This document shows positions 1 through 64,000 of a stretch of DNA of 64,000 bases, one piece after another (the stretch's first letter is position 1; each line of letters opens with the position of its first letter). The stretch lies in NCBI RefSeq assembly GCF_020740535.1, contig NZ_CP082362.1, positions 3,160,501 to 3,224,500 on the forward strand, read 5' to 3'. The translations under genes and the position numbers were made by a program. This DNA is from Streptomyces profundus (GTDB lineage: Bacteria > Actinomycetota > Actinomycetes > Streptomycetales > Streptomycetaceae). The notes beneath the pieces were generated by a model. It ran no database searches. It was not told the DNA's origin and saw only the letters and a list, made by a program, of their open reading frames with translations.

Positions 1-2516
1 ACGGCGGGGCGTCCCCCGCCGTGTTCGGTGCGCAGCGTCCGGCAGTGGTCCAGGGCCGCCGTGACCGGTTTGGGGCCGCGCCAGAGGGAGACCCCGATGG
101 CGCCGAGGGCGGCGGCCCGCTCCGGCTCGACGCCCGCCCGCACCGCGTGGTGCAGGGCGCGGGCGAGGACGCGTTCGGCGGTGCCGTGCCGCCCTCGTTC
201 CTGGTCGAGTTGGGCGATCCGCAGGCAGGCCCTGGCCTGGCCGAGGTGGTCGTCGGCGGCCTCGAAGACGGGCAGCGTGGCGCGCGCGGCCTCGGCCGGT
301 GACTCGGCGCGGCCACCGGCCCCGCCGACGGAGGCGAGGACCAGCCGGGCGTGCGCGGCCTCCACCGTGTCCGCCTCGGTGGCCGGCGCGGTGGCGAGCA
401 GTTCTTCGAGCAGCGCCCGGCCTTCGGCGCCGCGCCCCAGGTCGATGAGGGTCTGCCCGAGTCGTCTGCGGGCGCCCGAGCTGTGGGGTTCGCCCGGCTG
501 GTAGTGGTGCACGGCCCGGGTGAGAAGCCCGGCGGCCCAGACGGGGTCGGCGTGGGCCAGGGCCAGCCGGCCGGCGTCGGCCAGCGCGTCGGCCGCCTGG
601 CGGCGCAGCCGGTCGGTGTCCGGGGCCTGGGCGCCCAACTCGACGCGGTAGCGGTGGGCCTGCTCCAGATGGGCACCGACGGCGGCGCTGCCGCTCCGCC
701 GTACCGAGTCCGAACGGGCGGCGCGTTCGTGGCGGTCGGCGCGGTCGTTCTTGGGCTGGCTGTCGTAGACGACCTCCAGGATGAGCCCGCCGGCGAACCG
801 GAACGCGTCGCCGTCCTGGATGATCAGGCGGTGGCGCACCAGGCGGCGCAGCGTGGCGTGGAGTTCGGCGCGCGGTTCCGTGCGGGCGCCGGCGTCGAGG
901 TGGGTCTCGGGGCGGTCGGCGAGGTGGGCCTCGGGGCGGTCGGCGAGGTCGAGGAGTTCGTCGGCGGTGAAGTCGCGGCCCAGCACGGAGGCCAGGCCGA
1001 GGGCGCGCCGTTCGGGCGGGTCGAGGGTGTCGATCCTGGCGCCGATCAGGGCCTGGAGCGGGAGCGGGACATCGCCGGGCGCGGCGCCCAACGCACCCTG
1101 GGCGATGAGCAGTTGCTCCAGGTGGAGGGGGTTGCCGCCGGCTCGCTCCAGCAGCTGCCCGGCGAGCGGCTGCCCCGGCGCGCGCCCGTCGTGGGCGGCC
1201 AGCCCGGCGGCGAGGAGGCGCGCCTCCTCGTCCCGGAGTCCGGCCAACGCCATGGCCTCGCCGGCGAGTTCGGGCCGCCGGTCGAAGAGTTGCGGGCGGG
1301 TGAGCAGCACCACGAGCACGGCGGCTTCGGTGAGTTCGGCGAGCGTCTGGTCGAGGACGTCGAAGAACGGGTCGGCCGCCCAGTGGCAGTCGTCGATCAC
1401 CAGGATGGCGGGCCGGGTCGCGGTGAGGTCGGTGAGGACCTGGACGAGCGCGGCACAGGTGGCGTCGACGGAGGGGTGCGGGGTTCCGTTGCGGAGCAGG
1501 CCCTGTTGGAGCAGGGCGAGTCCGAGGGGATGTTCGAGGGGATGCTCGAGGGAAGGGGGCACGGTGTCCTCGGTGCGCAGCAGGGAGGACACCGCGTCGG
1601 CGAGGGGCCCGAGGCTGGCCTGTTCCCCGCGCGCCCGGCCCCGCCCCACGCCGTACCAGCGGCGGCCGGCCGAGGCGGTGGTCCCGCGCAGCCACTCGCG
1701 CAGCAGCCGGGTCTTGCCCTGTCCCGCCTCGCCGCTCACCACCATTCGGGTGGCCCGCCTGGTGTCGATCACCTGCCGCAACGCCGCGTCCAGCGCGGCG
1801 AGTTCGGGGGCGCGGCCGACGAAGTCGACGTCGGTCCCGCGCGGTGCGTCCGGCCCTTCCTCCGCGTCCAGCCCGAGCAGCCGGTGGGCGGTGACCCGTT
1901 CGCTCTTGCCCTTGACCCGCAGCGGCCCGATGTCGGCGACCCGAACCCCTGCGCCGGCGGCGCGCAGGGTGTCGGCGCCGATGAGGATCTCGCCGGCCGA
2001 CGCGTTCTGCTCCAGGCGGGCGGCGACGTTGACGATCTCGCCGGACACCATCGCCTGCCGCGCGGTGGACGAACCGGTCACCGCCTGCCCGGTGTTGATG
2101 CCGATGCGCATCTCAAGGCGGACGCCGATGGCGGTCTCCAGCCGGTCGTTGAGCTCGGTCAGCGCCGCGCGCATGCCCAGGGCGGCGGCGATCGCCTGCC
2201 GGGCGTCGTCCTCCCGGACCGTCGGCACGCCGAAGACGGCCATCACGGCGTCGCCGATGAACTTCTCGACGGTGCCCCCGTGTTCCTCGATCCGCAGCCG
2301 CATCCGGTCGAACCAGCGCAGGCTCACCGAGCGGAGGGTCTCCGCGTCGAGCGTGCCGGAGAGCGCGGTGGAGCCCACCAGGTCGCAGAAGAGCACCGTC
2401 ACGACCTTGCGGCCGGTGGCCCTGCCGGTGGCCGCCGTGGGGGCGCACGGCTGGCCGCAGAGATGGCAGAACCGGGCGTCGGACGGCAGCTCGCGCCGGC
2501 ACGGGGCGCAGAACAT
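1..2516 (-). CDS. Zinc-ribbon / class III nucleotide cyclase / AAA ATPase regulator (3' end outside window)
   Basis: About 838 residues are visible and no stop is reached, so the C-terminus lies outside the window. The N-terminus has a four-cysteine zinc ribbon (C3, C6, C17, C20). A class III adenylate/guanylate cyclase domain follows, with metal-site motifs FCDLVGST near residue 40 and FIGDAVMAVFG near residue 90, and a GEIVNVAARLEQ segment carrying the Asn/Arg pair. An AAA/LuxR-like ATPase follows with P-loop GEAGQGKT near residue 265. Catalytic residues look intact, so it may make a cyclic nucleotide, but many homologues are signalling ATPases of unknown output. It starts 28 nt after the small-protein gene in the leftward operon, which suggests it is a regulator of the radical-SAM locus. 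Confidence 0.85.
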   Translation of the reverse strand, partial: MFCAPCRRELPSDARFCHLCGQPCAPTAATGRATGRKVVTVLFCDLVGSTALSGTLDAETLRSVSLRWFDRMRLRIEEHGGTVEKFIGDAVMAVFGVPTVREDDARQAIAAALGMRAALTELNDRLETAIGVRLEMRIGINTGQAVTGSSTARQAMVSGEIVNVAARLEQNASAGEILIGADTLRAAGAGVRVADIGPLRVKGKSERVTAHRLLGLDAEEGPDAPRGTDVDFVGRAPELAALDAALRQVIDTRRATRMVVSGEAGQGKTRLLREWLRGTTASAGRRWYGVGRGRARGEQASLGPLADAVSSLLRTEDTVPPSLEHPLEHPLGLALLQQGLLRNGTPHPSVDATCAALVQVLTDLTATRPAILVIDDCHWAADPFFDVLDQTLAELTEAAVLVVLLTRPQLFDRRPELAGEAMALAGLRDEEARLLAAGLAAHDGRAPGQPLAGQLLERAGGNPLHLEQLLIAQGALGAAPGDVPLPLQALIGARIDTLDPPERRALGLASVLGRDFTADELLDLADRPEAHLADRPETHLDAGARTEPRAELHATLRRLVRHRLIIQDGDAFRFAGGLILEVVYDSQPKNDRADRHERAARSDSVRRSGSAAVGAHLEQAHRYRVELGAQAPDTDRLRRQAADALADAGRLALAHADPVWAAGLLTRAVHHYQPGEPHSSGARRRLGQTLIDLGRGAEGRALLEELLATAPATEADTVEAAHARLVLASVGGAGGRAESPAEAARATLPVFEAADDHLGQARACLRIAQLDQERGRHGTAERVLARALHHAVRAGVEPERAAALGAIGVSLWRGPKPVTAALDHCRTLRTEHGGGRPA

Positions 2517-2544
2517 GGGGTTTCCTCCAGAAGAGCGGACCGGC

Positions 2545-2799
2545 TCAGAACAGGGCGCCGCCCGCGACCTCGGCGTGCGCCTGCACCTCGGGGGCGGCCT
2601 CGTCGAGACGCACCTTGATGTCGATCAGCAGCGAGAGCTCCTCGGGGGTCAACGTGCGGAGCACGGCGTGCTGTTCGTCGCTCAGCGCGTCGAAGTTGAA
2701 CCCGGCCTCGGCGAGGGCCCCCAGTGTCGGCTCGGACGATGTGGGCTCCGACGACGCGGGCTCGGACGACGCGGGCTCGGGTCGCGTGCTGTCGTTCAT
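2545..2799 (-). CDS. 84-aa small protein resembling the aroma-sacti cluster family; possible RiPP substrate
   Basis: The N-terminus is a Ser/Glu/Pro repeat (SSEPASSEPTSSEP) encoded by imperfect 15-bp repeats. The rest is a compact helical segment, FNFDALSDEQHAVLRTLT, then PEELSLLIDIKVRLDEA, and a short tail ending AGGALF. From memory this matches the small actinobacterial proteins annotated as aroma-sacti cluster domain, found beside radical SAM enzymes; I cannot confirm the family here. The start overlaps the stop of the upstream diiron-protein gene (ATGA), so translation is coupled. It could be a second precursor with a GG-type tail or an accessory peptide-binding protein. Confidence 0.75.
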   Translation of the reverse strand: MNDSTRPEPASSEPASSEPTSSEPTLGALAEAGFNFDALSDEQHAVLRTLTPEELSLLIDIKVRLDEAAPEVQAHAEVAGGALF

Positions 2800-3509
2800 G
2801 CGGGTTCTCCGGGGTCGTTCGCGGGGTCGGTGGGCGGGTCGGTCGCCAGGTGGCGGAAGAGCTGGGTGAGGAGGCCGGCCGTGTGCAGCGCGCTGACGGA
2901 GACCACCGTCCGCTGCCGCCCGGTCAGCGGCAGCTCGTCGAACTCCCGCAGCAGCGCGGCGAGATGGCCGCCGTCCAGCGCCGCGTGCTCGCGGAGGGTG
3001 CGGAACGCGGCGGGCGGCAGCCCGGTGGCCAGGGCGAGCCGGTCCGGCAGCCAGGGGGCGGGGGCGTTGCCCTCCAGCACGGCCATATAGCCGAGCAGCG
3101 CGACGGGGTGCTCGTGCTCGACGCGGTAGTGCTGCGCCCCCGCGAGTTCGACGACGGCCCTGGGCGGCACGTCGGGCGCCCGGCCGCCCGCCTCGGCGAG
3201 GTCGGCCAACAGCCAGGCGTCGTGGCCGCGTTCCTCCTCGGCGTGGCGGCGGTAGTAGGCGGCCAGGCGCGGCGCGTAGGGGTCGTCGAGGTCGGCGCAG
3301 CGGGCGGCGGCGCGCTCAAGCAGCGGCACCGAGGCCACCAGCAGCGGGTGCATGGCGGCCAGATAGCGGAGATAGCGCTCCCTGAGCCCTTCGGGCCGCC
3401 AGAGGCGTTCGGTGGCGCGGTGCAGCGCCGGGGTGACGAGCGCGAGCTTCATGCCGAGCACGGCGGAGGGCGCGGCGGAGGGCGCGACGGAGGGCGGCGA
3501 CGCGGTCAT
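2796..3509 (-). CDS. Haem-oxygenase-like diiron (iron-containing redox) protein
   Basis: The 237-residue all-helical protein has the ligand pattern of haem-oxygenase-like diiron oxidases (HDOs such as UndA, BesC and SznF). It shows an EEERGHDAW segment in mid-protein, a YRVEHEHP segment, and EHAALDGGH near the C-terminus, the last giving an H..D..H-like ligand set. Family members cleave C-C bonds or hydroxylate amines; the substrate here is unknown. The start overlaps the radical SAM stop by ATGA and its stop overlaps the next start, so the genes are tightly coupled. The context suggests a tailoring oxidase acting on a peptide or amino acid. An alternative is a TenA-like fold without iron. 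Confidence 0.75.
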   Translation of the reverse strand: MTASPPSVAPSAAPSAVLGMKLALVTPALHRATERLWRPEGLRERYLRYLAAMHPLLVASVPLLERAAARCADLDDPYAPRLAAYYRRHAEEERGHDAWLLADLAEAGGRAPDVPPRAVVELAGAQHYRVEHEHPVALLGYMAVLEGNAPAPWLPDRLALATGLPPAAFRTLREHAALDGGHLAALLREFDELPLTGRQRTVVSVSALHTAGLLTQLFRHLATDPPTDPANDPGEPA

Positions 3510-4585
3510 CGGTCGCCCTCGGCGGGGGCCAGCGTCACCAGGTCGGCGTAGCGGGCGCAGCCGAAGCGCCGGACCAACGCCGCTGGCCCCGCGGCGCGTT
3601 GCTCGTCGGCGACGAGCCCGTCGATGAGCGCGCCGACCCGGCCCGAGGCGTCGCGGGCCGCGCCGTCGCCGACCTCGGGCTGGTCGCTGAGCCCGTGGCA
3701 GGCGCGGCAGTAGCCGTCGGGGGGCGGGGACGACGCGTAACGGGAGTGCAGGCGGCGCGGTCCCATGGCGCGCACCAGGCGGAGCACGGGGGATTCGAGG
3801 GAGCGTTCCCTGATGGTGGGCCAGTCGTGTTCCGCGATGTGCCCGAGGCGCAGATGGGCGGGGACGGGGCGGCGGTCGATCGCCCGCTGCCCGCAGCAGG
3901 CGATCACGGTGCCGTCGAAGGCGATCGTCGGCCAGGCCGCCATGGCGCACGGCGGGGCGCGGAAGTGGTGCGGGGCCGGCGGGGGTTGGGCCGCCAGCCG
4001 GGCGCCTCGGCCGAGCGGCCTGACCTCGTTGACCAGCATGGGCACCCGGTCGGCGAAGGTGCGGCGGATATCGGCGACGGCGTCGGCCAGATACGGGTCG
4101 TCGGGGCCGCTGCCGGTGAGGTGGACGCTCACCGGCGTGCCGGCGTCGAGCACCGCCCGGAGAGCGCGGAACACGGCGGCGCGGGGAACCTCGCGCTCGT
4201 GGTGCGCGTCCACACTGGCGGAGAAGTGGTCGAGCGCGGTGATGGCCCCCATGACGGGGCGGGGGACACGGCCCTGGCGGGCGAAGTACATGCCGCTCAG
4301 CAGCGCGACGCGGGATCCGGCCCGCTGGGCCGATCTGGTGAGACGAAGGGCGAGTCGGGGCAGCAGCAGCGGCTCGCCGCCGGTCAGCATCACCACGTCG
4401 GGCCGGTTCGCGGGCTCGAACGACGCCACGAACCGCAGCAGTTGCTTGGAATCCGGCCGCTGGGTCGTGGTCAGGGACGAGTTGGTGGAGCAGTGGGCAC
4501 AACTCAGCGGGCAGCGCCGGGTGAGCGCGACCAGCAGGCCGGCGCCCGGCGTCGGCCGGCGGCCGATGAGTTCCGCCAGGTCCAT
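3506..4585 (-). CDS. Radical SAM enzyme with C-terminal cysteine-rich region
   Basis: The 359-residue protein has the radical SAM cluster motif CPLSCAHC (C25, C29, C32) and the SAM-binding motif GGEP at residues 69-72. C-terminal cysteines in PPCAMAAW, IACCGQ and GYCRACHG suggest a SPASM or twitch-like auxiliary cluster. The chosen ATG has a strong GGGAGGGG ribosome site; an in-frame upstream start 14 codons earlier lacks one. It is the first gene of the leftward operon, divergent from the 41-aa precursor-like gene. It may modify that peptide or the 84-aa protein, but which one is not decided by the sequence. Confidence 0.88.
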   Translation of the reverse strand: MDLAELIGRRPTPGAGLLVALTRRCPLSCAHCSTNSSLTTTQRPDSKQLLRFVASFEPANRPDVVMLTGGEPLLLPRLALRLTRSAQRAGSRVALLSGMYFARQGRVPRPVMGAITALDHFSASVDAHHEREVPRAAVFRALRAVLDAGTPVSVHLTGSGPDDPYLADAVADIRRTFADRVPMLVNEVRPLGRGARLAAQPPPAPHHFRAPPCAMAAWPTIAFDGTVIACCGQRAIDRRPVPAHLRLGHIAEHDWPTIRERSLESPVLRLVRAMGPRRLHSRYASSPPPDGYCRACHGLSDQPEVGDGAARDASGRVGALIDGLVADEQRAAGPAALVRRFGCARYADLVTLAPAEGDR

Positions 4586-4867
4586 GTGCCCCTCCCGTAC
4601 GCCGAGTTGGTGCCACACGGACAACACGGCCGAGCGGAATCCTGCCCCCGGCGGGAGATTTCCGGTCCTGTAACGCCTGGGAAACGGTAAAGCCGCAGGC
4701 CAGCCCGGGTGATCGCCGGCTCACCGGGCCGCCGTCCGGGCTCCCGGCCAGCTGACGGTCCGTATACCGGTGCCCAACCGACAGCAAGGCGTTCCCATAC
4801 CGAAGATCCGTATGTTCTCGCTGAGTCGGCGCAGCGGACGCCGGCAACCCCCGCAAAGGAGGTCAGC
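4586..4867. promoter_or_regulatory. Divergent control region between the two RiPP-locus operons
   Basis: This gap separates the leftward radical SAM operon from the rightward precursor operon, so both promoters should lie here. TCCGTAT occurs twice as a direct repeat (4759-4765 and 4807-4813), and CATACCG/TATACCGG words occur nearby. I could not fix a convincing -35/-10 pair or classical SARP heptamer repeats. The strong AAAGGAGG ribosome site of the precursor gene ends the region. Confidence 0.5.
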
Positions 4868-4993
4868 ATGTCCGAGGACAAGAACGTGGAGCCGGCTGAG
4901 ACCGAGGGCGAGGAGATCGAGGTCGTCGCGCACAGCGAGGACGAGGAGCTGGAAGCCAGCTGCATCATCAACCACTCCAGCGAACTCTCCTGA
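4868..4993 (+). CDS. Putative RiPP precursor peptide, 41 aa
   Basis: The peptide begins MSEDKNVEPAETEGEEIEVV and ends EASCIINHSSELS. The first ~30 residues are very acidic, as in many RiPP leaders. The last ~11 residues, with a single Cys, two Ile, Asn, His and several Ser, form a plausible core. An excellent AAAGGAGG site lies 6-7 nt before the ATG. It is the first gene of an operon with protease, glycosyltransferase, radical SAM enzyme and exporter. The lone Cys would suit one thioether (sactionine-like) link, but C-C or other crosslinks are equally possible. No known precursor family was recognised. Confidence 0.72.
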   Translation: MSEDKNVEPAETEGEEIEVVAHSEDEELEASCIINHSSELS

Positions 4994-5098
4994 GCCAGGC
5001 GGTCCGCCCGACTCCCCACCTGGCCGTGGGATTCGGGCGGACCGCGGGCCCGGGAGCCGGCACCGCAGCAGCCCGTCACGCCATCAAGGGAGCGCCGA

Positions 5099-7249
5099 GT
5101 GACCTCCGTCGTGCCACCCACCCAGCGCCGGTATCCGCACGCGGCCCGGCAGGACGTGAGCGAGGACCTGCACGGCGAGCGCGTCGCCGACCCGTACCGC
5201 TGGCTGGAGGACGCGGAGGCCGAGGCGACGGCGCGCTGGAGCGACGCGCAGGACGCCCTCTACGAGGCGGAGCGCGCGAGCTGGCCCGGGCTGGCCCAGT
5301 GGCACGACGAGGTGACGCGGCTCACCGCCGTCAGCCGCGCCATGTCGCCCAAGGTCTGCGGGGACCGGGTCTTCTGGCGGCGACGGGCGGCCCGCCAGGA
5401 GCATCCCGTGCTCGCGGTCGCCGAGGGGGCGACGGAGCGGGTACTGCTGGATCCCTCGGTGCTCGACCCCACGGGCCACACCGTCCTCGATGCCTGGCAA
5501 CCGTCCCTGGAAGGCGAGTTGCTGGCCTACCAGGTGTCGTCGAACGGCACCGAGGACTCCCAGCTGCTGGTGATCGAGGTGGCGACGGGAAAGGTCGTCG
5601 ACGGTCCGGTGCGCCGGGTGCGGCGGTCCCCCGTCGCCTGGCTGCCGGGCGGCGGGGCCTTCTACTACGTCCGCCATCTCGACCCGCTGGACCCCACGGC
5701 CCGCCCGAACGAGGCGCGTTACCACCGGCGGGTCTATCTGCACCGGGTCGGCACCGCGCCCGAGGCGGACGTGCCGGTGTTCGGCGAGGGCCGGGAGCGG
5801 ACCCAGTTCTACAGCGTCTCGGTGACCTCGGACGGGCGTTGGCTCGGTGTCACGGCCACCCTGGGCACCGGGCGCGGCACCGATCTCTATCTCGCCGACC
5901 TGACACTCGACCCACCGGACCGGCCCCGGCTGCGCCCCGTCCAGGAGGGCAGGGACGCGGCCACCCGCCTGCACGCGGTCCCCGACACGGGGCCCGACGA
6001 TCCGGTGTGGCTGCGCACCGACCGGGACGCGCCGCGCGGCCGGGTCGTCGCCTGCCGGCCGGCGGACGCGCACCTCGGCCCCGACGCGTGGCGGGAGGTG
6101 ATCGCGGAGCGGCCCGACGCGGTCCTGACCCATCTTCTGGTGCTCTCCGGGCCCGAACTCGACCGTCCCGTCGGGCTGGTGGCCTGGACCCGCCATATGG
6201 CGGCCGAGGTGACCGCGCACGATCTGGTCGACGGACGGCTCCTCGCCACCGTGCCGCTGCCCGGCGTCGGCGCCGTGGGGGACTTCTCGGCCGGTCCGCA
6301 CGGGAGCCACCAGGCGTGGTTCGCCTACACCGACTTCGGCACGCCGCCCCTGGTGCTCCGCTTCGACGCGCGGACCCTGCGGGTGACCCGCTGGGAGCGG
6401 GACCCGGGCGAAGCGCCCGACCGGCACGGCGCGGTCACCCGGCAGATCGCCTTCCCGTCCTCGGACGGCACGACGGTGCGGATGTTCGTGATCTCGCCGA
6501 CCGGCCGGCCCGACACGCCGCGCCCGACGCTGCTCGCCGGGTACGGCGGCTTCGCCCAGACCATGTCCCCCCGGTACCGGGCGCAGATCCTGGCCTGGGT
6601 GCGGGCCGGCGGCGCGTTCGCCTGGGCGGGGCTGCGCGGCGGCGGCGAGGAGGGCGAGGAGTGGCACCGGGCCGGCAGCGGCGCGCACAAGCAGAACTCG
6701 TTCGACGACTTCGCCGCCGCGGCCCGGCATCTGGTCACCAGCGGATGGGCCGCCGAAGGGCGGCTCGGGATCATCGGAGGTTCCAATGGCGGACTGCTCG
6801 TGGGAGCGGCCCTCACCCAGTGGCCGGGGTCATTCGCCGCTGTGGTGTGCATGTCCCCGCTGCTGGACATGGTGCGTTACGAGGGCTCGGGGCTCGGCCC
6901 CAGCTGGGTGCCCGAGTACGGCAGCGCCAGCGTTCCGGACCAACTGCGCACCCTGCTGAGCTACTCGCCCTACCACCGGGTCACGCCCGGCACCGCCTAT
7001 CCGGCGGTGCTGCTGACCGCGTCGGACGGCGACACCAGGACGGATCCCCTGCACGCGCGGAAGATGTGCGCCGCGCTGCAACACGCCACCTCGGGCCCGG
7101 GGCCCGTACTGCTGCGCCGTGAGCACGGCGTCGGCCACGGCGACCGGGCGGCGTCGAGCGCGGTGGCGCTGCGCGCCGAGTGCCTGGCGTTCCTCGCCGC
7201 GCACCTCGGCCTGGCGGCGCCGGCCGAGCGAGGGCGGGAGGGCGCGTGA
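5099..7249 (+). CDS. Prolyl-oligopeptidase family serine protease (S9A)
   Basis: The 716-residue protein has an N-terminal beta-propeller-like region and a C-terminal alpha/beta hydrolase domain. The nucleophile motif is GGSNGG near residue 561; the Asp and His of the triad fit LTASDGDTR and EHGVGHG near the C-terminus. The N-terminal DPYRWLED motif is typical of prolyl endopeptidases. No signal peptide is seen, so it should act in the cytoplasm. The GTG start follows AAGGGAG. Its place directly after the precursor gene suggests leader removal or degradation of the modified peptide; prolyl oligopeptidases do this in some RiPP pathways. The only Pro in the precursor lies in the leader, which is a caution. 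Confidence 0.9.
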   Translation: MTSVVPPTQRRYPHAARQDVSEDLHGERVADPYRWLEDAEAEATARWSDAQDALYEAERASWPGLAQWHDEVTRLTAVSRAMSPKVCGDRVFWRRRAARQEHPVLAVAEGATERVLLDPSVLDPTGHTVLDAWQPSLEGELLAYQVSSNGTEDSQLLVIEVATGKVVDGPVRRVRRSPVAWLPGGGAFYYVRHLDPLDPTARPNEARYHRRVYLHRVGTAPEADVPVFGEGRERTQFYSVSVTSDGRWLGVTATLGTGRGTDLYLADLTLDPPDRPRLRPVQEGRDAATRLHAVPDTGPDDPVWLRTDRDAPRGRVVACRPADAHLGPDAWREVIAERPDAVLTHLLVLSGPELDRPVGLVAWTRHMAAEVTAHDLVDGRLLATVPLPGVGAVGDFSAGPHGSHQAWFAYTDFGTPPLVLRFDARTLRVTRWERDPGEAPDRHGAVTRQIAFPSSDGTTVRMFVISPTGRPDTPRPTLLAGYGGFAQTMSPRYRAQILAWVRAGGAFAWAGLRGGGEEGEEWHRAGSGAHKQNSFDDFAAAARHLVTSGWAAEGRLGIIGGSNGGLLVGAALTQWPGSFAAVVCMSPLLDMVRYEGSGLGPSWVPEYGSASVPDQLRTLLSYSPYHRVTPGTAYPAVLLTASDGDTRTDPLHARKMCAALQHATSGPGPVLLRREHGVGHGDRAASSAVALRAECLAFLAAHLGLAAPAERGREGA

Positions 7250-8448
7250 GGGTGCTGCTCTGTCCGCTGAGCGACGGCGGCTATCTCTATCCGACGCTCG
7301 CCGTCGGCCGGGAGTTGGGGCGCCGTGGCCACCGGGTCGACGTGCTGGGCCGGGCCTCGGCCGCCCCGGTGGTCGCCGAGGCGGGGCTGCCCTTCGTCGC
7401 GGCCGACGACCTCGGCGGGCGGCGGGCGTTCTCCGCCACCTGGTGGGGGCCGACGGGGCTGGCGCAGTACCGGGCGACGGTCCGGGCGGCCAGGGCCGCG
7501 CGGGCCGATCTGCTGATCACCTCGGTGCTGTGCAACGGTGCCCTGCTGGCCGCCGAGAAACTGGACCTTCCGGTGGTGGTGGTCGGGCTCGCGGTGCATC
7601 TGTGGGACTACCGGTCGGGCGGGGACGGCGAGCCCCAGCTGGGCAGGACCAGGGAGAGCCGGACCCACGAGTCGCGGAAGCTCCACGCCCAGGTGCGGGA
7701 GGAGGCGGGCCTGTCGGCGCGCGCCGCCCGCTGGGCCGATCCGCTGCTGGGCGACGCGCTGCTGCTCCGCGGCGATCCGGCGCTTGAGTACCCGGGCGCC
7801 CAACTGCCCGCGCCCGTCACGCATGTGGGCCCGCTGGCCTGGGAGCCGAGGGCCGACCCGGCGGAGCTCGCCGAGATCGAGGGCCGGCTGGCGCGGTCGG
7901 GGAAACCCGTCGTCTACGTCCATCTGGGCCGGGCCTTCGGGGGCGCCAGCCTCTGGCCCCGGCTCAACGAGCTCTTCACCGGCGGCCGGTTCCAGGCCGT
8001 GGTGGAGCAGGGCAGGTCGGCCGACCCGACGCCGGCGCCCGAGGCGGACATCCTGCTGGTGCGGAAGCGCTGGCTGGGTCCGCTCGTCGACCGCGCGGGA
8101 CTGGTGCTGACCAACGGCACCTCGGCCCCCGTGCTGGGCGCGCTGCTGCGCGGCCGGCCGCTGGCGATCTCGCCCAACGGCTCCGAACAGCCGCTGCTCT
8201 CCCTCGCCTGCGAGCGGGCCGGCGTGGCCGTGCGCGTGCCCCAAGACCCCGGAAAGACGTCGGCCGACCCGTCGGCGCCGGTGGCGGCCACCTGGCGGGA
8301 CGTCGGCCTGCGAACGCGGGCCCGCGAGCTCGGCGACCGGCTGGCGTCCGTCGACGGCGCGGCCCGCGCGGCCGACACCGTCGAGCGGGTGGCCCAAGGC
8401 ATCCGTGACCCCGAGGAGTTCCATGGATACACGATCAGCCGACACTGA
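7246..8448 (+). CDS. GT1/MGT-type glycosyltransferase-like protein
   Basis: The 400-residue protein has the GT-B layout: an N-terminal acceptor domain starting MRVLLCPLSDGGYLYPTLAV and a C-terminal nucleotide-sugar half with VYVHLGRAFGG and a PLLSLACERAGVAVRV region where UDP-glycosyltransferases carry their donor motif. The classical HCGxGT motif is replaced by TNGTSAPVLGALLRGRPL, so donor binding may differ. The GTG start overlaps the protease stop (GTGA). In this operon it could add a sugar to the peptide, perhaps on a Ser of the core; a role on another small molecule cannot be excluded. Confidence 0.78.
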   Translation: MRVLLCPLSDGGYLYPTLAVGRELGRRGHRVDVLGRASAAPVVAEAGLPFVAADDLGGRRAFSATWWGPTGLAQYRATVRAARAARADLLITSVLCNGALLAAEKLDLPVVVVGLAVHLWDYRSGGDGEPQLGRTRESRTHESRKLHAQVREEAGLSARAARWADPLLGDALLLRGDPALEYPGAQLPAPVTHVGPLAWEPRADPAELAEIEGRLARSGKPVVYVHLGRAFGGASLWPRLNELFTGGRFQAVVEQGRSADPTPAPEADILLVRKRWLGPLVDRAGLVLTNGTSAPVLGALLRGRPLAISPNGSEQPLLSLACERAGVAVRVPQDPGKTSADPSAPVAATWRDVGLRTRARELGDRLASVDGAARAADTVERVAQGIRDPEEFHGYTISRH

Positions 8449-9379
8449 CGAGGCCGTGGCGCGGCTCTCGGCCGGCGCCCGGCAGTGGCTGGTGCTGCAC
8501 GCCGGATACCTCGACTCGGCGGCCGGACGCGCCGAGCTGCCGCTCACGCCCCGGGTGAAGGCACTGCTCCAGCTGGCGCTGCTCCGCCACTACTGGGCCA
8601 GGACCGAGCCGGCGGACGACGGGCTCAGGGAGGTGACGGGCATCGTGGAACAGGCGTGGCGGCGCCCGGACTTCCCACACGCGGATCGTCTCGACCCGCG
8701 CTACGCGCGGCAGTTGTGGCTGGCCTACGCCGCCCTGGCGCCGGCCGGCGGCCGGGCGGAGCCGTACCGCGGCCTGCTGGCGCGGTTCTCGGCCGAGGGC
8801 TATCTGACGCCACGCCGGAAGATGCCCTACCTCCAGCTGGAGACCAGGTACTACGCCGATCTCGCCGGCGCGGCACACCAACTCCCGTCCTACCAGGAGC
8901 TCTACGCCCGAAGCCTGCTCGCCCGCTGCGACGACCTCCCGGCCGCGTCGCTCGACGTCTGCGAGATCACCCACACCGTCCTCTACCTCAGCGACTTCGG
9001 CTTCCGCGATCCGGGCCTCACCGGAGGCGAGGTGGAGCGGGCGCGGAACACGGTGCGCCAGCTCCTCGAACTCAGCGTCCGGCGGGGCACCTGGGACTAC
9101 GCGGCGAAGCTGCTGCTCGCCCAGCACTGCCTGGGCCAGCGGCCGGCGAGCACCGCCGCCGGCCGGGCCGGCATCGAGATGCTCACGCGGGCCCGTACGG
9201 CGCACGGCGCCATCCCCGGCAGGACGGCCGACACCCGGAGCACGCCGGCGGCGACCGCCCAGCAGCGGTTCCGCAACTCCTACCAGCCGACCCTGGGCAC
9301 CGCCCTGTCGACGCTGCTGATCACCGCGGGACGGGCGGGGGCGCTCACCGGCGCCCCAGCGGAACGGGGGCAGAGGTGA
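8423..9379 (+). CDS. DUF6895-like helical protein A, flanking the radical SAM gene
   Basis: The 318-residue, mostly helical protein has no catalytic motif I recognise. It is a paralogue of the protein encoded at 10569-11489. Shared blocks include LTPxxKxPYxxxExRYYAD, THTVLYLSDFGFRDPGL against THATFYLGDFGHADPGL, and a C-terminal SYQPTLGTALSTLL against AYHTTLVTALMALT. I recall this type being annotated DUF6895, but cannot verify it. The ATG follows GAGGAG and lies inside the 3' end of the glycosyltransferase gene. A scaffold or peptide-presenting partner of the radical SAM enzyme is a reasonable inference. Confidence 0.75.
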   Translation: MDTRSADTDEAVARLSAGARQWLVLHAGYLDSAAGRAELPLTPRVKALLQLALLRHYWARTEPADDGLREVTGIVEQAWRRPDFPHADRLDPRYARQLWLAYAALAPAGGRAEPYRGLLARFSAEGYLTPRRKMPYLQLETRYYADLAGAAHQLPSYQELYARSLLARCDDLPAASLDVCEITHTVLYLSDFGFRDPGLTGGEVERARNTVRQLLELSVRRGTWDYAAKLLLAQHCLGQRPASTAAGRAGIEMLTRARTAHGAIPGRTADTRSTPAATAQQRFRNSYQPTLGTALSTLLITAGRAGALTGAPAERGQR

Positions 9380-10566
9380 GTCTCGACCAGGCCGAACGCG
9401 CCGTGGGCGCACGACTGTTGCACGGCGAACGGAACTGGTGGTTCCTGGGCCCCGGCGGGGTCGCCCGGCTCGGCGACGGGCATGTCACCCCCGAAGGATC
9501 GCTGCGGCCCGGCGCGCGACGCCAACTGCTGGAGAGGGGGCTGCTCTCAGGCGGAGCCGTCCGCTCCTACGCGCTGACCGTCCTCACCAGCACCCACTGC
9601 AACCTGGGCTGCGGCTACTGCTTCCAGAACATCGCGCAGGACCCGACCGGCGGCAGCCGCCCACCGAGGATGCCGAGGACCAGGCTCACCTCGGCGACCA
9701 TCACCTCCGTGCTGGACTTCACCCGCCGGCAGATGGCGGCCGTCGGCCTGGAGAAGCTGCGCGTCCTGCTCTTCGGCGGCGAGCCGCTGCTCAACCCGCA
9801 CGGCTGCCTGGAACTGCTGGAACGCGCCAACGACATCGGGCGGACGTCGGCCTGGATGATCTCCAACGCGACGCTGCTCACCCCGGCGCTCGCCCGCCGA
9901 CTCGGCGACCTCGGCCTCGACTCGGTCCAGGTCACCTTCGACGGCGACCGCGCCGACCACGACCGCATCCGGATCTCCCGCGCCGACGGCGGTGGGACCT
10001 ACGACACCATCGTCCGCAACATCGCCCGCGCCTCGGAGGTCTCCACGCTCCGCTGGGGGCTGCGGGTGAACGTGTCACAGGAGAACTTCGACGGCATCGA
10101 CGCGCTGGTCGAACGGCTCGCGTCCCAGCTCGACCCCGCCCGGTGCTCGCTGTACTTCGCCCGGGTCGGCGACGTCGGCATCGGCTACGCCAACGATCTG
10201 CTGCACAGCGGCGAACTGGCCGCCACGTTCAGCCGCTGGCAGCGCCGGGCGCTGGACCTCGGCTTCACCGTCAACCGTCCGGACGCCCACCGGTCCTGTT
10301 CCACCTGCGGCCACACCGGCGGGCGTTACGGCGCGGTGGTGAGCGCCGACGGGTCGCTGGCCAGCTGCTGGGAGACGGCCGGCAAACCCGACTGGGACGT
10401 CGGCAGCGTCACCGGCGGGTATCTGCCGGACGAGGTCACCAAGGACCGGTGGATCGGCTGCGAGGACCTCTACCGCTACCACGACGACGGCGCGACGCTC
10501 CGCACGTTCCGGGACAGCGTCGACGCGGCGCTGCTGGACTACCTGCACGAGACGGGGCGGCTGTAG
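9376..10566 (+). CDS. Radical SAM/SPASM-type peptide maturase
   Basis: The 396-residue protein has an N-terminal region of about 65 residues, then the cluster motif CNLGCGYC (C75, C79, C82), FGGEPLLNP for SAM binding, and VQVTFDGDRADHDR typical of peptide-modifying radical SAM enzymes. C-terminal cysteines in CSTCGHTGG, ASCWE and IGCEDLY suggest a SPASM-like auxiliary cluster. The GTG start overlaps the previous stop (GTGA), and three bases separate it from the next gene. It is the best candidate for crosslinking the core of the 41-aa precursor. The N-terminal extension may hold a peptide-binding element. Confidence 0.9.
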   Translation: MSLDQAERAVGARLLHGERNWWFLGPGGVARLGDGHVTPEGSLRPGARRQLLERGLLSGGAVRSYALTVLTSTHCNLGCGYCFQNIAQDPTGGSRPPRMPRTRLTSATITSVLDFTRRQMAAVGLEKLRVLLFGGEPLLNPHGCLELLERANDIGRTSAWMISNATLLTPALARRLGDLGLDSVQVTFDGDRADHDRIRISRADGGGTYDTIVRNIARASEVSTLRWGLRVNVSQENFDGIDALVERLASQLDPARCSLYFARVGDVGIGYANDLLHSGELAATFSRWQRRALDLGFTVNRPDAHRSCSTCGHTGGRYGAVVSADGSLASCWETAGKPDWDVGSVTGGYLPDEVTKDRWIGCEDLYRYHDDGATLRTFRDSVDAALLDYLHETGRL

Positions 10567-10568
10567 CG

Positions 10569-11489
10569 ATGGTCACCTCCCGCTCCGTCGACCGGCTCGC
10601 CGCCGGCGCACTCGACTGGCTCGTGACGCGTCTCGACCACTTCGACCCGTTCTCCGACCGCGCCGCCTCGGCGGCCCACCCGCCGGCGAAGGCAGCGCTC
10701 GAACTGGCGCTGCTGTGCCACTGCGTGGCCCGACTCGACGGCGCGACAGCCGAGTTGGGGGCGGCGCCAGACCTCGTCCGACGGCTGTGGGCGGCCGACG
10801 GGTTCTCCCGTCTCCTCGCCGACCGGCCGGCGACCGCCTCCTCCTACGCGCTGATCTTCGCGGCCCTCGCGCCGCGCCCCGTCGACGCCGGCCGCCGCCG
10901 CGCGGCGCTCGCAGGGGTGGCGCCCGGCTTCCTCACCCCGGCGGGGAAGACGCCCTACCAGCGCATCGAGATCCGCTACTACGCGGACAAGGCCGGCGCC
11001 CCGCACGGCATCGAGCCGCTGAAGGAGCTCGTCCCGCACAGCCCGCCCGTCACCCTGCGCGCGGCCACGGAACCCGGCGCCCCGCCGCTCACCACCGGCG
11101 ACGCGTACCGGCTGACCCACGCCACCTTCTACCTGGGCGACTTCGGCCACGCCGACCCCGGGCTTCCCGCCCAGGACACCGCCCGCGCACGGGAGTTGGT
11201 GGCGGCGCTGCTGCGCCACTGCGTGGCACACGACCTCTGGGACCTGGCCGCCGAGCTGCTGCTCACCCAGTTCGTGCTGGGCGCCGACCCCCTGCGGGAC
11301 GCCGCCGGCGCGGCGGCCGTCGACTGCCTGACGCGGGCCGCCGAACCCGACGGGAGCCTACCGGGGCGCAGCCCCGAACTCGCCGCCGTCGCCGGGGACT
11401 CCGCCGCCGAGACCTTCGCGAAGGCGTACCACACGACCCTGGTGACCGCCCTGATGGCGCTGACCCTCTCCGCCGCGAGCCCGCGATGA
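10569..11489 (+). CDS. DUF6895-like helical protein B
   Basis: The 306-residue protein is a paralogue of the one encoded at 8423-9379, sharing the PYQRIEIRYYAD, DAYRLTHATFYLGDFGHADP and C-terminal blocks. It starts two bases after the radical SAM stop, and its stop overlaps the exporter start, so all four genes form one translational unit. The function is unknown. Retention of both copies on either side of the maturase suggests a heteromeric complex or two substrates rather than a neutral duplication. Confidence 0.75.
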   Translation: MVTSRSVDRLAAGALDWLVTRLDHFDPFSDRAASAAHPPAKAALELALLCHCVARLDGATAELGAAPDLVRRLWAADGFSRLLADRPATASSYALIFAALAPRPVDAGRRRAALAGVAPGFLTPAGKTPYQRIEIRYYADKAGAPHGIEPLKELVPHSPPVTLRAATEPGAPPLTTGDAYRLTHATFYLGDFGHADPGLPAQDTARARELVAALLRHCVAHDLWDLAAELLLTQFVLGADPLRDAAGAAAVDCLTRAAEPDGSLPGRSPELAAVAGDSAAETFAKAYHTTLVTALMALTLSAASPR

Positions 11490-12937
11490 GAGGGCGCCGG
11501 TTCGTGTTGATCAACCGCGACTACACCCTGCTGTGGATCGGGCAGGCGGTCTCGTCCGTCGGCGCCGCCGTCTTCAGCACCACCCTGGTGCTGTGGGTGG
11601 CCACCGATCTGGCGGCCGGCGAACCGTGGGCGCCGATGGCCGTCAGCGGCGTGCTGATGGCGACCAGCATCGCCGTGCTGGGCATCGGCCCGCTCGCCGG
11701 TGTCTTCGTCGACCGCTGGGACAAACGCGCCACGATGCTGCGCACCGAGGTGGTACGCGGCCTTCTGGTCGGCACGTTGGCCATCGTCTCGATCCTGCCG
11801 ACGCGGACCCTGCCGGTGGCCGTCTGGCTGGGCCTGGTCTATCTGACGGTGCTGCTGCTGCACACCGCCGCCCAGTTCTTCACCCCGGCGCGGTTCGCGA
11901 TCATCGCTGACCTGGTGACCGGGGACGCCGACCGCGCCCGCGCCGCCGGCATCACGCAGGCCACCAGCCAGACCGCCTGGATCATCGGGCCGCCGCTCGC
12001 CGCGCCGCTGCTCTTCACCGCCGGAGTGCAGTGGTCGCTCTTCTTCAACGCGGCGGCCTATCTGGTGTCGTTCCTCGCCATCCGCGCGGTCAGGTCCCCC
12101 ACTCCCGAACCGGCCCCCGAACCAACCCCCGAACCAGTGCCGGAACCGGCGCCCGACTCCGTCGACCCCGCGCCCGAACGGAAGGGCGTGTGGCGGGAGT
12201 TCGTCGCCGGGCTGAGGTTCTTCGCGCGGAGCAGGTTCCTGGTGGCGCTGGTGATCCTCGCCTCCATCGGGCAGTTCGGCGTGGGCGCCCTCGAAACGCT
12301 CAACGTGTTCTTCGTGACGGAGACCCTCGACGCCTCCGCCAAGCTCTACGGCTACATCGGGATGGCCATGGGCATCGGCGGCATCACCGGCGCGCTCTGC
12401 GCCGGCCGCGTGGTGCAGTGGTTCGGCGCGCGGCGCACCACCTGGATCGCGCTGCTGGTGAGCGGCGCGCTGCTGATGGTCTACTCGCGGCAGACGGGGT
12501 TCCTCGGCGGCGTCGTCGTGCTGTTCCTCTTCACCGTTCCGCTGACCATGCTGAACACCGCGATGGCCCCGCTGCTGCTCGGCGCGGCCCCGTCCGCCTA
12601 CCGGGGCCGGGTGCTCGCCGTGTTCTACCCGGTGACCAGGATGGCGGCGATGCTCGCCGCGGTGCTCTCCGGCTGGCTCGCGGGCACGGTGCTACGCGAC
12701 CTCGACGCCACGTTGCTCGGCATCGACTTCGGCGCGACGGACACCATCTTCACGGTGTCGGGGCTGATCGTCATGGCCTCCGGCGTCTACGCCAGGTTCG
12801 CCCTCCCCGACCCGGACACCCCGGAGGGGAAACCGGTGGACCCCCCGGACCCCGTCGAACACGCGGACCCCGTCGAACGCGCGGAACCGGCGCCGGCGTC
12901 GGAGCGGACACCGGCGTCGGAGCGGCCGGCGCCGTGA
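11486..12937 (+). CDS. MFS exporter
   Basis: The 483-residue membrane protein begins MRGRRFVLINRDYTLLWIGQ and fits the MFS_3 type (macrolide-efflux/enterobactin-exporter-like). It has about 12 membrane segments and the loop motif GVFVDRWDKRATM between segments 2 and 3. The central cytoplasmic loop is an unusual Pro-Glu repeat (PEPAPEPTPEPVPEPAP). As the last gene of the rightward operon it most likely exports the mature product or gives self-resistance. Its last 151 nt lie antisense to the SARP regulator gene. Confidence 0.9.
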   Translation: MRGRRFVLINRDYTLLWIGQAVSSVGAAVFSTTLVLWVATDLAAGEPWAPMAVSGVLMATSIAVLGIGPLAGVFVDRWDKRATMLRTEVVRGLLVGTLAIVSILPTRTLPVAVWLGLVYLTVLLLHTAAQFFTPARFAIIADLVTGDADRARAAGITQATSQTAWIIGPPLAAPLLFTAGVQWSLFFNAAAYLVSFLAIRAVRSPTPEPAPEPTPEPVPEPAPDSVDPAPERKGVWREFVAGLRFFARSRFLVALVILASIGQFGVGALETLNVFFVTETLDASAKLYGYIGMAMGIGGITGALCAGRVVQWFGARRTTWIALLVSGALLMVYSRQTGFLGGVVVLFLFTVPLTMLNTAMAPLLLGAAPSAYRGRVLAVFYPVTRMAAMLAAVLSGWLAGTVLRDLDATLLGIDFGATDTIFTVSGLIVMASGVYARFALPDPDTPEGKPVDPPDPVEHADPVERAEPAPASERTPASERPAP

Positions 12938-14772
12938 ACGGGCTGTCCGGCCTCGCCGGCGTAGAGATGCAGCAGATACGGCAGCAGATACTCCGCGCGG
13001 TGGGAACGGGCCTCGGCCGGTGGGGAGAGCACGGCACCCGCCTCGATCATCGTCTCCAGGGCCCTGCGCGTCTCCCCCGGGCCGCCGCCCAGCATCCGGG
13101 CGAACTGCTCCATCCGGAACGTGCCGCCGGGCGGCAGCGCCGAAAGCGCCGCCACCAACGCCAGATGGTGTTCCGCCACCCCCCGCCAGGCGTCGGCGGC
13201 GCGCGCCCTGACGTCGAGGTCCCCCACGGTCAACTCGTCCAGCACCGCGCCTGGATGGGCCAGCCGCTCGGCGTACTCCTCAAGCGGCAGATGCCGCAGC
13301 ACCGCCAGCTTCTGCGCGGCGGCCCGCACCGCCAGCGGCAGCCGGCCGCAGGCCAGGACGATACGCCGGGCCGCCGCACGGTCCCTGTTCACCCGGCCGT
13401 GCCCGATGACCTGCGCCAACAGGTCCAGGGCCGCCGCCGAGGAGAACGACTCCAAGGCGATCCGCCGCGCCGAGGTGATCCCGCCGAGCTGGGTCCTGGC
13501 CGTCACGATCGCCGTGCTGCGCCCCGCCCCCGGCAGCAGCGGGCGGACGCTGCTCTCGGTGACCGCGTCGTCCAGGATCAGCAGCACCCGGCGGTCCGCG
13601 AGCCAGCCGCGCCAGAGCGCCGCCTCCAGATCCGGGTCGCCGAGCCGCGCCGACCTGCCGGTGGTCAGGCGCGCGTAGGCGAGGAGTTCGGCGGTGACCG
13701 CCGACGGGGGACGGGGGGCACCGTCCTCGTCCCTGAGCCGGACCAGCACCCGGCCGTCCGGGTACTCGCCGGCGAGCTGGTGGGCGGCGTGCACGGCGAG
13801 CGCCGTCTTACCGACGCCGGCGGGGCCGACCACCACGCTGGTGGCTCCGACGGCCGCGTTCTCCAACAGCCGGGCGGTCTCCGCGGCCCGTCCGGTGAAG
13901 TCGGGGATGTCCACGGGCAGCACCACGGGCGAACGCGGCGGCCCACCGCGCACGGAGCTCACGGCGCTCACAGCGCTCACCGGGGATCCCGGACCCACGG
14001 CGGGCTCGGTGAGGATGGAACGGTAGAGCGACTCAAGCGCGGCGTTCGGCGAGAGCCCCAACTCGTGGGCCAGCCGCTGCCGCAGATCGTCGAAGGTCGC
14101 CAACGCCTCGGATCGACGTCCCGCCAGATGCAGCGCGGACATCTGCGCCGCCCGCAGCCGCTCCCGCAGCGGATGGCGCTCCACCAGCTCCGCCGTCACA
14201 TCGACGACCTCGTTGACCTGCCCGGACTTGAGCGCCACCTCGGCCCAGTCCTCGGACAACGTGAGGTGCCGGAACGCCAGTCGGTCCGAGACCTGCCGGA
14301 TCGCCTCCGAACACGTCAGCTCGGGCAGCGCCGGGCCCTGCCATAACCCCCGTGCCTGGCCGAGCAGTTCGGCGGCCCGCCGGAAGTCGCCGTCCTCCGC
14401 CGCCCGGCGGCCGGCCTGGGAGAGGGCCCGCAGCCGGGAGGCGTCCAGCTCGGCCTCGGAGATCCGTAACAGATAGCCCCCGGGAGCCTGGACCAGCCGG
14501 TCGCCCGCGGGGGCGAGGGCCCGCCGTAACGCGGACACGTACACCTGGAGGTTCTTCCGAGCCGTCCGGGGCGGATCGTCGTTCCAGACGGCCTCGGCCA
14601 ACGCGTCGACCGAGACGGCGGCGCCCTGGCGGAGCAGCAGCGTCGCCAGGACCAGACGTTGCTTGAGCGGCCCGAGCACCAACGGCCTGCCGTCGTACTC
14701 AGCGGTCAAAGGACCCAGAACCGAGAATTTGAGGGCTCCCGGCGTAAGTCCGGAACATAAAGTTCTAGACAT
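12787..14772 (-). CDS. SARP/AfsR-type transcriptional regulator with NB-ARC ATPase domain
   Basis: The 661-residue protein has an OmpR-like winged-helix domain (residues ~14-100, FSVLGPLTAEYDGRPL), a bacterial transcriptional activator domain (~105-250) and an NB-ARC ATPase domain with P-loop GPAGVGKTAL and Walker B VLLILDDA. TPR repeats of full-length AfsR are absent. The C-terminus is a low-complexity tail rich in Ser, Gly, Thr and Ala that is read antisense to the end of the exporter gene, so the true end may once have been shorter. SARPs activate nearby biosynthetic operons; the position implies control of this RiPP locus. Confidence 0.9.
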   Translation of the reverse strand: MSRTLCSGLTPGALKFSVLGPLTAEYDGRPLVLGPLKQRLVLATLLLRQGAAVSVDALAEAVWNDDPPRTARKNLQVYVSALRRALAPAGDRLVQAPGGYLLRISEAELDASRLRALSQAGRRAAEDGDFRRAAELLGQARGLWQGPALPELTCSEAIRQVSDRLAFRHLTLSEDWAEVALKSGQVNEVVDVTAELVERHPLRERLRAAQMSALHLAGRRSEALATFDDLRQRLAHELGLSPNAALESLYRSILTEPAVGPGSPVSAVSAVSSVRGGPPRSPVVLPVDIPDFTGRAAETARLLENAAVGATSVVVGPAGVGKTALAVHAAHQLAGEYPDGRVLVRLRDEDGAPRPPSAVTAELLAYARLTTGRSARLGDPDLEAALWRGWLADRRVLLILDDAVTESSVRPLLPGAGRSTAIVTARTQLGGITSARRIALESFSSAAALDLLAQVIGHGRVNRDRAAARRIVLACGRLPLAVRAAAQKLAVLRHLPLEEYAERLAHPGAVLDELTVGDLDVRARAADAWRGVAEHHLALVAALSALPPGGTFRMEQFARMLGGGPGETRRALETMIEAGAVLSPPAEARSHRAEYLLPYLLHLYAGEAGQPVHGAGRSDAGVRSDAGAGSARSTGSACSTGSGGSTGFPSGVSGSGRANLA

Positions 14773-14887
14773 GCGTCACTCTCTGCGGCAACTCGGTGTC
14801 CAACGGCGGGAAAGGGCGGTACTACCGCCGAGTAGTCACCGTGACACGAGACGCCCCCGCCAGCATCGGGGAATTCCCCCCAGATAG

Positions 14888-15124
14888 TTCCCTCCGCCCG
14901 AACCAGCGCCCGCGACGCCCACCGCGCCGGTCACCGCTGAGGAGATCGACCAGGCCGTATCGGACGGCATGGCGGACAACGTGGTCCTGGCCGAGTCGTA
15001 TGACACCGAGACCATCCTGACCCTCGACCGCCGGGGTTTCCGAGCCCTCACCCCTCTCACCGGCGGCCACGCCTTCCGCCTCCTGCCCGACGACCTGTGG
15101 CGCGCCCGGGTCAGAGGCGTTTGA
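14888..15124 (+). pseudogene. PIN-domain (VapC-like) toxin remnant
   Basis: The open frame reads a Pro/Ala-rich lead-in, then AEEIDQAVSDGMADNVV, AESYDTETILTLDRRGFRAL and HAFRLLPDD before a stop. ILTLDRRGFRAL with a terminal RLLPDD is typical of the last ~50 residues of actinobacterial PIN-domain proteins, including the conserved Asp before the RR. The N-terminal half with the first acidic residues is missing and a stop precedes the frame, so it is a 3' remnant. No antitoxin is seen. The start region (14773-14887) is only the SARP upstream region. Confidence 0.55.
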
Positions 15125-15767
15125 CGGCGCGGAGAACCGGGGTGCCGGACTGTTCGAGGGTGGTGAGGAGCTGCTGGTTGTCGGTGACGCGGATCTCCGT
15201 CCAGGTGCCGTCGGTGGCCAGCACATCGATGCCCGGCATCCCGAAGAGCCCCTTGGGCGGCAGCTCCTCGACCACATAGACGCTGGAGAACGGCACGCCC
15301 CACGCCGGACCCTGCGTGGTGAGCAGCCGCAACCAGCGGTCCCCGTAGGTGATCTGACCCGGCGTCTCCCCGGCGAACCCCGGCAACGCCTGCGTATACC
15401 CCCCGGACGCGGGCACCGCCGCCGCCAACCGACGCCTGCTGCGGGCGGCCTTGAGGCCCTGGGGCAGCACGATCGGCAGCCCGACCAGCAGCACCCAGCA
15501 CCCCACCCCGGCCAACACCGGCACGAAGAACGGGACATCGGCGTCGTCGCTGGTGGCCACGCTGACCCCGATCGCGATCCCCAGGGCCAGGAACACCCCG
15601 AGCGTCAGCCCGATCATCAGGCCCGCGCCGCCCCATCTGCGGTAGGACACCGGATGCTGCGCGACCCGCTCGATACCGCACTCGCCGATGTGCCCCAGCG
15701 TGAGCGCCCGCCGCTGATCCGGTGGGAACTCGTGCCTCGGTGTATGGGGAAGTGGGGCTCGGGTCAC
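15111..15767 (-). CDS. Two-segment membrane protein of unknown function
   Basis: The 218-residue protein has a cytoplasmic N-terminus, two close membrane segments (residues ~48-70 and ~80-103) and a soluble C-terminal domain of about 105 residues with GMPGIDVLATDGTWTEIRVT. No family was recognised. Its last 14 nt overlap the PIN remnant on the other strand. It lies 43 nt downstream of the next leftward gene and probably belongs to the same transcript as the type VII-like genes. Confidence 0.75.
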   Translation of the reverse strand: MTRAPLPHTPRHEFPPDQRRALTLGHIGECGIERVAQHPVSYRRWGGAGLMIGLTLGVFLALGIAIGVSVATSDDADVPFFVPVLAGVGCWVLLVGLPIVLPQGLKAARSRRRLAAAVPASGGYTQALPGFAGETPGQITYGDRWLRLLTTQGPAWGVPFSSVYVVEELPPKGLFGMPGIDVLATDGTWTEIRVTDNQQLLTTLEQSGTPVLRAVKRL

Positions 15768-15810
15768 GGTTCCGCCTCTCTGGTCGGTAACACGGGGGAG
15801 CGCCCGGTGC

Positions 15811-16602
15811 TCAGCCGGCGGGCGCCACCGGGGCAGCGGTCTCCTGACCGGCCTCCTCCTCGCCGGTGATCAGCTTGGACCTGCCGGCGATCAACGCCAC
15901 CAACATGGCGAGTTGCGTGTCCTGCTCGGGGTCCAGACAACTACCGATGGCAATGATGCCGAACTCGGCGCCCGGCGCATAGGAGAGCGCGGTGGCCATG
16001 CCGGTTCTGCGCGGCTCGCCGTTGACGTCCGGCACGGTGTCGCCGCCGGGCAGCGTGATCGGCGGGCGGCCGATCAGCCCCAGGCCGAGCCCCATCTCGG
16101 TCTGGTACTTCTCGACATGGGTGAGGTGGTCGAGATCCGAGCTGCCGACCATCCGTTGGAGCAACGTGGTGGTATCCAGCTCCGCACTGGCGGACGGCAG
16201 CTTCATGGCCGCCACCAGGATCTGCCAGAACGCGCCCTTCTCCTTGCCCCGGGCCGGCACGCTGATGATGCCGTGCGCCAGGAACCCGTCCGTCCACAGG
16301 CCGTCGCGCCAGAGCATCAGGCCGTCGACGATCTCCTGGTGGCCCTCCAGCGGCATGTTGGGGTAGATCTGCGGTATCAGTCGCTCGTACCGCCGCCGGG
16401 CCGCGTCCCGATCGTCGCCGTCCGCGAGGAAGTTGAGCCAGTCGGTCGGCAGATACAGCGCGGCCGGCGGCCCGCCGCCGAAGATGTGCTCCGCCGGCGG
16501 CTGCGCCGCCCCGTCCGCCCCGCCGGGCTGGCTGGGGACCCTCGGGTCCACGGGCTGCTCCGACTTGCCCATGTGGGCCGGTCCTCCGCCGGTCGTCTCC
16601 AT
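15811..16602 (-). CDS. Hypothetical protein associated with WXG100-like genes
   Basis: The product is about 263 residues. It has a disordered N-terminus, then a soluble domain with LYLPTDWLNFLADGDDRDAA, ending in an Ala/Pro tail. No motif or membrane segment is seen. I used the ATG with GAGGA upstream; a GTG one codon earlier and an ATG 10 codons later (with GGAGGA) are also possible. Its position directly after a putative type VII substrate suggests a chaperone or EspG-like partner, but this is inference from neighbourhood only. Confidence 0.65.
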   Translation of the reverse strand: METTGGGPAHMGKSEQPVDPRVPSQPGGADGAAQPPAEHIFGGGPPAALYLPTDWLNFLADGDDRDAARRRYERLIPQIYPNMPLEGHQEIVDGLMLWRDGLWTDGFLAHGIISVPARGKEKGAFWQILVAAMKLPSASAELDTTTLLQRMVGSSDLDHLTHVEKYQTEMGLGLGLIGRPPITLPGGDTVPDVNGEPRRTGMATALSYAPGAEFGIIAIGSCLDPEQDTQLAMLVALIAGRSKLITGEEEAGQETAAPVAPAG

Positions 16603-16676
16603 CACGCTGTCCTCAGTTCGTGCTTGTCGGTCCTTGCTCGCCAGCGGTGCGTCCCACCACTGCCGTCAGGCTGGGC

Positions 16677-17897
16677 TCAGTCGCTGGTCCGCACCGGCGC
16701 GTCGCTCGTCGACCAACCATTCACGAACGTGCCCTTGAGGTCGAAGATGGTGCTCGCGTTGCCGAAGCCGTCCATGAACCGGCCCGCGCCCGCGTTGAGG
16801 TTGGTGAGAACCGTGAGCCCCCCCACGCCAGCCAGGCCGCTGGTGGCACTGCCGTTGCGCATGGCGAAGCCGAACACGTCGTCGACCGCGCTCACGGTGG
16901 CGCCCCCGAGCTTCATGCCCTGCAACGCGGTCATGCCGACGAACGAACCGACGCCGAACGACAGGGCCGCGGCCGACAGCAGGAAGTTCGGGTCGGCGAG
17001 CGCCGAGGTGAAGCTTCCGGTCTCGCCCACCGCGGCGCCGTAGTTGGCCAGCACCGAGATGGCCCCCAGGGCCAGCGAGACCACGCCGAGCACCTGAAGG
17101 CCGGGGATCAGCGCCAGCAGGCCGGTGATCGAGCTGAGCAGACCGGCGATGGCACCGATCTTCGACAGGATCGGCGCCCACTCGGCGAGCAGGTCGATCA
17201 ACGCGGCGCCGAGGTCGTCGAGCAGATCGACGAAGCCGTCCATCAGATCGCCGATCGCGTCCCCGAGCGAGGACCAGAACCCCGGCTCGTTGGGCGCCAG
17301 ATCCATCGCGTTCCGCAGCCGTCCGGCGATGTTCTGGCCGGCCGCGTCGTAGTCCAGCTGGAGCCGCTGCGCCCGCTCCCTGAACTGCTGGAGCGCCGCT
17401 TCGGCGACCCGGACCGAGCTCTCCCGCCGCTCCCGCTCCTCCTCGGTGCGGTCCGCCGCCTCCTGTTCCTCGTCCGTCTCCGGCTCGGGGTCGAAGATCC
17501 CCGGGCGCGGCGGCATCCCGTCGAGGCCGGCCTGGGCGGATTCGAGCTCGGCCAGCGCCGCGGCCGCGTCCCGCTCCAGGTTGTCGGCCTGCCGCTGGAA
17601 GTCGCCCATGTCGACCAGCCAGTCGACCATCGCCCGGTGCGCGCCGCTGAACGACTGGTGCGCCTCCTCCACCTTCGGGCGGAAGTCGTCGCGCAGCATC
17701 CGCCGGAACTCCCGGGCGGTGCGTCCGCGCCACTCGCCGTCCTCCGACCCGGAGAGCACCGAACTCACCTCGCCGAGCACCTCGGCGGTGTCGCCGAACT
17801 CCCCAGAGACGGTGTCCATCGCGGTCTGGTCGCCGGGGCACGGTACGAATCCGAGCGCCGGGAAGTCGGATATGTGAGGTTCCCTCGGGAAGGTCAT
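16677..17897 (-). CDS. Putative type VII secretion substrate (WXG100-like N-domain, glycine-rich C-domain)
   Basis: The 406-residue protein starts with a helical WXG100-like region (DGEWRGRTAREFRRML), then a Glu/Arg-rich coiled coil near residues 140-190. Next come hydrophobic helices (residues ~215-330; IGAIAGLLSSITGLLALIPG) and a Gly/Ala/Ser-rich C-terminus. The layout resembles large proteins annotated as putative T7SS-secreted proteins in Streptomyces. The C-terminus has no recognised toxin domain. The 101-aa WXG100-like gene lies upstream, so the two may form an Esx-type pair. No EccC/EccD secretion genes are in the window. Confidence 0.72.
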   Translation of the reverse strand: MTFPREPHISDFPALGFVPCPGDQTAMDTVSGEFGDTAEVLGEVSSVLSGSEDGEWRGRTAREFRRMLRDDFRPKVEEAHQSFSGAHRAMVDWLVDMGDFQRQADNLERDAAAALAELESAQAGLDGMPPRPGIFDPEPETDEEQEAADRTEEERERRESSVRVAEAALQQFRERAQRLQLDYDAAGQNIAGRLRNAMDLAPNEPGFWSSLGDAIGDLMDGFVDLLDDLGAALIDLLAEWAPILSKIGAIAGLLSSITGLLALIPGLQVLGVVSLALGAISVLANYGAAVGETGSFTSALADPNFLLSAAALSFGVGSFVGMTALQGMKLGGATVSAVDDVFGFAMRNGSATSGLAGVGGLTVLTNLNAGAGRFMDGFGNASTIFDLKGTFVNGWSTSDAPVRTSD

Positions 17898-17904
17898 CTG
17901 CGTT

Positions 17905-17985
17905 GTCCCCCGTTACCGCTGTCGCTGCCGTTGCCGTTGTCGATGTCGCTGCCGATGTCGCTGCCGTTGGCGCCGATACGCCGTC
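17905..17985. repeat. Short tandem-like repeat between the two WXG100-like genes
   Basis: The gap carries imperfect copies of words such as GTCGCTGCCGTTG and GATGTCGCTGCCG in tandem. It is not clearly coding, although on the minus strand it would read as an Asn/Gly/Ser/Asp-rich linker. It may be a replication-slippage tract or the remains of a linker that once joined the two genes. Confidence 0.5.
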
Positions 17986-18004
17986 CCCACGGGTGGCGCC
18001 GCTC

Positions 18005-18310
18005 CTAGCCGGAGTTCGCCTCGTTGAGCGCCTGCGCCAGGCTGAGGTCCAGGTCGTCGAATTCCTGCTCGATCCGGGTCAGGGTGTCCGCCGCCCCCCG
18101 GGCGAACTCACCGATCTGACCGATGCCGTAGCTCCACTCGTCACCGAAGTCGCCGAGCCGGTCGGAGAGCGCCCGCACCCCGGCCGAGGCGGTGCCGACG
18201 GATTCGATCGCCTCCGCCGGGTCATCTAGGATGTCGGTGATGTGGGTCAGGTTGTTTCGCACCCGGGAGAGCACTTCACCGTCTATGTAGAGATCGCTGT
18301 CCCCGCTCAC
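18005..18310 (-). CDS. WXG100-like small protein
   Basis: The 101-residue, acidic, helical protein has two helices around DEWSYGIGQ, close to the WXG turn of Esx proteins. It is preceded by a promoter-like region and followed by the larger putative substrate. Esx-type proteins are secreted as helical-hairpin dimers by type VII systems. The WXG motif is relaxed (WSYG), so membership is likely but not certain. Confidence 0.7.
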   Translation of the reverse strand: MSGDSDLYIDGEVLSRVRNNLTHITDILDDPAEAIESVGTASAGVRALSDRLGDFGDEWSYGIGQIGEFARGAADTLTRIEQEFDDLDLSLAQALNEANSG

Positions 18311-18348
18311 GTTTCCCCCATCGGGTCATCGCCCGTCGCTCACATGAT

Positions 18349-18383
18349 CCTGTTGAGTCCCGTTGACCCTGGCTGTCAACAGG
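18349..18383. promoter_or_regulatory. Inverted repeat in the divergent 18.3-18.6 kb promoter region
   Basis: CCTGTTGA and TCAACAGG form perfect 8-bp arms separated by 19 nt, with an extra GTTGA half-site between them. It lies 38 nt upstream of the WXG100-like start and could be an operator. The remainder of the 18311-18602 gap shows no gene. Confidence 0.45.
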
Positions 18384-18602
18384 CCACATTCTAGTCAGCC
18401 TTGTGTTCCCGGCCGGGCCCCGGTTCTGTCACCGTTCGGCACCATCGCCGACCATCACCCACCCGCGCCCGCCATCGCCCGCCCGCGCCGCCACTCCGCC
18501 GGCGCGGCGCGGCCCAGCGGCGGGCGTGAAGATCATTCATGTCTTCCGCACGCTTGCCTCCCGCCTCGGTCGCCCAGCGAACCAGCACGACGAGGCGGAA
18601 CA

Positions 18603-19778
18603 ATGAGCAGCACTCCCGACACCATCGGCCGACTGGCCGGGCTGGCCGAGCCGATCGCCGCGGCACGCGCCGGCAAGCCGCTGGTGATCCAGCGGGCCCA
18701 GGAAGCGGGCGCGGCGCTCTTCGACGGGCCCGCGCCGGTGCGCGCCCCGGTGCGCCGGGGCCTGGCCGCGCTGGCCGCGCGCTGGCACGGCGTCCAGGAG
18801 CTCGTCGACGAGCACGCGGCGGCGGGCGGGGACCCGGCGCTCTGGGGGGACGAGCTCCCCGAAGAGCCCGCGCTGCGCGCGGCGGCTGCCCATGTCGATC
18901 TGCTCAGCGTCTCCCCCGCGTTGGCCGGCCGCGAGGATCTGGCGCGGCTGGTCGACGCCGGCTGGTCGACCGACGCCGTCGTGACCATCTCCCAGACGGC
19001 CGCCTTCACCGCCTTCCAGGCCCGCGCCATCCAGGGCCTGCGGCTGCTCCAGGGCCGGGCGCCGGCGGCCGGCCAGCCGCCGGCGCGGCCCACGCCGGGG
19101 CGTGGCCGGCGCAAGAGCGCGGCGCTCACCGCGTCCAACGGGCGTCCGCGCCCGGTGGAGTACACCCGCGAGTCGCTCTCCTGGACGGCATGGGTCCCGC
19201 CGGTGCCGACCGACGAGCTCACCGCCGAGCAGGAGGCGGCGTTCCAGGGCAAGACCAACGGCGAGTACTTCCGGCTGCTGGCCCGGCTGCCCGGGGTGCT
19301 GGCCGCCCGCACCGCGCTGGACGCCGCGATCTTCGCCACCCGCGAGGGCCTGCCGCGCGCCGAACGCGAACTCGCCGCCGCCGCGACCAGCAAGGTGACG
19401 GACTGCGTCTACTGCGCCTCGGTGCACGCCAGGAAGTCCGCCCAGATGTCCAAGCGCCCGGCGGACGTGGACCGCCTCCTCTCGGTCGCCCTGGAGCGGG
19501 ACGCCGACTGGCTGCCGTCGAGCACGGCGCCGCTGGCCGAGGGCCAGGACGCCCGCTGGGCGGCGATCGTCGCGTTCGCCGGGGCGCTGGCGACCACCCC
19601 GGTCTCCGCCACCACCGCGCAGGTGGACCGGCTGCGCGCCGAGGGGCTCACCGACGCCGAGTTGACCGATCTGGTGGCGGCCACCGCGTTCTTCGCCTGG
19701 CCGAACCGGCTGATGCTCAGCCTCGGCGCCCCCTACTGGCCGGCCCAGGACCAGGCCCCGTCCCCGACCTCCGCCTGA
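18603..19778 (+). CDS. CMD/alkylhydroperoxidase-fold protein (Avi_7169/Avi_7170-type fusion)
   Basis: The 391-residue protein has two carboxymuconolactone-decarboxylase-like halves. The second half holds the redox motif CVYCASVHARK (CxxC plus His) typical of AhpD-fold proteins. I recall the halves matching the CMD Avi_7170 and alkylhydroperoxidase Avi_7169 families, which are usually separate adjacent genes; here they are one protein. The ATG follows GAGGCGGA. It leads an operon with a siderophore-type ABC transporter, suggesting redox processing linked to the imported compound. Confidence 0.8.
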   Translation: MSSTPDTIGRLAGLAEPIAAARAGKPLVIQRAQEAGAALFDGPAPVRAPVRRGLAALAARWHGVQELVDEHAAAGGDPALWGDELPEEPALRAAAAHVDLLSVSPALAGREDLARLVDAGWSTDAVVTISQTAAFTAFQARAIQGLRLLQGRAPAAGQPPARPTPGRGRRKSAALTASNGRPRPVEYTRESLSWTAWVPPVPTDELTAEQEAAFQGKTNGEYFRLLARLPGVLAARTALDAAIFATREGLPRAERELAAAATSKVTDCVYCASVHARKSAQMSKRPADVDRLLSVALERDADWLPSSTAPLAEGQDARWAAIVAFAGALATTPVSATTAQVDRLRAEGLTDAELTDLVAATAFFAWPNRLMLSLGAPYWPAQDQAPSPTSA

Positions 19779-19824
19779 ACGACCCGAGACCTCCGTCTGA
19801 ACGACCCGAAACGGAACAAGCACC

Positions 19825-20907
19825 ATGAGAAAGCGCCCCGCTCGCGCCGCCACCCTCGCCGCCGCCATCGCCCTCGTGCTCTCCGCCGCGGCCTGCGGCA
19901 ACGTCACCGAGGAGTCCCCGACCTCGGAGGAGAGCGACGGGAACGAAGGATCGCTCACCGTCGTCGACGATGTCGGCCGCACCGTCGAGCTCGACGGGCC
20001 GGCCGAGCGCGCGGTCATCCTGAACAGCTACGGCAACGAGTTCGCCCAGGCCATCGGCGCCGGCGACCGGGTCGTCGGCTTCGACCGGGTCTCCGCCTCC
20101 CGGCTGCCCTATCTGGAGATAGCCGGCGACGAGATCGTCAGCGAGGACCTCCAGGAGATCAACTACGAGTCGGTCGTCCAACTCGACCCCGATGTCTTCA
20201 TCCTGCCCCGCAACGGCGCCTGGCAGGAGGCCAGCGAGCAGCTGGAGACCTTCGGCATCCCGGTGGTGGTCGCCACCGCCTGGGACTTCGATGTGTTCCA
20301 CGAGACGGTGGAACTGCTGGGCGAGGTCTTCGACGAGGAGGCGGGGGCACGGCAGGTGTCCGGCTTCTACGACGAGATCTTCGGGTTGATCACCGACCGG
20401 GTGGCCGGCACCGAACCGGTCCGCGTCTACTGGGAGACGGAACAGCCCTATCTCACCGGCCTGCCGGGATCGGGCTTCGACCAGATCATCGTGGCCGCCG
20501 GCGGCGAGAACGTCTTCGGCGATCTGGACACCGGCGGCGACGAGCAGTCCGAGACGACGGTGGACCCGGTCGCGATCCTGGAGCGCGACCCCGAGGTCGT
20601 GGTCCACGAGTTCGGCCCCTCCGCCGAGCCCACCGGCCAGGGCCGGTTCGACACCCTCGCCGACGAGCTGACCTCCCGGGCCGGCTGGGAGAACCTCTCG
20701 GCGGTCGCCGACGACCGGGTCTTCGTCACCAACGGCTGGGCCACCAGCGGCCTGTCCAAGGCCATCGGGGCGCTCTACCTGGCCAGTTGGCTGCACCCCG
20801 AGGAGTTCGCCGACATCGACCCGGGCGACTATCTCGCGCGCTGGGCCGAGGAGTTCCAGGGCGCCGACCTCCCCGACGACGACGCGTACGTCCAGAGGGT
20901 GGGCTGA
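19825..20907 (+). CDS. ABC transporter substrate-binding lipoprotein (Fe-siderophore/haem type)
   Basis: The 360-residue protein has a lipoprotein signal peptide with lipobox SAAAC (C24) and a TroA/FecB-like fold. Diagnostic segments are VVDDVGRTVELDGPAERAV, a Val/Ile-rich substrate loop and DPDVFIL. It is followed within 7 nt by its permease. It would sit on the outer face of the membrane and bind a ferric siderophore or related ligand; the ligand is not determined by sequence. Confidence 0.88.
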   Translation: MRKRPARAATLAAAIALVLSAAACGNVTEESPTSEESDGNEGSLTVVDDVGRTVELDGPAERAVILNSYGNEFAQAIGAGDRVVGFDRVSASRLPYLEIAGDEIVSEDLQEINYESVVQLDPDVFILPRNGAWQEASEQLETFGIPVVVATAWDFDVFHETVELLGEVFDEEAGARQVSGFYDEIFGLITDRVAGTEPVRVYWETEQPYLTGLPGSGFDQIIVAAGGENVFGDLDTGGDEQSETTVDPVAILERDPEVVVHEFGPSAEPTGQGRFDTLADELTSRAGWENLSAVADDRVFVTNGWATSGLSKAIGALYLASWLHPEEFADIDPGDYLARWAEEFQGADLPDDDAYVQRVG

Positions 20908-20913
20908 CCCGCG

Positions 20914-22047
20914 ATGAAGCTGTCCCCCGGCGGCCAGGCGACCGCCACCCTCCCCCCGTCGTCCCCCGCGTCCCCGGGGCCGGCCGAGAGCCAGGGCGGT
21001 CCCGGCCGGCGCTCGCGCGCCGCCTGGGCGGGCCGGCCCGCGGTGCTGTGGGCCGGCACGGTGGTGTCCGTCCTGGTCAGCGCCTGGTGCGTCACGGCGG
21101 GCACCACGAACGCCGGGCTGCTCGACGTGTGGCGCGCGATCCGACTCGCCGTCTTCGGCGGCGTGTTGACGGAGGACTTCGCCCAGACGTACTCCGTGAT
21201 CATCAACCTGCGGCTGCCGCGTGTGCTGCTGGCCTTCGCGGCCGGCGCCGCCCTCTCGCTGGCCGGCGTGGTCATGCAGGGGCTGCTCCGCAACCCGCTG
21301 GTCAGCCCGTTCACCCTCGGGGTCTCGCCGGCCGCCGCCTTCGGTGCCGCGCTGGCGATCCTGCTCACCGGCGGTTCGGCGGGCTCGGGTTCCTGGCTGG
21401 TGATCGGCAGCGCGCTCGGCACCGCGCTGGCGGTCTCGGCGCTGGTCCTGGGGCTGGCGTCGGCGAAGGCGATGTCGGCCGCGACGCTGCTTCTGCTGGG
21501 CATCGCGCTCACCCAGCTCTTCGAGGCGATGACGGCGGCGCTCCAGTTCGTCGCCGACGAGAACACCCTCCAGGCGATCGTCCGTTGGACGTTCGGCTCG
21601 GTGAACAACGCCGACTGGAACGATGTCGTGGTGGTGGGCTCGTTCACGGTGGTGGTGCTGCCGCTGCTGCTCTGGTTCAGCCGCGATCTCAACGCCATCG
21701 CGTTCGCCGGTGACGACGCCGCCAAGAGCCTGGGCGTCCATGTCACGGCGGTGCGGGTGGGGCTGATCGTGGTCTCCGTGGTGCTGGCGGCGCTGGTGGT
21801 GTCGTTCTGCGGGGTGATCGGCTTCGTCGGCCTGGTGGGCCCGCATATCGCGCGGCTGGCCATCGGCGCCGACCACCGCTATCTGCTGCCGTTCTCGTTT
21901 CTGACCGGTGGACTGCTGCTGGTGATCGCGGACACCGTGGGACGCACCGTGCTGGCGCCCTCGGTGGTCCCGGTCGGGATCGTCGTCGCCTTCATCGGCG
22001 CTCCGGTCTTCATCAACCTCATCCTGACCAGGAAGGCGGCCCAGTGA
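20914..22047 (+). CDS. FecCD-family ABC permease
   Basis: The 377-residue membrane protein has a ~30-residue low-complexity N-terminus and 9-10 hydrophobic segments. FecCD signatures are LRLPRVLLAFAAGAALSLAG, QGLLRNPLVSPFTLGV and GVIGFVGLVGPHIARL. Only one permease gene is present, so it probably works as a homodimer. The stop overlaps the ATPase start by four bases. Confidence 0.93.
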   Translation: MKLSPGGQATATLPPSSPASPGPAESQGGPGRRSRAAWAGRPAVLWAGTVVSVLVSAWCVTAGTTNAGLLDVWRAIRLAVFGGVLTEDFAQTYSVIINLRLPRVLLAFAAGAALSLAGVVMQGLLRNPLVSPFTLGVSPAAAFGAALAILLTGGSAGSGSWLVIGSALGTALAVSALVLGLASAKAMSAATLLLLGIALTQLFEAMTAALQFVADENTLQAIVRWTFGSVNNADWNDVVVVGSFTVVVLPLLLWFSRDLNAIAFAGDDAAKSLGVHVTAVRVGLIVVSVVLAALVVSFCGVIGFVGLVGPHIARLAIGADHRYLLPFSFLTGGLLLVIADTVGRTVLAPSVVPVGIVVAFIGAPVFINLILTRKAAQ

Positions 22048-22847
22048 GCCTCGATGTCGCGTCGGTCCGGTTCGCCTACCGGCGCAACCCGGTCCTTGAG
22101 GGCGTCGACCTGCGGGTCGCCGAGGGCGGCTTCTGCGCGCTGCTCGGCCCCAACGGGTCGGGGAAGTCAACCCTCGTCAAGATCATCGCCCGGGTGCTGC
22201 GACCGGCCGGCGGCGGCGTCTCGTTCGCCGGCCGGGACCTGCTGGCGGCGCCGCGCCGGGAGCACGCGCGGGTGGTCGCCTACGTTCCGCAGTCGGGCGC
22301 CACCCCGTTCGAGCAGACCGTGCGGGAGGCCGTCCTCCTCGGCCGCACCCCGCATATCGGGCTGCGGCCCACCCGGCGGGACTGGGAGACGGTGGACGCG
22401 GCGATCGAACGGCTCGGCCTGACGGAGCTGGCGGACCGCCCGCTCTCCCAACTCTCCGGCGGCCAGGCCCAACGGGTGCTGATCGCCCGCGCCCTGGCCC
22501 AGGAGCCGCGCGTGCTGCTGCTGGACGAGCCGACGTCGGCGCTCGACCTGCGGTACCAGATCGAGACGCTCCAGATCGTCCGCTCGGTGACCCGCGAGGA
22601 GGGCGTGACCGCGCTGATCGCCATCCACGACCTCAACCACGCCGCGCACTTCTGCGATCAGGCCGTGCTGTTGGACGGCGGCCGGGTCGTCGCCGACGGG
22701 CCGCCGGCCGAGGCGTTCGACGCGGCCGTGCTCAGCCGGGTGTACGGCCTCGACGTCCGGGTCTCGCAGGGGGAGACGGGCGTCGAGGTGCGGCCGGCGG
22801 CGCTGGAGAGTCCCGCTGTCACCGGTGCCGTCCGGGAGCGGGCGTGA
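22044..22847 (+). CDS. ABC transporter ATPase (FecE/FepC type)
   Basis: The 267-residue protein has Walker A GPNGSGKST, the signature LSGGQAQR, Walker B VLLLDEPT and the switch His in AIHDLNHAAHFCD. It is the energising subunit of the FecCD-type importer. The GTG start overlaps the permease stop, and its stop overlaps the next start. Confidence 0.94.
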   Translation: MSLDVASVRFAYRRNPVLEGVDLRVAEGGFCALLGPNGSGKSTLVKIIARVLRPAGGGVSFAGRDLLAAPRREHARVVAYVPQSGATPFEQTVREAVLLGRTPHIGLRPTRRDWETVDAAIERLGLTELADRPLSQLSGGQAQRVLIARALAQEPRVLLLDEPTSALDLRYQIETLQIVRSVTREEGVTALIAIHDLNHAAHFCDQAVLLDGGRVVADGPPAEAFDAAVLSRVYGLDVRVSQGETGVEVRPAALESPAVTGAVRERA

Positions 22848-24730
22848 CCGAGACGTTCGATGTGATCGTCGTCGGCGGCGGGCCGCGCGCGGTCGCCGTC
22901 GTGGAGCGGCTGACCGCCAGGCACCGGACCACCGCGCGGCCGGTGCGGGTGGCCGTGGTGGACCAGGTGGAGGTGGGCGCCGGCGCCACCTGGCGCACCG
23001 ACCAGTCCCCGCTGCTGCTCAACAACACCTACAGCGCGCACACCACCATCTACACCGACGAGTCCACGCGGATGACGGGCCCCGTGGTGCCGGGCCCCGA
23101 CCTGATCACCTGGGCCCGCGAGAGCGTCCCGCCGCCCGACCGCCCCGCCTGGGTCGCCGACGAGGCGGCCCGGCTGCGGCCCTGGTCCTATCCGACCCGC
23201 CGCATCCAGGGCGTCTACTACCGCGAGCAGTTGGCGCGCGCGGAGGAGACCGGACGGGTGGCCGTCACCCGGGTGCTCGGCACCGCCGTCGGCCTCGACC
23301 GGGACCCGGCCGGCGACCGCACCGTGCGGCTGGCCGAGGGGCGGACGCTGACCGGCCGCTTCGTGGTCCTGGCCCAGGGCATGGTCCAGGCCAAACGCTC
23401 CGCCCGGGTGCGGTCGTTGGTGACGGAGGCGCGACGTTCGGGGCTGCTCTACATCGAGCCGGGGATGCCAGCCGAACGCGACTGGGACGCGGTCCCCGCC
23501 GGCGAGACCGCGCTGGTGACCGGCCTCGGCGCGAACTTCTTCGACGTGGTCGCGCTGCTCACCGAGGGCAGGGGCGGCCGGTTCGAACCCGCCGGGGATC
23601 CGGCGCGCCCGGCCCGGCTGCGCTATCTGCCCAGCGGACGCGAGCCCCGGCTGGTCGCCGGCTCACGACGCGGACTGCCCTACCGCGCCAAGGCCGGCTA
23701 CGCCTCCGGGTTCCCGCCCCGCTACGAGCCCCGGCTGGCCACCCGCGCCTGGTTCGCCGAGGTCGCGACCGTGCCGGCGCAGGACTTCCGCCGCGCCGTC
23801 TGGCCGCAGCTCGCCAGGGAGTTCGCCTGGGCCCATCTCGCCACCCTCCTCACCCACCACCCGACGGCGGTGGTGCCGGGCGCGGGCGAACGGGAGACGT
23901 TGGACCGGCTCCGCGCCGCCGAAAGCGACGCCGAGGTCGACCGGGTCGTCGCGACCACGGTGACCTCCCCCCGTTGGCTGCTCTCCGTCGGCCGCCTCGA
24001 CCGGCCGCCGGCGCCGGGCCCGGTGGACGAGTCCACCTGGCGGGCCTGGGTCCGTGACCAGGTGAACGACGAACTGGACGCGATCCACGCCCCGCTCACC
24101 AGCCCCCGCAACGCCGTCAACCGCGCGATGGCGGCGGTGCGCGGCCCGGTGCGCGCGCTGGTCACCCGGGGTGCCCTGGACGGCGGCAGCGTGGTGGCCG
24201 ACGTCGACGGCTGGTTCACCCCGCTGGGCCTCGCCCTGGCCTCCGGTCCACCGCCGGACCGCACCGCCCGGGTGCTGGCCCTGATCGACGCCGGCGTCCT
24301 CGAACTCCTCGGCGAGTCCACCTCGGTGACCTGCGAGGACGGCGCGTTCGTCGGCAGGTCGGCCGTGCGGCGGGACGCCCCGGTGCGGGCCCGCGTCTTT
24401 GTGGAGACCCGGATGTCGAAGGGCGTGGTGACCGACACGGACGATCCACTCCTCGACGGGCTCCTCCGCGCCGGCCGCGCCCGCCTCCACCACTGGCCGA
24501 GCGACCACGGCCCACCCGTGTCCAGCGGCACCCTGGACGTGACCCCGGACGGCTTCCACCTGCTGGACGCGGCGGGCGTCCCCGACGAACGGGTGATCGT
24601 CCTGGGCATCCCCGCCGAAGCCCACCAACCCGGCTCCGCCATCGGCGCCACCCCCGGCACCCCTTCCCCCCTCCTCTCCGGCGCCGACCTGGCAGCGGCC
24701 CAGATCCTGACCAACTCCCCCGTCCCCTGA
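22844..24730 (+). CDS. Large FAD/NAD(P)-binding protein, CreE-related paralogue
   Basis: The 628-residue protein begins with a dinucleotide-binding motif VVGGGPRAVAVVER and belongs to the NAD_binding_9-type flavoproteins. It is a clear paralogue of the CreE-like protein at 55294-57321. Shared blocks are WRTDQSPLLLNNTYS against WRTDQSRHLLMNTVAS, VYTDDS/IYTDES, GLGANFFDVVALLTEGRGG and PSGREPRLVAGSRRG. CreE-type enzymes N-hydroxylate aspartate; here the ABC-importer context suggests N-oxygenation of another amine or a siderophore-like substrate. The GTG start overlaps the ATPase stop, making it the last gene of the operon. No lyase partner is adjacent. Confidence 0.8.
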   Translation: MTETFDVIVVGGGPRAVAVVERLTARHRTTARPVRVAVVDQVEVGAGATWRTDQSPLLLNNTYSAHTTIYTDESTRMTGPVVPGPDLITWARESVPPPDRPAWVADEAARLRPWSYPTRRIQGVYYREQLARAEETGRVAVTRVLGTAVGLDRDPAGDRTVRLAEGRTLTGRFVVLAQGMVQAKRSARVRSLVTEARRSGLLYIEPGMPAERDWDAVPAGETALVTGLGANFFDVVALLTEGRGGRFEPAGDPARPARLRYLPSGREPRLVAGSRRGLPYRAKAGYASGFPPRYEPRLATRAWFAEVATVPAQDFRRAVWPQLAREFAWAHLATLLTHHPTAVVPGAGERETLDRLRAAESDAEVDRVVATTVTSPRWLLSVGRLDRPPAPGPVDESTWRAWVRDQVNDELDAIHAPLTSPRNAVNRAMAAVRGPVRALVTRGALDGGSVVADVDGWFTPLGLALASGPPPDRTARVLALIDAGVLELLGESTSVTCEDGAFVGRSAVRRDAPVRARVFVETRMSKGVVTDTDDPLLDGLLRAGRARLHHWPSDHGPPVSSGTLDVTPDGFHLLDAAGVPDERVIVLGIPAEAHQPGSAIGATPGTPSPLLSGADLAAAQILTNSPVP

Positions 24731-24736
24731 GGGACT

Positions 24737-24786
24737 TCCCACACGACGGCCCGCTTCCCACGGAAGCGGGCCGGACGTCTGTGGGA
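24737..24786 (+). terminator. Strong hairpin terminator after the ABC/flavoprotein operon
   Basis: A perfect 12-bp stem (CGGCCCGCTTCC / GGAAGCGGGCCG) with a 3-nt loop is extended by outer arms TCCCACA / TGTGGGA. No U-tract follows, as is common in Streptomyces. Confidence 0.75.
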
Positions 24787-24858
24787 GGTCTCCACGGCCT
24801 GAGCCGCCCGCCGTGACCTACGCGGTCAGCGGGCATCCCCTCCGGGGGAACGCGGAGA

Positions 24859-25071
24859 TCACGTGCTCGCGAGGGCCGGGGCCCCCGACCGCGCCCCGTA
24901 GCGTTCTTCCATATCCGTGATGTGCCCGGCTCGGCGGCCCATGAGACAGACTTGGTGCGTGTGCGCCGCACTTCGTGCACCAGCTTGAATCCTCCAGCCA
25001 ACGGAACGGGCCAGGATCACCTTCTCAACGGCGGGGACGTCATCGACCGTGGCCGAACGCATGGCGAACAC
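24859..25071 (-). pseudogene. Probable GNAT acetyltransferase N-terminal remnant
   Basis: The frame starts MFAMRSATVDDVPAVEKVI, which matches the usual opening of a GNAT domain. After about 29 residues homology is lost, although a later MEERYG may be the displaced WMEERG of such proteins. A complete GNAT domain needs ~150 residues, so this is at best a relic. The rest of 24787-25182 holds nothing I can support. Confidence 0.4.
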
Positions 25072-25182
25072 GTGCTTCCACCACTCAATGCGCCTTCCCG
25101 CCCCCGCCGATGGTCAGGACGCCCCGGCGGCGGGAGCAGGCGGCTCAGTTCAACGGACCGTGTCACCCTTGGCGGCAGGTGA

Positions 25183-25788
25183 TCATTCGCCGGCCTTCCC
25201 GCTCGCGCTGGGCGTCGTGCGGAGGTAGGTGCGTTGCCACTCGGTGGAGGTCATGGTCTGGGCCGCGTCGGCCAGGGCGATGGCGGAGGGGGACTTGAGC
25301 TTGGCCCGCGTGCTGTCCACCCACTCACGGGCGTTGCTGTACCCCTGCTCCAGATATTCGATGCCCTGGAGCATGCACTCCAACTTGTCCGCGTCGTGGG
25401 CGACTTCGACCTCCAGCGAGTCCCCGGTCTCGTACTCGTCCACGATCGCCTGAATACCACTGGCCACGACCGGATGCGCGTCGGCCACCTGATCGGCGGT
25501 GACCTCCTGGTTGGAAGCCGTCGTCAGATAACGCCGACCGATCCAGGGGATGTCGCCAACCCGGGTCTCCTGACTGTCGTGGAACGTGCACATCAGGGCG
25601 ACCTTCGCCGGATCGGCGCCCTCCAACATCGCCAGCACCGAACCAATGACCGCCGTGCGAAAACTGTGCTCCGCGATCGACTCCGGCTCCTTCACCCCCA
25701 CGATCCACCAGCCACTGCGCTTACTCCGCTTCAGCGCCCCCATCTCCAACAGATAGCCCGCACATCCCCGGGCATACCGTTCCTCCAT
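25183..25788 (-). CDS. HD-domain hydrolase, YfbR-like 5'-nucleotidase type
   Basis: The 201-residue protein has the HD metal site: SIAEHSFRTA (His), TFHDSQE (HD) and VAHDADKLECML (distal Asp). These match the HD_3/YfbR dNMP phosphatase group. The ATG at MEERYARG has GAGGAGG 11 nt upstream; the longer in-frame extension is not needed. It would dephosphorylate nucleotides in the cytoplasm. It stands alone between decayed genes. Confidence 0.85.
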   Translation of the reverse strand: MEERYARGCAGYLLEMGALKRSKRSGWWIVGVKEPESIAEHSFRTAVIGSVLAMLEGADPAKVALMCTFHDSQETRVGDIPWIGRRYLTTASNQEVTADQVADAHPVVASGIQAIVDEYETGDSLEVEVAHDADKLECMLQGIEYLEQGYSNAREWVDSTRAKLKSPSAIALADAAQTMTSTEWQRTYLRTTPSASGKAGE

Positions 25789-25905
25789 ACTCGAACACCC
25801 TCCTCTTCGATCACGACCTCGACAGTCGTAAAGCCCTAACAGACCTGCTCCCGTTCTGGTTGCCCTCCGGGCAGTACCTCGCGCCATGGGCCCACCCCGA
25901 ACTGA

Positions 25906-26330
25906 TCAGGGCGCCAGTACCAAGTTGACGACGCGTTCCGTGTCGTCAAGGCCGGGAAGCGCGAAGTCCGCGCCCGCCTCCGCGAGTTCAACCCGGGTGC
26001 TCCGACCGGTGGCCACGGCGACGGCAGGACGCCGACCTCGACAGCCGCCCTGACGTCCGCGGGCGTGTCCCCCAGACGCAACACCTCGCCTACCGTCGGG
26101 CTGCCCGCCCGCTTCAGCGCGATGCGCACCAGCTCGGGCCGCGTCTCGGCGTCCTCCCTTCGGCCATCCCGGCCACAGCGGCCAGCCGCTCCATACGCCA
26201 CGCGACCACCCGGGCGAACGCACGCCCGAGCAACTCCCAGCCCACACCCCGCATCTCCACCCAATGGTGGTCGATATCCCGGAGCACCGCCGTTCCATAC
26301 CCCCTCCCCCAGGGGTCACCCGGTCTGCTC
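25906..26330 (-). pseudogene. HAD-family hydrolase pseudogene with two frame changes
   Basis: HAD-like sequence is spread over three minus-strand frames. HHWVEMRGVGWELLGRAFAR ends near 26150. The next frame carries RPELVRIALKRAGSP and GEVLRLGDTPADVRAAVEVG to about 26025. The last carries AVAVATGRSTRVELAEAGAD and FALPGLDDTERVV to the stop. GDTPADV is the motif IV Asp region of phosphoglycolate-phosphatase-like enzymes. The N-terminal nucleophile domain is missing. Either two indels occurred in a relic, or the assembly has errors; the missing N-terminus favours a relic. Confidence 0.65.
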
Positions 26331-26390
26331 GATGACAGCCTCCGGCCCCCGACGTAGCGTTGAGATCCGACCTTTGGCGGGGGTGGCGCA

Positions 26391-27605
26391 ATGCATGAAG
26401 AGTCAAACATCGGTGATCGGATCGCGCGGCTCCGCGTCAGGCGTGGGCTGACGCAGGAGCAGTTGGCCGATCGGGCACGGCTTTCGATCGATGTGGTGCG
26501 GAAACTCGAACAGGGACGGCGGCAAACCGCACGGCTCGCAACCCTCAACGCGCTCGCTCACGCGTTGGACGTGGAAACCTCCGTGCTGGTGGGGCAGCCC
26601 AACACCTTCGAGGTGAAGGAGAGCGAGGATCCGCCGTCGGTACTCGCGCTCAGACTGGCCATCTCCCCCGTCAACGAACTCCTGGGCGAGGCCCACGATC
26701 CGGACCCGGAGGATCCCCCCACCCTGGAGCGGCTGCGGGAGTCGTTGCGGTCCACCGAGCGGATCCGGCGCGAGGGGCGCGTGGCGGACATCGGAGCCGT
26801 GCTCCCCAGCCTGATTCGCGATGCGCAAGCCGCCGTGCAGGTGACCGAGGGAGTGAGCAGGGCGGCGGCCTGGGCGGTGCTCGCCGAGGCTTACCAGGTG
26901 GGGGCCACCACGCTGGCGGCACTTGGAAAGGAGGACGCGGCGTTTACCGCTCTCGAACGTTCGATGCACGCCGCCAGGCAGTCGGATGACCCACATCTGG
27001 AAACCGTGGGATTCTCGACGCTTTCCTGGATTCTGACGAAACAGGGGCGGCTCGCGGATGCGGAGCATGTCGCCCTGGCGCAGGCCACAAAGATCGAACC
27101 CGGCTTTCGGTCTCGCCCGCTCGACCTCTCCCTCTGGGGAATTCTCCTGCTGCGAGCCGCCACCGCGGCCGTGCGCCAGGACAAAGAGGCCGAGGTGGAC
27201 GAGCTGTTGAGCTTGGCCGGCGCGGCGGCCACCCGGGTGGGGCAGGACAAGGTCGTCTATGCGACCCCCTTCGGAATCACCAACTTCGGCGTCGCTCGCG
27301 TCAACTTCATGGTCGAAATGGAGAAAAGTCGGGAGGCCCTTCGAGCGGCACACGAGGTGCGCGACGTGGGAACCCTGCCACCCACCTGGGCCGCGCGCTT
27401 TCATGTCGACAGGGCGATCGCACACGCCGACCTCAAGGACGACGGCGGAGCGGTGCAAGCGCTGCTGAACGCGGAACGGGAGGCGCCGGAATGGATGCGT
27501 TACCACGCCACGGCGCGGCGGGTGGCAGCCGAACTGCGGATCCGTGAACGCCGCCGGACTTCGCCCATCAGCGCACTCGCCGACCGCTTGGGCCTCGACG
27601 TCTAG
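26391..27605 (+). CDS. XRE-family HTH regulator with TPR-like C-domain
   Basis: The 404-residue protein has an N-terminal helix-turn-helix (residues ~8-62; IARLRVRRGLTQEQLADRA, VVRKLEQGRRQ). A long helical TPR-like domain follows, as in actinobacterial regulators that sense a peptide or small ligand. It stands alone, and the target is not evident. The ATG lies 61 nt beyond the HAD remnant, on the opposite strand. Confidence 0.85.
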   Translation: MHEESNIGDRIARLRVRRGLTQEQLADRARLSIDVVRKLEQGRRQTARLATLNALAHALDVETSVLVGQPNTFEVKESEDPPSVLALRLAISPVNELLGEAHDPDPEDPPTLERLRESLRSTERIRREGRVADIGAVLPSLIRDAQAAVQVTEGVSRAAAWAVLAEAYQVGATTLAALGKEDAAFTALERSMHAARQSDDPHLETVGFSTLSWILTKQGRLADAEHVALAQATKIEPGFRSRPLDLSLWGILLLRAATAAVRQDKEAEVDELLSLAGAAATRVGQDKVVYATPFGITNFGVARVNFMVEMEKSREALRAAHEVRDVGTLPPTWAARFHVDRAIAHADLKDDGGAVQALLNAEREAPEWMRYHATARRVAAELRIRERRRTSPISALADRLGLDV

Positions 27606-27746
27606 GGCGCCTCGTCCTACCTTCAGTACCTGGAAACGGCCGACAGCGGGGTACCCATCGAACCGGCCTGTGTCAGGGCCGAGTTGGACCGGTGGGCGGA
27701 CGGTGCGTACCGGCTCCGCGTCGACTGACCAAGCGGACGGCACCGG

Positions 27747-28298
27747 TCAAGATGCAGTCTTCAGATGGTGAAGCAGCAGCAGCCCGGCGACCGCGTTGGC
27801 CGAACGCACCTCGCCCCTGGCAATCAGCTCCGGAACATCCCGCAAAGGAACCCAGGCGCGTTTCTCGGATTCGAAGTCGTCCTGCGGGTGCCCAACGTGT
27901 TTCGCCCCATCGGCCCAGTAGACATGGTGCACCGCGTCGCTCAACCCGTTGGACGGCTCCACCGTCAACAGATGCCGCAACGGTCCACTCGGACGCCAGC
28001 CGGTCTCTTCCTCCATCTCCCTGGCAGCGGCAGCCTCGACGCTCTCGCCGTCCTCGACCACGCCGGCAGCGATCTCCCACCCCCAGGTGCCCGTGATGAA
28101 TCGATGCCGCCACAACAACAGCACCTCGTCGGCGTCGTTCACCGCCGTCGCCAACGCCACCGGCCGCTGCCGAATGACGTAGTGGTCCAGATGCCGCCCA
28201 CTCGGCAACTCCACATCGGCAAGGTTCACCCGCAGCCAGGGATTGCTATAGACGGGCTTCTCACTCAGGTTCTTCCACAACACAACGTGCCTCTCCAT
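27747..28298 (-). CDS. NUDIX hydrolase (ADP-ribose pyrophosphatase-like)
   Basis: The 183-residue protein carries the Nudix box as GVVEDGESVEAAAAREMEEE followed by TGW. Upstream strands resemble ADP-ribose pyrophosphatases (VALATAVNDADEVLLLWRHR). The ATG at MERHVVLWKN was chosen because upstream residues look non-native. It lies 34 nt downstream of the TTG-started regulator gene and is probably co-transcribed with it. Confidence 0.85.
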   Translation of the reverse strand: MERHVVLWKNLSEKPVYSNPWLRVNLADVELPSGRHLDHYVIRQRPVALATAVNDADEVLLLWRHRFITGTWGWEIAAGVVEDGESVEAAAAREMEEETGWRPSGPLRHLLTVEPSNGLSDAVHHVYWADGAKHVGHPQDDFESEKRAWVPLRDVPELIARGEVRSANAVAGLLLLHHLKTAS

Positions 28299-28332
28299 CA
28301 GATAGAACAGGACCCACCCCAGCGGCCTTCGG

Positions 28333-29667
28333 CTAGCCGAAGGGAACCAGGAGGGTCTCATCGATCAACTCGACCACACCGCGCGCGGCCCTGGCCTCGT
28401 GTTGGGACAGCGTATTGCGCACTGACACCAATCGCTCCCGTAGGCGTCGAGATTCCATGCCTCTGGCCGCATCCACCATTTCGAGGGCGGTCCTCGCCGC
28501 GCCCTCAACCTCACCAGCAGCCGACTGGGTACGAGCGAAGGTAGCCAATCGATGGACCCGGCCCCGAAAATGAGCCTGCGTGCGCACAGCCTCCAGCGCG
28601 TATTCCTGGGCAGGCACCGTGTCCCCGAGGCTCATGAGCGCTTCGGCGAAGTGCGCCTCAATGAGTCCAGGCTGAACGTAACCTGTCTCAGCGGGTTCTT
28701 CTGAAGGCCGGATCCTGCCGACCGTCATCTCCGATCGCCGCATACAGCGATGCGCCGCTGATTGATCTCCCATCCTGGCAAATGCTTTGGCTTGCATGGC
28801 ATAAAGGTCCGTAGCCAAGGCCGGAGAGATCCGCGCCCCCGCTGCCCGTAGACCCGCCTCCGCGAAAGCAACTGCCAACCGATAATCTCGCAAATACACG
28901 GCCTGATTCACCATGAGCACCATGACATAGGCCCCAAACTGGCGATCACCGGACGCCTTAGCAAGCCGCAATGCCTGGTGGAAGTATCTCTGCGCGTACC
29001 CCTGAGCGTCGGAGTCATAGGAACAGATGCCGGCCACCGCGACCAGTCCACCCACAGCGCGATGAAGCTCTCGCCCCATACGGTCAGAGTAAGTGCCACG
29101 AAGCAGTGGCATGACTTGACTAAAGAGAAACTGAGCAATTCGACTTCTGGTGGCAACACCACCCACTTTTCGGTACATTTGCTCGTAGTGAGTGCGAGCA
29201 GTGCGCAGCAGGGCAACATCACAGGAATCGACGCTCAGCGAACCCTTCCGCCCTACATCGAGGTCTTCGGGCGGGTTCTCCCACTCCCATACGGGAGCAA
29301 TAGCATCCGTCCCCTTCTTGACCGCGAAGGATTCCACTCGCCGCTGCTCATCTGCACGCCACAGCGCAGCTGCCCGATCGACAAAGGCGTTCAAAGACGG
29401 CTGGGATTTCGAACTGACATGCTGACCTGTCATTCCGATGTCATCCAGCGAGATGGTGCGCTGGAGCACACTCGAAAGAATTTCACAGATCACGTCCGGC
29501 ACCTGGCCACGCGGGCGTTGCCCCTTGAGCCAACGGATCACCGAAGTGTTGTCATAGCGAAGTTCCAGTCCACGCAGACTGCCCAGTCGATTGACGCGTG
29601 CCGCCAGACCGAGGTGCGAGATACCCGCTTCGTCCAACAGGGCATCGAGCAGCGTGTTCGGCTCCAA
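28333..29667 (-). CDS. Regulatory protein with TPR-like repeats, TTG start
   Basis: The 444-residue protein begins LEPNTLLDALLDEAGISHLG, an N-terminal helix-turn-helix-like region with SVIRWLKGQRPRG as the recognition part. A long TPR-like helical domain follows. A TTG start is preferred because AGGGGG lies six nt upstream and the longer open frame adds unrelated residues. GC content is visibly lower than neighbouring genes, which suggests relaxed constraint or transfer. Such proteins in Streptomyces are regulators near small development-associated operons; the specific role is unknown. Confidence 0.8.
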   Translation of the reverse strand: MEPNTLLDALLDEAGISHLGLAARVNRLGSLRGLELRYDNTSVIRWLKGQRPRGQVPDVICEILSSVLQRTISLDDIGMTGQHVSSKSQPSLNAFVDRAAALWRADEQRRVESFAVKKGTDAIAPVWEWENPPEDLDVGRKGSLSVDSCDVALLRTARTHYEQMYRKVGGVATRSRIAQFLFSQVMPLLRGTYSDRMGRELHRAVGGLVAVAGICSYDSDAQGYAQRYFHQALRLAKASGDRQFGAYVMVLMVNQAVYLRDYRLAVAFAEAGLRAAGARISPALATDLYAMQAKAFARMGDQSAAHRCMRRSEMTVGRIRPSEEPAETGYVQPGLIEAHFAEALMSLGDTVPAQEYALEAVRTQAHFRGRVHRLATFARTQSAAGEVEGAARTALEMVDAARGMESRRLRERLVSVRNTLSQHEARAARGVVELIDETLLVPFG

Positions 29668-29922
29668 GGAGAACCCCCTAACGGTCGAGGAGCCCCATCC
29701 TAGTGAACAGCCGATCACACACTGTGTGAATCCGAAGAGGCACCTGGGAGCTGACACATACTGCCGCCGCAGGGTAGGAGTCGCCAGGGTGGTCGCATCG
29801 ATCCACTGCACCCCTCGGAGCCATCTGATGCTCAACCAAGTCGCGCGCCGTCCTCAGGCGGTGTGCACCATGCGGAAGGTCAGCCCTCGTTTGGGCCACA
29901 TGCGTGCTGCGGGGGGCTCCTT

Positions 29923-30066
29923 GTGACCACGCCACAGGAGACCACCGCCACCTCCGAGATCGCTGATGCGCCCCCTCAGGAAAGCCCCGAAGACGTGGAG
30001 CACGACCAGCACGCGGAGTTGCTCGCTCGGCTTCGGGCGCGGAACGCGGCGAGCGAGGTCAACTAA
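29923..30066 (+). CDS. Small acidic hypothetical protein, 47 aa
   Basis: The GTG start gives a peptide starting VTTPQETTATSEIADAP and ending ELLARLRARNAASEVN. It is Glu/Asp/Ala rich. No family was recognised. It precedes the next small gene by 22 nt and may be the first gene of a small operon. Confidence 0.5.
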   Translation: MTTPQETTATSEIADAPPQESPEDVEHDQHAELLARLRARNAASEVN

Positions 30067-30088
30067 GCATCAAAAGCGGGGGGTTGCC

Positions 30089-30319
30089 GTGACGTTGCGC
30101 GGTTGCGACTCGCCGGGCCTCACGCTCGTGCTGGACGACGGCGAAGCCACCTTGTTCGTCATGGCGTGCGTGGCCTGCGGGTTCTTCGGGCCGAAGGGGC
30201 AGGACGTGGAGGACGGGGCGGAGTGGGCCGTTCAACACCTGGCCCTGCATCCGGATCACCTCGCCTATCGCGAACACATCACGCGGGCCTACCGGTTCGA
30301 GGCTGGTGCGGCGTCGTGA
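30089..30319 (+). CDS. Small hypothetical protein with CxxC, 76 aa
   Basis: A GTG start follows a G-rich site. The protein contains MACVACGFFGPKG, a CxxC that could bind metal, and AEWAVQHLALHPDHLAYREH. It is related in layout to the next protein (C..C, then AxQHxxxxPxH). Its stop overlaps the next start (GTGA). Confidence 0.6.
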   Translation: MTLRGCDSPGLTLVLDDGEATLFVMACVACGFFGPKGQDVEDGAEWAVQHLALHPDHLAYREHITRAYRFEAGAAS

Positions 30320-30687
30320 CCGGCAGTCCGATCATCAGGGGTGCGGACTGGGTGCTCACCGACGAGCACGGGCCCGGGGCGCCGGATGGCATCTACGGCG
30401 TGGAGTGCATGACGTGCACCGCCCGTTCGCCGCTGTTCGACGACGACGCGCATCCCGTCGCCGTTTGGGCGATCCAACACACGGCCCAGGAGCCGGGGCA
30501 CGAGTTGTTTCTCGCGCGAGCCGAGAAGCACTGGCGGGTGGTCCGCCGTCGGCACGAGGACGAGAGCCCGGGGCCGGCGCCGCAGAAGCCGGTGGTCGCG
30601 TTCCTGGACCGGGCCTTCGGACCCGCCTTCGTCGGGCTGATGTGCCTGTGCACCGCCCTGACCGGCTATCTCATCGCCCTCAACTGA
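30316..30687 (+). CDS. DUF7848-like small protein with C-terminal membrane segment
   Basis: The 123-residue protein has YGVECMTCTARSPLFDDD and VAVWAIQHTAQEPGHELF, typical of a Streptomyces family I recall as DUF7848. A C-terminal hydrophobic segment (FVGLMCLCTALTGYLIAL) should anchor it in the membrane. The function is unknown. It is co-transcribed with the preceding CxxC protein and probably the following NUDIX-like genes. Confidence 0.65.
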   Translation: MTGSPIIRGADWVLTDEHGPGAPDGIYGVECMTCTARSPLFDDDAHPVAVWAIQHTAQEPGHELFLARAEKHWRVVRRRHEDESPGPAPQKPVVAFLDRAFGPAFVGLMCLCTALTGYLIALN

Positions 30688-30707
30688 CCACCAGGGAACA
30701 CCACTTC

Positions 30708-31124
30708 GTGAACACCACCTTTATGGTGCTGGCCACCACCCGGGACGGCCACCTCCTCATGGTCCAAGGACCTGACGGCTGGACGCTGCCCAACGGCACG
30801 GTCCCGCCCGGCAGATGTCCCGTCCTCACCGCCCGGCAGACGTTGATGGACACCACCGGCTACGACCGAGGCGTCACCGACGCCTACGCGATCAGCGTCA
30901 CCCACGCCGACCCGGTGTCCCTCACCTATGTGCTCGACGGCGGACACACCCCCACCGTCCCCGCCGGCGCGCACAAGCACCTCCCCGCCAACGCCGGCTG
31001 GCTCCCGCTACGCGAGCTGCATGAACCACCCCCGATCGTCCGATACGCCCTCACCGCCGCCGCGCAGCGGCGCCGCGTGCCCGTCCTCGTCAACGGCGAA
31101 CGCCCCGACGCCTCCTACACCTGA
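30708..31124 (+). CDS. NUDIX-like protein, first of a tandem pair
   Basis: The 138-residue protein begins VNTTFMVLATTRDGHLLMVQ and keeps the strand-loop layout of NUDIX proteins (GWTLPNGTVPPGRCPVLTAR). The catalytic REx2EE signature of the Nudix box is absent, so hydrolase activity is doubtful. It may be a binding domain. It is paired with a shorter relative 22 nt downstream. Confidence 0.65.
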   Translation: MNTTFMVLATTRDGHLLMVQGPDGWTLPNGTVPPGRCPVLTARQTLMDTTGYDRGVTDAYAISVTHADPVSLTYVLDGGHTPTVPAGAHKHLPANAGWLPLRELHEPPPIVRYALTAAAQRRRVPVLVNGERPDASYT

Positions 31125-31146
31125 ACGACAACAGAAAGAACCGAAC

Positions 31147-31518
31147 ATGTCCCAGCAGGTCATCGTCCTCGTCATCACCCGCAACGGATACGTCCTCCTC
31201 CACCGCGACCAACTGCCGCAGGCAACCGTCCCCAACCACGGCAACCTCGCCCTCACAGGCAGGCTCACCCTCGCCCGCCAGACCGGACACCTCGCCGACA
31301 TCACCCGCGCCTGGACCGTCCGCTCCATCGGCCCGGACAACGACGGCGAACTCTGGGTGCTCGACGGCGGCGTCCACGACACCGTCCCCGACGCCACCGA
31401 GGACACCCACCCCCACGCCCGCTGGGCCCCCATCACCACCCTCACCGAGAACCAGGCCATCCAGGAAGCCCTGGAAGCCGCCGACGCCGGGATCAGCGTC
31501 CAGTTGCCCGCTACCTGA
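31147..31518 (+). CDS. NUDIX-like protein, second of a tandem pair
   Basis: The 123-residue protein starts MSQQVIVLVITRNGYVLLHR and matches the preceding one in layout (LALTGRLTLARQTGH, ELWVLDGG). It too lacks the acidic Nudix-box core. It ends eight nt inside the convergent PH-domain gene. Confidence 0.62.
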   Translation: MSQQVIVLVITRNGYVLLHRDQLPQATVPNHGNLALTGRLTLARQTGHLADITRAWTVRSIGPDNDGELWVLDGGVHDTVPDATEDTHPHARWAPITTLTENQAIQEALEAADAGISVQLPAT

Positions 31519-32101
31519 GCCGGTCGGCCCGGCGGCGGGGTGGTGGCGGGGGTTGGGGGACGCCGCCGGCCCGGAGCCAGGCGGCGCGCAGCGCACCGTG
31601 CAGGCGGGCCAGTTCGCGTGGGGCGTGCGGTGGCGCCTGGTGGAAGACCTGGCCGTAGCGGCCCCGGTCGCCGGGGCCGAACTCGGGGGCCCGGTGGAGC
31701 CCCATCGCGCCATGGACGAACGACGGCACCCAGCGGGCCGTGTCGTCGCGCATGCGCAACGCGATCCGCCATCGGCCGCCCGGCTGGGTGCTACCGGTGC
31801 GCTGCGCGAGTTCCACCTCGACGACATCCGCCCAGCGCACCCGCCGGTTCCTGACCGAACCGACCAGCACCGCGCCCTCGTCGGTCAGCACCATCCGCCG
31901 CGACGCGATCCGCAGACAGGCCACGGTCAGCACCGTCCACAGCGCGTACTCGGTCGCGCTCACCGACGTCTCGGGCGCGAAGGGGCCCCGATCCCGGGTG
32001 GACGCCCAGGCGTTCAGGCCGCCACAGACGATCGCCGTCACCGCCGACAGCAGCCACCCGGCGAACCGCCAGCGATGCCGCAACACCCGTCGTCCAGCCA
32101 T
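31511..32101 (-). CDS. Membrane protein with bacterial PH-like domain
   Basis: The 196-residue protein has two N-terminal membrane segments (residues ~10-25 and ~45-65), then a PH-like domain with RRMVLTDEGAVLVGSVRNRR and WADVVEVEL, and an Arg/Pro-rich tail. Start choice is uncertain; GTG codons a few residues upstream are possible. It follows the response-regulator gene within 26 nt, so they likely share a transcript. Confidence 0.7.
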   Translation of the reverse strand: MAGRRVLRHRWRFAGWLLSAVTAIVCGGLNAWASTRDRGPFAPETSVSATEYALWTVLTVACLRIASRRMVLTDEGAVLVGSVRNRRVRWADVVEVELAQRTGSTQPGGRWRIALRMRDDTARWVPSFVHGAMGLHRAPEFGPGDRGRYGQVFHQAPPHAPRELARLHGALRAAWLRAGGVPQPPPPPRRRADRLR

Positions 32102-32127
32102 CTCCCCCGCCACCGTTGGCACCCCGG

Positions 32128-32796
32128 TCAGGCGTGGGGGTCGAGGTCGGCGTCGCGGGCGAGGAGGGCGGCCTGGACGCGGTTGTCGCATTCCAGCTTG
32201 GTCAGGATGCGGCTGACATAGGTCTTCACCGTGGCCTCGCTGACATGGATGCGCTGGCCGGCGTCGGCGTTGGAGAGGCCCTCGCCCAGGAGGGCGAGCA
32301 CCTCCAACTCGCGGGCGCTCAGCGCCTGGAGGCGGCGGCGCGCCGCGTCCCTGCGGGCGCCGGCGGCGCCGCCGGGGCCGGTGGCCAGGGAGTCGACGAC
32401 ATGCCGCGTGACGCCGGGGGAGAGGAACGCGTCGCCGGCGGCGGCGGCGCGCACGGCGCGGATGAGTTCGCCGGGGGCCGCGTCCTTGAGGAGGAAACCG
32501 GCGCCGCCCTCGCCCAGCGCGCGCAGTACGTTGTCGCGCTCGCCGAAGGTGGTGAGGATCAGGGTGCGCACGGTCGGCGCGATCCGGCGCAGTTCGGCCA
32601 GCGCGGCGAGGCCGTCGAGCAGCGGCATCCGGATGTCGAGCAGGGCCACGTCCACAGCGTGTAGGCGGACGAGTTCGACCGCCTCGCGGCCGTTCCCGGC
32701 CTCGGCGACGACGTCGATGTCGTCGGCGGAGGTGAGGATCATCCTGATGCCCGCCCTGATGAGCGGCTCGTCGTCCGCGACGATGACCCTGATCAC
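32128..32796 (-). CDS. NarL/LuxR-type response regulator
   Basis: The 222-residue protein has a receiver domain (VIVADDEPLIRAG, phosphorylated Asp in VALLDIRMP, Lys in FLLKDAAPGE) and a LuxR-type HTH (LSARELEVLALLGEGLSNAD). The GTG start with GGGGGAG six nt upstream is preferred over an in-frame start 25 codons earlier. It is divergent from the histidine kinase gene, a common layout of DesK/NarL-type pairs. Confidence 0.92.
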   Translation of the reverse strand: MIRVIVADDEPLIRAGIRMILTSADDIDVVAEAGNGREAVELVRLHAVDVALLDIRMPLLDGLAALAELRRIAPTVRTLILTTFGERDNVLRALGEGGAGFLLKDAAPGELIRAVRAAAAGDAFLSPGVTRHVVDSLATGPGGAAGARRDAARRRLQALSARELEVLALLGEGLSNADAGQRIHVSEATVKTYVSRILTKLECDNRVQAALLARDADLDPHA

Positions 32797-32965
32797 GGCG
32801 CTCTCCCCCGGCTCTGGCGGCGGTGCTCGGCGCGTCGGCCGGCGCGTCCCGGTGGGGACGGCGCGGTTCACGATACGCGAGGCGAAGGTGCCGTCATCCG
32901 TTGGTCGTTGCCGACGTAGCCGATCGGCTGCCGTGCCGCGCGGCGTCGGGCTCTACGGTGAGGGC

Positions 32966-34666
32966 GTGCAGCGAAGGACATGGGCCGAAGGCGCCTGGCA
33001 ACGCCTGTTGGCGAAGGGGGTCGGCGCCTGGTCGGGGCGGCGGACGGCCGGCGAGGTCGTGCTGGCGGCGATCAACGCGCTGGTGGCGGGAGTCGGCCTC
33101 ACCCGGTACGGGGTGGCGGCGATGGTGGTCGGGGCGGTGGTGGCGGCCGTGCTCTCCCTGCTGCGGCGGTTCGTCCCCGGCGGGGTGCTGGTGGTCGCCG
33201 GCGCGCTCACCGGGGCGTTCGGCGTCTTCTGGCTCATGCTGGTGCTGGCGGGCTGGTCGGCGGGGCGGCGGATCGTCGAACCCAGGCGGGTGGTCGGGGC
33301 GTTCGCCGCCTCCTGTGGTCTGCACAGCGCGCTGACGGCGGTCGGCGAGCCCCGGATGGCCCTGGAGCCTCGAGCGCTCCTCTTCGTCGTGCTGGCGTAC
33401 CTGACCACCACCGTGCTGCCGGGTGTGGTCAACCGCTACCGGGGCCAACGCCGGACGCTGCTGCGCGCGTTGCACGAGCACAACGCCCAGCTGCTGCGGG
33501 AGCGTGAACTGATCGCGGCGCACGCCAGGTTGCGGGAGCGGCAGCGGATCGCGCAGGACATGCACGACAGCCTCGGCCATCAGCTGGCGCTGATCTCGCT
33601 GCGCACCGGCGCGCTGGAGGTCGATCCGTCCCTGACGGTCGGGCAGCGCGAGAAGGTGGTGGTGCTGCGGGAGGCGTCGGCCACGGCGCTGCGGGAACTG
33701 CGGGACGCCGTGGGGGTGTTGCACGAGGGGGAGCCGGACGGCGGTGCCTCGGAGGGCCGGGGCACCGGCGGGATCGAGGAGCTGGTGGCGGCGGCGCGGC
33801 AGGCGGGGGCTGAGGTGGCGCTGCGGCGGGCGGGCGAGGAGCGTCCGCTCGCCCCGGCCGGGGAGCAGGCCGCCTACCGGGTCGCCCAGGAGGCGTTGAC
33901 CAACGCGCTCAAGCACGCTCCTGGGGCTCCCGTCACCGTGGAACTGCGGTACGAGCCGGACGCGTTGGTGGTCGAGATCGCCAACGGGCCGCTGGTCGAA
34001 GGGGCTTCGGGCGCGGATGTGGTGAGCGGCGGCCAGGGGTTGACCGGTATCGGGGAACGGGCGCGGCTGGTCGGCGGCATGGTGCACGCCGGGCCGACGG
34101 CCGATGGCGGCTTCCGGATCGCCGGGCTGCTCCCCTACGGGCCGCCGAACCGGCCCGCGCCGGACGCGGGCGCGCCTTTCGTCGAGGCGGTGGACGACTT
34201 TCGGCGACAGCGGCCCGCTGGGGCGGTGGGCGACGGTGGAGCGGTCATCGACTGGGCCGGATCGCCGCATCGGCAGGGGGAGTTCGACAGAGCCATGGGA
34301 CAGGGACTGAGACGCGGAAGGCGGGCCTGCGCCATCGGATGCGGAGCCCTCCTGCTGGGAGTGGTGGGCATCGGGGTGCTGGCGTACTGGGGGATTCGGG
34401 AGGCCACCAAGACGATGATCGACCCGGAGGTCTACGAGGCCGCCCGGATCGGTGAGAACGAGGCGGCGCTGCGGGAGCGGCTGCCGGACAGTTCGTTCAT
34501 GCTCACCGACCTGGAGGACGACGGCCCGCCGAAGCCGGCGGGCGCCGACTGTCTGGTGCTGCTGTCGAGCGACCAACCCGAGGACAGCGACGAGGCGTTC
34601 GTCTTCCGGTTCTGCTTCAAGGACGGCGAGCTGGTGGAGAAGCGGTCCTATGCGGTGGGGTGGTAG
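32966..34666 (+). CDS. Sensor histidine kinase fused to a C-terminal membrane-anchored domain
   Basis: The 566-residue protein has about five N-terminal membrane segments, a HisKA_3 domain (ERQRIAQDMHDSLGHQ, phosphorylated His near residue 198) and an ATPase domain (EALTNALKHA, GQGLTGIGERARL). After the kinase ends near residue 400 the frame continues without stop. It passes through a linker into GCGALLLGVVGIGVLAYWGI, a membrane segment, and a ~90-residue outside domain. An internal ATG with AGGGGGAG upstream at about 34294 suggests the second part was a separate gene. It is either a natural fusion or a stop-loss event. Confidence 0.85.
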   Translation: MQRRTWAEGAWQRLLAKGVGAWSGRRTAGEVVLAAINALVAGVGLTRYGVAAMVVGAVVAAVLSLLRRFVPGGVLVVAGALTGAFGVFWLMLVLAGWSAGRRIVEPRRVVGAFAASCGLHSALTAVGEPRMALEPRALLFVVLAYLTTTVLPGVVNRYRGQRRTLLRALHEHNAQLLRERELIAAHARLRERQRIAQDMHDSLGHQLALISLRTGALEVDPSLTVGQREKVVVLREASATALRELRDAVGVLHEGEPDGGASEGRGTGGIEELVAAARQAGAEVALRRAGEERPLAPAGEQAAYRVAQEALTNALKHAPGAPVTVELRYEPDALVVEIANGPLVEGASGADVVSGGQGLTGIGERARLVGGMVHAGPTADGGFRIAGLLPYGPPNRPAPDAGAPFVEAVDDFRRQRPAGAVGDGGAVIDWAGSPHRQGEFDRAMGQGLRRGRRACAIGCGALLLGVVGIGVLAYWGIREATKTMIDPEVYEAARIGENEAALRERLPDSSFMLTDLEDDGPPKPAGADCLVLLSSDQPEDSDEAFVFRFCFKDGELVEKRSYAVGW

Positions 34667-35100
34667 GGGTGGCCGCCGAGGTGCCCGATCAGGGGACGAC
34701 CACCGGCCGCGAGAGCGGGTGGGACGATCCCTACCTGCCGTGGTGGGCCGGGTTGGGGCCGGTCGGGGCCGCCGTGCTGGTCGTCCTCGGGGCGGGCTTC
34801 GCGCTCTGGGCGCACTTCGAATTGCCCGGCCCGGGGGGTGACCGGGTGACGGGCTACTACCAGGGCGGCCAGGTCGTCGCCGTCGGCCTGGTCGTCGGGG
34901 GCGGCTGGCTGGTGGGGCGGCTGCGCGCGAAGGGCAGGCCGGACGGCGGGGCGTCGGCGTCGGCCGGGCGGTCAGGGGTCGCGGAGCAGGGCGCGGACGA
35001 GGCGGCCGAAGAGCAGCCGGCCGGCCCAGGCGGTGGGGGCGTCGAGCAGGCGTCGCGGCATCCCTCGGACGCGCGCCTCCTCCCGCCAGACGACAGCTGA
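34660..35100 (+). CDS. Small membrane protein of unknown function
   Basis: The 146-residue protein has two membrane segments (GPVGAAVLVVLGAGFALWAH, GGQVVAVGLVVGGGWLVGRL) and a Glu/Gly/Ala-rich C-terminus. The GTG start overlaps the kinase-fusion stop; a second GTG three codons later is possible. Its last 129 nt are antisense to the SRPBCC gene, so the C-terminal tail is doubtful. Confidence 0.6.
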   Translation: MVGVAAEVPDQGTTTGRESGWDDPYLPWWAGLGPVGAAVLVVLGAGFALWAHFELPGPGGDRVTGYYQGGQVVAVGLVVGGGWLVGRLRAKGRPDGGASASAGRSGVAEQGADEAAEEQPAGPGGGGVEQASRHPSDARLLPPDDS

Positions 35101-35412
35101 CCCGTCGGCCTCGGGCCGCACCTCGATCTCGGCCCAGCCGGCGACGACCCGGCCGCGTTTCTCCAACCGGCAGACGCCGGGCCGGTGTTCGGTGGGCGGC
35201 TGCCAGCGCACGACGTCCATCGGATCGTCGAAGGCGGCCCGTCCGATGCCGGTGCGGGCGACGACGGTGGTGCCGGTCCTGGTCTCTCCTGGCGGCCGGA
35301 CGGCGATCCTGGTCAGCGGCGTGTGGGCGGCGTGCAGCCGCCAGTCCGTGAGACGCCGCCACGCCTCGTCGGCCGGCAGCGACGACCGGCGTTCGACGGT
35401 GAAGAGGGCCAC
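34972..35412 (-). CDS. SRPBCC-fold (START-like) protein
   Basis: The 146-residue protein begins MALFTVERRSSLPADEAWRR and reads as a typical SRPBCC domain (WRLHAAHTPLTRIAV, GWAEIEVRPE). Family members bind lipids or polyketides. It is monocistronic and convergent with the membrane protein gene. Confidence 0.8.
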   Translation of the reverse strand: MALFTVERRSSLPADEAWRRLTDWRLHAAHTPLTRIAVRPPGETRTGTTVVARTGIGRAAFDDPMDVVRWQPPTEHRPGVCRLEKRGRVVAGWAEIEVRPEADGSAVVWREEARVRGMPRRLLDAPTAWAGRLLFGRLVRALLRDP

Positions 35413-35521
35413 GGGCCGATGGTAGGAGACGGAGGGGAGGAGACGACGGAGGGTTGGCGGGGAAGGCCACCGGATGGCGTGATTTCGCTACACTGCGTCA
35501 ATCGATCACCACGGGGGCTCA

Positions 35522-36244
35522 ATGGACGGGAGCACACCGTCGGAGGGTGTCAGGGTTCCCTTCTTCCAGGACCGTGTCCCCTTTCTCGCCTGCCTGGAGG
35601 ACGGGGAGCGGGCGGAACTGCTCGCGCTGGGCCCCAAGGTCGCCTACAAGGCGCGCACCGAGGTCATCAGGGAGCACGACCCGTCTTCCCATGTGCAACT
35701 CATCGTCAGGGGCCGCCTGATGGTGACGGCCGGCTCCCCCAACGGCTATGTGGCGCTGCTGGCGCTGCGGCGTCCCGGGGACGTGGTCGGGGAGTCGGCG
35801 GCGTTGACGGGGCGCGTCAGGTCGGCGACGGTGACCACGTTGGAGGCGGCCGAGTGTGTGCTGGTCAGCCGGGAGGGCTTCCTCGACTTCCTCGCCCGGC
35901 GCCCCGGCGCGCACCGCAAGCTCAGCGCGCTGCTGGTCGACCGGGTCAGGGCCGGCGACCGCAGGGCGCTTGAGCTGGCCTCGCTGACCGTGCGGGAGCG
36001 GTTGGCGGTGCTCCTGCTCGATCTGGCTCGTTCGCACAGCGAACGCACCGAGGCCGGGCTGTTGTTGACGGTGCCGCTGAGCCAGCAGGAGCTGGCCGGG
36101 TCGGTCGGCGCTTCGCGGGAGGCGATCGTGCGGCTGCTGGCGGAGCTCCGCGCCAGCGGCGTGCTCGTGACCGCGCGGCGGAAGATGTGGTTACGCCGGC
36201 CCGAGGTGCTGCGCCGGATCGTGGGCGACGAGGGCAGGATCTGA
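35522..36244 (+). CDS. Crp/Fnr-family regulator with cNMP-binding domain
   Basis: The 240-residue protein has a cNMP-binding beta-roll with the phosphate-binding cassette GESAALTGRVRSATV near residue 83. This keeps the Glu and Arg that contact cyclic nucleotides. A Crp-type HTH follows (LSQQELAGSVGASREAIVRL). It lies 156 nt upstream of a nucleotide-cyclase-like gene and a Pycsar-type effector, so a cyclic nucleotide ligand is plausible. Confidence 0.9.
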   Translation: MDGSTPSEGVRVPFFQDRVPFLACLEDGERAELLALGPKVAYKARTEVIREHDPSSHVQLIVRGRLMVTAGSPNGYVALLALRRPGDVVGESAALTGRVRSATVTTLEAAECVLVSREGFLDFLARRPGAHRKLSALLVDRVRAGDRRALELASLTVRERLAVLLLDLARSHSERTEAGLLLTVPLSQQELAGSVGASREAIVRLLAELRASGVLVTARRKMWLRRPEVLRRIVGDEGRI

Positions 36245-36400
36245 CCGACGGGCCGCGGCCCGCGCCTCGTTGTGCGTCATCGGTCACAGTTCGTCTGCGT
36301 CCCTTTCCCTAGAGGCGAACCCACTCCCGCCGCCACGCTGCTCTTCCCACAGCGAAACGGCGCCCGCTCCAGCGGGCCCGGCGAGAGGGAGGGGCCCGAC

Positions 36401-37219
36401 GTGGCGGAACCACCGCGCCAGAACATCCTGTTGGTCGATATCAAGGGCTCGGGCCGGGGCGACGACGTGGTCCGGCGGGTGCGGCGGCGCCAGATGTACG
36501 AGACGGTCGCGTACGCCCTGGAGGCCGCCGAGGTGGGCACGGCCGACCACCGCGTGGAGGACCGTGGCGACGGCGTCCTGGTGCTGGTGAGCGCGGGCGT
36601 GTCGAAGGTGGGTCTGCTGCGCGCCGTGCTCGCCGAGATCCCGGCGCGGCTGCACGCCTACAACCGGCTGGCGGACGAGAGCGCCCGGGTGCGGCTGCGC
36701 GTGGTGCTGGCGGCGGGCGAGGTCGCGCTGGACGAGGGGCCAGGCGTGCTGGGGGGAGCGGTCGGTCGGGACCTGGACCAGGCGTTCCGGCTGCTGGACG
36801 GCGACCCGCTGCGGGAGGCGCTGCGCCGCCGCAGGGGCCGACCCGCCGGCCTGGAGGACGCGCTGCTGTGTGTCTCCGACGCGGTGTTCCAGGGCGTGGC
36901 ACGTCACGACCACCGTGGCATCCGTAGTGACGCGTTCCAGCCGATCACCGTGCCGGGGAAGGAGGGGCTGGTGCGCGGCTGGGTGTACGGGGTGGGCGCC
37001 CCCCGGGCCGGGGAGCGGACGAGGGACACCCCGGAGCCGGCCGGGGCCGAGCCCGGCCGGGCGGCCGTCGAGGCGCCTGAGACGGCTACGGCTGCGGCGT
37101 CTCGCGGCGGCTGTGTGGCCGGGGACGTCCATGGCGTCCCGGGTGGCCGGGTCGGCGGGGATGTCGTCATGCGTGACAAGATCGTCGGCCAGCGGCGGAG
37201 CCGGGGTGAGCGGCCATGA
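36401..37219 (+). CDS. Class III nucleotide-cyclase-like protein, candidate Pycsar cyclase
   Basis: The 272-residue protein begins VAEPPRQNILLVDIKGSGRG. It has two acidic metal-site motifs in cyclase order: LLVDIKGSG near residue 12 and EDRGDGVLVLV near residue 55. VRLRVVLAAGEV and GGAVGRDLDQAFRLLD follow, where class III cyclases carry their base and ribose contacts. The C-terminal third is disordered and Pro/Ala rich. The GTG start follows GAGGGAGG. The next full-length gene is a Pycsar-type membrane effector, so a pyrimidine cyclase (PycC-like) is the best hypothesis; activity and base choice are unproven. Confidence 0.7.
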   Translation: MAEPPRQNILLVDIKGSGRGDDVVRRVRRRQMYETVAYALEAAEVGTADHRVEDRGDGVLVLVSAGVSKVGLLRAVLAEIPARLHAYNRLADESARVRLRVVLAAGEVALDEGPGVLGGAVGRDLDQAFRLLDGDPLREALRRRRGRPAGLEDALLCVSDAVFQGVARHDHRGIRSDAFQPITVPGKEGLVRGWVYGVGAPRAGERTRDTPEPAGAEPGRAAVEAPETATAAASRGGCVAGDVHGVPGGRVGGDVVMRDKIVGQRRSRGERP

Positions 37220-37326
37220 CGGCGCCGGAGGCGAAGCCGGCGGGCAGCGCCAGGCCCGGGCCGGGCGGCGCGGCGGGGCGGGGCGGGCGCACGGCGGGGC
37301 GGGACCCGGAAGGCGGCCCCCGATGA
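37216..37326 (+). CDS. Possible 36-aa translationally coupled small ORF
   Basis: The frame starts at an ATG overlapping the cyclase stop (ATGA) and ends in a TGA overlapping the effector ATG (ATGA). The peptide is Gly/Ala/Arg/Pro rich (MTAPEAKPAG, GGRTAGRDPEGGPR) and has no known match. The double ATGA arrangement suggests coupling of cyclase and effector translation; chance in GC-rich DNA is possible. Confidence 0.35.
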   Translation: MTAPEAKPAGSARPGPGGAAGRGGRTAGRDPEGGPR

Positions 37327-37823
37327 CCCGGGAGTTCCCGAACGATCTGGCGGAGCAGTTGCTCAGGGAGGTCCGGGTGGAGATCGCCAGGGCCGACTCC
37401 AAGGCGGCCCTGCTGGTGGCGGCGCTCGGGCTCGGCGCCGGGCTGTTCGGCGGGATGACGACGAGCGGCGACTGGTCGCCCGGCTCCCTGGCCGTTGCCG
37501 GCCGGGTGTCGTGGTGGTTCGGCGTGCTGGCCCTGATCGTGGCGCTGGCCGCGTTCCTGCTGGCCGTGGCGCCGCGCTTCGGGCCGGACGACTGGACGTC
37601 GGAAGCGCCGCTGACCTACTTCGGCGACATCCACCGGGCGGCGCGGCGGGGGGAGTTGCGCCAGGCGCTGACGGCCACCGAAGCGGCGTCCGAGGCCCGG
37701 CTGGTCAAGGCCCTGGAGTTCAACAGCCGGATCGCGTCGATCAAGCTCCGCTGGGTTCGGCACGGCCTGATCGCGGTCGCCGCCGGCGTGCTGCTCATCT
37801 CGGGCGCCCTGCTCACCGGTTGA
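37323..37823 (+). CDS. Pycsar-type transmembrane effector (PycTM-like)
   Basis: The 166-residue protein has an N-terminal helix with VEIARADSKAALLVAALGLG, then membrane segments (~residues 25-45, 62-85, 142-164) around a helical cytoplasmic region. This matches the PycTM/Pycsar effector layout, in which the D-K-A helix leads into the membrane. In Pycsar systems cUMP or cCMP made on phage infection triggers such effectors to damage the membrane. Coupling to the cyclase-like gene supports that role, but phage defence is not shown here. Confidence 0.75.
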   Translation: MTREFPNDLAEQLLREVRVEIARADSKAALLVAALGLGAGLFGGMTTSGDWSPGSLAVAGRVSWWFGVLALIVALAAFLLAVAPRFGPDDWTSEAPLTYFGDIHRAARRGELRQALTATEAASEARLVKALEFNSRIASIKLRWVRHGLIAVAAGVLLISGALLTG

Positions 37824-37853
37824 GGCCGGGGCGGCGTCCGTATCGGCGGTGGC

Positions 37854-38063
37854 GTGGTGCTGCTCATCTTCCTCTGCCTCTGCGCGATCGTGGTCGCCGG
37901 CGTGCTGACCATGCCGTGGCTGGTCGTGCCGATGCCGGTCAGCCCGTATGTGGTGGCCGCCGCCGGCCGGGCCGGCACGGCGGAGTCGCTGCTGAGCACC
38001 CATCCGAGCCTCACCAAGCGGCTGGAGCGCCTGGTCGGCCATCTGCCGCCGCCGACTCGCTGA
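37854..38063 (+). pseudogene. M48 metalloprotease C-terminal remnant
   Basis: The 69-residue frame has one membrane segment (LIFLCLCAIVVAGVLTM) and ends with AESLLSTHPSLTKRLERLVG. This resembles the STHPxxxxRIxxL tail of HtpX/Ste24-type M48 proteases. The HExxH catalytic domain is absent, so it is a remnant or a small stand-alone tail-like protein. M48 proteases often neighbour Pycsar-type effectors in actinobacteria, from memory. Confidence 0.45.
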
Positions 38064-38175
38064 GCGGCCCCCGCGGCCGGTTGACTTCAACCACGGTTGA
38101 ACTTCTACCGTGCTGTCGTGGCGCCGCTCGAAGTCGTCGGGGCGTGGCCGTCGCAGCCAAGGAGGAGATGGGACC

Positions 38176-38769
38176 GTGGTGGACCAGCAGATTCGTCTCG
38201 AAGTGATCATCGGAAGCGTGCGGGAGGGCCGGGTCGGCTCGGCGGTGGCCTCCTGGTTCGCCGAACGGGCCCGCGAGCAGAAGGAGTTCGACGTCGGCCT
38301 GCTCGACCTGGCGGACCATGAGCTGTCCGACAGGCTCTCGGCGAACCCGCCGCGGGCGACCAGGGAGGCGCTCGCCGAGATCACGCCCCGGCTCGCCGCC
38401 GCCGACGCCTTCGTCGTGGTGACGCCCGAGTACAACCACAGCTATCCGGCGGCGCTGAAGACGGCCATCGACTGGCACCACGAGGAGTGGCAGGGCAAGC
38501 CCGTCGGGCTGGTCTCCTACGGCGGGCTGTCCGGCGGGCTGCGGGCGGCCGAGCACCTGCGGCAGGTGTTCGCCGAGCTCAGCGCCACCACCGTGCGGAA
38601 CACCGTCAGCTTCCACCGGTCCAGCGCGCGGGACCACGGCCCCTGGGACGACTTCGGCGACGCCGGTGACCAGGACGCGGCCACCGCCGCCAGGGTGCTG
38701 CTGGACGAGCTCGGCTGGTGGGCGCTCGCCCTGCGCGACGCGCGCGCCGCCCGCCCCTACCCGGCGTGA
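38176..38769 (+). CDS. NADPH-dependent FMN reductase
   Basis: The 197-residue flavodoxin-like protein has an FMN-binding loop (IIGSVREGRVGSAVASWF) and the family motif TPEYNHSYPAALKTAIDW. The GTG start follows AAGGAGGAG; a second GTG one codon later is equally possible. It would reduce FMN or quinones in the cytoplasm. It stands alone and is convergent with the next gene. Confidence 0.88.
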   Translation: MVDQQIRLEVIIGSVREGRVGSAVASWFAERAREQKEFDVGLLDLADHELSDRLSANPPRATREALAEITPRLAAADAFVVVTPEYNHSYPAALKTAIDWHHEEWQGKPVGLVSYGGLSGGLRAAEHLRQVFAELSATTVRNTVSFHRSSARDHGPWDDFGDAGDQDAATAARVLLDELGWWALALRDARAARPYPA

Positions 38770-38779
38770 ACCCGGCGCC

Positions 38780-39805
38780 TCATCCGCCCCCGTAGCTCTC
38801 GGCGACGGCGGCGAACGCGGCCTTCGGCTCCCAGGGCAGGCCGGGGTAGGTGGTGCCGTGCCCCTGCGCGAGGACCTTGACGATGCCGAGGCTCGCGAGG
38901 TCAAGGTCGAGCCGGGGGTCGCCGTCGGGGCGGTGCGGCAGGTTGTCGAGGGCGAAGAGGAAGACGAATGTCGCGTCGACGCCCTCGGCCTCGAAGATCT
39001 CCAGCAGTTCGCGCAGGTAGGCGGCCTGTCCCGCCTCGTCGCGGTCGAAGGGGCCGGTCAGCCTGACGGGTTCGCCGGCCGCGTCGTGTTCCAGGATCTC
39101 CATGCTGCGCGGCGCGCGGTCGGCCGCGCCGCGCCAGGTGGCGGTGCCGAACCCGGTGATCGCGACCGGTTTGCCGCCGGCGACGAGGGATCGCACACCG
39201 TCCCGGAACCGGTCGGCCACCTCGGCCGAGCGGATGAGCTCGACGGCGACGATGTCGAACAGCTCCCAGTCGACCCGCTCGAAGGGGATCGCCGCATAGG
39301 TGACGGGGCCGTGGAACGTGCGGCGCACCAGGCGGACGGAGCGCCGCAGGAAGGCGTTGAGCCGCTCGCTCGCCTCGGCGATCCGCTCGGCCCTGCGCCC
39401 GGGATCCGCCAACAGCCGGGCGAGTCGCTCCGCCACGCTGTCGCCCTCCACGAACCCCCGGTTCATCAGGGTGAGTTCGACCCCGGCCACCAGCACCACC
39501 TCGGCCCCTTCGGCGCGCAGCCGCTCGGCCCTGGCCGCGCAGTCGGCGAAGAGGGCCAGCATCGCCTCGGCGTCCAGTTCGAGCGGGTAGGGCGAGAACC
39601 AGACCTCAAGGCCGAGTCGGGCGGCGGCGCGCGCCGCCAGCTCCAGCCGGTCCGGATCGCCGCCGGTGATCTGCACGGCGGTGCAGTGCAGATCGTCCCT
39701 GATGATCGCCAACTCCCTGGCGACGCGCGCCGGATCGAAGGTCGGGCGCGAGCTGCCGCCCTGCCGCACGAAGCCGGTGTCATAGGTCATTCCTCTGGCC
39801 CGCAT
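38780..39805 (-). CDS. TIM-barrel-like protein of a family often named abortive infection protein
   Basis: The 341-residue protein begins MRARGMTYDTGFVRQGG and contains AVQITGGDPDRLELAARA, VWFSPYPLELDAEAML and VTYAAIPFERVDWELFD. This suggests a glycosidase-like barrel without familiar catalytic motifs. I recall the family being labelled abortive phage infection protein in Streptomyces, a label with weak support. The ATG with GAAGGGA was chosen. It is divergent from a TetR gene, with a clear operator between, so it is the likely target of that repressor. Confidence 0.75.
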   Translation of the reverse strand: MRARGMTYDTGFVRQGGSSRPTFDPARVARELAIIRDDLHCTAVQITGGDPDRLELAARAAARLGLEVWFSPYPLELDAEAMLALFADCAARAERLRAEGAEVVLVAGVELTLMNRGFVEGDSVAERLARLLADPGRRAERIAEASERLNAFLRRSVRLVRRTFHGPVTYAAIPFERVDWELFDIVAVELIRSAEVADRFRDGVRSLVAGGKPVAITGFGTATWRGAADRAPRSMEILEHDAAGEPVRLTGPFDRDEAGQAAYLRELLEIFEAEGVDATFVFLFALDNLPHRPDGDPRLDLDLASLGIVKVLAQGHGTTYPGLPWEPKAAFAAVAESYGGG

Positions 39806-39857
39806 GTCGAAGGTCCCTTCTCTCATCTGGACGGGAGGAGACCGTACGCCCAAAACT

Positions 39858-39885
39858 TGCGTGCGCGCAATATTGCGTCCACGCA
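39858..39885. promoter_or_regulatory. Palindromic operator between the TetR and barrel-protein genes
   Basis: A 28-bp site has arms TGCGTG/CACGCA and an inner perfect 12-bp palindrome CGCAATATTGCG, all on one dyad axis at 39871/39872. It lies 22 nt before the TetR start and 52 nt before the divergent gene, ideal for repression of both. Confidence 0.75.
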
Positions 39886-39907
39886 CCTTCGCTGGCATGC
39901 TGGGCGC

Positions 39908-40534
39908 GTGACAGGCAACCGCGACCCGGGGCTTCGCGAGCGGAAGAAGCGGGCCACCAGGGAGGCGCTGCGCACCGCCGCGCTGCGCCTGGCGCTGGAG
40001 CACGGCCCCGAACAGGTCCGCGTCGACGACATCGCCAGGGCCGCCGGCGTCTCGCCGAGGACGTACAACAACTACTTCTCCAGCCGCGAGGAGGCCATCG
40101 TCGCCGCCGTCCTCGCCGACCGGGACGCCCGTGTCGCGGGCGCCGTGGCGTCGGCGCCGGCCGGGATCGGCCTCGCCGAGGCGGTCATCGAGGCCGTGGT
40201 GGCGCAGTACACCGACCCCCCTGGCCACGGCCGGGAGTTCCTGCGGCTGCTCGCCAACAGCCCCCACCTCCGGGCCTGTTACGCGGATGCGGCGAGCTCG
40301 CTTGAGGAGCCGCTCGCCGAGGCGATCGCGGCGCGCGCGCCCGACGCGGGCGGGGTGCGGAGCCGGGTGCTCGCCGCCGGGGTGGCCGCCGCCGTCCGGG
40401 TCGCGGTGCGCGCCTGGATCACGCCGGCCGCCGAGGGGCTGGTGGTGGCCACCGGATCACTGCCCGACGGGCTGAGAGCGGCACTGGCCGTGCTCGCCCC
40501 CGCGCTCGACGCCGCCGAGCGGCCCCCGCGTTGA
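39908..40534 (+). CDS. TetR-family repressor
   Basis: The 208-residue protein has an N-terminal TetR HTH (TREALRTAALRLALEHGPEQ, DDIARAAGVSPRTYNNYF) and a C-terminal helical ligand domain. It likely controls itself and the divergent barrel-protein gene through the operator described between them. The GTG start was chosen at VTGNRDPGLRERKK. Confidence 0.92.
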   Translation: MTGNRDPGLRERKKRATREALRTAALRLALEHGPEQVRVDDIARAAGVSPRTYNNYFSSREEAIVAAVLADRDARVAGAVASAPAGIGLAEAVIEAVVAQYTDPPGHGREFLRLLANSPHLRACYADAASSLEEPLAEAIAARAPDAGGVRSRVLAAGVAAAVRVAVRAWITPAAEGLVVATGSLPDGLRAALAVLAPALDAAERPPR

Positions 40535-41517
40535 CCCCGGGTGCCACCGGCGCCCGCCTCGGGGGAATTCGCGGTAGCGATCGGCGGGCGGAGGGCTTTC
40601 CCGCTGGGAAGCGCGGAAAAAAACGGGAGGAGAACGAGAGAAGAACCGAGCGGGCGCCGGCGAGGAACCCAAAGGCCCCCGCGGAAAACCCGGCAGGAGC
40701 CGTCGGAAACTATCGGGAACCGTGGGGAAAGGGGCTCGATAAGTGCGGTAATAGGCCGGCGAAGAGGCTCGCCCCACCCTCGACGGGAGCCCGGTCCCGC
40801 CACCCCCACCCGGCGTGACGGCCAAGGCGGCCGGCGCCGGCCCCCCGACGGCCGCGCGGCCGAAGTACCCGATCACCCGCCCTGCGCCAACTCTCCTGCC
40901 AGTAACGGGACTTAGTATGAGATCTCAGCAATGGTGAAGCGATTCCTCAGGCAAAGATTCCCTAAAGCTCGTGTGCCATCCGATGATGCGACAACCGCGT
41001 CGCCGACCGCATCGCGGGCCTCGTCTCCGCAGGTGACTACGGGTGCGGGCGGCCAGTTCGCCCCGTTCCGAGGAGCGTCACACCCCCTCTCACCCTCCCG
41101 GACCCCGGCCGAGTCGACGCCGCCGGCGGCACGGCGCCGCGTCACCACAAGCGGAACCGCTCGCTCCCAGGCAGGTGGCCGAACCCGGCGACCTCCGGGC
41201 CGCGCTCACATCACTACTTTCCGCCACGGCCCGTCAGGCAGCGGTCAATTCCTCAAAAAAGCCCACAAAGAGGGGGGAAACAAGGGCCCGGGGTCACGGA
41301 GGCGGCATCGGGTGCCACACCCAGTAGCAACTGTCTGGCCCCCCTTGACGAGGTCCGTCAGTCTCGAAGATCGTGGGTCAGCCCTTCTACGCACGGCGAG
41401 TTCGCGGCCGTTGTACGGTCCGATCACAGTTTTGCCAGCGTCCCGCGCGCCAGTGGGGCATGCAGCACCAGTCCGCGGTTGACCGGCCGTAGTCATGCAC
41501 GCTGGAGGGGGAGGGCT
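40535..41517. other. ~1 kb without convincing genes
   Basis: This stretch has lower and patchy GC, a purine-rich block (about 40590-40680) and short open frames with no family-like composition. No tRNA, repeat array or good promoter was found. It may be a remnant of transferred DNA beside the zinc-ribbon and HTH genes, but nothing shows that directly. Confidence 0.5.
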
Positions 41518-42177
41518 GTGCCAAGCGAGCTATGTCGATCCACATCATGCCGAAGCACACGAAATACAGCCGCGGGGGACAGCAGAACAAGGGCAGGCGA
41601 AGGGGTCTTCTTATGCCCGGCCTGCCGAAAACGCCTCGCACATGATTTGCTGCAATTACCGACGTTGTACTCCGACTGCCACCGGGGCTCGGGCCCCGAA
41701 GTGGTACGCGTTATACGAAAAGCCCCTCGTAAGAGCGCCACAAACGACTCGATGAATCCCGCCGCCGCCGAGATACGATCCACGATCCGCAACGTGCTGG
41801 CCTCTTGGGGCGGACTGGTCGCCGAAGAACGCCGACTGGCGCCGCCGACCCGGGACATACCGACTCTCGCACGCTTTCTGGGCCGCCACATCGAATGGCT
41901 GGCCCGCCATCCCGCCGCCGGCGACATGGTGGACGAGATCCGGGATCTCACCCGCCGAGCACGCAACATCGCCTACCCGAACAACGTCCGCCGTGTCCCG
42001 ATCGGCGGCTGCCCCGACGACGGCTGCGCGGGCGAGTTGGTCGCCCTGATACGGCGTCAGGACGACGTACTGCCATCCGAGATCGTCTGCACCGTCTCCC
42101 CCAGCCACTCATGGCCCGTCACCTGGTGGACCAGGCTTGCCCGCCAGATACGCACAAGGCAAGGAGAACGTGCTTGA
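41518..42177 (+). CDS. Zinc-ribbon hypothetical protein of a Streptomyces phage-like family
   Basis: The 219-residue protein has N-terminal cysteines (LCRSTSC, LCPACRKRLAHDLLQLPTLY) suggesting a zinc ribbon. A helical domain (LVAEERRLAPPTRD, RARNIAYPNNVRRVPIGGC) and later cysteines (PDDGC, IVC) follow. This resembles a widespread Streptomyces family near phage-like HTH genes. The GTG start with GGAGGGGGAGG was chosen over an ATG 78 codons later, because the upstream part carries the zinc motif. The function is unknown. Confidence 0.7.
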   Translation: MPSELCRSTSCRSTRNTAAGDSRTRAGEGVFLCPACRKRLAHDLLQLPTLYSDCHRGSGPEVVRVIRKAPRKSATNDSMNPAAAEIRSTIRNVLASWGGLVAEERRLAPPTRDIPTLARFLGRHIEWLARHPAAGDMVDEIRDLTRRARNIAYPNNVRRVPIGGCPDDGCAGELVALIRRQDDVLPSEIVCTVSPSHSWPVTWWTRLARQIRTRQGERA

Positions 42178-42365
42178 ACGGTAAGAGCGCGGTTGCCGGC
42201 CTCACCGCCGACGACATAGCCGGCGTCTGGCACATTCCCAAGGGCACGATCTACCGGTACGCCCACAAGTACCGATGGCGGCGCTACACCTACACCGGCC
42301 GCGCCTACTACCACCCCGAGGACGTCTCGGCGACGCTCGACGAGTTGGCCAAGGAGGGACGTTAG
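42174..42365 (+). CDS. Small helix-turn-helix protein, excisionase-like
   Basis: The 63-residue protein begins at a TTG that overlaps the previous stop, with AAGGAGAA seven nt upstream. It has a winged-helix-like sequence (LTADDIAGVWHIPKGTIYRY). Such small proteins pair with the preceding zinc-ribbon family. They may bind DNA; no integrase is adjacent. Confidence 0.7.
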   Translation: MNGKSAVAGLTADDIAGVWHIPKGTIYRYAHKYRWRRYTYTGRAYYHPEDVSATLDELAKEGR

Positions 42366-42589
42366 CCTACCCCACCGACAACCTCCCACCGCGTGAGCCG
42401 CGTTGGTCCCTTCGGTCCCGACCGCGCGTGACATCGGCGGTTCGCCCTCCTCCCGCTGTCGCCGCGTCACCCACCGGGAGTGTGCCCGAGCCGACCGGGC
42501 CCATGGCCCGCGTCACCGGATGTCTCCGTCATCTTCGCGATCTCCGCCGTCTCCGCGATTCGGACACGACGCCGTTTCCAGCGCCCACG

Positions 42590-42635
42590 CCGACCCCGTG
42601 CCCCCGCTTCGGCCGAAGTGGGGGCACGGGGTCGG
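42590..42635. terminator. 46-nt near-perfect palindromic hairpin
   Basis: Two 23-nt arms meet with no spacer and differ at only one base, which forms a G-T pair. T-rich sequence follows (TTTATTC). It lies downstream of the HTH gene and upstream of the meroterpenoid cluster and should end transcripts from the left. Confidence 0.8.
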
Positions 42636-42761
42636 TTTATTCGACGGTTTCCCGGGGCAACCCCTTGCGCCTCAGCGACCCGTGAACCCCTCCGATCTTG
42701 TGAACCGGTTGGCTGGAGGGCCACATGAGTCAACCGAAGACACAGGAGCCACAGAAGAGTC

Positions 42762-42790
42762 TTGACACCCTGCACTGAAGAACATATAAA
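42762..42790 (+). promoter_or_regulatory. Sigma-70/HrdB-type promoter before the meroterpenoid cluster
   Basis: A perfect -35 TTGACA and a -10 TATAAA are separated by exactly 17 nt, inside the only AT-rich patch nearby. Initiation near 42797 would give a ~630-nt leader before the THN synthase gene. Confidence 0.65.
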
Positions 42791-42796
42791 TATACT

Positions 42797-43432
42797 GGTA
42801 ACCCTGACTCCGCCCTTATGCCCCCGGCACATGCCTCAATTCCATTCGCCCGCCGGGCACTTGGGCGACCGAGGCGGAGATCACCTCGCCGGAGCGGGGT
42901 AATTCCCACCAACTCCCGGGCTCCCCGGGAATTGGCGCGCCCGGCGCGCGTTCCCGTGCCATGCCCGTGGCCGTGGGGCCCCGTGGTCTCCCCGCCGTTC
43001 ACCCGAGGTCCACGGGCGTGCGGCCCCGGCGGCCACCTGTCATGGCGCGAGCGCGTCGCACCTGCCATGACCTCCCTCCCACCAGGGGGGATCAGCGCGA
43101 CCCACCAGTCCAACCCGCGGGGCGGCGACCGGCCGACGAGGCCGGCCCTTTCGCCGTCCCGCTCCTCGTGTGCCCGAAGACCTCCGCGTGCCCGCAGGAC
43201 TCCGGGCCCCGGAAAACCCTCGGGGACAGCCAACCGACCGACACCGGCGACAGGAGCCACGGTCCCGTTTGCATTTCCGGGAAACCGCCCGCGAGTTCTC
43301 GGTGGAGCACTCCGGAAATGCATCTCCGTAACGGCGTTACAGCTGACGTGCTGCGGATGGTCCGCAGCATCGGAAGACTGCGAGAAAGACTCTCACGCAA
43401 AAGGTAGACTCCAAAGAAAGTAGATTCTAGAC
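42797..43432 (+). other. Long leader/intergenic tract before the THN synthase gene
   Basis: No convincing coding frame is seen; open frames here have Arg/Pro-rich shadow composition. The last 40 nt before the start codon are AT-richer (AAAGAAAGTAGATTC) and may hold a second promoter or a binding site. No clear riboswitch-like structure was recognised by eye. Confidence 0.5.
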
Positions 43433-44500
43433 ATGCCAAGGCTATGCAAGCCGTCGGTGAGTGTGCCGGAATACACCATCACCATGGAAGAAACTCTGGA
43501 ATTTGCCGAAAGAGTACACGCCGGAAAGCCGCAGCTCCCGCTGGCACTTCGCCTGATCCAGAACACCGGGGTGAAGAAGCGACACCTCGTCCAGCCCATC
43601 GAGCAGACGCTCAGCCACCCGGGCTTCGAGGAGCGCAACCGGGTCTACGAGGTCGAGTCCAAGAACCGCTGCCCCCAGGTCATCGAAGAGGCCCTGGCCA
43701 ACGCCGAGGTGACCGCCAGGGACATCGACGCGATCATCTATGTGTCCTGCACCGGGTTCCTGATGCCGTCGCTGACGGCGTGGTTGATCAACGTCATGGG
43801 GTTCCGCTCCGACACCCGGCAGATCCCCATCGCCCAACTCGGCTGTGCCGCTGGCGGCGCGGCCATCAACCGGGCGCACGACTTCTGCCTGGCCTACCCC
43901 GGCAGCAACGTGCTGATCGTCTCCTGCGAACTGTGCTCGCTCTGCTACCAGCCCGAGGACGACGGGGTCGGTTCGCTGCTCTCCGACGGGCTGTTCGGTG
44001 ACGCGGTCGCCGCCGCCGTCGTACGCGGCCACGGGGGCACCGGCGTCGCGCTGGAGCGCAACGCCTCCTATCTGATCCCGAACACCGAGGACTGGATCTC
44101 CTACGCGGTGCGGTCCACCGGCTTCCACTTCCAGCTGGACCGCCGCGTGCCGGGGACGATGGAGCCCCTCGCCCCGGTGATGCGGGATCTGGCGACCGAC
44201 CACGGATGGGACGTCCGCAACCTCGACTTCTACATCGTGCACGCGGGCGGGCCACGCATCCTGGACGACCTGAGCAAGTTCCTCGACGTCGACCGGAAGA
44301 TGTTCCGGCACAGCTGGGCGACGCTGACCGAGTACGGGAACATCGCCAGCGCCGTCGTGCTCGACGCGCTCCGCAGGCTCTTCGACGAGGAGCCCCCGAT
44401 GGCGGGGGCCACCGGCGTGGTCGCCGGCTTCGGGCCCGGCATCACCGCCGAGATGGCGCTGGGCACCTGGGCCGTCGACGCGCCAGGCGAGGCCGGTTGA
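43433..44500 (+). CDS. rppA: Type III polyketide synthase, 1,3,6,8-tetrahydroxynaphthalene synthase (RppA type)
   Basis: The 355-residue protein has the Cys-His-Asn triad at C138 (AQLGCAAGGAA), H270 (FYIVHAGGPR) and N303 (EYGNIAS), exactly as in RppA. It condenses five malonyl-CoA into THN. It is the first gene of the meroterpenoid cluster and supplies the naphthalene core. No conventional ribosome site is obvious; AAAGAAAG lies ~17 nt upstream. Confidence 0.95.
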   Translation: MPRLCKPSVSVPEYTITMEETLEFAERVHAGKPQLPLALRLIQNTGVKKRHLVQPIEQTLSHPGFEERNRVYEVESKNRCPQVIEEALANAEVTARDIDAIIYVSCTGFLMPSLTAWLINVMGFRSDTRQIPIAQLGCAAGGAAINRAHDFCLAYPGSNVLIVSCELCSLCYQPEDDGVGSLLSDGLFGDAVAAAVVRGHGGTGVALERNASYLIPNTEDWISYAVRSTGFHFQLDRRVPGTMEPLAPVMRDLATDHGWDVRNLDFYIVHAGGPRILDDLSKFLDVDRKMFRHSWATLTEYGNIASAVVLDALRRLFDEEPPMAGATGVVAGFGPGITAEMALGTWAVDAPGEAG

Positions 44501-44594
44501 CCCCGCCGGGGTGGCGCCGCACCCCGGCCCCCACGCGCCGTCGCGGCGGCGCGTGCGCCCTCTCCCGAATCCAGCGACCAAGAAAGCGCATCAG

Positions 44595-45152
44595 ATGAGC
44601 GGCCTCATTCTTCCGCCAGGTCAGGGACGACGCCTGACGACACCGACCCAGGACGTCACCTTCAAGGCCACCGAGTCGGACGGCTCCGCGATATCCATAT
44701 TCGAGGTGGTCGTCCCGCCCGGGTTCGACGTGGGCGCGCACAGCCACCACCACGCGCAGGAGTTCTTCTACGTGCTCGAAGGCGAGTTGGACCTGCTGGC
44801 GTTCGAGCCGGTCAAGCGGACCGAGGAGGGCTGGCAGGACTGGGAGTCGGCCGACGGCGACCGGGTCGTCCACGCCGGCCCCGGCAGCAGCATGTTCGTG
44901 CCGTCGGGGACCCCGCACGCCTTCCGCAACTCCACGGACGAGCCGGCCCGGATGCTGTTCCAGAGCTTTCCCTCGCCCGACCACGAGCTGTACTTCGAGG
45001 AGATCACCAAGATCTTCGCCGCCGGCGCCGGTCTCGATCCGGAGGCCGTCGAGGAGCTGCGCATCCGCTACGACGTCAGCCAGATCACCCCGTTGCGCTA
45101 CGACCCGCCGGCGCAGGTGAGCGCCGGTACCGCCGCGAGGAACGGAGCGTAG
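44595..45152 (+). CDS. Cupin quinone-forming monooxygenase (MomA-like)
   Basis: The 185-residue cupin has metal-site motifs HSHHHAQEFFYVLEGE and PSGTPHAF. Its place between THN synthase and an aminotransferase matches MomA-type enzymes, which oxidise THN to the naphthoquinone flaviolin. Family knowledge supports the reaction; a generic cupin is the alternative. It lies three nt before the aminotransferase start. Confidence 0.82.
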   Translation: MSGLILPPGQGRRLTTPTQDVTFKATESDGSAISIFEVVVPPGFDVGAHSHHHAQEFFYVLEGELDLLAFEPVKRTEEGWQDWESADGDRVVHAGPGSSMFVPSGTPHAFRNSTDEPARMLFQSFPSPDHELYFEEITKIFAAGAGLDPEAVEELRIRYDVSQITPLRYDPPAQVSAGTAARNGA

Positions 45153-45154
45153 AG

Positions 45155-46306
45155 ATGACCACGACCCAGCCGATCCCGCTGGTGCACGCCAGCCTGGGCG
45201 ACGAGGAACTGGCCGCCGTGGCCGAGGTGTTCGCCTCCGGCTGGCCGGCCGGGCAGGGCCCGCAGGGCAAGGCCCTGGAGGCCGAGCTGGCCGAACGGTA
45301 CGGCGTCGGCGGCGCGGTCGCGACCAGCAACTGCGGCGTCGCGCTCCATCTGGCGCTGCTGGCGCTCGGCGTGGCGCCGGGCGACGAGGTGATCGTCGCC
45401 GACTACACCTTCCCCGCGCCGGCGCACGCGGTGCACTACGTCGGCGGCGTGCCGGTCTTCGCCGACGTGCGGGCCGACACCGGCACCGTCGACCCGCGGG
45501 CGGTGGCCGACCTGGTCGGCCCGCGCACGGTCGGGGTGATCGCGGTGGACACCGTCGGGCTGCCGGCCGACTACGCCGAACTGCGGGCGATCACCGAGCG
45601 CCACGGTCTCTTCCTCGTCGAGGACGCGGCCTGCTCGGTCGGCGCCACCTACCAGGGCGTGGAGGCCGGCGGTCTCGCGCCGGTCGCCTGTCTCTCCTTC
45701 CACGGCCGCAAGGGCGCGACCAGCGGCGAGGGGGGCGCGTTGCTCACCGCCGATCCGGCGCTCGCGGCGCACGCGCGGGTGCGGTCGTCCTTCGGCATCG
45801 GCAGCATCTTCGACCAGGCGAAGATCGTCGGCCTGCCGATCCCCGAGTTCACCGAGATCGGCTACAACTACAAGCTGTCGGATATCGCCGCCGCGATCCT
45901 GCGGGTGCAACTGCGGCGGATCGGCGAGCTGTTGGAGCGCCGCAGCGCGGTCGCCGCGCGCTATGGCGAGCTGCTCGGCGACGAGGAGCTCCTCACGCTG
46001 CCCCATGTGCCGGCGGACCGCACCCACGCCTGGCAGACCTACATGGTGACGCTGGACCCGCGCGTGGACCGGGCGGCGCTCGCCGCCGACCTGCGGGGCC
46101 AGGGCATCGGCTGCGGCCACGGCACCTGGGCGAGCCATCTCCAGCCCGTCTACGAGTCCAAGCAGCGGTGCCCGGTCTCCGCCGACCTCTTCGAGCGGAA
46201 CTTCGCCATACCGATGCACGCCGAGCTGAACATGGACCAGGTCGAACGGGTCGCGGACGCGCTCCGTGGCGCCCTCACCACCCACGCGCGCCCGCACCAG
46301 GGCTGA
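45155..46306 (+). CDS. DegT/DnrJ-type PLP aminotransferase (Fur3-like)
   Basis: The 383-residue enzyme has the PLP lysine K186 in SFHGRKGATSGEGG and the DegT motifs EDAACSVGA and NYKLSDI. In furaquinocin-type pathways a homologue transaminates flaviolin to 8-aminoflaviolin. The neighbouring THN synthase and cupin and the nitrite genes downstream support that role. The alternative is an amino-sugar aminotransferase, but no sugar genes are present. Confidence 0.85.
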   Translation: MTTTQPIPLVHASLGDEELAAVAEVFASGWPAGQGPQGKALEAELAERYGVGGAVATSNCGVALHLALLALGVAPGDEVIVADYTFPAPAHAVHYVGGVPVFADVRADTGTVDPRAVADLVGPRTVGVIAVDTVGLPADYAELRAITERHGLFLVEDAACSVGATYQGVEAGGLAPVACLSFHGRKGATSGEGGALLTADPALAAHARVRSSFGIGSIFDQAKIVGLPIPEFTEIGYNYKLSDIAAAILRVQLRRIGELLERRSAVAARYGELLGDEELLTLPHVPADRTHAWQTYMVTLDPRVDRAALAADLRGQGIGCGHGTWASHLQPVYESKQRCPVSADLFERNFAIPMHAELNMDQVERVADALRGALTTHARPHQG

Positions 46307-46316
46307 AAGGGGCAGC

Positions 46317-47315
46317 ATGACGAACAACCAGCCGACGCCCGAGGCGATTATGCGGCTCATCAACGGCTACTGGGCGACCGGCATCCTCGGCGCCGCGGCG
46401 ACCCACTCGCTCTTCACCCATCTCGACGGCGGCGCGGACACGGCCGACCGGCTGGCGTCCCTGGCGGGCATATCCGAGCGCGGGGCGCAGACCCTCCTGG
46501 ACGGGCTGGTCAGCCTGGGCCTGGTCGAGCTGAACGACGGCCGCTACGCCAACACCGCCGAGGCGTCGACGTTCCTGGTCGAGGGCCGGCCGGCCGACCT
46601 GAGCAGCTTCGCCAAGCTGAAGCTGACGCACATGGGCGGCATGGTGGACCTGCCCGAGGTGGTCAGGGCCGGCGGTCCGGTGCGGGACGCGGCGGTCGAG
46701 GTCGCCGACAACCCGCACTGGGCCGAGGTGGTGCCGGCCATCGCGGCGCAGTCGGTGCCGGTGGCGCGGATCGCCGCCGAGACCCTCGGGCTCGCCGAGG
46801 CCGGGGAGATCTCCATCCTCGACGTGGGCGGCGGCTCCGGCATCTACTCGGCGATCTGGCTGGGGCTCAACCCGGCCGCCCGCGCGACGCAACTCGACTG
46901 GGGCCCGATCAACGAGCTGGCCACGCGGCTGGTGGCCGAGCGCGGCGTGGGCGACCGATTCACCTGTGTGGACGGCGACTTCCACGCCACCGACTTCGGC
47001 ACCGACGCCTACGACGTGGCGGTCTACTCCCATATCGCGCACCAGGAGGGGCCGGAGGACAACGTGGCGATCCTCAGCCGGTTGCGGAGCGCCCTTCGGC
47101 CGGGGGGCACCCTGGTGCTCTGCGACTACGTCGTCGAGGACGACAGGAGCGGCCCGCCCTTCCCGTTGATCTTCGCCTCGGAGATGTTGCTCAAGAGCAA
47201 GCAGGGCGGCACCTGGCGGCGGGCGGACTACCACGCCTGGCTCACCAAGGCCGGTTTCGAGGACATCTCGTTCCAGTCCACCCCTTCGCCGGCCACCCTG
47301 GTCTTCGCCCGCTAG
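46317..47315 (+). CDS. SAM-dependent methyltransferase (plant-OMT-like fold)
   Basis: The 332-residue protein has an N-terminal dimerisation domain and a C-terminal Rossmann fold with ILDVGGGSGIYSAIW as the SAM motif. It would methylate a carbon or oxygen of the naphthoquinone. It starts 10 nt after the aminotransferase stop, with a GGGGCAG site. Which position is methylated is not shown. Confidence 0.85.
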   Translation: MTNNQPTPEAIMRLINGYWATGILGAAATHSLFTHLDGGADTADRLASLAGISERGAQTLLDGLVSLGLVELNDGRYANTAEASTFLVEGRPADLSSFAKLKLTHMGGMVDLPEVVRAGGPVRDAAVEVADNPHWAEVVPAIAAQSVPVARIAAETLGLAEAGEISILDVGGGSGIYSAIWLGLNPAARATQLDWGPINELATRLVAERGVGDRFTCVDGDFHATDFGTDAYDVAVYSHIAHQEGPEDNVAILSRLRSALRPGGTLVLCDYVVEDDRSGPPFPLIFASEMLLKSKQGGTWRRADYHAWLTKAGFEDISFQSTPSPATLVFAR

Positions 47316-47489
47316 GGCGCGTCGGCACGTCGGCGCGTCGGCGGGGGCCGCCCCGGGGCCGCGGTCGCACGTCGCGCCGGATCGGCACCGGCGAGCCGAT
47401 CCGGTTCGGCAACGCCCTGTTAACAACGCACCGCGCATGATCGGGTACGGCGCCCGCGACAGACGCTCAGGAAGACTTTTGGAGGATGC

Positions 47490-48431
47490 ATGTCCGAGAC
47501 CACCGAGTTGGCGGCCTACTACGCCGCCATCGAGGCATCCGCCCGGGTGCTCGACGTTCCCTGTTCGCGTGAGACGGTCTGGCCGATCCTGACCGCGTAC
47601 GAGCACGCCATCGCCGCCCAGCCGGTGATCGCCTTCCGGGTGGCCACCGGCAAGCGGCATGTGGGAGAGCTGGACTGCCGGTTCCTGATGCCTCCCGACG
47701 ATCTGGACAGCGCCTACTCCCTCGCCGTGGAGAGCGGCCTCGTCCCGGCGACCGACCATCCGGCGGGCTCGCTGCTCGCCGAGGTCCACGAGCGGTTCCC
47801 GCTGGACACCTCCGGTATCGACTTCGGGGTCGTCGGCGGATTCAAGAAGACCTGGTCGTTCTTCCCTCCCGACCGGCTCCAGAAGATATCGGACCTCGCC
47901 GCCCTCCCCTCCATGCCGCCCGGGCTGGGCGAGAACGCCGACTACTTCAGCAGGTTCGGCCTCGACGACCGGGTGAGCGTGGTCGGGATCGACTACCGGA
48001 ACCACACGATGAACGTCTACTTCGGCGAGCTGCCCGACGGCTGCCTGTCCCCGGAGAACATCCGGGCGATGCACCGGGACATCGAGCTGCCCGAGCCCAG
48101 CGAGCGGATGATCGCCCTCGGCGGGCAGTCGTTCGGGCTCTACGCCACCCTGCGCTGGGATGTGCCGAGGATCGAGCGGATCTCCTTCTCCGTGATGGCC
48201 CCCGATCCGAAGGATCTCCCGGTGCGGTTCGACGCGAAGATCGAGGAGTTGGTGAGGAATCCCCCGTATGGCGCGCCCGAGCGGAACGTGGTCTATGTCG
48301 CCATGTCAGCGACGGAGGGGGAGTATTACAAGCTCCAGTCCTACTACCGCTGGCAGTCCCAGATGACGGAGCTGATGCTGTTGGCCGAGGCGGAGCAGGA
48401 CGCCGCCCCCGAGGACGCCGGCGCGCGTTAG
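47490..48431 (+). CDS. ABBA-type aromatic prenyltransferase (NphB/Fur7-like)
   Basis: The 313-residue protein aligns by eye with the NphB/CloQ/Fnq26 family. It shows AVESGLVPATDHPAGSLLAE, GVVGGFKKTWSFFPPDR and FGLYATLRWDVPRIERISFS, with the Lys and Tyr residues that hold the diphosphate. These soluble enzymes attach geranyl or farnesyl groups to aromatic rings without an Asp-rich motif. A GGAGG site is present. It should join an isoprenoid to the THN-derived ring. Confidence 0.9.
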   Translation: MSETTELAAYYAAIEASARVLDVPCSRETVWPILTAYEHAIAAQPVIAFRVATGKRHVGELDCRFLMPPDDLDSAYSLAVESGLVPATDHPAGSLLAEVHERFPLDTSGIDFGVVGGFKKTWSFFPPDRLQKISDLAALPSMPPGLGENADYFSRFGLDDRVSVVGIDYRNHTMNVYFGELPDGCLSPENIRAMHRDIELPEPSERMIALGGQSFGLYATLRWDVPRIERISFSVMAPDPKDLPVRFDAKIEELVRNPPYGAPERNVVYVAMSATEGEYYKLQSYYRWQSQMTELMLLAEAEQDAAPEDAGAR

Positions 48432-48546
48432 CGATTGGGGGATTCCGAGCCGCTCCCCCGGGGGGCGGCGACCACAGACACGCAGGCGGTATTCATCTCC
48501 GGCCGGCCCGGTGCCGCCGGATCACGGGAGGCAGGTGAGCCCAACC

Positions 48547-49119
48547 ATGGTCGCAAGGGAATCGCAGCTGGTGGAGCTGGTCGGCGCGGACGGCGCGGCG
48601 GCGGGCTCCGCCACGGTCGCCGAGGCGCACAGCGCGCCCGGCCGGCTGCACCGCGCGTTCTCGGTGCTGCTGCTGGACGATCGGGGCCGCGTTCTGCTCC
48701 AGCAACGGGCCGCGGTGAAGACCCGGTTCGCGCTGCGGTGGGCCAACGCGTGCTGTGGTCATCCGGCGCCGGGGCAGAGCGTGCTGGAGGCGTCCGAGCA
48801 GCGGCTGTTCGAGGAGATCGGGGTGCGGGGCGTGCCGTTGCACGACACCGGCGTCTATCTCTATCGGGCGGAGGATCCGGAGACGGGCCGGGTCGAGCAC
48901 GAGTACGACCATGTGGTGGTCGGCCGGGTGCCGGTGGATCCGCGGCTGAGCCTGGATCCGGCCGAGGTGGCGGACATCCGCTGGGTGGCGCCCGATCGGC
49001 TGCGTCTCGAACTGGACGACAGGCCGCAGGAGTTCTCGCCCTGGCTGGCCGGGGTCCTCGGGGTGGCGACGGAGGCCGCCGGCCGCCTCCCGGAGGCGGC
49101 GGCCCTCGCCCACCCGTAG
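48547..49119 (+). CDS. idi: Isopentenyl-diphosphate isomerase, type I
   Basis: The 190-residue Nudix-fold enzyme has the catalytic Cys in WANACCGHP, the catalytic Glu in VEHEYDHVVVG and the family ring LLLDDRGRVLLQQRA. It converts IPP to DMAPP to feed prenylation. The start is uncertain: a GTG four codons upstream sits closer to GGGAGG. No other mevalonate or MEP genes are nearby, so precursors come from primary metabolism. Confidence 0.92.
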   Translation: MVARESQLVELVGADGAAAGSATVAEAHSAPGRLHRAFSVLLLDDRGRVLLQQRAAVKTRFALRWANACCGHPAPGQSVLEASEQRLFEEIGVRGVPLHDTGVYLYRAEDPETGRVEHEYDHVVVGRVPVDPRLSLDPAEVADIRWVAPDRLRLELDDRPQEFSPWLAGVLGVATEAAGRLPEAAALAHP

Positions 49120-49192
49120 GGCCCGGCCCTGGCGGCCCCGGAGGGTGCTCGGGGCCGCCAGGGCCGGGGGGTCCGTCAGGGCTGGGGGCCCG

Positions 49193-49822
49193 TCAGGCGG
49201 CGCGGCCGGCCTTGAGCGCCGCCGCGGTCTCGACGACGCGGCGAGCCTGGTGGTCGGCCGCCTTCAGGGCCACCTCGGAGGGCGGGCCCTCGCCGGCGAC
49301 ATGGGAAGTGCCGTAGGGGTTGCCCGACTTGAACTGGATGGGATCGGTATAGCCGGGCGGCACGATGATGCCGCCCCAGTGATAGAAGACATTGCTCAAC
49401 GCGAGAATGGTGGACTCCTGCCCGCCATGGGCGGTGTTGCTCGAAGTGAAGGCCGAGTACACCTTGTTGGCGAGCTTCCCGTGGAACCACAGGGGGCCGG
49501 TGCTGTCCAGGAACGCCTTCAGCTGGGCGGCCGGGTTCCCGAACCGGGTGGGGGTGCCGACCAGCACCGCGTCCGCCCAGTCCAGGTCGTCGTGGCCGAC
49601 GAGCTCGACATCGGCGGTGGCCTCCAGGTGCGGCCCCCAGGCCGGGTTGGCGGCGATCGCCTCCGGCGGCGCCGTCTCGGCGACCTTGCGCACGCGCACC
49701 GTCGCGCCCGCCTTCTCGGCGGCCTCGGCGGCGGCCCTGGCCAGCGTGTACACGGTGCCGGTCGCGCTGTAGTAGATGATGGAGAGGTTCACGGATGCCA
49801 CGAGCGTTCTTCCTGTCGTCAT
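49193..49822 (-). CDS. WrbA-type NAD(P)H:quinone oxidoreductase
   Basis: The 209-residue flavodoxin-like enzyme has the FMN loop YYSATGTVYTLAR and family motifs GTPTRFGNPAAQLKAFLD and NTAHGGQESTILAL. It performs two-electron quinone reduction. Placement in a naphthoquinone cluster suggests it reduces a pathway quinone or protects from the product. A GTG 12 codons later is an alternative start. It is transcribed with DoxX from the ECF41 divergent region. Confidence 0.88.
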   Translation of the reverse strand: MTTGRTLVASVNLSIIYYSATGTVYTLARAAAEAAEKAGATVRVRKVAETAPPEAIAANPAWGPHLEATADVELVGHDDLDWADAVLVGTPTRFGNPAAQLKAFLDSTGPLWFHGKLANKVYSAFTSSNTAHGGQESTILALSNVFYHWGGIIVPPGYTDPIQFKSGNPYGTSHVAGEGPPSEVALKAADHQARRVVETAAALKAGRAA

Positions 49823-49926
49823 ATGGGTTGTTTCCGGGGACGCGGGGCCATGGTCGTGCCGACCGCCCCGCGCGGCGCGGCTTCGGTCAGAGGTCCGGAA
49901 GGTCCGAGGGCCGGAGGGCCGGACCG

Positions 49927-50301
49927 TCAGAAGGAGTGGGGACCGAAGCGGCCCCACGCCACGAAGACGGCCGCGGCGAGCAGGATCGTGTTCAGCCCGA
50001 CGGACTGGAGCTCCTTGCGGCGCTGGTGGATGACGATGGCGCCGACCATCAGCAGCGCCACCCCGACGGCGGCCAGCGGCACGAAGACCGGCGCGATGTC
50101 GACGGCGGCCGGCAGGATGAGGCCGATCGCGGCCAGCACCTCGACGACGCCGATGGACCGGATGAACGTGTCGCTGACGTCCTCGACGAATCCATAGCCG
50201 GAGGCGGCCATCTTCTCTCTGGTCTGGGTCAGCTTCATCAGCCCACTGAACAGAAAGAGCGCGGCCAGCAGCGAAGCGACGATCCACAGAGCGACGTTCA
50301 T
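49927..50301 (-). CDS. DoxX-family membrane protein
   Basis: The 124-residue protein has four membrane segments and DoxX features (LFLFSGLMKL, GVVEVLAAIGLILP). DoxX proteins associate with redox and quinone stress. It is the first gene of the leftward pair driven from the ECF41 region. Confidence 0.85.
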   Translation of the reverse strand: MNVALWIVASLLAALFLFSGLMKLTQTREKMAASGYGFVEDVSDTFIRSIGVVEVLAAIGLILPAAVDIAPVFVPLAAVGVALLMVGAIVIHQRRKELQSVGLNTILLAAAVFVAWGRFGPHSF

Positions 50302-50412
50302 GACGGTTTCTCCTCGAACGGGTGGGGCGGCCTCACCGTCGAGGCCGCCTGCGGTGCCCCGGCCGCCCTGGGCGAGGGTGGCCGGGCCCGAGCGCGTTGG
50401 GCTCGAAGGTAC

Positions 50413-50439
50413 GACGAAGCGGTCGCTCGTAATGTGAGG
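50413..50439 (-). promoter_or_regulatory. Candidate ECF41-type promoter for doxX-wrbA
   Basis: Read on the minus strand, CCTCACA is followed after 16 nt by CGTC. This is close to the ECF41 consensus TGTCACA-N16-CGTC/A. It lies ~110 nt upstream of the DoxX start, next to the ECF41 gene itself. The -35 differs at two positions, so this is tentative. Confidence 0.45.
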
Positions 50440-50507
50440 TCGGGCGCCGGCCCGGGCCTGGGCCGCACGAGTAAGGGCGCACGGGACAAGGGGAGTTGGC
50501 CAGAGAG

Positions 50508-51440
50508 ATGAGCACGCAGTCGGAGCCGGTGGACGGCCGGCTCGATCCGGGCCTGAGCGCGGTCCTCAGCGAGCGCCGTCAACTGATCAACCTCGGCTAT
50601 CGGTTCCTCGGCTCGCTGGCCGACGCCGAGGATGTGGTGCAGGAGACCTACGCCCGCTGGTACGCGCTCTCCAGGGAGCAGCAGGAGGCCATCGCCTCCC
50701 CCGGCGGCTGGCTGACCAAGGTGGCGAGCCGGATCTGCCTCGATGTGCTCGGCTCGGCGCGGGCCAGACGGGAGCGCTATGTCGGGGAGTGGATCCCGGA
50801 GCCGCTGCCCGACCGCACGGAGTGGATCAACGGCCGCTCGGCCGGCGCCCCGGCCGACCCCGCCGATCGCGTCACCCTCGACGAGTCGGTGAACATGGCC
50901 TTTCTCGTCCTGCTGGAGTCGATGACCCCGGCGGAGCGGGTGGCGTTCATCCTGCACGACGTCTTCCACTACTCCTTCGCCGAGGTGGCGGAGATCGTCG
51001 GCCGCTCGCCGGCGGCCTGCCGGCAGTTGGCCTCGACGGGCCGCCGCCGGGTCAGGACGCTGCGCTCGTCGACCACGCCGACGGCCCAACGCGCCGACGT
51101 GGTGCGGAACTTCAAGCTGGCCTGGGAGGCCAGGGACATCGAGGCCCTGATCGCCGTCCTCGATCCGAGGGTGACGACGGTGGCCGACGGCGGCGGCCTG
51201 GTCAGCGCCGTGCTGCGCCCCGTCGAGGGCGGCGAGCCGGTCGCGCGGGTCTTCGTCGGCATCGCCGAGCGGGCGCCGGGCCTCACGCTTCTGGAGCGCA
51301 CCGTCAACGGCCAGCCGGGTCTTGTGGTCCGGTGGGCCGGGGCCACGGCGGCGGTGTTGGCGTTCGACGTGGCGGGCGACCGGATCAGACACGTCTGGGC
51401 CGTGCGCAACCCGGAGAAGCTCCGGCCCTGGACGAGTTGA
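50508..51440 (+). CDS. ECF41-group RNA polymerase sigma factor (SigJ-like)
   Basis: The 310-residue protein has sigma regions 2 and 4 (DAEDVVQETYARWYALS, YSFAEVAEIVGRSPAACRQL) and a C-terminal SnoaL-like regulatory domain. Variants of all three ECF41 linker and tail motifs are present: WIPEP, DGGGL and NPEKL. ECF41 factors regulate themselves through this domain and usually drive one neighbouring redox operon; here that is probably doxX-wrbA. Confidence 0.93.
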   Translation: MSTQSEPVDGRLDPGLSAVLSERRQLINLGYRFLGSLADAEDVVQETYARWYALSREQQEAIASPGGWLTKVASRICLDVLGSARARRERYVGEWIPEPLPDRTEWINGRSAGAPADPADRVTLDESVNMAFLVLLESMTPAERVAFILHDVFHYSFAEVAEIVGRSPAACRQLASTGRRRVRTLRSSTTPTAQRADVVRNFKLAWEARDIEALIAVLDPRVTTVADGGGLVSAVLRPVEGGEPVARVFVGIAERAPGLTLLERTVNGQPGLVVRWAGATAAVLAFDVAGDRIRHVWAVRNPEKLRPWTS

Positions 51441-51539
51441 GCGGCGCGTGGCGCGGCGCGCGACGCATGAGAACCGCCAAAAAAAACTACATCGCCTCCA
51501 AACTTGCCATCACCCCAATATTAGCCTAAGGTCGACAAC

Positions 51540-51911
51540 ATGAGCACACAACTCGCCATCGTGAAGCAGTACTTGGAAGGTGTCCTCAAGGCCGACAAGG
51601 AGCAGGTCCTCGCCCATGTGACCGACGATGTCGTGTGGGAGGTCGTCGGCCGCGTCAAGGTCCAGGGGAAGAAGGCCCTGGAGGGCGTCGTCAGCAACCC
51701 GGTCTTCGCCGGCCCCCCCACGCTCACCGTCGACCGCTGGATCGAGCACGGGGACACCGTCATAGCGAAGGGCGCCGGCAGCGCCGTTCTCGCGGCCGGC
51801 GGCCAGGTCGAGTTCTTCTTCTGCGACGTCTTCACCGTCACGGGCGGCGCGATCAGCCAGGTGGAGAGCTACAAGGTCAACCGCGAGGAGCCCGGCTCCA
51901 AGGGCCCGTGA
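51540..51911 (+). CDS. SnoaL-like (NTF2-fold) protein
   Basis: The 123-residue protein begins MSTQLAIVKQYLEGVLKADK and has the cone-shaped NTF2 fold pattern (VLAHVTDDVVWEVVG, VEFFFCDVFTVTGG). Members act as cyclases or isomerases in polyketide pathways or as small binding proteins. An AT-rich gap (51460-51539) precedes it and a hairpin follows, so it may be a single-gene transcript. Confidence 0.82.
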   Translation: MSTQLAIVKQYLEGVLKADKEQVLAHVTDDVVWEVVGRVKVQGKKALEGVVSNPVFAGPPTLTVDRWIEHGDTVIAKGAGSAVLAAGGQVEFFFCDVFTVTGGAISQVESYKVNREEPGSKGP

Positions 51912-51940
51912 CCGACGGCCCTTCCCAACCACCCCCGGCA

Positions 51941-51969
51941 GACCGCCGCTTCCCCGGGAGGCGGCGGTC
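51941..51969 (+). terminator. Hairpin terminator after the SnoaL-like gene
   Basis: Arms GACCGCCGC and GCGGCGGTC flank an 11-nt loop and are followed by TTGT. Confidence 0.7.
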
Positions 51970-52154
51970 TTGTCATGTCGGACCACACGCCCGACCCACA
52001 CCGCCCGCCCCGCACTACCCGACCCGCACCGCCGAACCACACCGCCCGACCCGCACCGGCCGACGACAGCTCGCCGCTCGACGCGCGCCCCCCGGCGCGG
52101 CGCGGGCCGGCGATGTCCGATCACCCATCGAACACCGCAAAGGAGACACACTCG

Positions 52155-53741
52155 ATGAAGGGCTCCCTGGCCTACAAATCGGTACAGAAGCGCGGTCTCC
52201 ACATCGGACTACTGCCCGAGATGGCCGCGGCCGTCAACCCCTCGACATCGCTCACGCTCGATCACGATCTGGACGTCTTCCCCGAGTTGGGGCGGCGCCT
52301 GACCATCGCCAGGTACGCCGAGGCGGTGGCCGAGCTGGCCGCCCGGCTCTCGGCGGCCGGCGTCCGGCCGGACGAGCGGGTCGTGATCCACAAGACCGCC
52401 AACGCCGACATCTGGATGTTCGCCGCCGCGACATCCCGCATCGGCGCCGTGCCCGTGCTGCTGTCGCCCGCGCTGGACGCGGCGACGGTGGGCGCGCTGC
52501 TTGAGCGGGTGGGCCGGCCGAGCCTGCTGACCGACGAGCGCAAGCTCGACGGACTGGCCGAGGTGCCCCTGGCGGAGTTGACGACCCGGGTGATCACCGC
52601 GACCGGCAGCCGGCCCGGCGCCGTCTCCGTGGCCGAGCTGGCCGGCTCGCCACGGGTCGGGCCCGTGGTGCGGCCGATCGACGAGGCCGCCGTGATCACC
52701 CACACCTCCGGCACCACCGGGCTGCCCAAGCTGGTCGTGCACACGGCCAGGACCCAGGGCACCCGGCTCATACCCCAGTGGCGGCTGCTGTCGCTGATGC
52801 GGCGCAAGGAGACGGTGGCCATCCATATCCCCTTCGTGCACTCGCGCATGGTGGCGGCGATGGCCCTGGCGCTGCTCAAGGAGATGCCGATACTCCTGCT
52901 GAACAACCCGGATCCGGACAGCGTCGCCGCCCAGTTCGTCACCCACCAGCCGGGGTTCGTCGAGGCGCTGCCCAACTCGCTGATGGAGTGGGAGCGGCTC
53001 ACGGAGGACCAGCGTCGGCCGTTCCGCTCGGTGAAGATCTTCAGCAGCACCTTCGACGCGATCCACCCCAGGACGATGAGCCAGCTGCTGAAGTCGTCCG
53101 ACCGGCGGGGCGCGTTCTTCTTCCAGATCTACGGGCAGAGCGAGGTGGGCCCAGCCGTGGGCCGGGCCTACTTCCGGAGCTCGGCGCACAAGGCGAACGG
53201 TCGGTGCGTCGGCTGGGCGATGCCGTTCGGCGCGGCGAAGGTCCGGGTGGTCAGCCGGGACGGCCAGCCGCCGTCCGAGCGGAACCCCGGCTTCATCGAG
53301 GTCGGTTGGCCCGGCCTGGCGAAGACCTACTTCGCCGAGCAGGGCCGGTACGACGAGAACCGGCACGGCGACTGGTGGCGCACGGGGGATGTCGGCTACC
53401 GCACCAGATTCGGCTGCCTGCACATGCTCGACCGGGAGATCGACATGATCGCCGGGCTGCGCAGCTCCCTTGAGGTCGAGGACAGCGTGCTGGGCGCGCT
53501 GGACGAGCTCACCGAGCTGGTCGTGGTGCCGGGCCCGGGCGGCGAGCCGGTTCCGGTGATCTGCACGGTCGAGGACAAGCCGCTGGACCCGGAGCGCTGG
53601 CGCGCCGCGGTCGCCGGCTTCCCGCAGCTCGCCGACCCCGTCCATATTCCCGAGTCCGAACTCCCCCGCACCGCCACGCTGAAGGTCCAGCGGGTGGAGC
53701 TGGCCCGCCGGCTCAAGGAGCAAGAGGCCGAGCGCGCCTGA
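52155..53741 (+). CDS. ANL-superfamily AMP-ligase, candidate CreM-like diazotase
   Basis: The 528-residue enzyme has the adenylation motifs ITHTSGTTGLPK (near residue 180), FQIYGQSEVGPAVG, WWRTGDVGY and a C-terminal Lys region (TATLKVQRVEL). It was started at an ATG with AAGGAG; upstream in-frame sequence looks non-coding. In cremeomycin biosynthesis a related ligase, CreM, uses ATP and nitrite to diazotise an aromatic amine. The CreE/CreD-like genes two genes downstream make that the best role here; an aryl or fatty acyl-CoA ligase is the alternative. Confidence 0.85.
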   Translation: MKGSLAYKSVQKRGLHIGLLPEMAAAVNPSTSLTLDHDLDVFPELGRRLTIARYAEAVAELAARLSAAGVRPDERVVIHKTANADIWMFAAATSRIGAVPVLLSPALDAATVGALLERVGRPSLLTDERKLDGLAEVPLAELTTRVITATGSRPGAVSVAELAGSPRVGPVVRPIDEAAVITHTSGTTGLPKLVVHTARTQGTRLIPQWRLLSLMRRKETVAIHIPFVHSRMVAAMALALLKEMPILLLNNPDPDSVAAQFVTHQPGFVEALPNSLMEWERLTEDQRRPFRSVKIFSSTFDAIHPRTMSQLLKSSDRRGAFFFQIYGQSEVGPAVGRAYFRSSAHKANGRCVGWAMPFGAAKVRVVSRDGQPPSERNPGFIEVGWPGLAKTYFAEQGRYDENRHGDWWRTGDVGYRTRFGCLHMLDREIDMIAGLRSSLEVEDSVLGALDELTELVVVPGPGGEPVPVICTVEDKPLDPERWRAAVAGFPQLADPVHIPESELPRTATLKVQRVELARRLKEQEAERA

Positions 53742-53864
53742 GGCCCGTCCGGCGGCGGAGTCCGCCACGGCCACCGAGCCGACCCATTCCTCATCGAGGT
53801 GGCGCACCGGTGCCTTCCGGTGCGCCACGGCGGTGGATCAACCAACTCGAAAGGGACCAGTGCA

Positions 53865-54935
53865 ATGACATCTGAAGCCACCCTCGGGCGATTTCGCGAG
53901 TACATGGTGGGGCCCTCGCGCTTTATGACCCTGCTGTCCTGTTTTGAGCTGGGCATCATCGACCGACTCCGGGCGACCCCCGGCCTGACGGCTGACAAGC
54001 TGGGCGCCGCCGTGGGTGCCAAGCCGGACGCCGTGGAGCAGCTCCTGCACCTGCTGGTCAAGGAGGGCTTTGTCGCGCTCGACGAGAAGTCGGGCGGCTA
54101 CTCCCTCGACGCGCTCGCCGAGGTCCCCGAGCTCGACCTCCGCCGGGCGCTCACCTATATGAACATGATCAAGGTGGTCGCGCTCCGACAGTTCTTCTAC
54201 CTCACGGACAGCGTGCGGACCGGCAGCCTCGTCGGCCTCAAGGAGCTGTACGGGGCCGAGGGCACGCTCTACGGAGCGGTGGCCGAGCACCGCGATCTGC
54301 GGGAGTCCTGGGCCACGTTGATGGACACCGTCACCGCGCACATCGACCCCTGGTTCTTCGGCAACATCGACGTGCCGGCCGGCGCCCAGGTGCTGGACCT
54401 CGCCGGCAACACCGGCCTCGGCGCGATCCACACCTACCAGCACAAGACCTCTCCCGGGCTGCGGGTGACCACCTTCGACCTGCCGGAGAAGGAGCAGGAC
54501 GCGCTGGAGAACTTCCGGTCCCACGGCCTGGAGGAGCACCTCTCGTTCATCGGGGGCAACGTCTTCGACGAGATCCCCAAGGGCTTCGACATCGTGCTGA
54601 TCAAGCACTTCCTCGACATGTTCGACCGGGACGACGTCTTCCGGATCCTGTCGGGAGTCAACGCGTCGCTGGAGGTCGGCGGCCAGGTCAACATCATGGT
54701 GCCGGTCTATCCCGAGGACATCAGGGACACCGACAACTACAACGTCGACTTCTTCCCGGCCTTCTTCATCGGCGCCACCATGGGCCAGGGCGGGCCGCAG
54801 AAGCTGTCCGTCTACCAGAGCTGGCTGGAGGAGTGCGGGTTCGAGGTCACCAAGGCCATCACCAAGTCGGCCGCCGAGATCCCGCCGGACGTCATCCCCG
54901 TCCAGGCCATCCTCTGCGCGACCAAGGTCCGCTGA
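53865..54935 (+). CDS. SAM-dependent methyltransferase
   Basis: The 356-residue protein has a winged-helix dimerisation domain and a Rossmann fold with QVLDLAGNTGLGAIHTYQ as the SAM motif. The GGxGG core is altered to AGNTG. It would be the second pathway methyltransferase, perhaps C-methylating the ring. It follows the ligase in the same direction. Confidence 0.84.
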   Translation: MTSEATLGRFREYMVGPSRFMTLLSCFELGIIDRLRATPGLTADKLGAAVGAKPDAVEQLLHLLVKEGFVALDEKSGGYSLDALAEVPELDLRRALTYMNMIKVVALRQFFYLTDSVRTGSLVGLKELYGAEGTLYGAVAEHRDLRESWATLMDTVTAHIDPWFFGNIDVPAGAQVLDLAGNTGLGAIHTYQHKTSPGLRVTTFDLPEKEQDALENFRSHGLEEHLSFIGGNVFDEIPKGFDIVLIKHFLDMFDRDDVFRILSGVNASLEVGGQVNIMVPVYPEDIRDTDNYNVDFFPAFFIGATMGQGGPQKLSVYQSWLEECGFEVTKAITKSAAEIPPDVIPVQAILCATKVR

Positions 54936-55013
54936 CCCGTCGTCTGCTGAGCGCCGCCGGCGGGGACACCGCCCGCCGGGGCGCCCTGTGCCGGGACAAC
55001 GACCGTTCAGGAA

Positions 55014-55087
55014 CTGGCCCTTGAGGAAGGGCCAGGAAACGCCGAGGCCACCGGGCCGTTCCACCGCTGAGCGGTGAGGCGGCCCGG
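55014..55087 (+). terminator. Two tandem hairpins between methyltransferase and flavoprotein genes
   Basis: The first has a 9-bp stem CTGGCCCTT/AAGGGCCAG with a 4-nt loop. The second has CCGGGCCG/CGGCCCGG arms enclosing ACCGCT/AGCGGT. They occupy the 358-nt gap and suggest that the creE-creD-like pair has its own promoter. The rest of the gap shows nothing recognisable. Confidence 0.6.
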
Positions 55088-55293
55088 CGGTCCTGGTACC
55101 GTTCGCCCGTTCCACGGCGCTCCACCGTCGCGCGCCACCGAGCCACCGCGCACACCGCCCCAAGTCCGCCCGCGACACGGCCCGTTGCGCTCCGTCCTGA
55201 CCGCACCCCGCCTGACCCACTGCCCCCGGTTCACCGCCAACCCTTGTCCGACGGCGGGCTCAAGGCGTTCGAACCTACGTTGAGGAGTTGTTG

Positions 55294-57321
55294 GTGCTTA
55301 ACGTCTGTATCGTCGGCACAGGACCACGCGGACTCTCCGTCCTGGAACGCGTCTGTGCCAACGAACGAAAGTCGCCGGGCCACCAGGCGGTGACCGTGCA
55401 CATCGTGGATCCCTACCAGCCGGGCCCGGGCAAGGTGTGGCGCACCGACCAGTCGCGCCATCTGCTGATGAACACCGTGGCCTCGCAGGTCACCGTCTAC
55501 ACCGACGACAGCGTGGTGATGGACGGCCCCGTGGAGGTCGGCCCCAGCCTCCACGAGTGGGCGGCCGACCTCGCCAAGCGCGCCGACGCGCCCGAGGTGC
55601 GCGCCCGCCACTCGGAGCAGACGTTGAGCGAGGCCCGCCGCCTGGGCCCCGACGCCTACCCGACGCGCGCGTTCTTCGGCGACTATCTGGCGGACGCCTT
55701 CCAGACGATCGCCGACGGCGCGCCCGCCCATGTCACCATCGTCGAACACCGCACCAGGGCCATCGCGTTGACCGAGGAGCCAGGCGACGGCGGCGCCCAG
55801 TCGCTCGCCCTGGCCGACGGCACCCGGCTCACCGGCCTCGACGCCGTGGTCCTCGCGCTGGGCCATGTGCCGGCCCGACCCACCCGGCGGGAGGCCACGT
55901 TGGCCGAGGCCGCCGCCGCGCACGGCCTGCGCTACTTCGCGCCGGCGAACCCGGCGGACGTGGACTTCTCCGCGATCGAACCGGGCGAGACCACGTTCGT
56001 CCGCGGCCTGGGGCTGAACTTCTTCGATGTGCTCTCGCTGCTCACCGAGGGGCGCGGGGGCGTCTTCGAACGGGTCGGCGACGCGCTGCGCTACCGCCCT
56101 TCGGGCCGGGAGCCGCATATCGTCGCCGGCTCCCGGCGCGGCGTGCCCTACCACGCGCGCGGCGAGAACCAGAAGGGCCCGTACGGCCGTTACATGCCCA
56201 GGCTGCTCACCCTGGAGCGGATCGCCCGGCTGCACGAGCGGGCCGCCGTGGGCGAGCGGCTGCACTTCGCCACCGACCTCTGGCCGCTGATCGCCAAGGA
56301 GGTGGAGAGCGTCTACTACGGCACGCTGCTCGCCGTGCGGGGGCGCGGCCGGGAGCGCGAGGCGTTCGTCCGCCGCTATCTGGCCGCCGAGGGGCGCGCG
56401 GCGGAGGGCGCGTTGCTCGATGCCACCGGCATCGCCCCGGGCGACCGCTGGGACTGGGAGACCATCGCCCACCCCTATCGCGACCGCGTCTTCGCCGACC
56501 GCGCCGACTTCCACGCCTGGCTGCTCGACCACCTCGCCGCCGACGTCCGCGAGGCCAGGGCGGGCAATGTCGACAGCCCGCTGAAGTCGGCGCTCGACGT
56601 GCTGCGGGATCTGCGCAACGAGATACGGCTGGCCGTCGACCACGGCCGGCTGGCCGGCGACTCCTACCGCGACGACCTCCAGTCCTGGTACACCCCACTG
56701 AACGCCTTCCTCTCCATCGGCCCGCCCGTCTCCCGCATCGAGGAGCTGATCGCGCTGCTCAAGGCCGGCGTGGTCGAGGTCCTCGGCCCCCAGGTGCGGC
56801 TCGCCGCGCCCGATCCGGGGCGCCGACTCCCGCCGGGCGAGGCGGCGTTCACCGCCGTCTCGACGGCGGTCCCCGGGCCGCCGGTGGTGGCCACCACCGT
56901 GGTCGAGGCGCGGCTCCAGGAGCCCGATCTGCCGCGCACGGCCGAGCCGTTGCTGCGCGATCTGGTGGAGCGCGGGGAGGCGTCCAGGCACCGCGTCGAC
57001 GGCAGCTGCGGCACCCGTTACGAGATGACCGGGCTGGCCGTCACCGAACGCCCCTACCAGCTGATCGACGGGGCCGGCCGCCCGCACCCACGGCGCTTCG
57101 CCTACGGTGTGCCCACGGAGACCGTGCACTGGGTGACCGCCGCCGGAATCCGTCCCGGCGTCAACTCCGTGACGCTGGGCGACGCGGACGCCATCGCCCG
57201 CGCCGTGCTCGCGCTCGCCGCCCACGGCACAGGTGCGATGACCATCCCGAGCAGGACCCCGGAGGCGCCCGCGGCCGGGGACAGCACCCCGCCCGCCGAC
57301 CCCGTCGAGGTGACCGCGTGA
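55294..57321 (+). CDS. CreE-like flavin monooxygenase (aspartate to nitrosuccinate)
   Basis: The 675-residue flavoprotein begins VLNVCIVGTGPRGLSVLERV with an FAD-binding motif and is of the NAD_binding_9 type to which CreE belongs. It is paired with a CreD-like lyase through a 4-nt GTGA overlap, the same pair that makes nitrous acid from L-aspartate in cremeomycin biosynthesis. The GTG start with TGAGGAG six nt upstream is preferred over TTG codons just before it. A paralogue lies at 22844-24730. Confidence 0.88.
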   Translation: MLNVCIVGTGPRGLSVLERVCANERKSPGHQAVTVHIVDPYQPGPGKVWRTDQSRHLLMNTVASQVTVYTDDSVVMDGPVEVGPSLHEWAADLAKRADAPEVRARHSEQTLSEARRLGPDAYPTRAFFGDYLADAFQTIADGAPAHVTIVEHRTRAIALTEEPGDGGAQSLALADGTRLTGLDAVVLALGHVPARPTRREATLAEAAAAHGLRYFAPANPADVDFSAIEPGETTFVRGLGLNFFDVLSLLTEGRGGVFERVGDALRYRPSGREPHIVAGSRRGVPYHARGENQKGPYGRYMPRLLTLERIARLHERAAVGERLHFATDLWPLIAKEVESVYYGTLLAVRGRGREREAFVRRYLAAEGRAAEGALLDATGIAPGDRWDWETIAHPYRDRVFADRADFHAWLLDHLAADVREARAGNVDSPLKSALDVLRDLRNEIRLAVDHGRLAGDSYRDDLQSWYTPLNAFLSIGPPVSRIEELIALLKAGVVEVLGPQVRLAAPDPGRRLPPGEAAFTAVSTAVPGPPVVATTVVEARLQEPDLPRTAEPLLRDLVERGEASRHRVDGSCGTRYEMTGLAVTERPYQLIDGAGRPHPRRFAYGVPTETVHWVTAAGIRPGVNSVTLGDADAIARAVLALAAHGTGAMTIPSRTPEAPAAGDSTPPADPVEVTA

Positions 57322-58754
57322 CCCCGGACAGCCCCCCGCCCAGCGACCCGACCGGACACGGCCCCGACGCGGGGCTGCTCTCCCCGGTCCGGGCCGGCAC
57401 CCCCGCCGAGGCGGCGACCTCCGACCTGGCCTGGCTCCAGGCGATGCTCGACGCCGAGGCGGCCCTCGTCCGCGCCCAGTCCACCCTCGGCACCGTGCCC
57501 GCTTCGGCCGCCGCCGCCATCACCGAGGCCGCCCGCGCCGAACGGCTCGACGTGCGCGAACTCTCCGTCGCCGCCCGGGAGACGGCCAATCCGGTGGTCG
57601 GCCTGGTCCGCGCGCTCACCCGGGTCGTCGCGGCGGATTCGCCCGAGGCCGCCGAGTACGTGCACCACGGCTCCACCAGCCAGGACGTCTTCGACACTGG
57701 CGCCATGCTGGTCGCCGCCCGCACGCTGCGCCTGATCCACGCCGATCTGGCACGCGCCGCCGCCGCGCTCGGCGACCTCGCGGCCCGGCACCGCGACACC
57801 GCGATGGCCGGACGCACCCTCGCGCTGCACGCGGTGCCCACCACCTTCGGCCTGAAGGCCGCCGGCTGGCGTCGGCTGCTGCTGGACGCCGGGGACCGGG
57901 TGGGCGCCGTCCTCGACGGCGGCCTGCCCGTCTCGCTCGGCGGCGCCGCCGGAACCCTCGCGGGCTATCTGGAGTTCGCCGTCGGCGGCGTCGAGGAACC
58001 GCCCAGCCCTGAGGCCACCGACGCCTATGTGGAACGGCTGCTGGACGCCTACGCCGCCGAGACGGGCCTGGCCCGCCCGCCGCTGCCCTGGCACGCGCTG
58101 CGCACCCCGATGGCCGATCTGGCCGCCGCCCTCGCCTTCGTCGCCGGCGCGCTCGGCAAGATCGCGGTGGACGTCCAGTCGCTGACCAGGACGGAGGTCG
58201 GCGAGGTCACCGAGCCGGCCGTCGAGGGGCGCGGCGCGTCCTCCGCCATGCCGCACAAGCGCAACCCGGTGCTGGCCACCCTGCTGCGCAGCGCCGCGCT
58301 CCAGGTGCCGGTGCTGGCCGCCGGGCTCACCCAGTGCCTGGTCACCGAGGACGAACGCTCGGCCGGCGTCTGGCACGCCGAGTGGCAGCTGCTCCGCGAG
58401 TGCCTACGGCTGGCTGGCGGCGCCGCGCACACGGCGGTCGAGCTGTCCGAGGGCCTGGTGGTGCGGCCCGAACGGATGCGGGCGAACCTGGATCTGACGG
58501 GCAGTCAGGTGGTCTCCGAGCGGGTCTCCGCCACCCTGGCGCCCAAGCTCGGCAAGGCCCGCGCCAAGGCGCTCCTCACCCGCGCCTCGGCCGAGGCCGA
58601 GCGCACCGGGCGACCGTTGGCCGACGCCCTCGCCACCCTGCCCGAGGTGGCCGAACACCTCACCGACGCGCAGGTCAGGCGGCTGCTCGACCCCACCGGC
58701 TACACGGGCGCCGCGGGCACGCTGGTCGACCGGGAGCTGGGCGAAGGGCCCTGA
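57318..58754 (+). CDS. CreD-like nitrosuccinate lyase (aspartase/fumarase superfamily)
   Basis: The 478-residue protein has the superfamily signature SSAMPHKRNP near residue 306, YVHHGSTSQDVFDTGAM near residue 112 and LALHAVPTTFGLKAAGWRR. These resemble 3-carboxymuconate cycloisomerase, the subgroup of CreD. It would release nitrite from nitrosuccinate, leaving fumarate. Translation is coupled to the CreE-like gene. Its last 55 nt overlap the convergent P450 gene. Confidence 0.88.
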   Translation: MTPDSPPPSDPTGHGPDAGLLSPVRAGTPAEAATSDLAWLQAMLDAEAALVRAQSTLGTVPASAAAAITEAARAERLDVRELSVAARETANPVVGLVRALTRVVAADSPEAAEYVHHGSTSQDVFDTGAMLVAARTLRLIHADLARAAAALGDLAARHRDTAMAGRTLALHAVPTTFGLKAAGWRRLLLDAGDRVGAVLDGGLPVSLGGAAGTLAGYLEFAVGGVEEPPSPEATDAYVERLLDAYAAETGLARPPLPWHALRTPMADLAAALAFVAGALGKIAVDVQSLTRTEVGEVTEPAVEGRGASSAMPHKRNPVLATLLRSAALQVPVLAAGLTQCLVTEDERSAGVWHAEWQLLRECLRLAGGAAHTAVELSEGLVVRPERMRANLDLTGSQVVSERVSATLAPKLGKARAKALLTRASAEAERTGRPLADALATLPEVAEHLTDAQVRRLLDPTGYTGAAGTLVDRELGEGP

Positions 58755-59956
58755 GGCCCCTCCGCGACCACGGCGAGCGGGGAGAACCTGACCGGCAGCC
58801 TGGCCAGCGCGCGGTGGAACGGGCCGGGACGCCAGACCAGTTCGGACGGCTCGGTCGCCAGCTCCATATCGCTGAGGTGGCTGGTCAGTTGCTCGATCGC
58901 GGTGATCGCGATCAGCAGCGCCGGCTGGCGCGCCGGACAGCCGTGCGGGCCGGCCGCCCAGGCGAGATGCGCGTTCTCCCCCGCGCGCGCCGGATCGTCC
59001 CCGGCCGGCGTCCTCGTCTGGCTGTTGGCCGCTGCGTAGGAGACCAGCAGGAGTTGTCCCGCGCGCAGCCGGCGCCCGTGGAACTCCATGTCGCGGCGCG
59101 GATAGTGCGCGGAGAAGTTCGCGAACGGCGGGTCCTCCCAGAGGACTTCGGTGATCGCCTGGTGCGCGGTCATGGCGCCGCCGTAGAGCGACCCGGCGTA
59201 GCGGGGGTCGGTCAGCATCCGCAGCAGCGCGTTGCCGATCAGATTGGTGCTCGGCTCATGGCCCGCGCTCATGGTGAGCGTGATCTGCCGGATCGCCTCG
59301 TCGTTGTCCAGGCCCGCCGGATGGGCCAGGAACCACGAGGTCAGATCGCGGCGCGGCGCCGCACGGCGGTCGGCCACCAGCCGGGTGACCACGGCGACCA
59401 GATCCGCGTAGGCCGCCGCGGCGTCCTGCGTCGAGTTGACCATGCCGGCGATGCCGGCGACCAGCCGGTCGCTGTCCGTATCGGGCACGCCGAACCAGCT
59501 GTTGAAGACCCGCAGCGGCAACTGCCGCGCGTACTGGGCCACCAGATCCGCCTCGCCGGCGCCGGCGAAGTCCCGCAGCAACAGCCGTGCCGCGTCGGCC
59601 ACTTGGCGCTGGAGCACATGGGGCTCGATCATGGCCAGGCTGTCGGTGATCGCCGCCCGGTAGCGGGCATGCGTCTCCCCGTCGCTGAACAGCGCCGTCG
59701 GCCGGTAGCCCAGCATCGGCAGGATCGGCGAGTCGGGCGGCACGGTGGCCTGCCAGCCGCGCGGATCCTTGGAGAAGCTGTCGGCGTCCCGCAGCAGATC
59801 CAACGCCGCCTGGTAGTCGATGACCAGCAGCGCCTCCACGCCGGGCGCCAACTCCACGGGCGCGAGCGGCCCATGGGCGCGCAGCCGCCGGTAGTGACCG
59901 GCCGGATCGGCCGCGAAGTCGGGGCCGTACAGGGCGAGTGGGGCGCCGGTCGTCAT
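58700..59956 (-). CDS. Cytochrome P450 of the conservon, lacking the ExxR motif (CYP157-like)
   Basis: The 418-residue P450 has the haem Cys in AAGPHGCPA near residue 338 and an I-helix segment MSAGHEPSTN. In the K-helix the usual ExxR reads EVLW, so the Arg is lost. The CYP157 family of actinobacterial conservons is known to lack ExxR, which fits. It lies 9 nt after the GTPase gene as the last conservon member. Its substrate is unknown; a link to the adjacent cluster is possible but not needed. Confidence 0.88.
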   Translation of the reverse strand: MTTGAPLALYGPDFAADPAGHYRRLRAHGPLAPVELAPGVEALLVIDYQAALDLLRDADSFSKDPRGWQATVPPDSPILPMLGYRPTALFSDGETHARYRAAITDSLAMIEPHVLQRQVADAARLLLRDFAGAGEADLVAQYARQLPLRVFNSWFGVPDTDSDRLVAGIAGMVNSTQDAAAAYADLVAVVTRLVADRRAAPRRDLTSWFLAHPAGLDNDEAIRQITLTMSAGHEPSTNLIGNALLRMLTDPRYAGSLYGGAMTAHQAITEVLWEDPPFANFSAHYPRRDMEFHGRRLRAGQLLLVSYAAANSQTRTPAGDDPARAGENAHLAWAAGPHGCPARQPALLIAITAIEQLTSHLSDMELATEPSELVWRPGPFHRALARLPVRFSPLAVVAEGPQGPSPSSRSTSVPAAPV

Positions 59957-59965
59957 GGCTGGTCC

Positions 59966-60556
59966 TTACGGCAGTCGGGTCAGAACATGCTCGGCCAACG
60001 CGATCAACGCCGCGACGCCGCCTCGGCGTTCCCGCGCGTCACACTGCACGAGCGGGGTGCCGGGGTGCAGATCGAGATGCCCGCGCAACACCTCGTCGTC
60101 GTACGCGGGCGCGTCGGGGAACCGGTTGACGGCCACGGCGTACGGCAACCCCTGCTCCTCCACCGCGTCCATCACGGGGAACGAGTCGGCCAACCGCCGC
60201 GTGTCGGCGAGCACCAGCGCGCCGAGCGCGCCCCTGGCGATGTCCTCCCACAGGGGGAAGAACCGCTCCTGCCCCGGCGTGCCGAAGAGATAGAGCACCA
60301 CGTCGTCCGGCACGGTGAGCCGGCCGAAGTCCACGGCCACGGTCGTGGTCGTCTTCGCCGGCACCCCGGAGAGATCGTCCAACTCGGCGCCCGACCGCGT
60401 CATCACCTCCTCGGTGTGCAGGGGGCGAATCTCGGACAGGGTACGGATCAGGGTGGTCTTGCCGACTCCGAAGGGGCCGGTGACCACCAGTTTCATCAGG
60501 GTCTGCCCGCCGGCTGGCAGGTATCCGACCCGGTCAACGGAGGGCGCGGAGTCCAA
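59966..60556 (-). CDS. Conservon GTPase (CvnD-like)
   Basis: The 196-residue Ras/MglA-like protein has the P-loop GPFGVGKTT, switch region TTTVAVDFGRL, Walker B GTPGQERF and the guanine motif NRFPDA (NKxD variant). A TTG start with AGAGG was used; an ATG 20 codons later is possible. It overlaps the DUF742 gene by 23 nt. Confidence 0.9.
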   Translation of the reverse strand: MDSAPSVDRVGYLPAGGQTLMKLVVTGPFGVGKTTLIRTLSEIRPLHTEEVMTRSGAELDDLSGVPAKTTTTVAVDFGRLTVPDDVVLYLFGTPGQERFFPLWEDIARGALGALVLADTRRLADSFPVMDAVEEQGLPYAVAVNRFPDAPAYDDEVLRGHLDLHPGTPLVQCDARERRGGVAALIALAEHVLTRLP

Positions 60557-60890
60557 CGAGAAGCCTCTCGACGAGCGAACGGTCGATCTCCTGTGCCGGA
60601 GGCACCGGCGGGCGGGCGTGCAGATGGCCGCGTTCGATCAGATCGGCGGCCAGGATGACGGTGGCGCTCACCGGCAGGCGCAGATGGGCGGCGCACTCCA
60701 CCAGACTGAGCGCGCCGGGCTCCAACAACGCGCACAGGCCACGGTGTTCGGGCCCCAACCCACCGCCGGGGCCCGGCGGCTCCACCAGGACCAGCACCGT
60801 CAACCGCTCCAGGTCCGGACGCCGCGCGACCGGACGGCCCCCCGTCACCAGATAGGCGGGAACCAGTCGGCGTCGCGGCGCGCGGCTCAT
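60534..60890 (-). CDS. Conservon DUF742 protein (CvnC-like)
   Basis: The 118-residue protein begins MSRAPRRRLVPAYLVTGGRP and carries the DUF742 winged-helix core (ALSLVECAAHLRLPVSATVI, LIERGHL). It lies between roadblock and GTPase genes, as in all conservons, with a 4-nt overlap at its start. Confidence 0.9.
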   Translation of the reverse strand: MSRAPRRRLVPAYLVTGGRPVARRPDLERLTVLVLVEPPGPGGGLGPEHRGLCALLEPGALSLVECAAHLRLPVSATVILAADLIERGHLHARPPVPPAQEIDRSLVERLLVGLRALR

Positions 60891-61315
60891 GGCGTGGCGG
60901 CGGCATCCGGCTGACGGGCGGGGGCAGCCATCGCCCTGGCCAGCGCGGCGACCTGCACCTGCATCTGGTAGGCGATATTGCCCAGTTGGGCCTCCGGATC
61001 GGCGAAGAGCGCCAGCGAGGTGTTCTGCCCGGCGGGCACCACGATGGCGAACCCCTCCTTCGACTCCACCACCGTCTGCTGGAGGCCGGGCGCCTCCTCG
61101 TCCGTGAACGAGGTGGTGAACGCGCGCGCGGCGGCGTGCAACGTCGCCGTCATCGCGGCCACCCGCTCGGCCGACGCCCGGCCCAGCCCGGGTGAACTGC
61201 CCTCGACCAGACCGTCGCCGGTGGCGATCACCGCGTGCCGGACCCCCGGCAGCTCCAGCAGGGGTGTGAGGACCCAGGCCAGGCCATCGTCCGCGCGGAC
61301 ATCTCTGGTGGTCAC
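60887..61315 (-). CDS. Roadblock/LC7-domain protein (CvnB-like)
   Basis: The 142-residue protein has a roadblock domain (LLELPGVRHAVIATGDGLVE, GAFAIVVP-like strand). It likely acts as GTPase-activating partner of the CvnD-like protein. The GTG start overlaps the kinase stop. Confidence 0.9.
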   Translation of the reverse strand: MTTRDVRADDGLAWVLTPLLELPGVRHAVIATGDGLVEGSSPGLGRASAERVAAMTATLHAAARAFTTSFTDEEAPGLQQTVVESKEGFAIVVPAGQNTSLALFADPEAQLGNIAYQMQVQVAALARAMAAPARQPDAAATP

Positions 61316-63150
61316 GATCCATCGCCTCCCATATCGTCACGATCGCCGACCGCGCTGTCGCCGGCGGCACTCCTGCCCAGGCGGGTGCCCTGCTGTAGGG
61401 CACTCCACCGGGCGTCGGCCTCCTCGGGACTCCGCTCGGCCGCGGGGGCGCTGCGCGCAGGCCGCGCGGCCCGAGCCACCCGCCGCCGCCGACTCGGCAA
61501 CCCCACCCCCCGCCCAACCCCGACCACGGCGCCCTCCCCGGACGGGGTTGGCGGACCAACCGAGCCCTGGCCGGGCGGGGTTGGCTGGTCAGAGGCGGCA
61601 GAGCCCTGGCCGGGCCCGGGCACCGGGTCAGAGGCAGCGGAGCCCTCCCCCGACGCGGTAGCGGCGGTGGACTGCCCAGGCCCAGGCACTGGATCAATGG
61701 AGCCCCCGGCCCCGGGGCCCTGGCCCCGCCGAATCCCCGGATCAGGAGCAACAGCGGCCTGCCCGGGGCGAGAAGCAACGGCCGCCCCCGTCGCCCCATC
61801 GGCGCTCGCGCCCCGCTCGGGGCGGGACGCCGGATCGGTGGGCTGCCCAACTCCCCTGACGGGGCCGGCCTCCACGCCCGCTTCGGCGTCCTCAGGCACC
61901 TGCGCGACCACACCAGCGGAGCCCTCCCCCGGCCGGGAGGCCGCGCCAGCGGACACAGCACCCGGGTCCTCCGTGATATCCAAAATCCCAGGCCCCGTCC
62001 CGAGGGCGCCCACCGCCGCGGCGGCCGGCCCTCGGGGCGCGACTTCCCGCCCGGAGGGCACCGCGACCTCCCGCCGGGAGGGCACCGGTTCGGGGGCCAG
62101 GACGGAGAGGGTGTGGTCGTCCTCGATGGCCGTCAGGACGTCCGCCGGGACGCGCAGCATCGCGCGGATGCCGCCGTAGGGGGACGGCTCCACATGACAG
62201 GTGAATCCGTACTGTCCCGCGAGTCGGCCGACCACGGCGAAGCCGGCCTGTGGCGGGTTGCCCAACTCCGTGAGCAGCACACCGTCCGGGCTGGTCAGCA
62301 GCCTGCGGGCACGGGCCAGCGTGTCGTCGTCCATGCCGACGCCGGCGTCGTCGATCACCACGAACACGCTTCCGCCGCCGCCCTGTTGGAGGGTGACGGG
62401 GACCTCGGTCTCCGGATGCGAGTAGGCCGTGGCGTTGGCCAGCAGCTCCGCGAGCGAGATGGCCAGCGGTTCCGCCGCGCGCGCCACCACGCCGGTGCGT
62501 GGTTCGCGCAGGTGGTTGGCCACCTTGACGCGTGCGTAGCCCGGCACCCTGGACTGCGCGCCTCGGACGATCTCGGCGAGCGGCGAGTCCGTGCGGGCGA
62601 GCCCCGGCCAGGCCTCGCAGAGCACCGCCGTGGCCTGAATCCGACGGAGCGCCAACTCGTTGCGGAAGTCGAGCTCCAACAGCCGGGGGTCGTCGTACTC
62701 GTGCTGGAGGTCGTGGAGCAGGCTCTGGATCTGGTAGAGCAGCGACTGCACCTTGGCGGTGGCGCCGCGCATCGCGGCGCGGGCCGCTGCGTCCACCCGT
62801 TCCCGTTCCTCCACGACCGCGGCCAACACGGCGTCCAGCGCCTCGTCGAGCGCGCGGACCTCGTCGGGGCCCATCTCCGTGGCGCGGGGCGGGGCGGGGA
62901 CCGGCGCGTTCGGGTGGTTGAGCGCCAGCGCCGCCGCCGGGATGCGGTCCTCGGCCAGCCGCCGCAGCTCGGCGGTGACGGCGGCCAGCCGCCGGACGGC
63001 GATCCGTTCCCCCGTCCCCGCCGTCGCGACCCGCGCCTCCATGGCGCGCAGCCGCTCCGCGTCCCGACGGCGCAGCCACAGCGCGCAGCCGACCGCGCCC
63101 AGCGCGGCCGTCGCCGCCAGGAGCACCACGGCAAGCGCAGCGTTGGTCAT
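61312..63150 (-). CDS. Conservon sensor histidine kinase (CvnA-like)
   Basis: The 612-residue protein has one N-terminal membrane segment (VVLLAATAALGAVGCALWL), a coiled region and a GHKL ATPase domain (LAELLANATAYSHPETEV, VIDDAGVGMDDDTLARA). A long disordered Pro/Gly/Ala-rich C-terminus follows. The usual extracellular nitrate/sulphate-type sensor seen in many CvnA proteins is missing. It is the first gene of the conservon. Confidence 0.9.
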   Translation of the reverse strand: MTNAALAVVLLAATAALGAVGCALWLRRRDAERLRAMEARVATAGTGERIAVRRLAAVTAELRRLAEDRIPAAALALNHPNAPVPAPPRATEMGPDEVRALDEALDAVLAAVVEERERVDAAARAAMRGATAKVQSLLYQIQSLLHDLQHEYDDPRLLELDFRNELALRRIQATAVLCEAWPGLARTDSPLAEIVRGAQSRVPGYARVKVANHLREPRTGVVARAAEPLAISLAELLANATAYSHPETEVPVTLQQGGGGSVFVVIDDAGVGMDDDTLARARRLLTSPDGVLLTELGNPPQAGFAVVGRLAGQYGFTCHVEPSPYGGIRAMLRVPADVLTAIEDDHTLSVLAPEPVPSRREVAVPSGREVAPRGPAAAAVGALGTGPGILDITEDPGAVSAGAASRPGEGSAGVVAQVPEDAEAGVEAGPVRGVGQPTDPASRPERGASADGATGAAVASRPGQAAVAPDPGIRRGQGPGAGGSIDPVPGPGQSTAATASGEGSAASDPVPGPGQGSAASDQPTPPGQGSVGPPTPSGEGAVVGVGRGVGLPSRRRRVARAARPARSAPAAERSPEEADARWSALQQGTRLGRSAAGDSAVGDRDDMGGDGS

Positions 63151-63173
63151 GACTCCCCCGTCGTGATCCCGCC

Positions 63174-64000
63174 TTATGCTTCCAACTCGTCTGCCAGCGT
63201 CGCGACTTCCGTCATGAGCTGAAGAATTCCGGGCCGCTCGGCGGCGCCGTCGAGGTGACGGTACTCGGTACCGATGGTCACCACCAGCCGCTCAGGCAAC
63301 TCCAGTTCCGGAAAGGTTCCCTCCGCTATCACCCGGCGCGCGGCCTCCGCCGCGGGCACTCCGGCGGCGTGCGACGCATGGGCACGCTCCCGCAGATGTT
63401 CGAGATAGCCGATGTGCCCCCGCACCCCGGCCCGGTCGAGAACCGGCCCGTGTCCGGGGACGAAGATCTCCGCGCCGGTGTCCAACACCCGCTCGACGGC
63501 GGCGATCACGTTGCCGAGCGGCCCGACCCAGTGCACCGGGTGGTCACCCGGCTGTTCGGGCGTCGAGGCGAAGACCACGTCCCCCGTGAACACCGTGCGC
63601 TGCGCCGGCAGATGGACGATCAGATCGCCGGCGGTGTGCGCGGGGGGCAGGGACGAGAGCCGCACCGGATACTCCCCGACCGACAGTTCGAGCTCGCCCG
63701 TGAAGTAGGTGGCCGGCCGCACGGGTTCGGTCTCCGACCAGTCGAACACGCCGAGGTGGCGCCGCAGATACGCGCCCAGTGGGGTGGCCGGATCGCTGCC
63801 GTTGACCAGCGCGTGCTGCTGTCGCGGCGACGGCTCGAAACACATCTGCTCGCGCGCCTCGTGGCTGGTGATGATCTCGGCGTCGGGCACCACCCCAGCG
63901 CCCCAGAAGTGGTCGCCGTTGGCATGGGTGACGACGACCCGGTCGATCGCCACCCCCTCGGGCAGCAGGGCCAGGCTCCGGTCGAGGAACGCCCGGGCGA
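63174..64000 (-). CDS. Metallo-beta-lactamase-fold hydrolase (5' end outside window)
   Basis: About 275 C-terminal residues are visible and the N-terminus lies beyond the right edge. The metal motif reads THANGDHFWG (HxNxDH instead of HxHxDH), with later metal ligands in HTAGD, FTGDVVF and PGHGP. One zinc ligand is therefore an Asn, which occurs in some subgroups. The substrate is unknown. It lies 23 nt upstream of the conservon kinase on the same strand. Confidence 0.85.
   Translation of the reverse strand, partial: ARAFLDRSLALLPEGVAIDRVVVTHANGDHFWGAGVVPDAEIITSHEAREQMCFEPSPRQQHALVNGSDPATPLGAYLRRHLGVFDWSETEPVRPATYFTGELELSVGEYPVRLSSLPPAHTAGDLIVHLPAQRTVFTGDVVFASTPEQPGDHPVHWVGPLGNVIAAVERVLDTGAEIFVPGHGPVLDRAGVRGHIGYLEHLRERAHASHAAGVPAAEAARRVIAEGTFPELELPERLVVTIGTEYRHLDGAAERPGILQLMTEVATLADELEA

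Follow-up and report, generated by a model that had tools for sequence, protein, structure and literature searches.

The locus described here bears a predicted prenylated-naphthoquinone cluster that appears to provide the nitrite needed to remove an amino group that it has itself installed. Within the window (the whole stretch of 64,000 nucleotides from Streptomyces profundus that was analysed), positions 43433..58754 form a compact tetrahydroxynaphthalene (THN) meroterpenoid cluster with creE and creD as its last two genes. A THN synthase, cupin, DegT aminotransferase, prenyltransferase, methyltransferases, AMP-ligase and CreE/CreD had been named in a sequence-only reading, and all of them are found by Pfam, PDB and profile matches. 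We consider it quite probable that this is a furaquinocin-type THN meroterpenoid cluster which makes its own nitrite for diazotisation and reductive deamination; our observations concern gene identities, functional residues of CreE and CreD, orthology to Fur6, co-occurrence, and the absence of the nitrite block from two sister loci. The core, tailoring and accessory genes are:

43433..44500, plus strand: THN synthase (type III PKS, Fur1-like; PF00195/PF02797; best PDB match 1u0m, E 1.7e-177)
44511..45152, plus strand: cupin (Fur2/MomA-like), proposed THN to mompain oxygenase (PF07883; start probably near 44595)
45155..46306, plus strand: DegT/DnrJ aminotransferase (Fur3-like), proposed 8-aminoflaviolin former (PF01041, 312 bits)
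46266..47315, plus strand: O-methyltransferase (Fur4-like by position; PF00891, PF08100; start probably near 46317)
47490..48431, plus strand: ABBA aromatic prenyltransferase (family of Fur7/Fnq26/NphB; PF11468, 205 bits)
48511..49119, plus strand: type I IPP isomerase (idi), DMAPP supply (NF002995, 175 bits, cut-off 127; PF00293)
49193..49822, minus strand: WrbA-like NAD(P)H:quinone reductase / flavodoxin-fold FMN reductase (PF03358)
49927..50301, minus strand: DoxX/MauE-like membrane protein (PF13564)
50496..51440, plus strand: ECF sigma factor (SigJ-like, C-terminal extension; PF04542, PF08281)
51540..51911, plus strand: SnoaL-like protein (PF12680)

The THN synthase is 79-86% identical to those of related clusters, the aminotransferase 76-85% to its relatives and the O-methyltransferase 79-84% to its counterparts in two sister clusters (discussed below), in both of which the ECF sigma factor recurs at 76%. 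Wherever both were found in relatives, the cupin gene adjoins the aminotransferase gene. The cupin itself is confirmed; the likeness to MomA, named in the earlier label, is putative. The prenyltransferase matches PDB entries 4ee6 (E 5e-85) and 1zb6 (E 6e-60), and the nearest protein found is only 63% identical. The IPP isomerase and the WrbA-like, DoxX-like, ECF sigma and SnoaL-like genes had not been listed before. Among 33 other THN loci (a set without the window, the duplicates L006 and L010, and G152 and G321, whose loci are split between contigs), a WrbA-like gene occurs in 11, lying less than 4 kb from the ligase in 9; a DoxX-like gene does so in 7, and relatives of the SnoaL-like protein (41-42%) occur in 2. 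A third-position G+C filter shows coding-like frames for the cluster genes, except for creD and wrbA, whose open reading frames extend upstream beyond the gene.

The cluster is flanked by two further features:

42590..42635, plus strand: terminator-like hairpin, left boundary, upstream of the THN synthase (20-bp stem)
58700..59956, minus strand: P450-like flank protein of the neighbouring conservon (PF00067 at E 0.027 only; 81-84% identical and at the same position in sister genomes G156 and G271)

Four terminator-like entries were obtained against 3.9 expected by chance, and only its long stem sets this hairpin apart. The P450-like gene is followed by the DUF742, roadblock and ATP-binding genes of the conservon and lies outside the pathway.

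The nitrite genes themselves are:

55288..57321, plus strand: CreE-type aspartate N-hydroxylase, nitrosuccinate-forming by sequence (PF13454; 58.6% identity to PDB 8cp2)
57318..58754, plus strand: CreD-type nitrosuccinate lyase, nitrite-releasing by sequence (NF052556, 797.4 bits, cut-off 650)

Their identity, as claimed in the sequence-only reading, is backed by every sequence test made. PDB 8cp2 is the aspartate N-hydroxylase of Streptomyces sp. V2, and 10 of the 11 catalytic, entry-chamber and tunnel residues (set from PMC10404684) are kept in our CreE, including Arg13, Asn62, Arg276, Asn413, Arg416 and Arg577; the sole exception is Arg597 at the tunnel mouth, replaced by Ala. CreD is 69.0% identical to the CreD of PDB 5xny, keeps all 15 ScCreD residues (E49/H118, D125/H253, S302, K308, R341 and SSxMPxKRNP; set from PMC13411527) and is the only NF052556 match above cut-off in its genome. 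Assignment as PcaB or adenylosuccinate lyase was rejected, with NF052556 147 bits above its cut-off and fitting residues; of the PcaB models, TIGR02426 is borderline (355.6 against a cut-off of 355.75) and NF006554 scores 395 against 595. The two adjacent genes overlap by 4 bases (57318-57321) and are predicted to form one operon, whereas a 352-bp gap lies between the C-methyltransferase gene and creE and makes their co-transcription uncertain. The pair is thus best read as the aspartate-nitrosuccinate (ANS) nitrite pair: CreE would convert L-aspartate to nitrosuccinate, and CreD would split the latter into fumarate and nitrite.

Nitrite from a NarG-type nitrate reductase was considered as well, and no such enzyme was found in the strain's genome. 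This absence says little, since NarG is missing from 14 of the 20 THN genomes searched (present in 6). Elsewhere in the genome there is an NO synthase gene, another possible source of oxidised nitrogen.

Diazotisation and the methylation that would follow it are assigned to the next two genes:

52155..53741 (alternative start 51975), plus strand: AMP-forming ligase (Fur5/NapB4-like), proposed ATP-dependent 8-aminoflaviolin diazotase (PF00501)
53865..54935, plus strand: C-methyltransferase, Fur6 orthologue (81.1% identity over 355 residues to Fur6, PDB 8har)

The next PDB match of the C-methyltransferase after Fur6 reaches only 58.5 bits. For the ligase, the putative diazotase role is based on its neighbourhood rather than on a sequence test, and we presume the same role for Fur5. 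Among curated models, a generic fatty-acid CoA ligase scores best; the AvaA6 diazotase model NF058622 comes second with 104 bits, far under its cut-off of 975. FadD is the best PDB match, followed by another AMP-binding enzyme, while Tri17, an N-N-forming ligase (8tf7/9bq0), takes the third and fourth places. It might be argued from the best curated model, the best PDB match and the annotation of Fur5 homologues as acyl-CoA ligases (PMC9686526) that we are dealing with a common acyl-CoA ligase and with an aminated, non-diazotised product. We regard this as very unlikely: besides the Tri17 matches, PMC11705231 gives NapB4 as a homologue of CreM with a putative diazo-forming function, passages of PMC12670698 describe the diazo-forming enzyme as conserved in these clusters and Fur6 as acting after deamination, and CreD co-occurs with ligases of the THN type.

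This co-occurrence is far above chance. Of 392 genomes, 25 have a THN-linked ligase like this one, and CreD was detected in 22 of them; in the remaining 367 genomes it was detected in 80 (Fisher p 2.5e-11, a value that ignores species relatedness, with our own genome among the 25 and the near-duplicates G344/G354 and G047/G184 counted). A genome was scored as THN-type if its ligase match (E up to 1e-120) had at least 58% identity and lay in, or belonged with, a THN core on the fetched DNA. Under this rule G257, G023, G259, G289 and G279 (ligase 58-62%) were left out, with no THN synthase on the fetched DNA (for G289, 20 of 65 kb covered); G374 (58%) and ligases below 58% also fell outside the count, as did G081, where the core sits on a 4.8-kb contig that lacks the ligase. 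We did include G321 and G152, in which ligase and core are on separate contigs, and G184 on its THN synthase, with cupin and DegT not in the fetched DNA. It is very likely that the nitrite genes feed a diazotisation step that removes the amino group.

For the sequence of steps and for the ligase as diazotase we follow published work. The THN synthase would make THN, which the cupin would oxidise to mompain, and the DegT enzyme would transaminate mompain to 8-aminoflaviolin. The AMP-ligase would then activate nitrite with ATP and diazotise the amino group. A reduction by two electrons, in which the WrbA-like enzyme may assist, would expel N2 and yield 1,2,4,5,7-pentahydroxynaphthalene (PHN), to be O- and C-methylated by the two methyltransferases and prenylated by the ABBA enzyme, the likeliest donor being DMAPP supplied through the idi of the cluster. 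Reductive deamination via 8-diazoflaviolin was described in 2025 (Noguchi et al., Chem Sci), as cited in passages of PMC12670698 and PMC12814520.

The sequence-only reading had left the outcome as either deamination or a diazo/azo product. Deamination is favoured, because passages of the same two papers report that deaminated PHN is the substrate of Fur6 and of MfqH (the O-methyltransferase encoded in the related mfq cluster); our cluster has both a Fur6 orthologue and a further methyltransferase. Retention of the diazo group, giving a diazo-, azo- or hydrazone-bearing meroterpenoid, does have precedents in the diazo napyradiomycins and azamerone from THN pathways (PMC10897937) and in the acetylhydrazone of furaquinocin L (PMC9686526), and the presence of the extra SnoaL-like protein also counts in its favour. 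Pfam scanning of cluster ORFs revealed no haloperoxidase, and this outcome appears unlikely.

As to the product of the favoured deaminating pathway, the WrbA step and a C5-prenylated, fumaquinone-like compound are a guess, somewhat short of an even chance. The C5-prenylated product is suggested because idi is present while a polyprenyl synthase nearby (none within approximately 370 kb of the cluster) and a fur21 candidate (only two methyltransferases among the cluster ORFs scanned) are absent. PDB and homology searches and passages of PMC4684245 gave no usable rule for reading the prenyl donor from sequence. The passages found on fumaquinone describe no gene cluster for it, and none of the papers listed in a literature search paired WrbA with flaviolin or a meroterpenoid; a quinone oxidoreductase gene is printed without a role for the Je 1-369 cluster (PMC9686526).

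The less ordinary feature is the locus itself. In G156 and G271 (probably Streptomyces sedi and S. triticirhizae), colinear sister clusters lie beside the same conservon and lack a 3.8-kb stretch:

54939..58775, no strand: creE-creD block without counterpart at the same place in G156 and G271 (blastn)

Homology by blastn stops at 54926 and restarts at 58784 for G156, and stops at 54938 and restarts at 58776 for G271. These two draft genomes yielded neither a genuine CreE nor a genuine CreD, and no NarG either; in one of them NO synthase was likewise not found. The WrbA-like gene is absent from G271, and the SnoaL-like protein has no match in either sister cluster. The sister ligases look intact: the adenylation motifs checked are kept, and at 192 positions invariant in 26 other rows they differ at 7, within the range of 0-7 seen when single rows are left out in turn. 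Because two sister clusters keep an intact-looking ligase without detectable CreE/CreD, the nitrite genes are apparently not strictly required beside it. The earlier claim that aminoflaviolin is diazotised by pathway-made nitrite fits the genes and the furaquinocin and marfuraquinocin passages of PMC12670698 and PMC12814520, but the nitrite genes are not obligatory neighbours.

These sister loci might indicate that creE and creD are passengers between cluster and conservon, the cluster working as in the sisters with nitrite from elsewhere or without diazotisation, a reading compatible with the others. Yet the functional residues of CreE and CreD are kept, and the pair is nearest to pairs embedded in THN cores: in G074, G278, G016, G321 and G152, which carry the nearest CreD among the 392 genomes (81-85%), creE-creD sits inside the core in the order cupin-DegT-creE-creD-THNS-MT. 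Moreover, the ligase belongs to a different clade from those of the sisters, which would suit a joint exchange of ligase and nitrite supply. We therefore hold the passenger status of the genes to be improbable.

For the ligase, an AU test rejects a clade of window, G156 and G271 (p 0.00015; synteny served to choose the group, but a first FastTree tree was already known at that point). Joint exchange of the C-methyltransferase, hinted at by the trees, was not retained, the same grouping giving a non-significant p of 0.1. The THN synthase grouping is without support in the trees, the DegT tree gives no resolution around the window sequence, and for the prenyltransferase, idi, MT4 and sigJ the evidence consists of identities only. 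The creE-creD block would have reached the locus by recombination from other THN clusters (exchanged or acquired), and the ligase was probably exchanged or acquired here too. The distance between creE and ligase is 3.4 kb (match midpoints), whereas in the 33 other THN loci neither creE nor creD lies less than 6.3 kb from the ligase; the pair is within the fetched DNA in only 13 of them. A tentative extension of the favoured pathway is that, for THN clusters, the supply of nitrite is an accessory that can be exchanged: the strain would have swapped its diazotase and captured creE-creD at a conserved site, the sister diazotases would use nitrite from another or external source or act otherwise, and a WrbA-type reductase would expel N2 on the way to a C5-prenylated product. 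The locus offers a natural comparison, with and without the genes at one chromosomal site, for the nitrite source of diazotases lacking CreE/CreD, a question raised for ava clusters (PMC10777205).

The proposed chemistry is the best reading of the cluster, but it is already known from the furaquinocin family. Our results confirm that many THN meroterpenoid clusters install an amine only to remove it via nitrite. The furaquinocin-type logic of the sequence-only reading holds, given the Fur6 orthologue (81.1%) and the order THN synthase, cupin, aminotransferase of fur1-fur3, also found in the Je 1-369 homologues (PMC9686526). With the fur cluster (Streptomyces sp. KO-3988; also Je 1-369) the window shares type III PKS, cupin, aminotransferase, methyltransferase, ligase, prenyltransferase and the fur16/fur17 labels, along with Fur6 and, as far as the passages describe it, reductive deamination. 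The suggested gene-content comparison with furaquinocin and cremeomycin clusters gave a shared core and nitrite pair respectively, whereas the fur19 polyprenyl synthase and fur21 of both KO-3988 and Je 1-369 (PMC9686526) have no candidate here. The window has a furaquinocin-type core and is not a furaquinocin cluster, because both of these are missing; unlike fur, it carries idi, DoxX, ECF sigma and SnoaL genes, with creE-creD directly after the ligase/C-methyltransferase pair. The role of fur21 concerns the furan ring.

In the napyradiomycin/azamerone (nap) system, napB1-4 are named as aminoflaviolin and diazo genes in passages of PMC12670698, and a review places a creE/creD (ANS) operon at another locus of the producer CNQ-525 (PMC11705231). 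By contrast, the nitrite genes of the window are in cis, and vanadium haloperoxidases were not found among the ORFs scanned. The cre and ava systems (cremeomycin, avenalumic acid) share the CreE/CreD pair and an ATP-dependent diazotase; ava, for which deamination by NADPH reduction is reported (PMC10777205), starts from 3,4-AHBA with its own reductase AvaA7, and a THN synthase is missing from its description. Plasmid pl_2 of Streptomyces sp. KMM 9044 shares THN synthase, cupin and DegT, with ligase at 81%, C-methyltransferase at 83%, CreE at 58% and CreD at 73%; it differs by an undecaprenyl-diphosphate-synthase-like gene, a DUF6851 protein, mevalonate genes and creE-creD upstream of the core. 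We take this cluster to be merochlorin-like. Scored as a nitrosuccinate lyase, its 'pcaB' reaches 818 bits.

The pairing of nitrite genes with clusters of this kind has precedents: fur16 (FAD-binding) and fur17 ("cycloisomerase") are listed for furaquinocin (PMC9686526 Table 3), and creE/creD are reported in CNQ-525. That fur16/fur17 are CreE/CreD is our reading of the labels, "cycloisomerase" being a common mislabel of CreD. Labels such as 'FAD-binding protein' next to 'pcaB' or 'cycloisomerase' in these clusters deserve to be re-read as nitrite genes. This matters for furaquinocin L: its cluster contains homologues of fur16 and fur17, yet the authors reported that they had found no N-N-bond genes there (PMC9686526).

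The tetrahydroxynaphthalene (THN) synthase, aminotransferase, prenyltransferase, methyltransferases and ligase that the sequence-only reading had placed together with CreE/CreD-like genes are indeed all present in 43433-58754. The cluster starts on the plus strand with a THN synthase, cupin, DegT aminotransferase, methyltransferase, ABBA prenyltransferase and idi, followed on the minus strand by a WrbA-like and a DoxX-like gene; the remainder comprises an ECF sigma factor, a SnoaL-like gene, the AMP-binding ligase, a methyltransferase, CreE and CreD. In the right flank a P450-like gene and then conservon-type genes (ATP-binding, DUF742, roadblock) run in the opposite direction. The P450-like gene converges on creD, and the two share their last 55 bases (58700-58754). 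Outside the window, the genome (one contig of 7.65 Mb) has one further clear type III PKS match and two weak ones. Two features lie further to the left:

42590-42635: hairpin with a 20-bp stem, left of the cluster
19825-22847: siderophore-type ABC uptake operon (binding protein, FecCD permease, probable ATPase)

Judged from their sequences, the cluster CreE (aspartate N-hydroxylase) and CreD (nitrosuccinate lyase) are genuine. CreD scores 797.4 bits on the NCBI nitrosuccinate-lyase equivalog model (cut-off 650), against 395 (cut-off 595) and 355.6 (cut-off 355.75) on two PcaB models, which places it at the edge of the second. Its identity to the CreD of 5xny is 69.0%, and all 15 of the ScCreD residues named in the available part of PMC13411527 are conserved. 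CreE is 58.6% identical to the aspartate N-hydroxylase of Streptomyces sp. V2, with 10 of the 11 residues named in the accessible portion of PMC10404684 retained. The creE and creD reading frames share 4 bases. CreD is the only protein of the genome above the cut-off (the runner-up match is 34% identical), and CreE-like places are found at two other positions (56% and about 38% identity). The former, at G000:C1:4667255-4669120 of the same genome, carries two TGA codons within the alignment and is possibly a decayed copy. A second CreE-like protein in the window (22844-24730, plus strand, 628 aa, 38-39% identical to the cluster CreE) is encoded directly 3' of the siderophore-type uptake operon. 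It keeps Arg13, Asn62, Arg276, Arg412 and Arg416, but since Asn413 is changed to Gly, Arg409 to Ala, Arg266 to Lys and Arg577 to Thr, it probably acts on another substrate.

The interest of the locus is that this nitrite block is present or absent at one and the same site. Two genomes of our 392-genome Streptomyces sample, the sisters G156 and G271, carry the same cluster adjoining the same conservon. DNA homology with G156 runs in blocks up to 54926 and again from 58784, and with G271 up to 54938 and again from 58776, thus restarting 22-30 bases beyond the creD stop; the 3.8-kb gap is the creE-creD block. The corresponding stretch measures approximately 130 bases in G156; in G271 it measures approximately 4.9 kb and holds two unrelated ORFs that look coding. 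Searches of both genomes turned up no CreD, and that of G156 no CreE either; the sole CreE-like protein of G271 is 37% identical to the cluster CreE and lies at the start of a contig. It is unlikely, though possible, that the genes were overlooked, because both drafts (50 and 430 contigs, respectively) are rated 100% complete. NarG was found in neither sister and is likewise missing from 14 of the 20 THN genomes searched; an NO synthase gene is present in G271 and absent from G156. Both sister ligases keep the four checked adenylation motifs (three identical, the fourth differing in its final residue alone). Among the 192 positions invariant in 26 other rows, 7 are changed in the sisters, where leaving out single rows in turn gives 0 to 7 changes.

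Overall, sequence comparison presents the cluster as a patchwork. For doxX, sigJ, the Fur4-like O-methyltransferase and DegT the best match among the compared loci is G156 or G271, and for the prenyltransferase and idi the sisters are equal to or slightly above other loci. Other loci equal or slightly exceed them for the THN synthase, cupin and wrbA. The ligase is 70-71% identical in the sisters against 81% in the best other locus, and the C-methyltransferase 80% against 84%. A clade of the window with both sisters is rejected by the AU test for the ligase (p 0.00015), but with the C-methyltransferase the test is not significant (p 0.1). The best THN synthase tree contains this grouping, without support. 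A SnoaL gene without a match in either sister lies at the presumed breakpoint. The trees do not discriminate between a loss of creE-creD by the sisters and a gain in the window; we prefer a gain or replacement, as the nearest relatives lie in other THN clusters.

Within the 392 genomes, ligase matches (E <=1e-120) occur in 106 and CreD above the model cut-off in 102. CreD above this cut-off is found in 22 of the 25 genomes with a THN-core-linked ligase (own genome G000 included) against 80 of 367 others (Fisher p 2.5e-11, uncorrected for kinship). The three exceptions are G050 (a fragment of 647 bits, just under the cut-off) and G156 and G271 (no match). The pair accompanies the cluster in 13 of the 25.

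Location of the creE-creD pair in the 25 genomes with a THN-core-linked ligase.
At most 25 kb from the ligase: G000, G087, G267, G221, G021, G141, G068, G225, G074, G278, G016
Inside a THN core, on a different contig from the ligase: G152, G321
Elsewhere in the genome: G105, G243, G295, G344, G354, G051, G047, G184
On another contig of a fragmented genome: G217, G050
Not found: G156, G271

In G243 the pair lies 92 kb off, adjoining a second THN synthase. G074, G278, G016, G321 and G152 share the order cupin-DegT-creE-creD-THNS-MT and hold the CreD proteins closest to that of the window (81-85%) in the sample. The ligase family also occurs in 24 Streptomyces plasmid records of PLSDB (H1-H24), 15 of them at 75-81% identity, and all three neighbourhoods viewed (H1, H2 and H13, the last being G243) are THN clusters. 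Ligase pairs approximately 25 kb apart are seen in G047:C1:2449070-2509069 and G184:C1:5569736-5629735, enclosing a THN synthase, idi, C-methyltransferase and prenyltransferase, with a second THN synthase in G047.

As to the product, the genome encodes five polyprenyl synthases, none of them nearer to the cluster than about 370 kb. Together with idi, two methyltransferases and the lack of a fur21 candidate in the cluster, this leads us to guess, at somewhat less than an even chance, at a C5-prenylated product: a flaviolin derivative, such as fumaquinone, that is C- and O-methylated and bears a dimethylallyl group. A literature search for fumaquinone returned no gene cluster for it. For the reducing step of the deamination the WrbA-like reductase would be a hypothetical candidate: in 9 of 33 other THN loci such a gene and the ligase are at most 4 kb apart, whereas its absence from the G271 cluster counts against this role.

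The proposed furaquinocin-type logic finds support. Fur6, the furaquinocin C-methyltransferase, and the second methyltransferase share 81.1% identity across 355 residues, and clusters with a ligase at least 70% identical show 81-86% identity for the THN synthase, 76-85% for the aminotransferase and 70-81% for the ligase. The route in print, in the available text of PMC12670698 and PMC12814520, likewise agrees: mompain formed by oxidation is transaminated, a diazo-forming enzyme acts next, and reductive deamination then yields pentahydroxynaphthalene, flaviolin being a likely shunt product. The diazotisation chemistry put forward from the sequence is the best reading, yet a known kind of pathway; the rival explanations are not mutually exclusive.

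In Table 3 for strain Je 1-369, as available from PMC9686526, the fur16 homologues are labelled FAD-binding protein and those of fur17 3-carboxy-cis,cis-muconate cycloisomerase. On plasmid pl_2 of Streptomyces sp. KMM 9044, a gene labelled 'pcaB' (locus L092, 7192-8646) reaches 818 bits on the nitrosuccinate-lyase model (cut-off 650); it is also above the cut-off of one PcaB model (369 against 355.75), a possible reason for its label. Such double matches may conceal nitrite genes in other clusters. Because CreD homologues elsewhere bear this label, we read fur16 and fur17 as nitrite genes, and in all likelihood, judging by labels, the combination of a THN core with creE/creD is already present in the furaquinocin type cluster. 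Fur6 of that cluster has its orthologue in the window, and fur16 and fur17 carry labels usual for CreE and CreD homologues. In the azamerone producer CNQ-525, by contrast, the consulted section of PMC11705231 describes NapB4 as a CreM homologue and places the creE/creD homologues at a separate locus, whereas in the window they lie inside the cluster.
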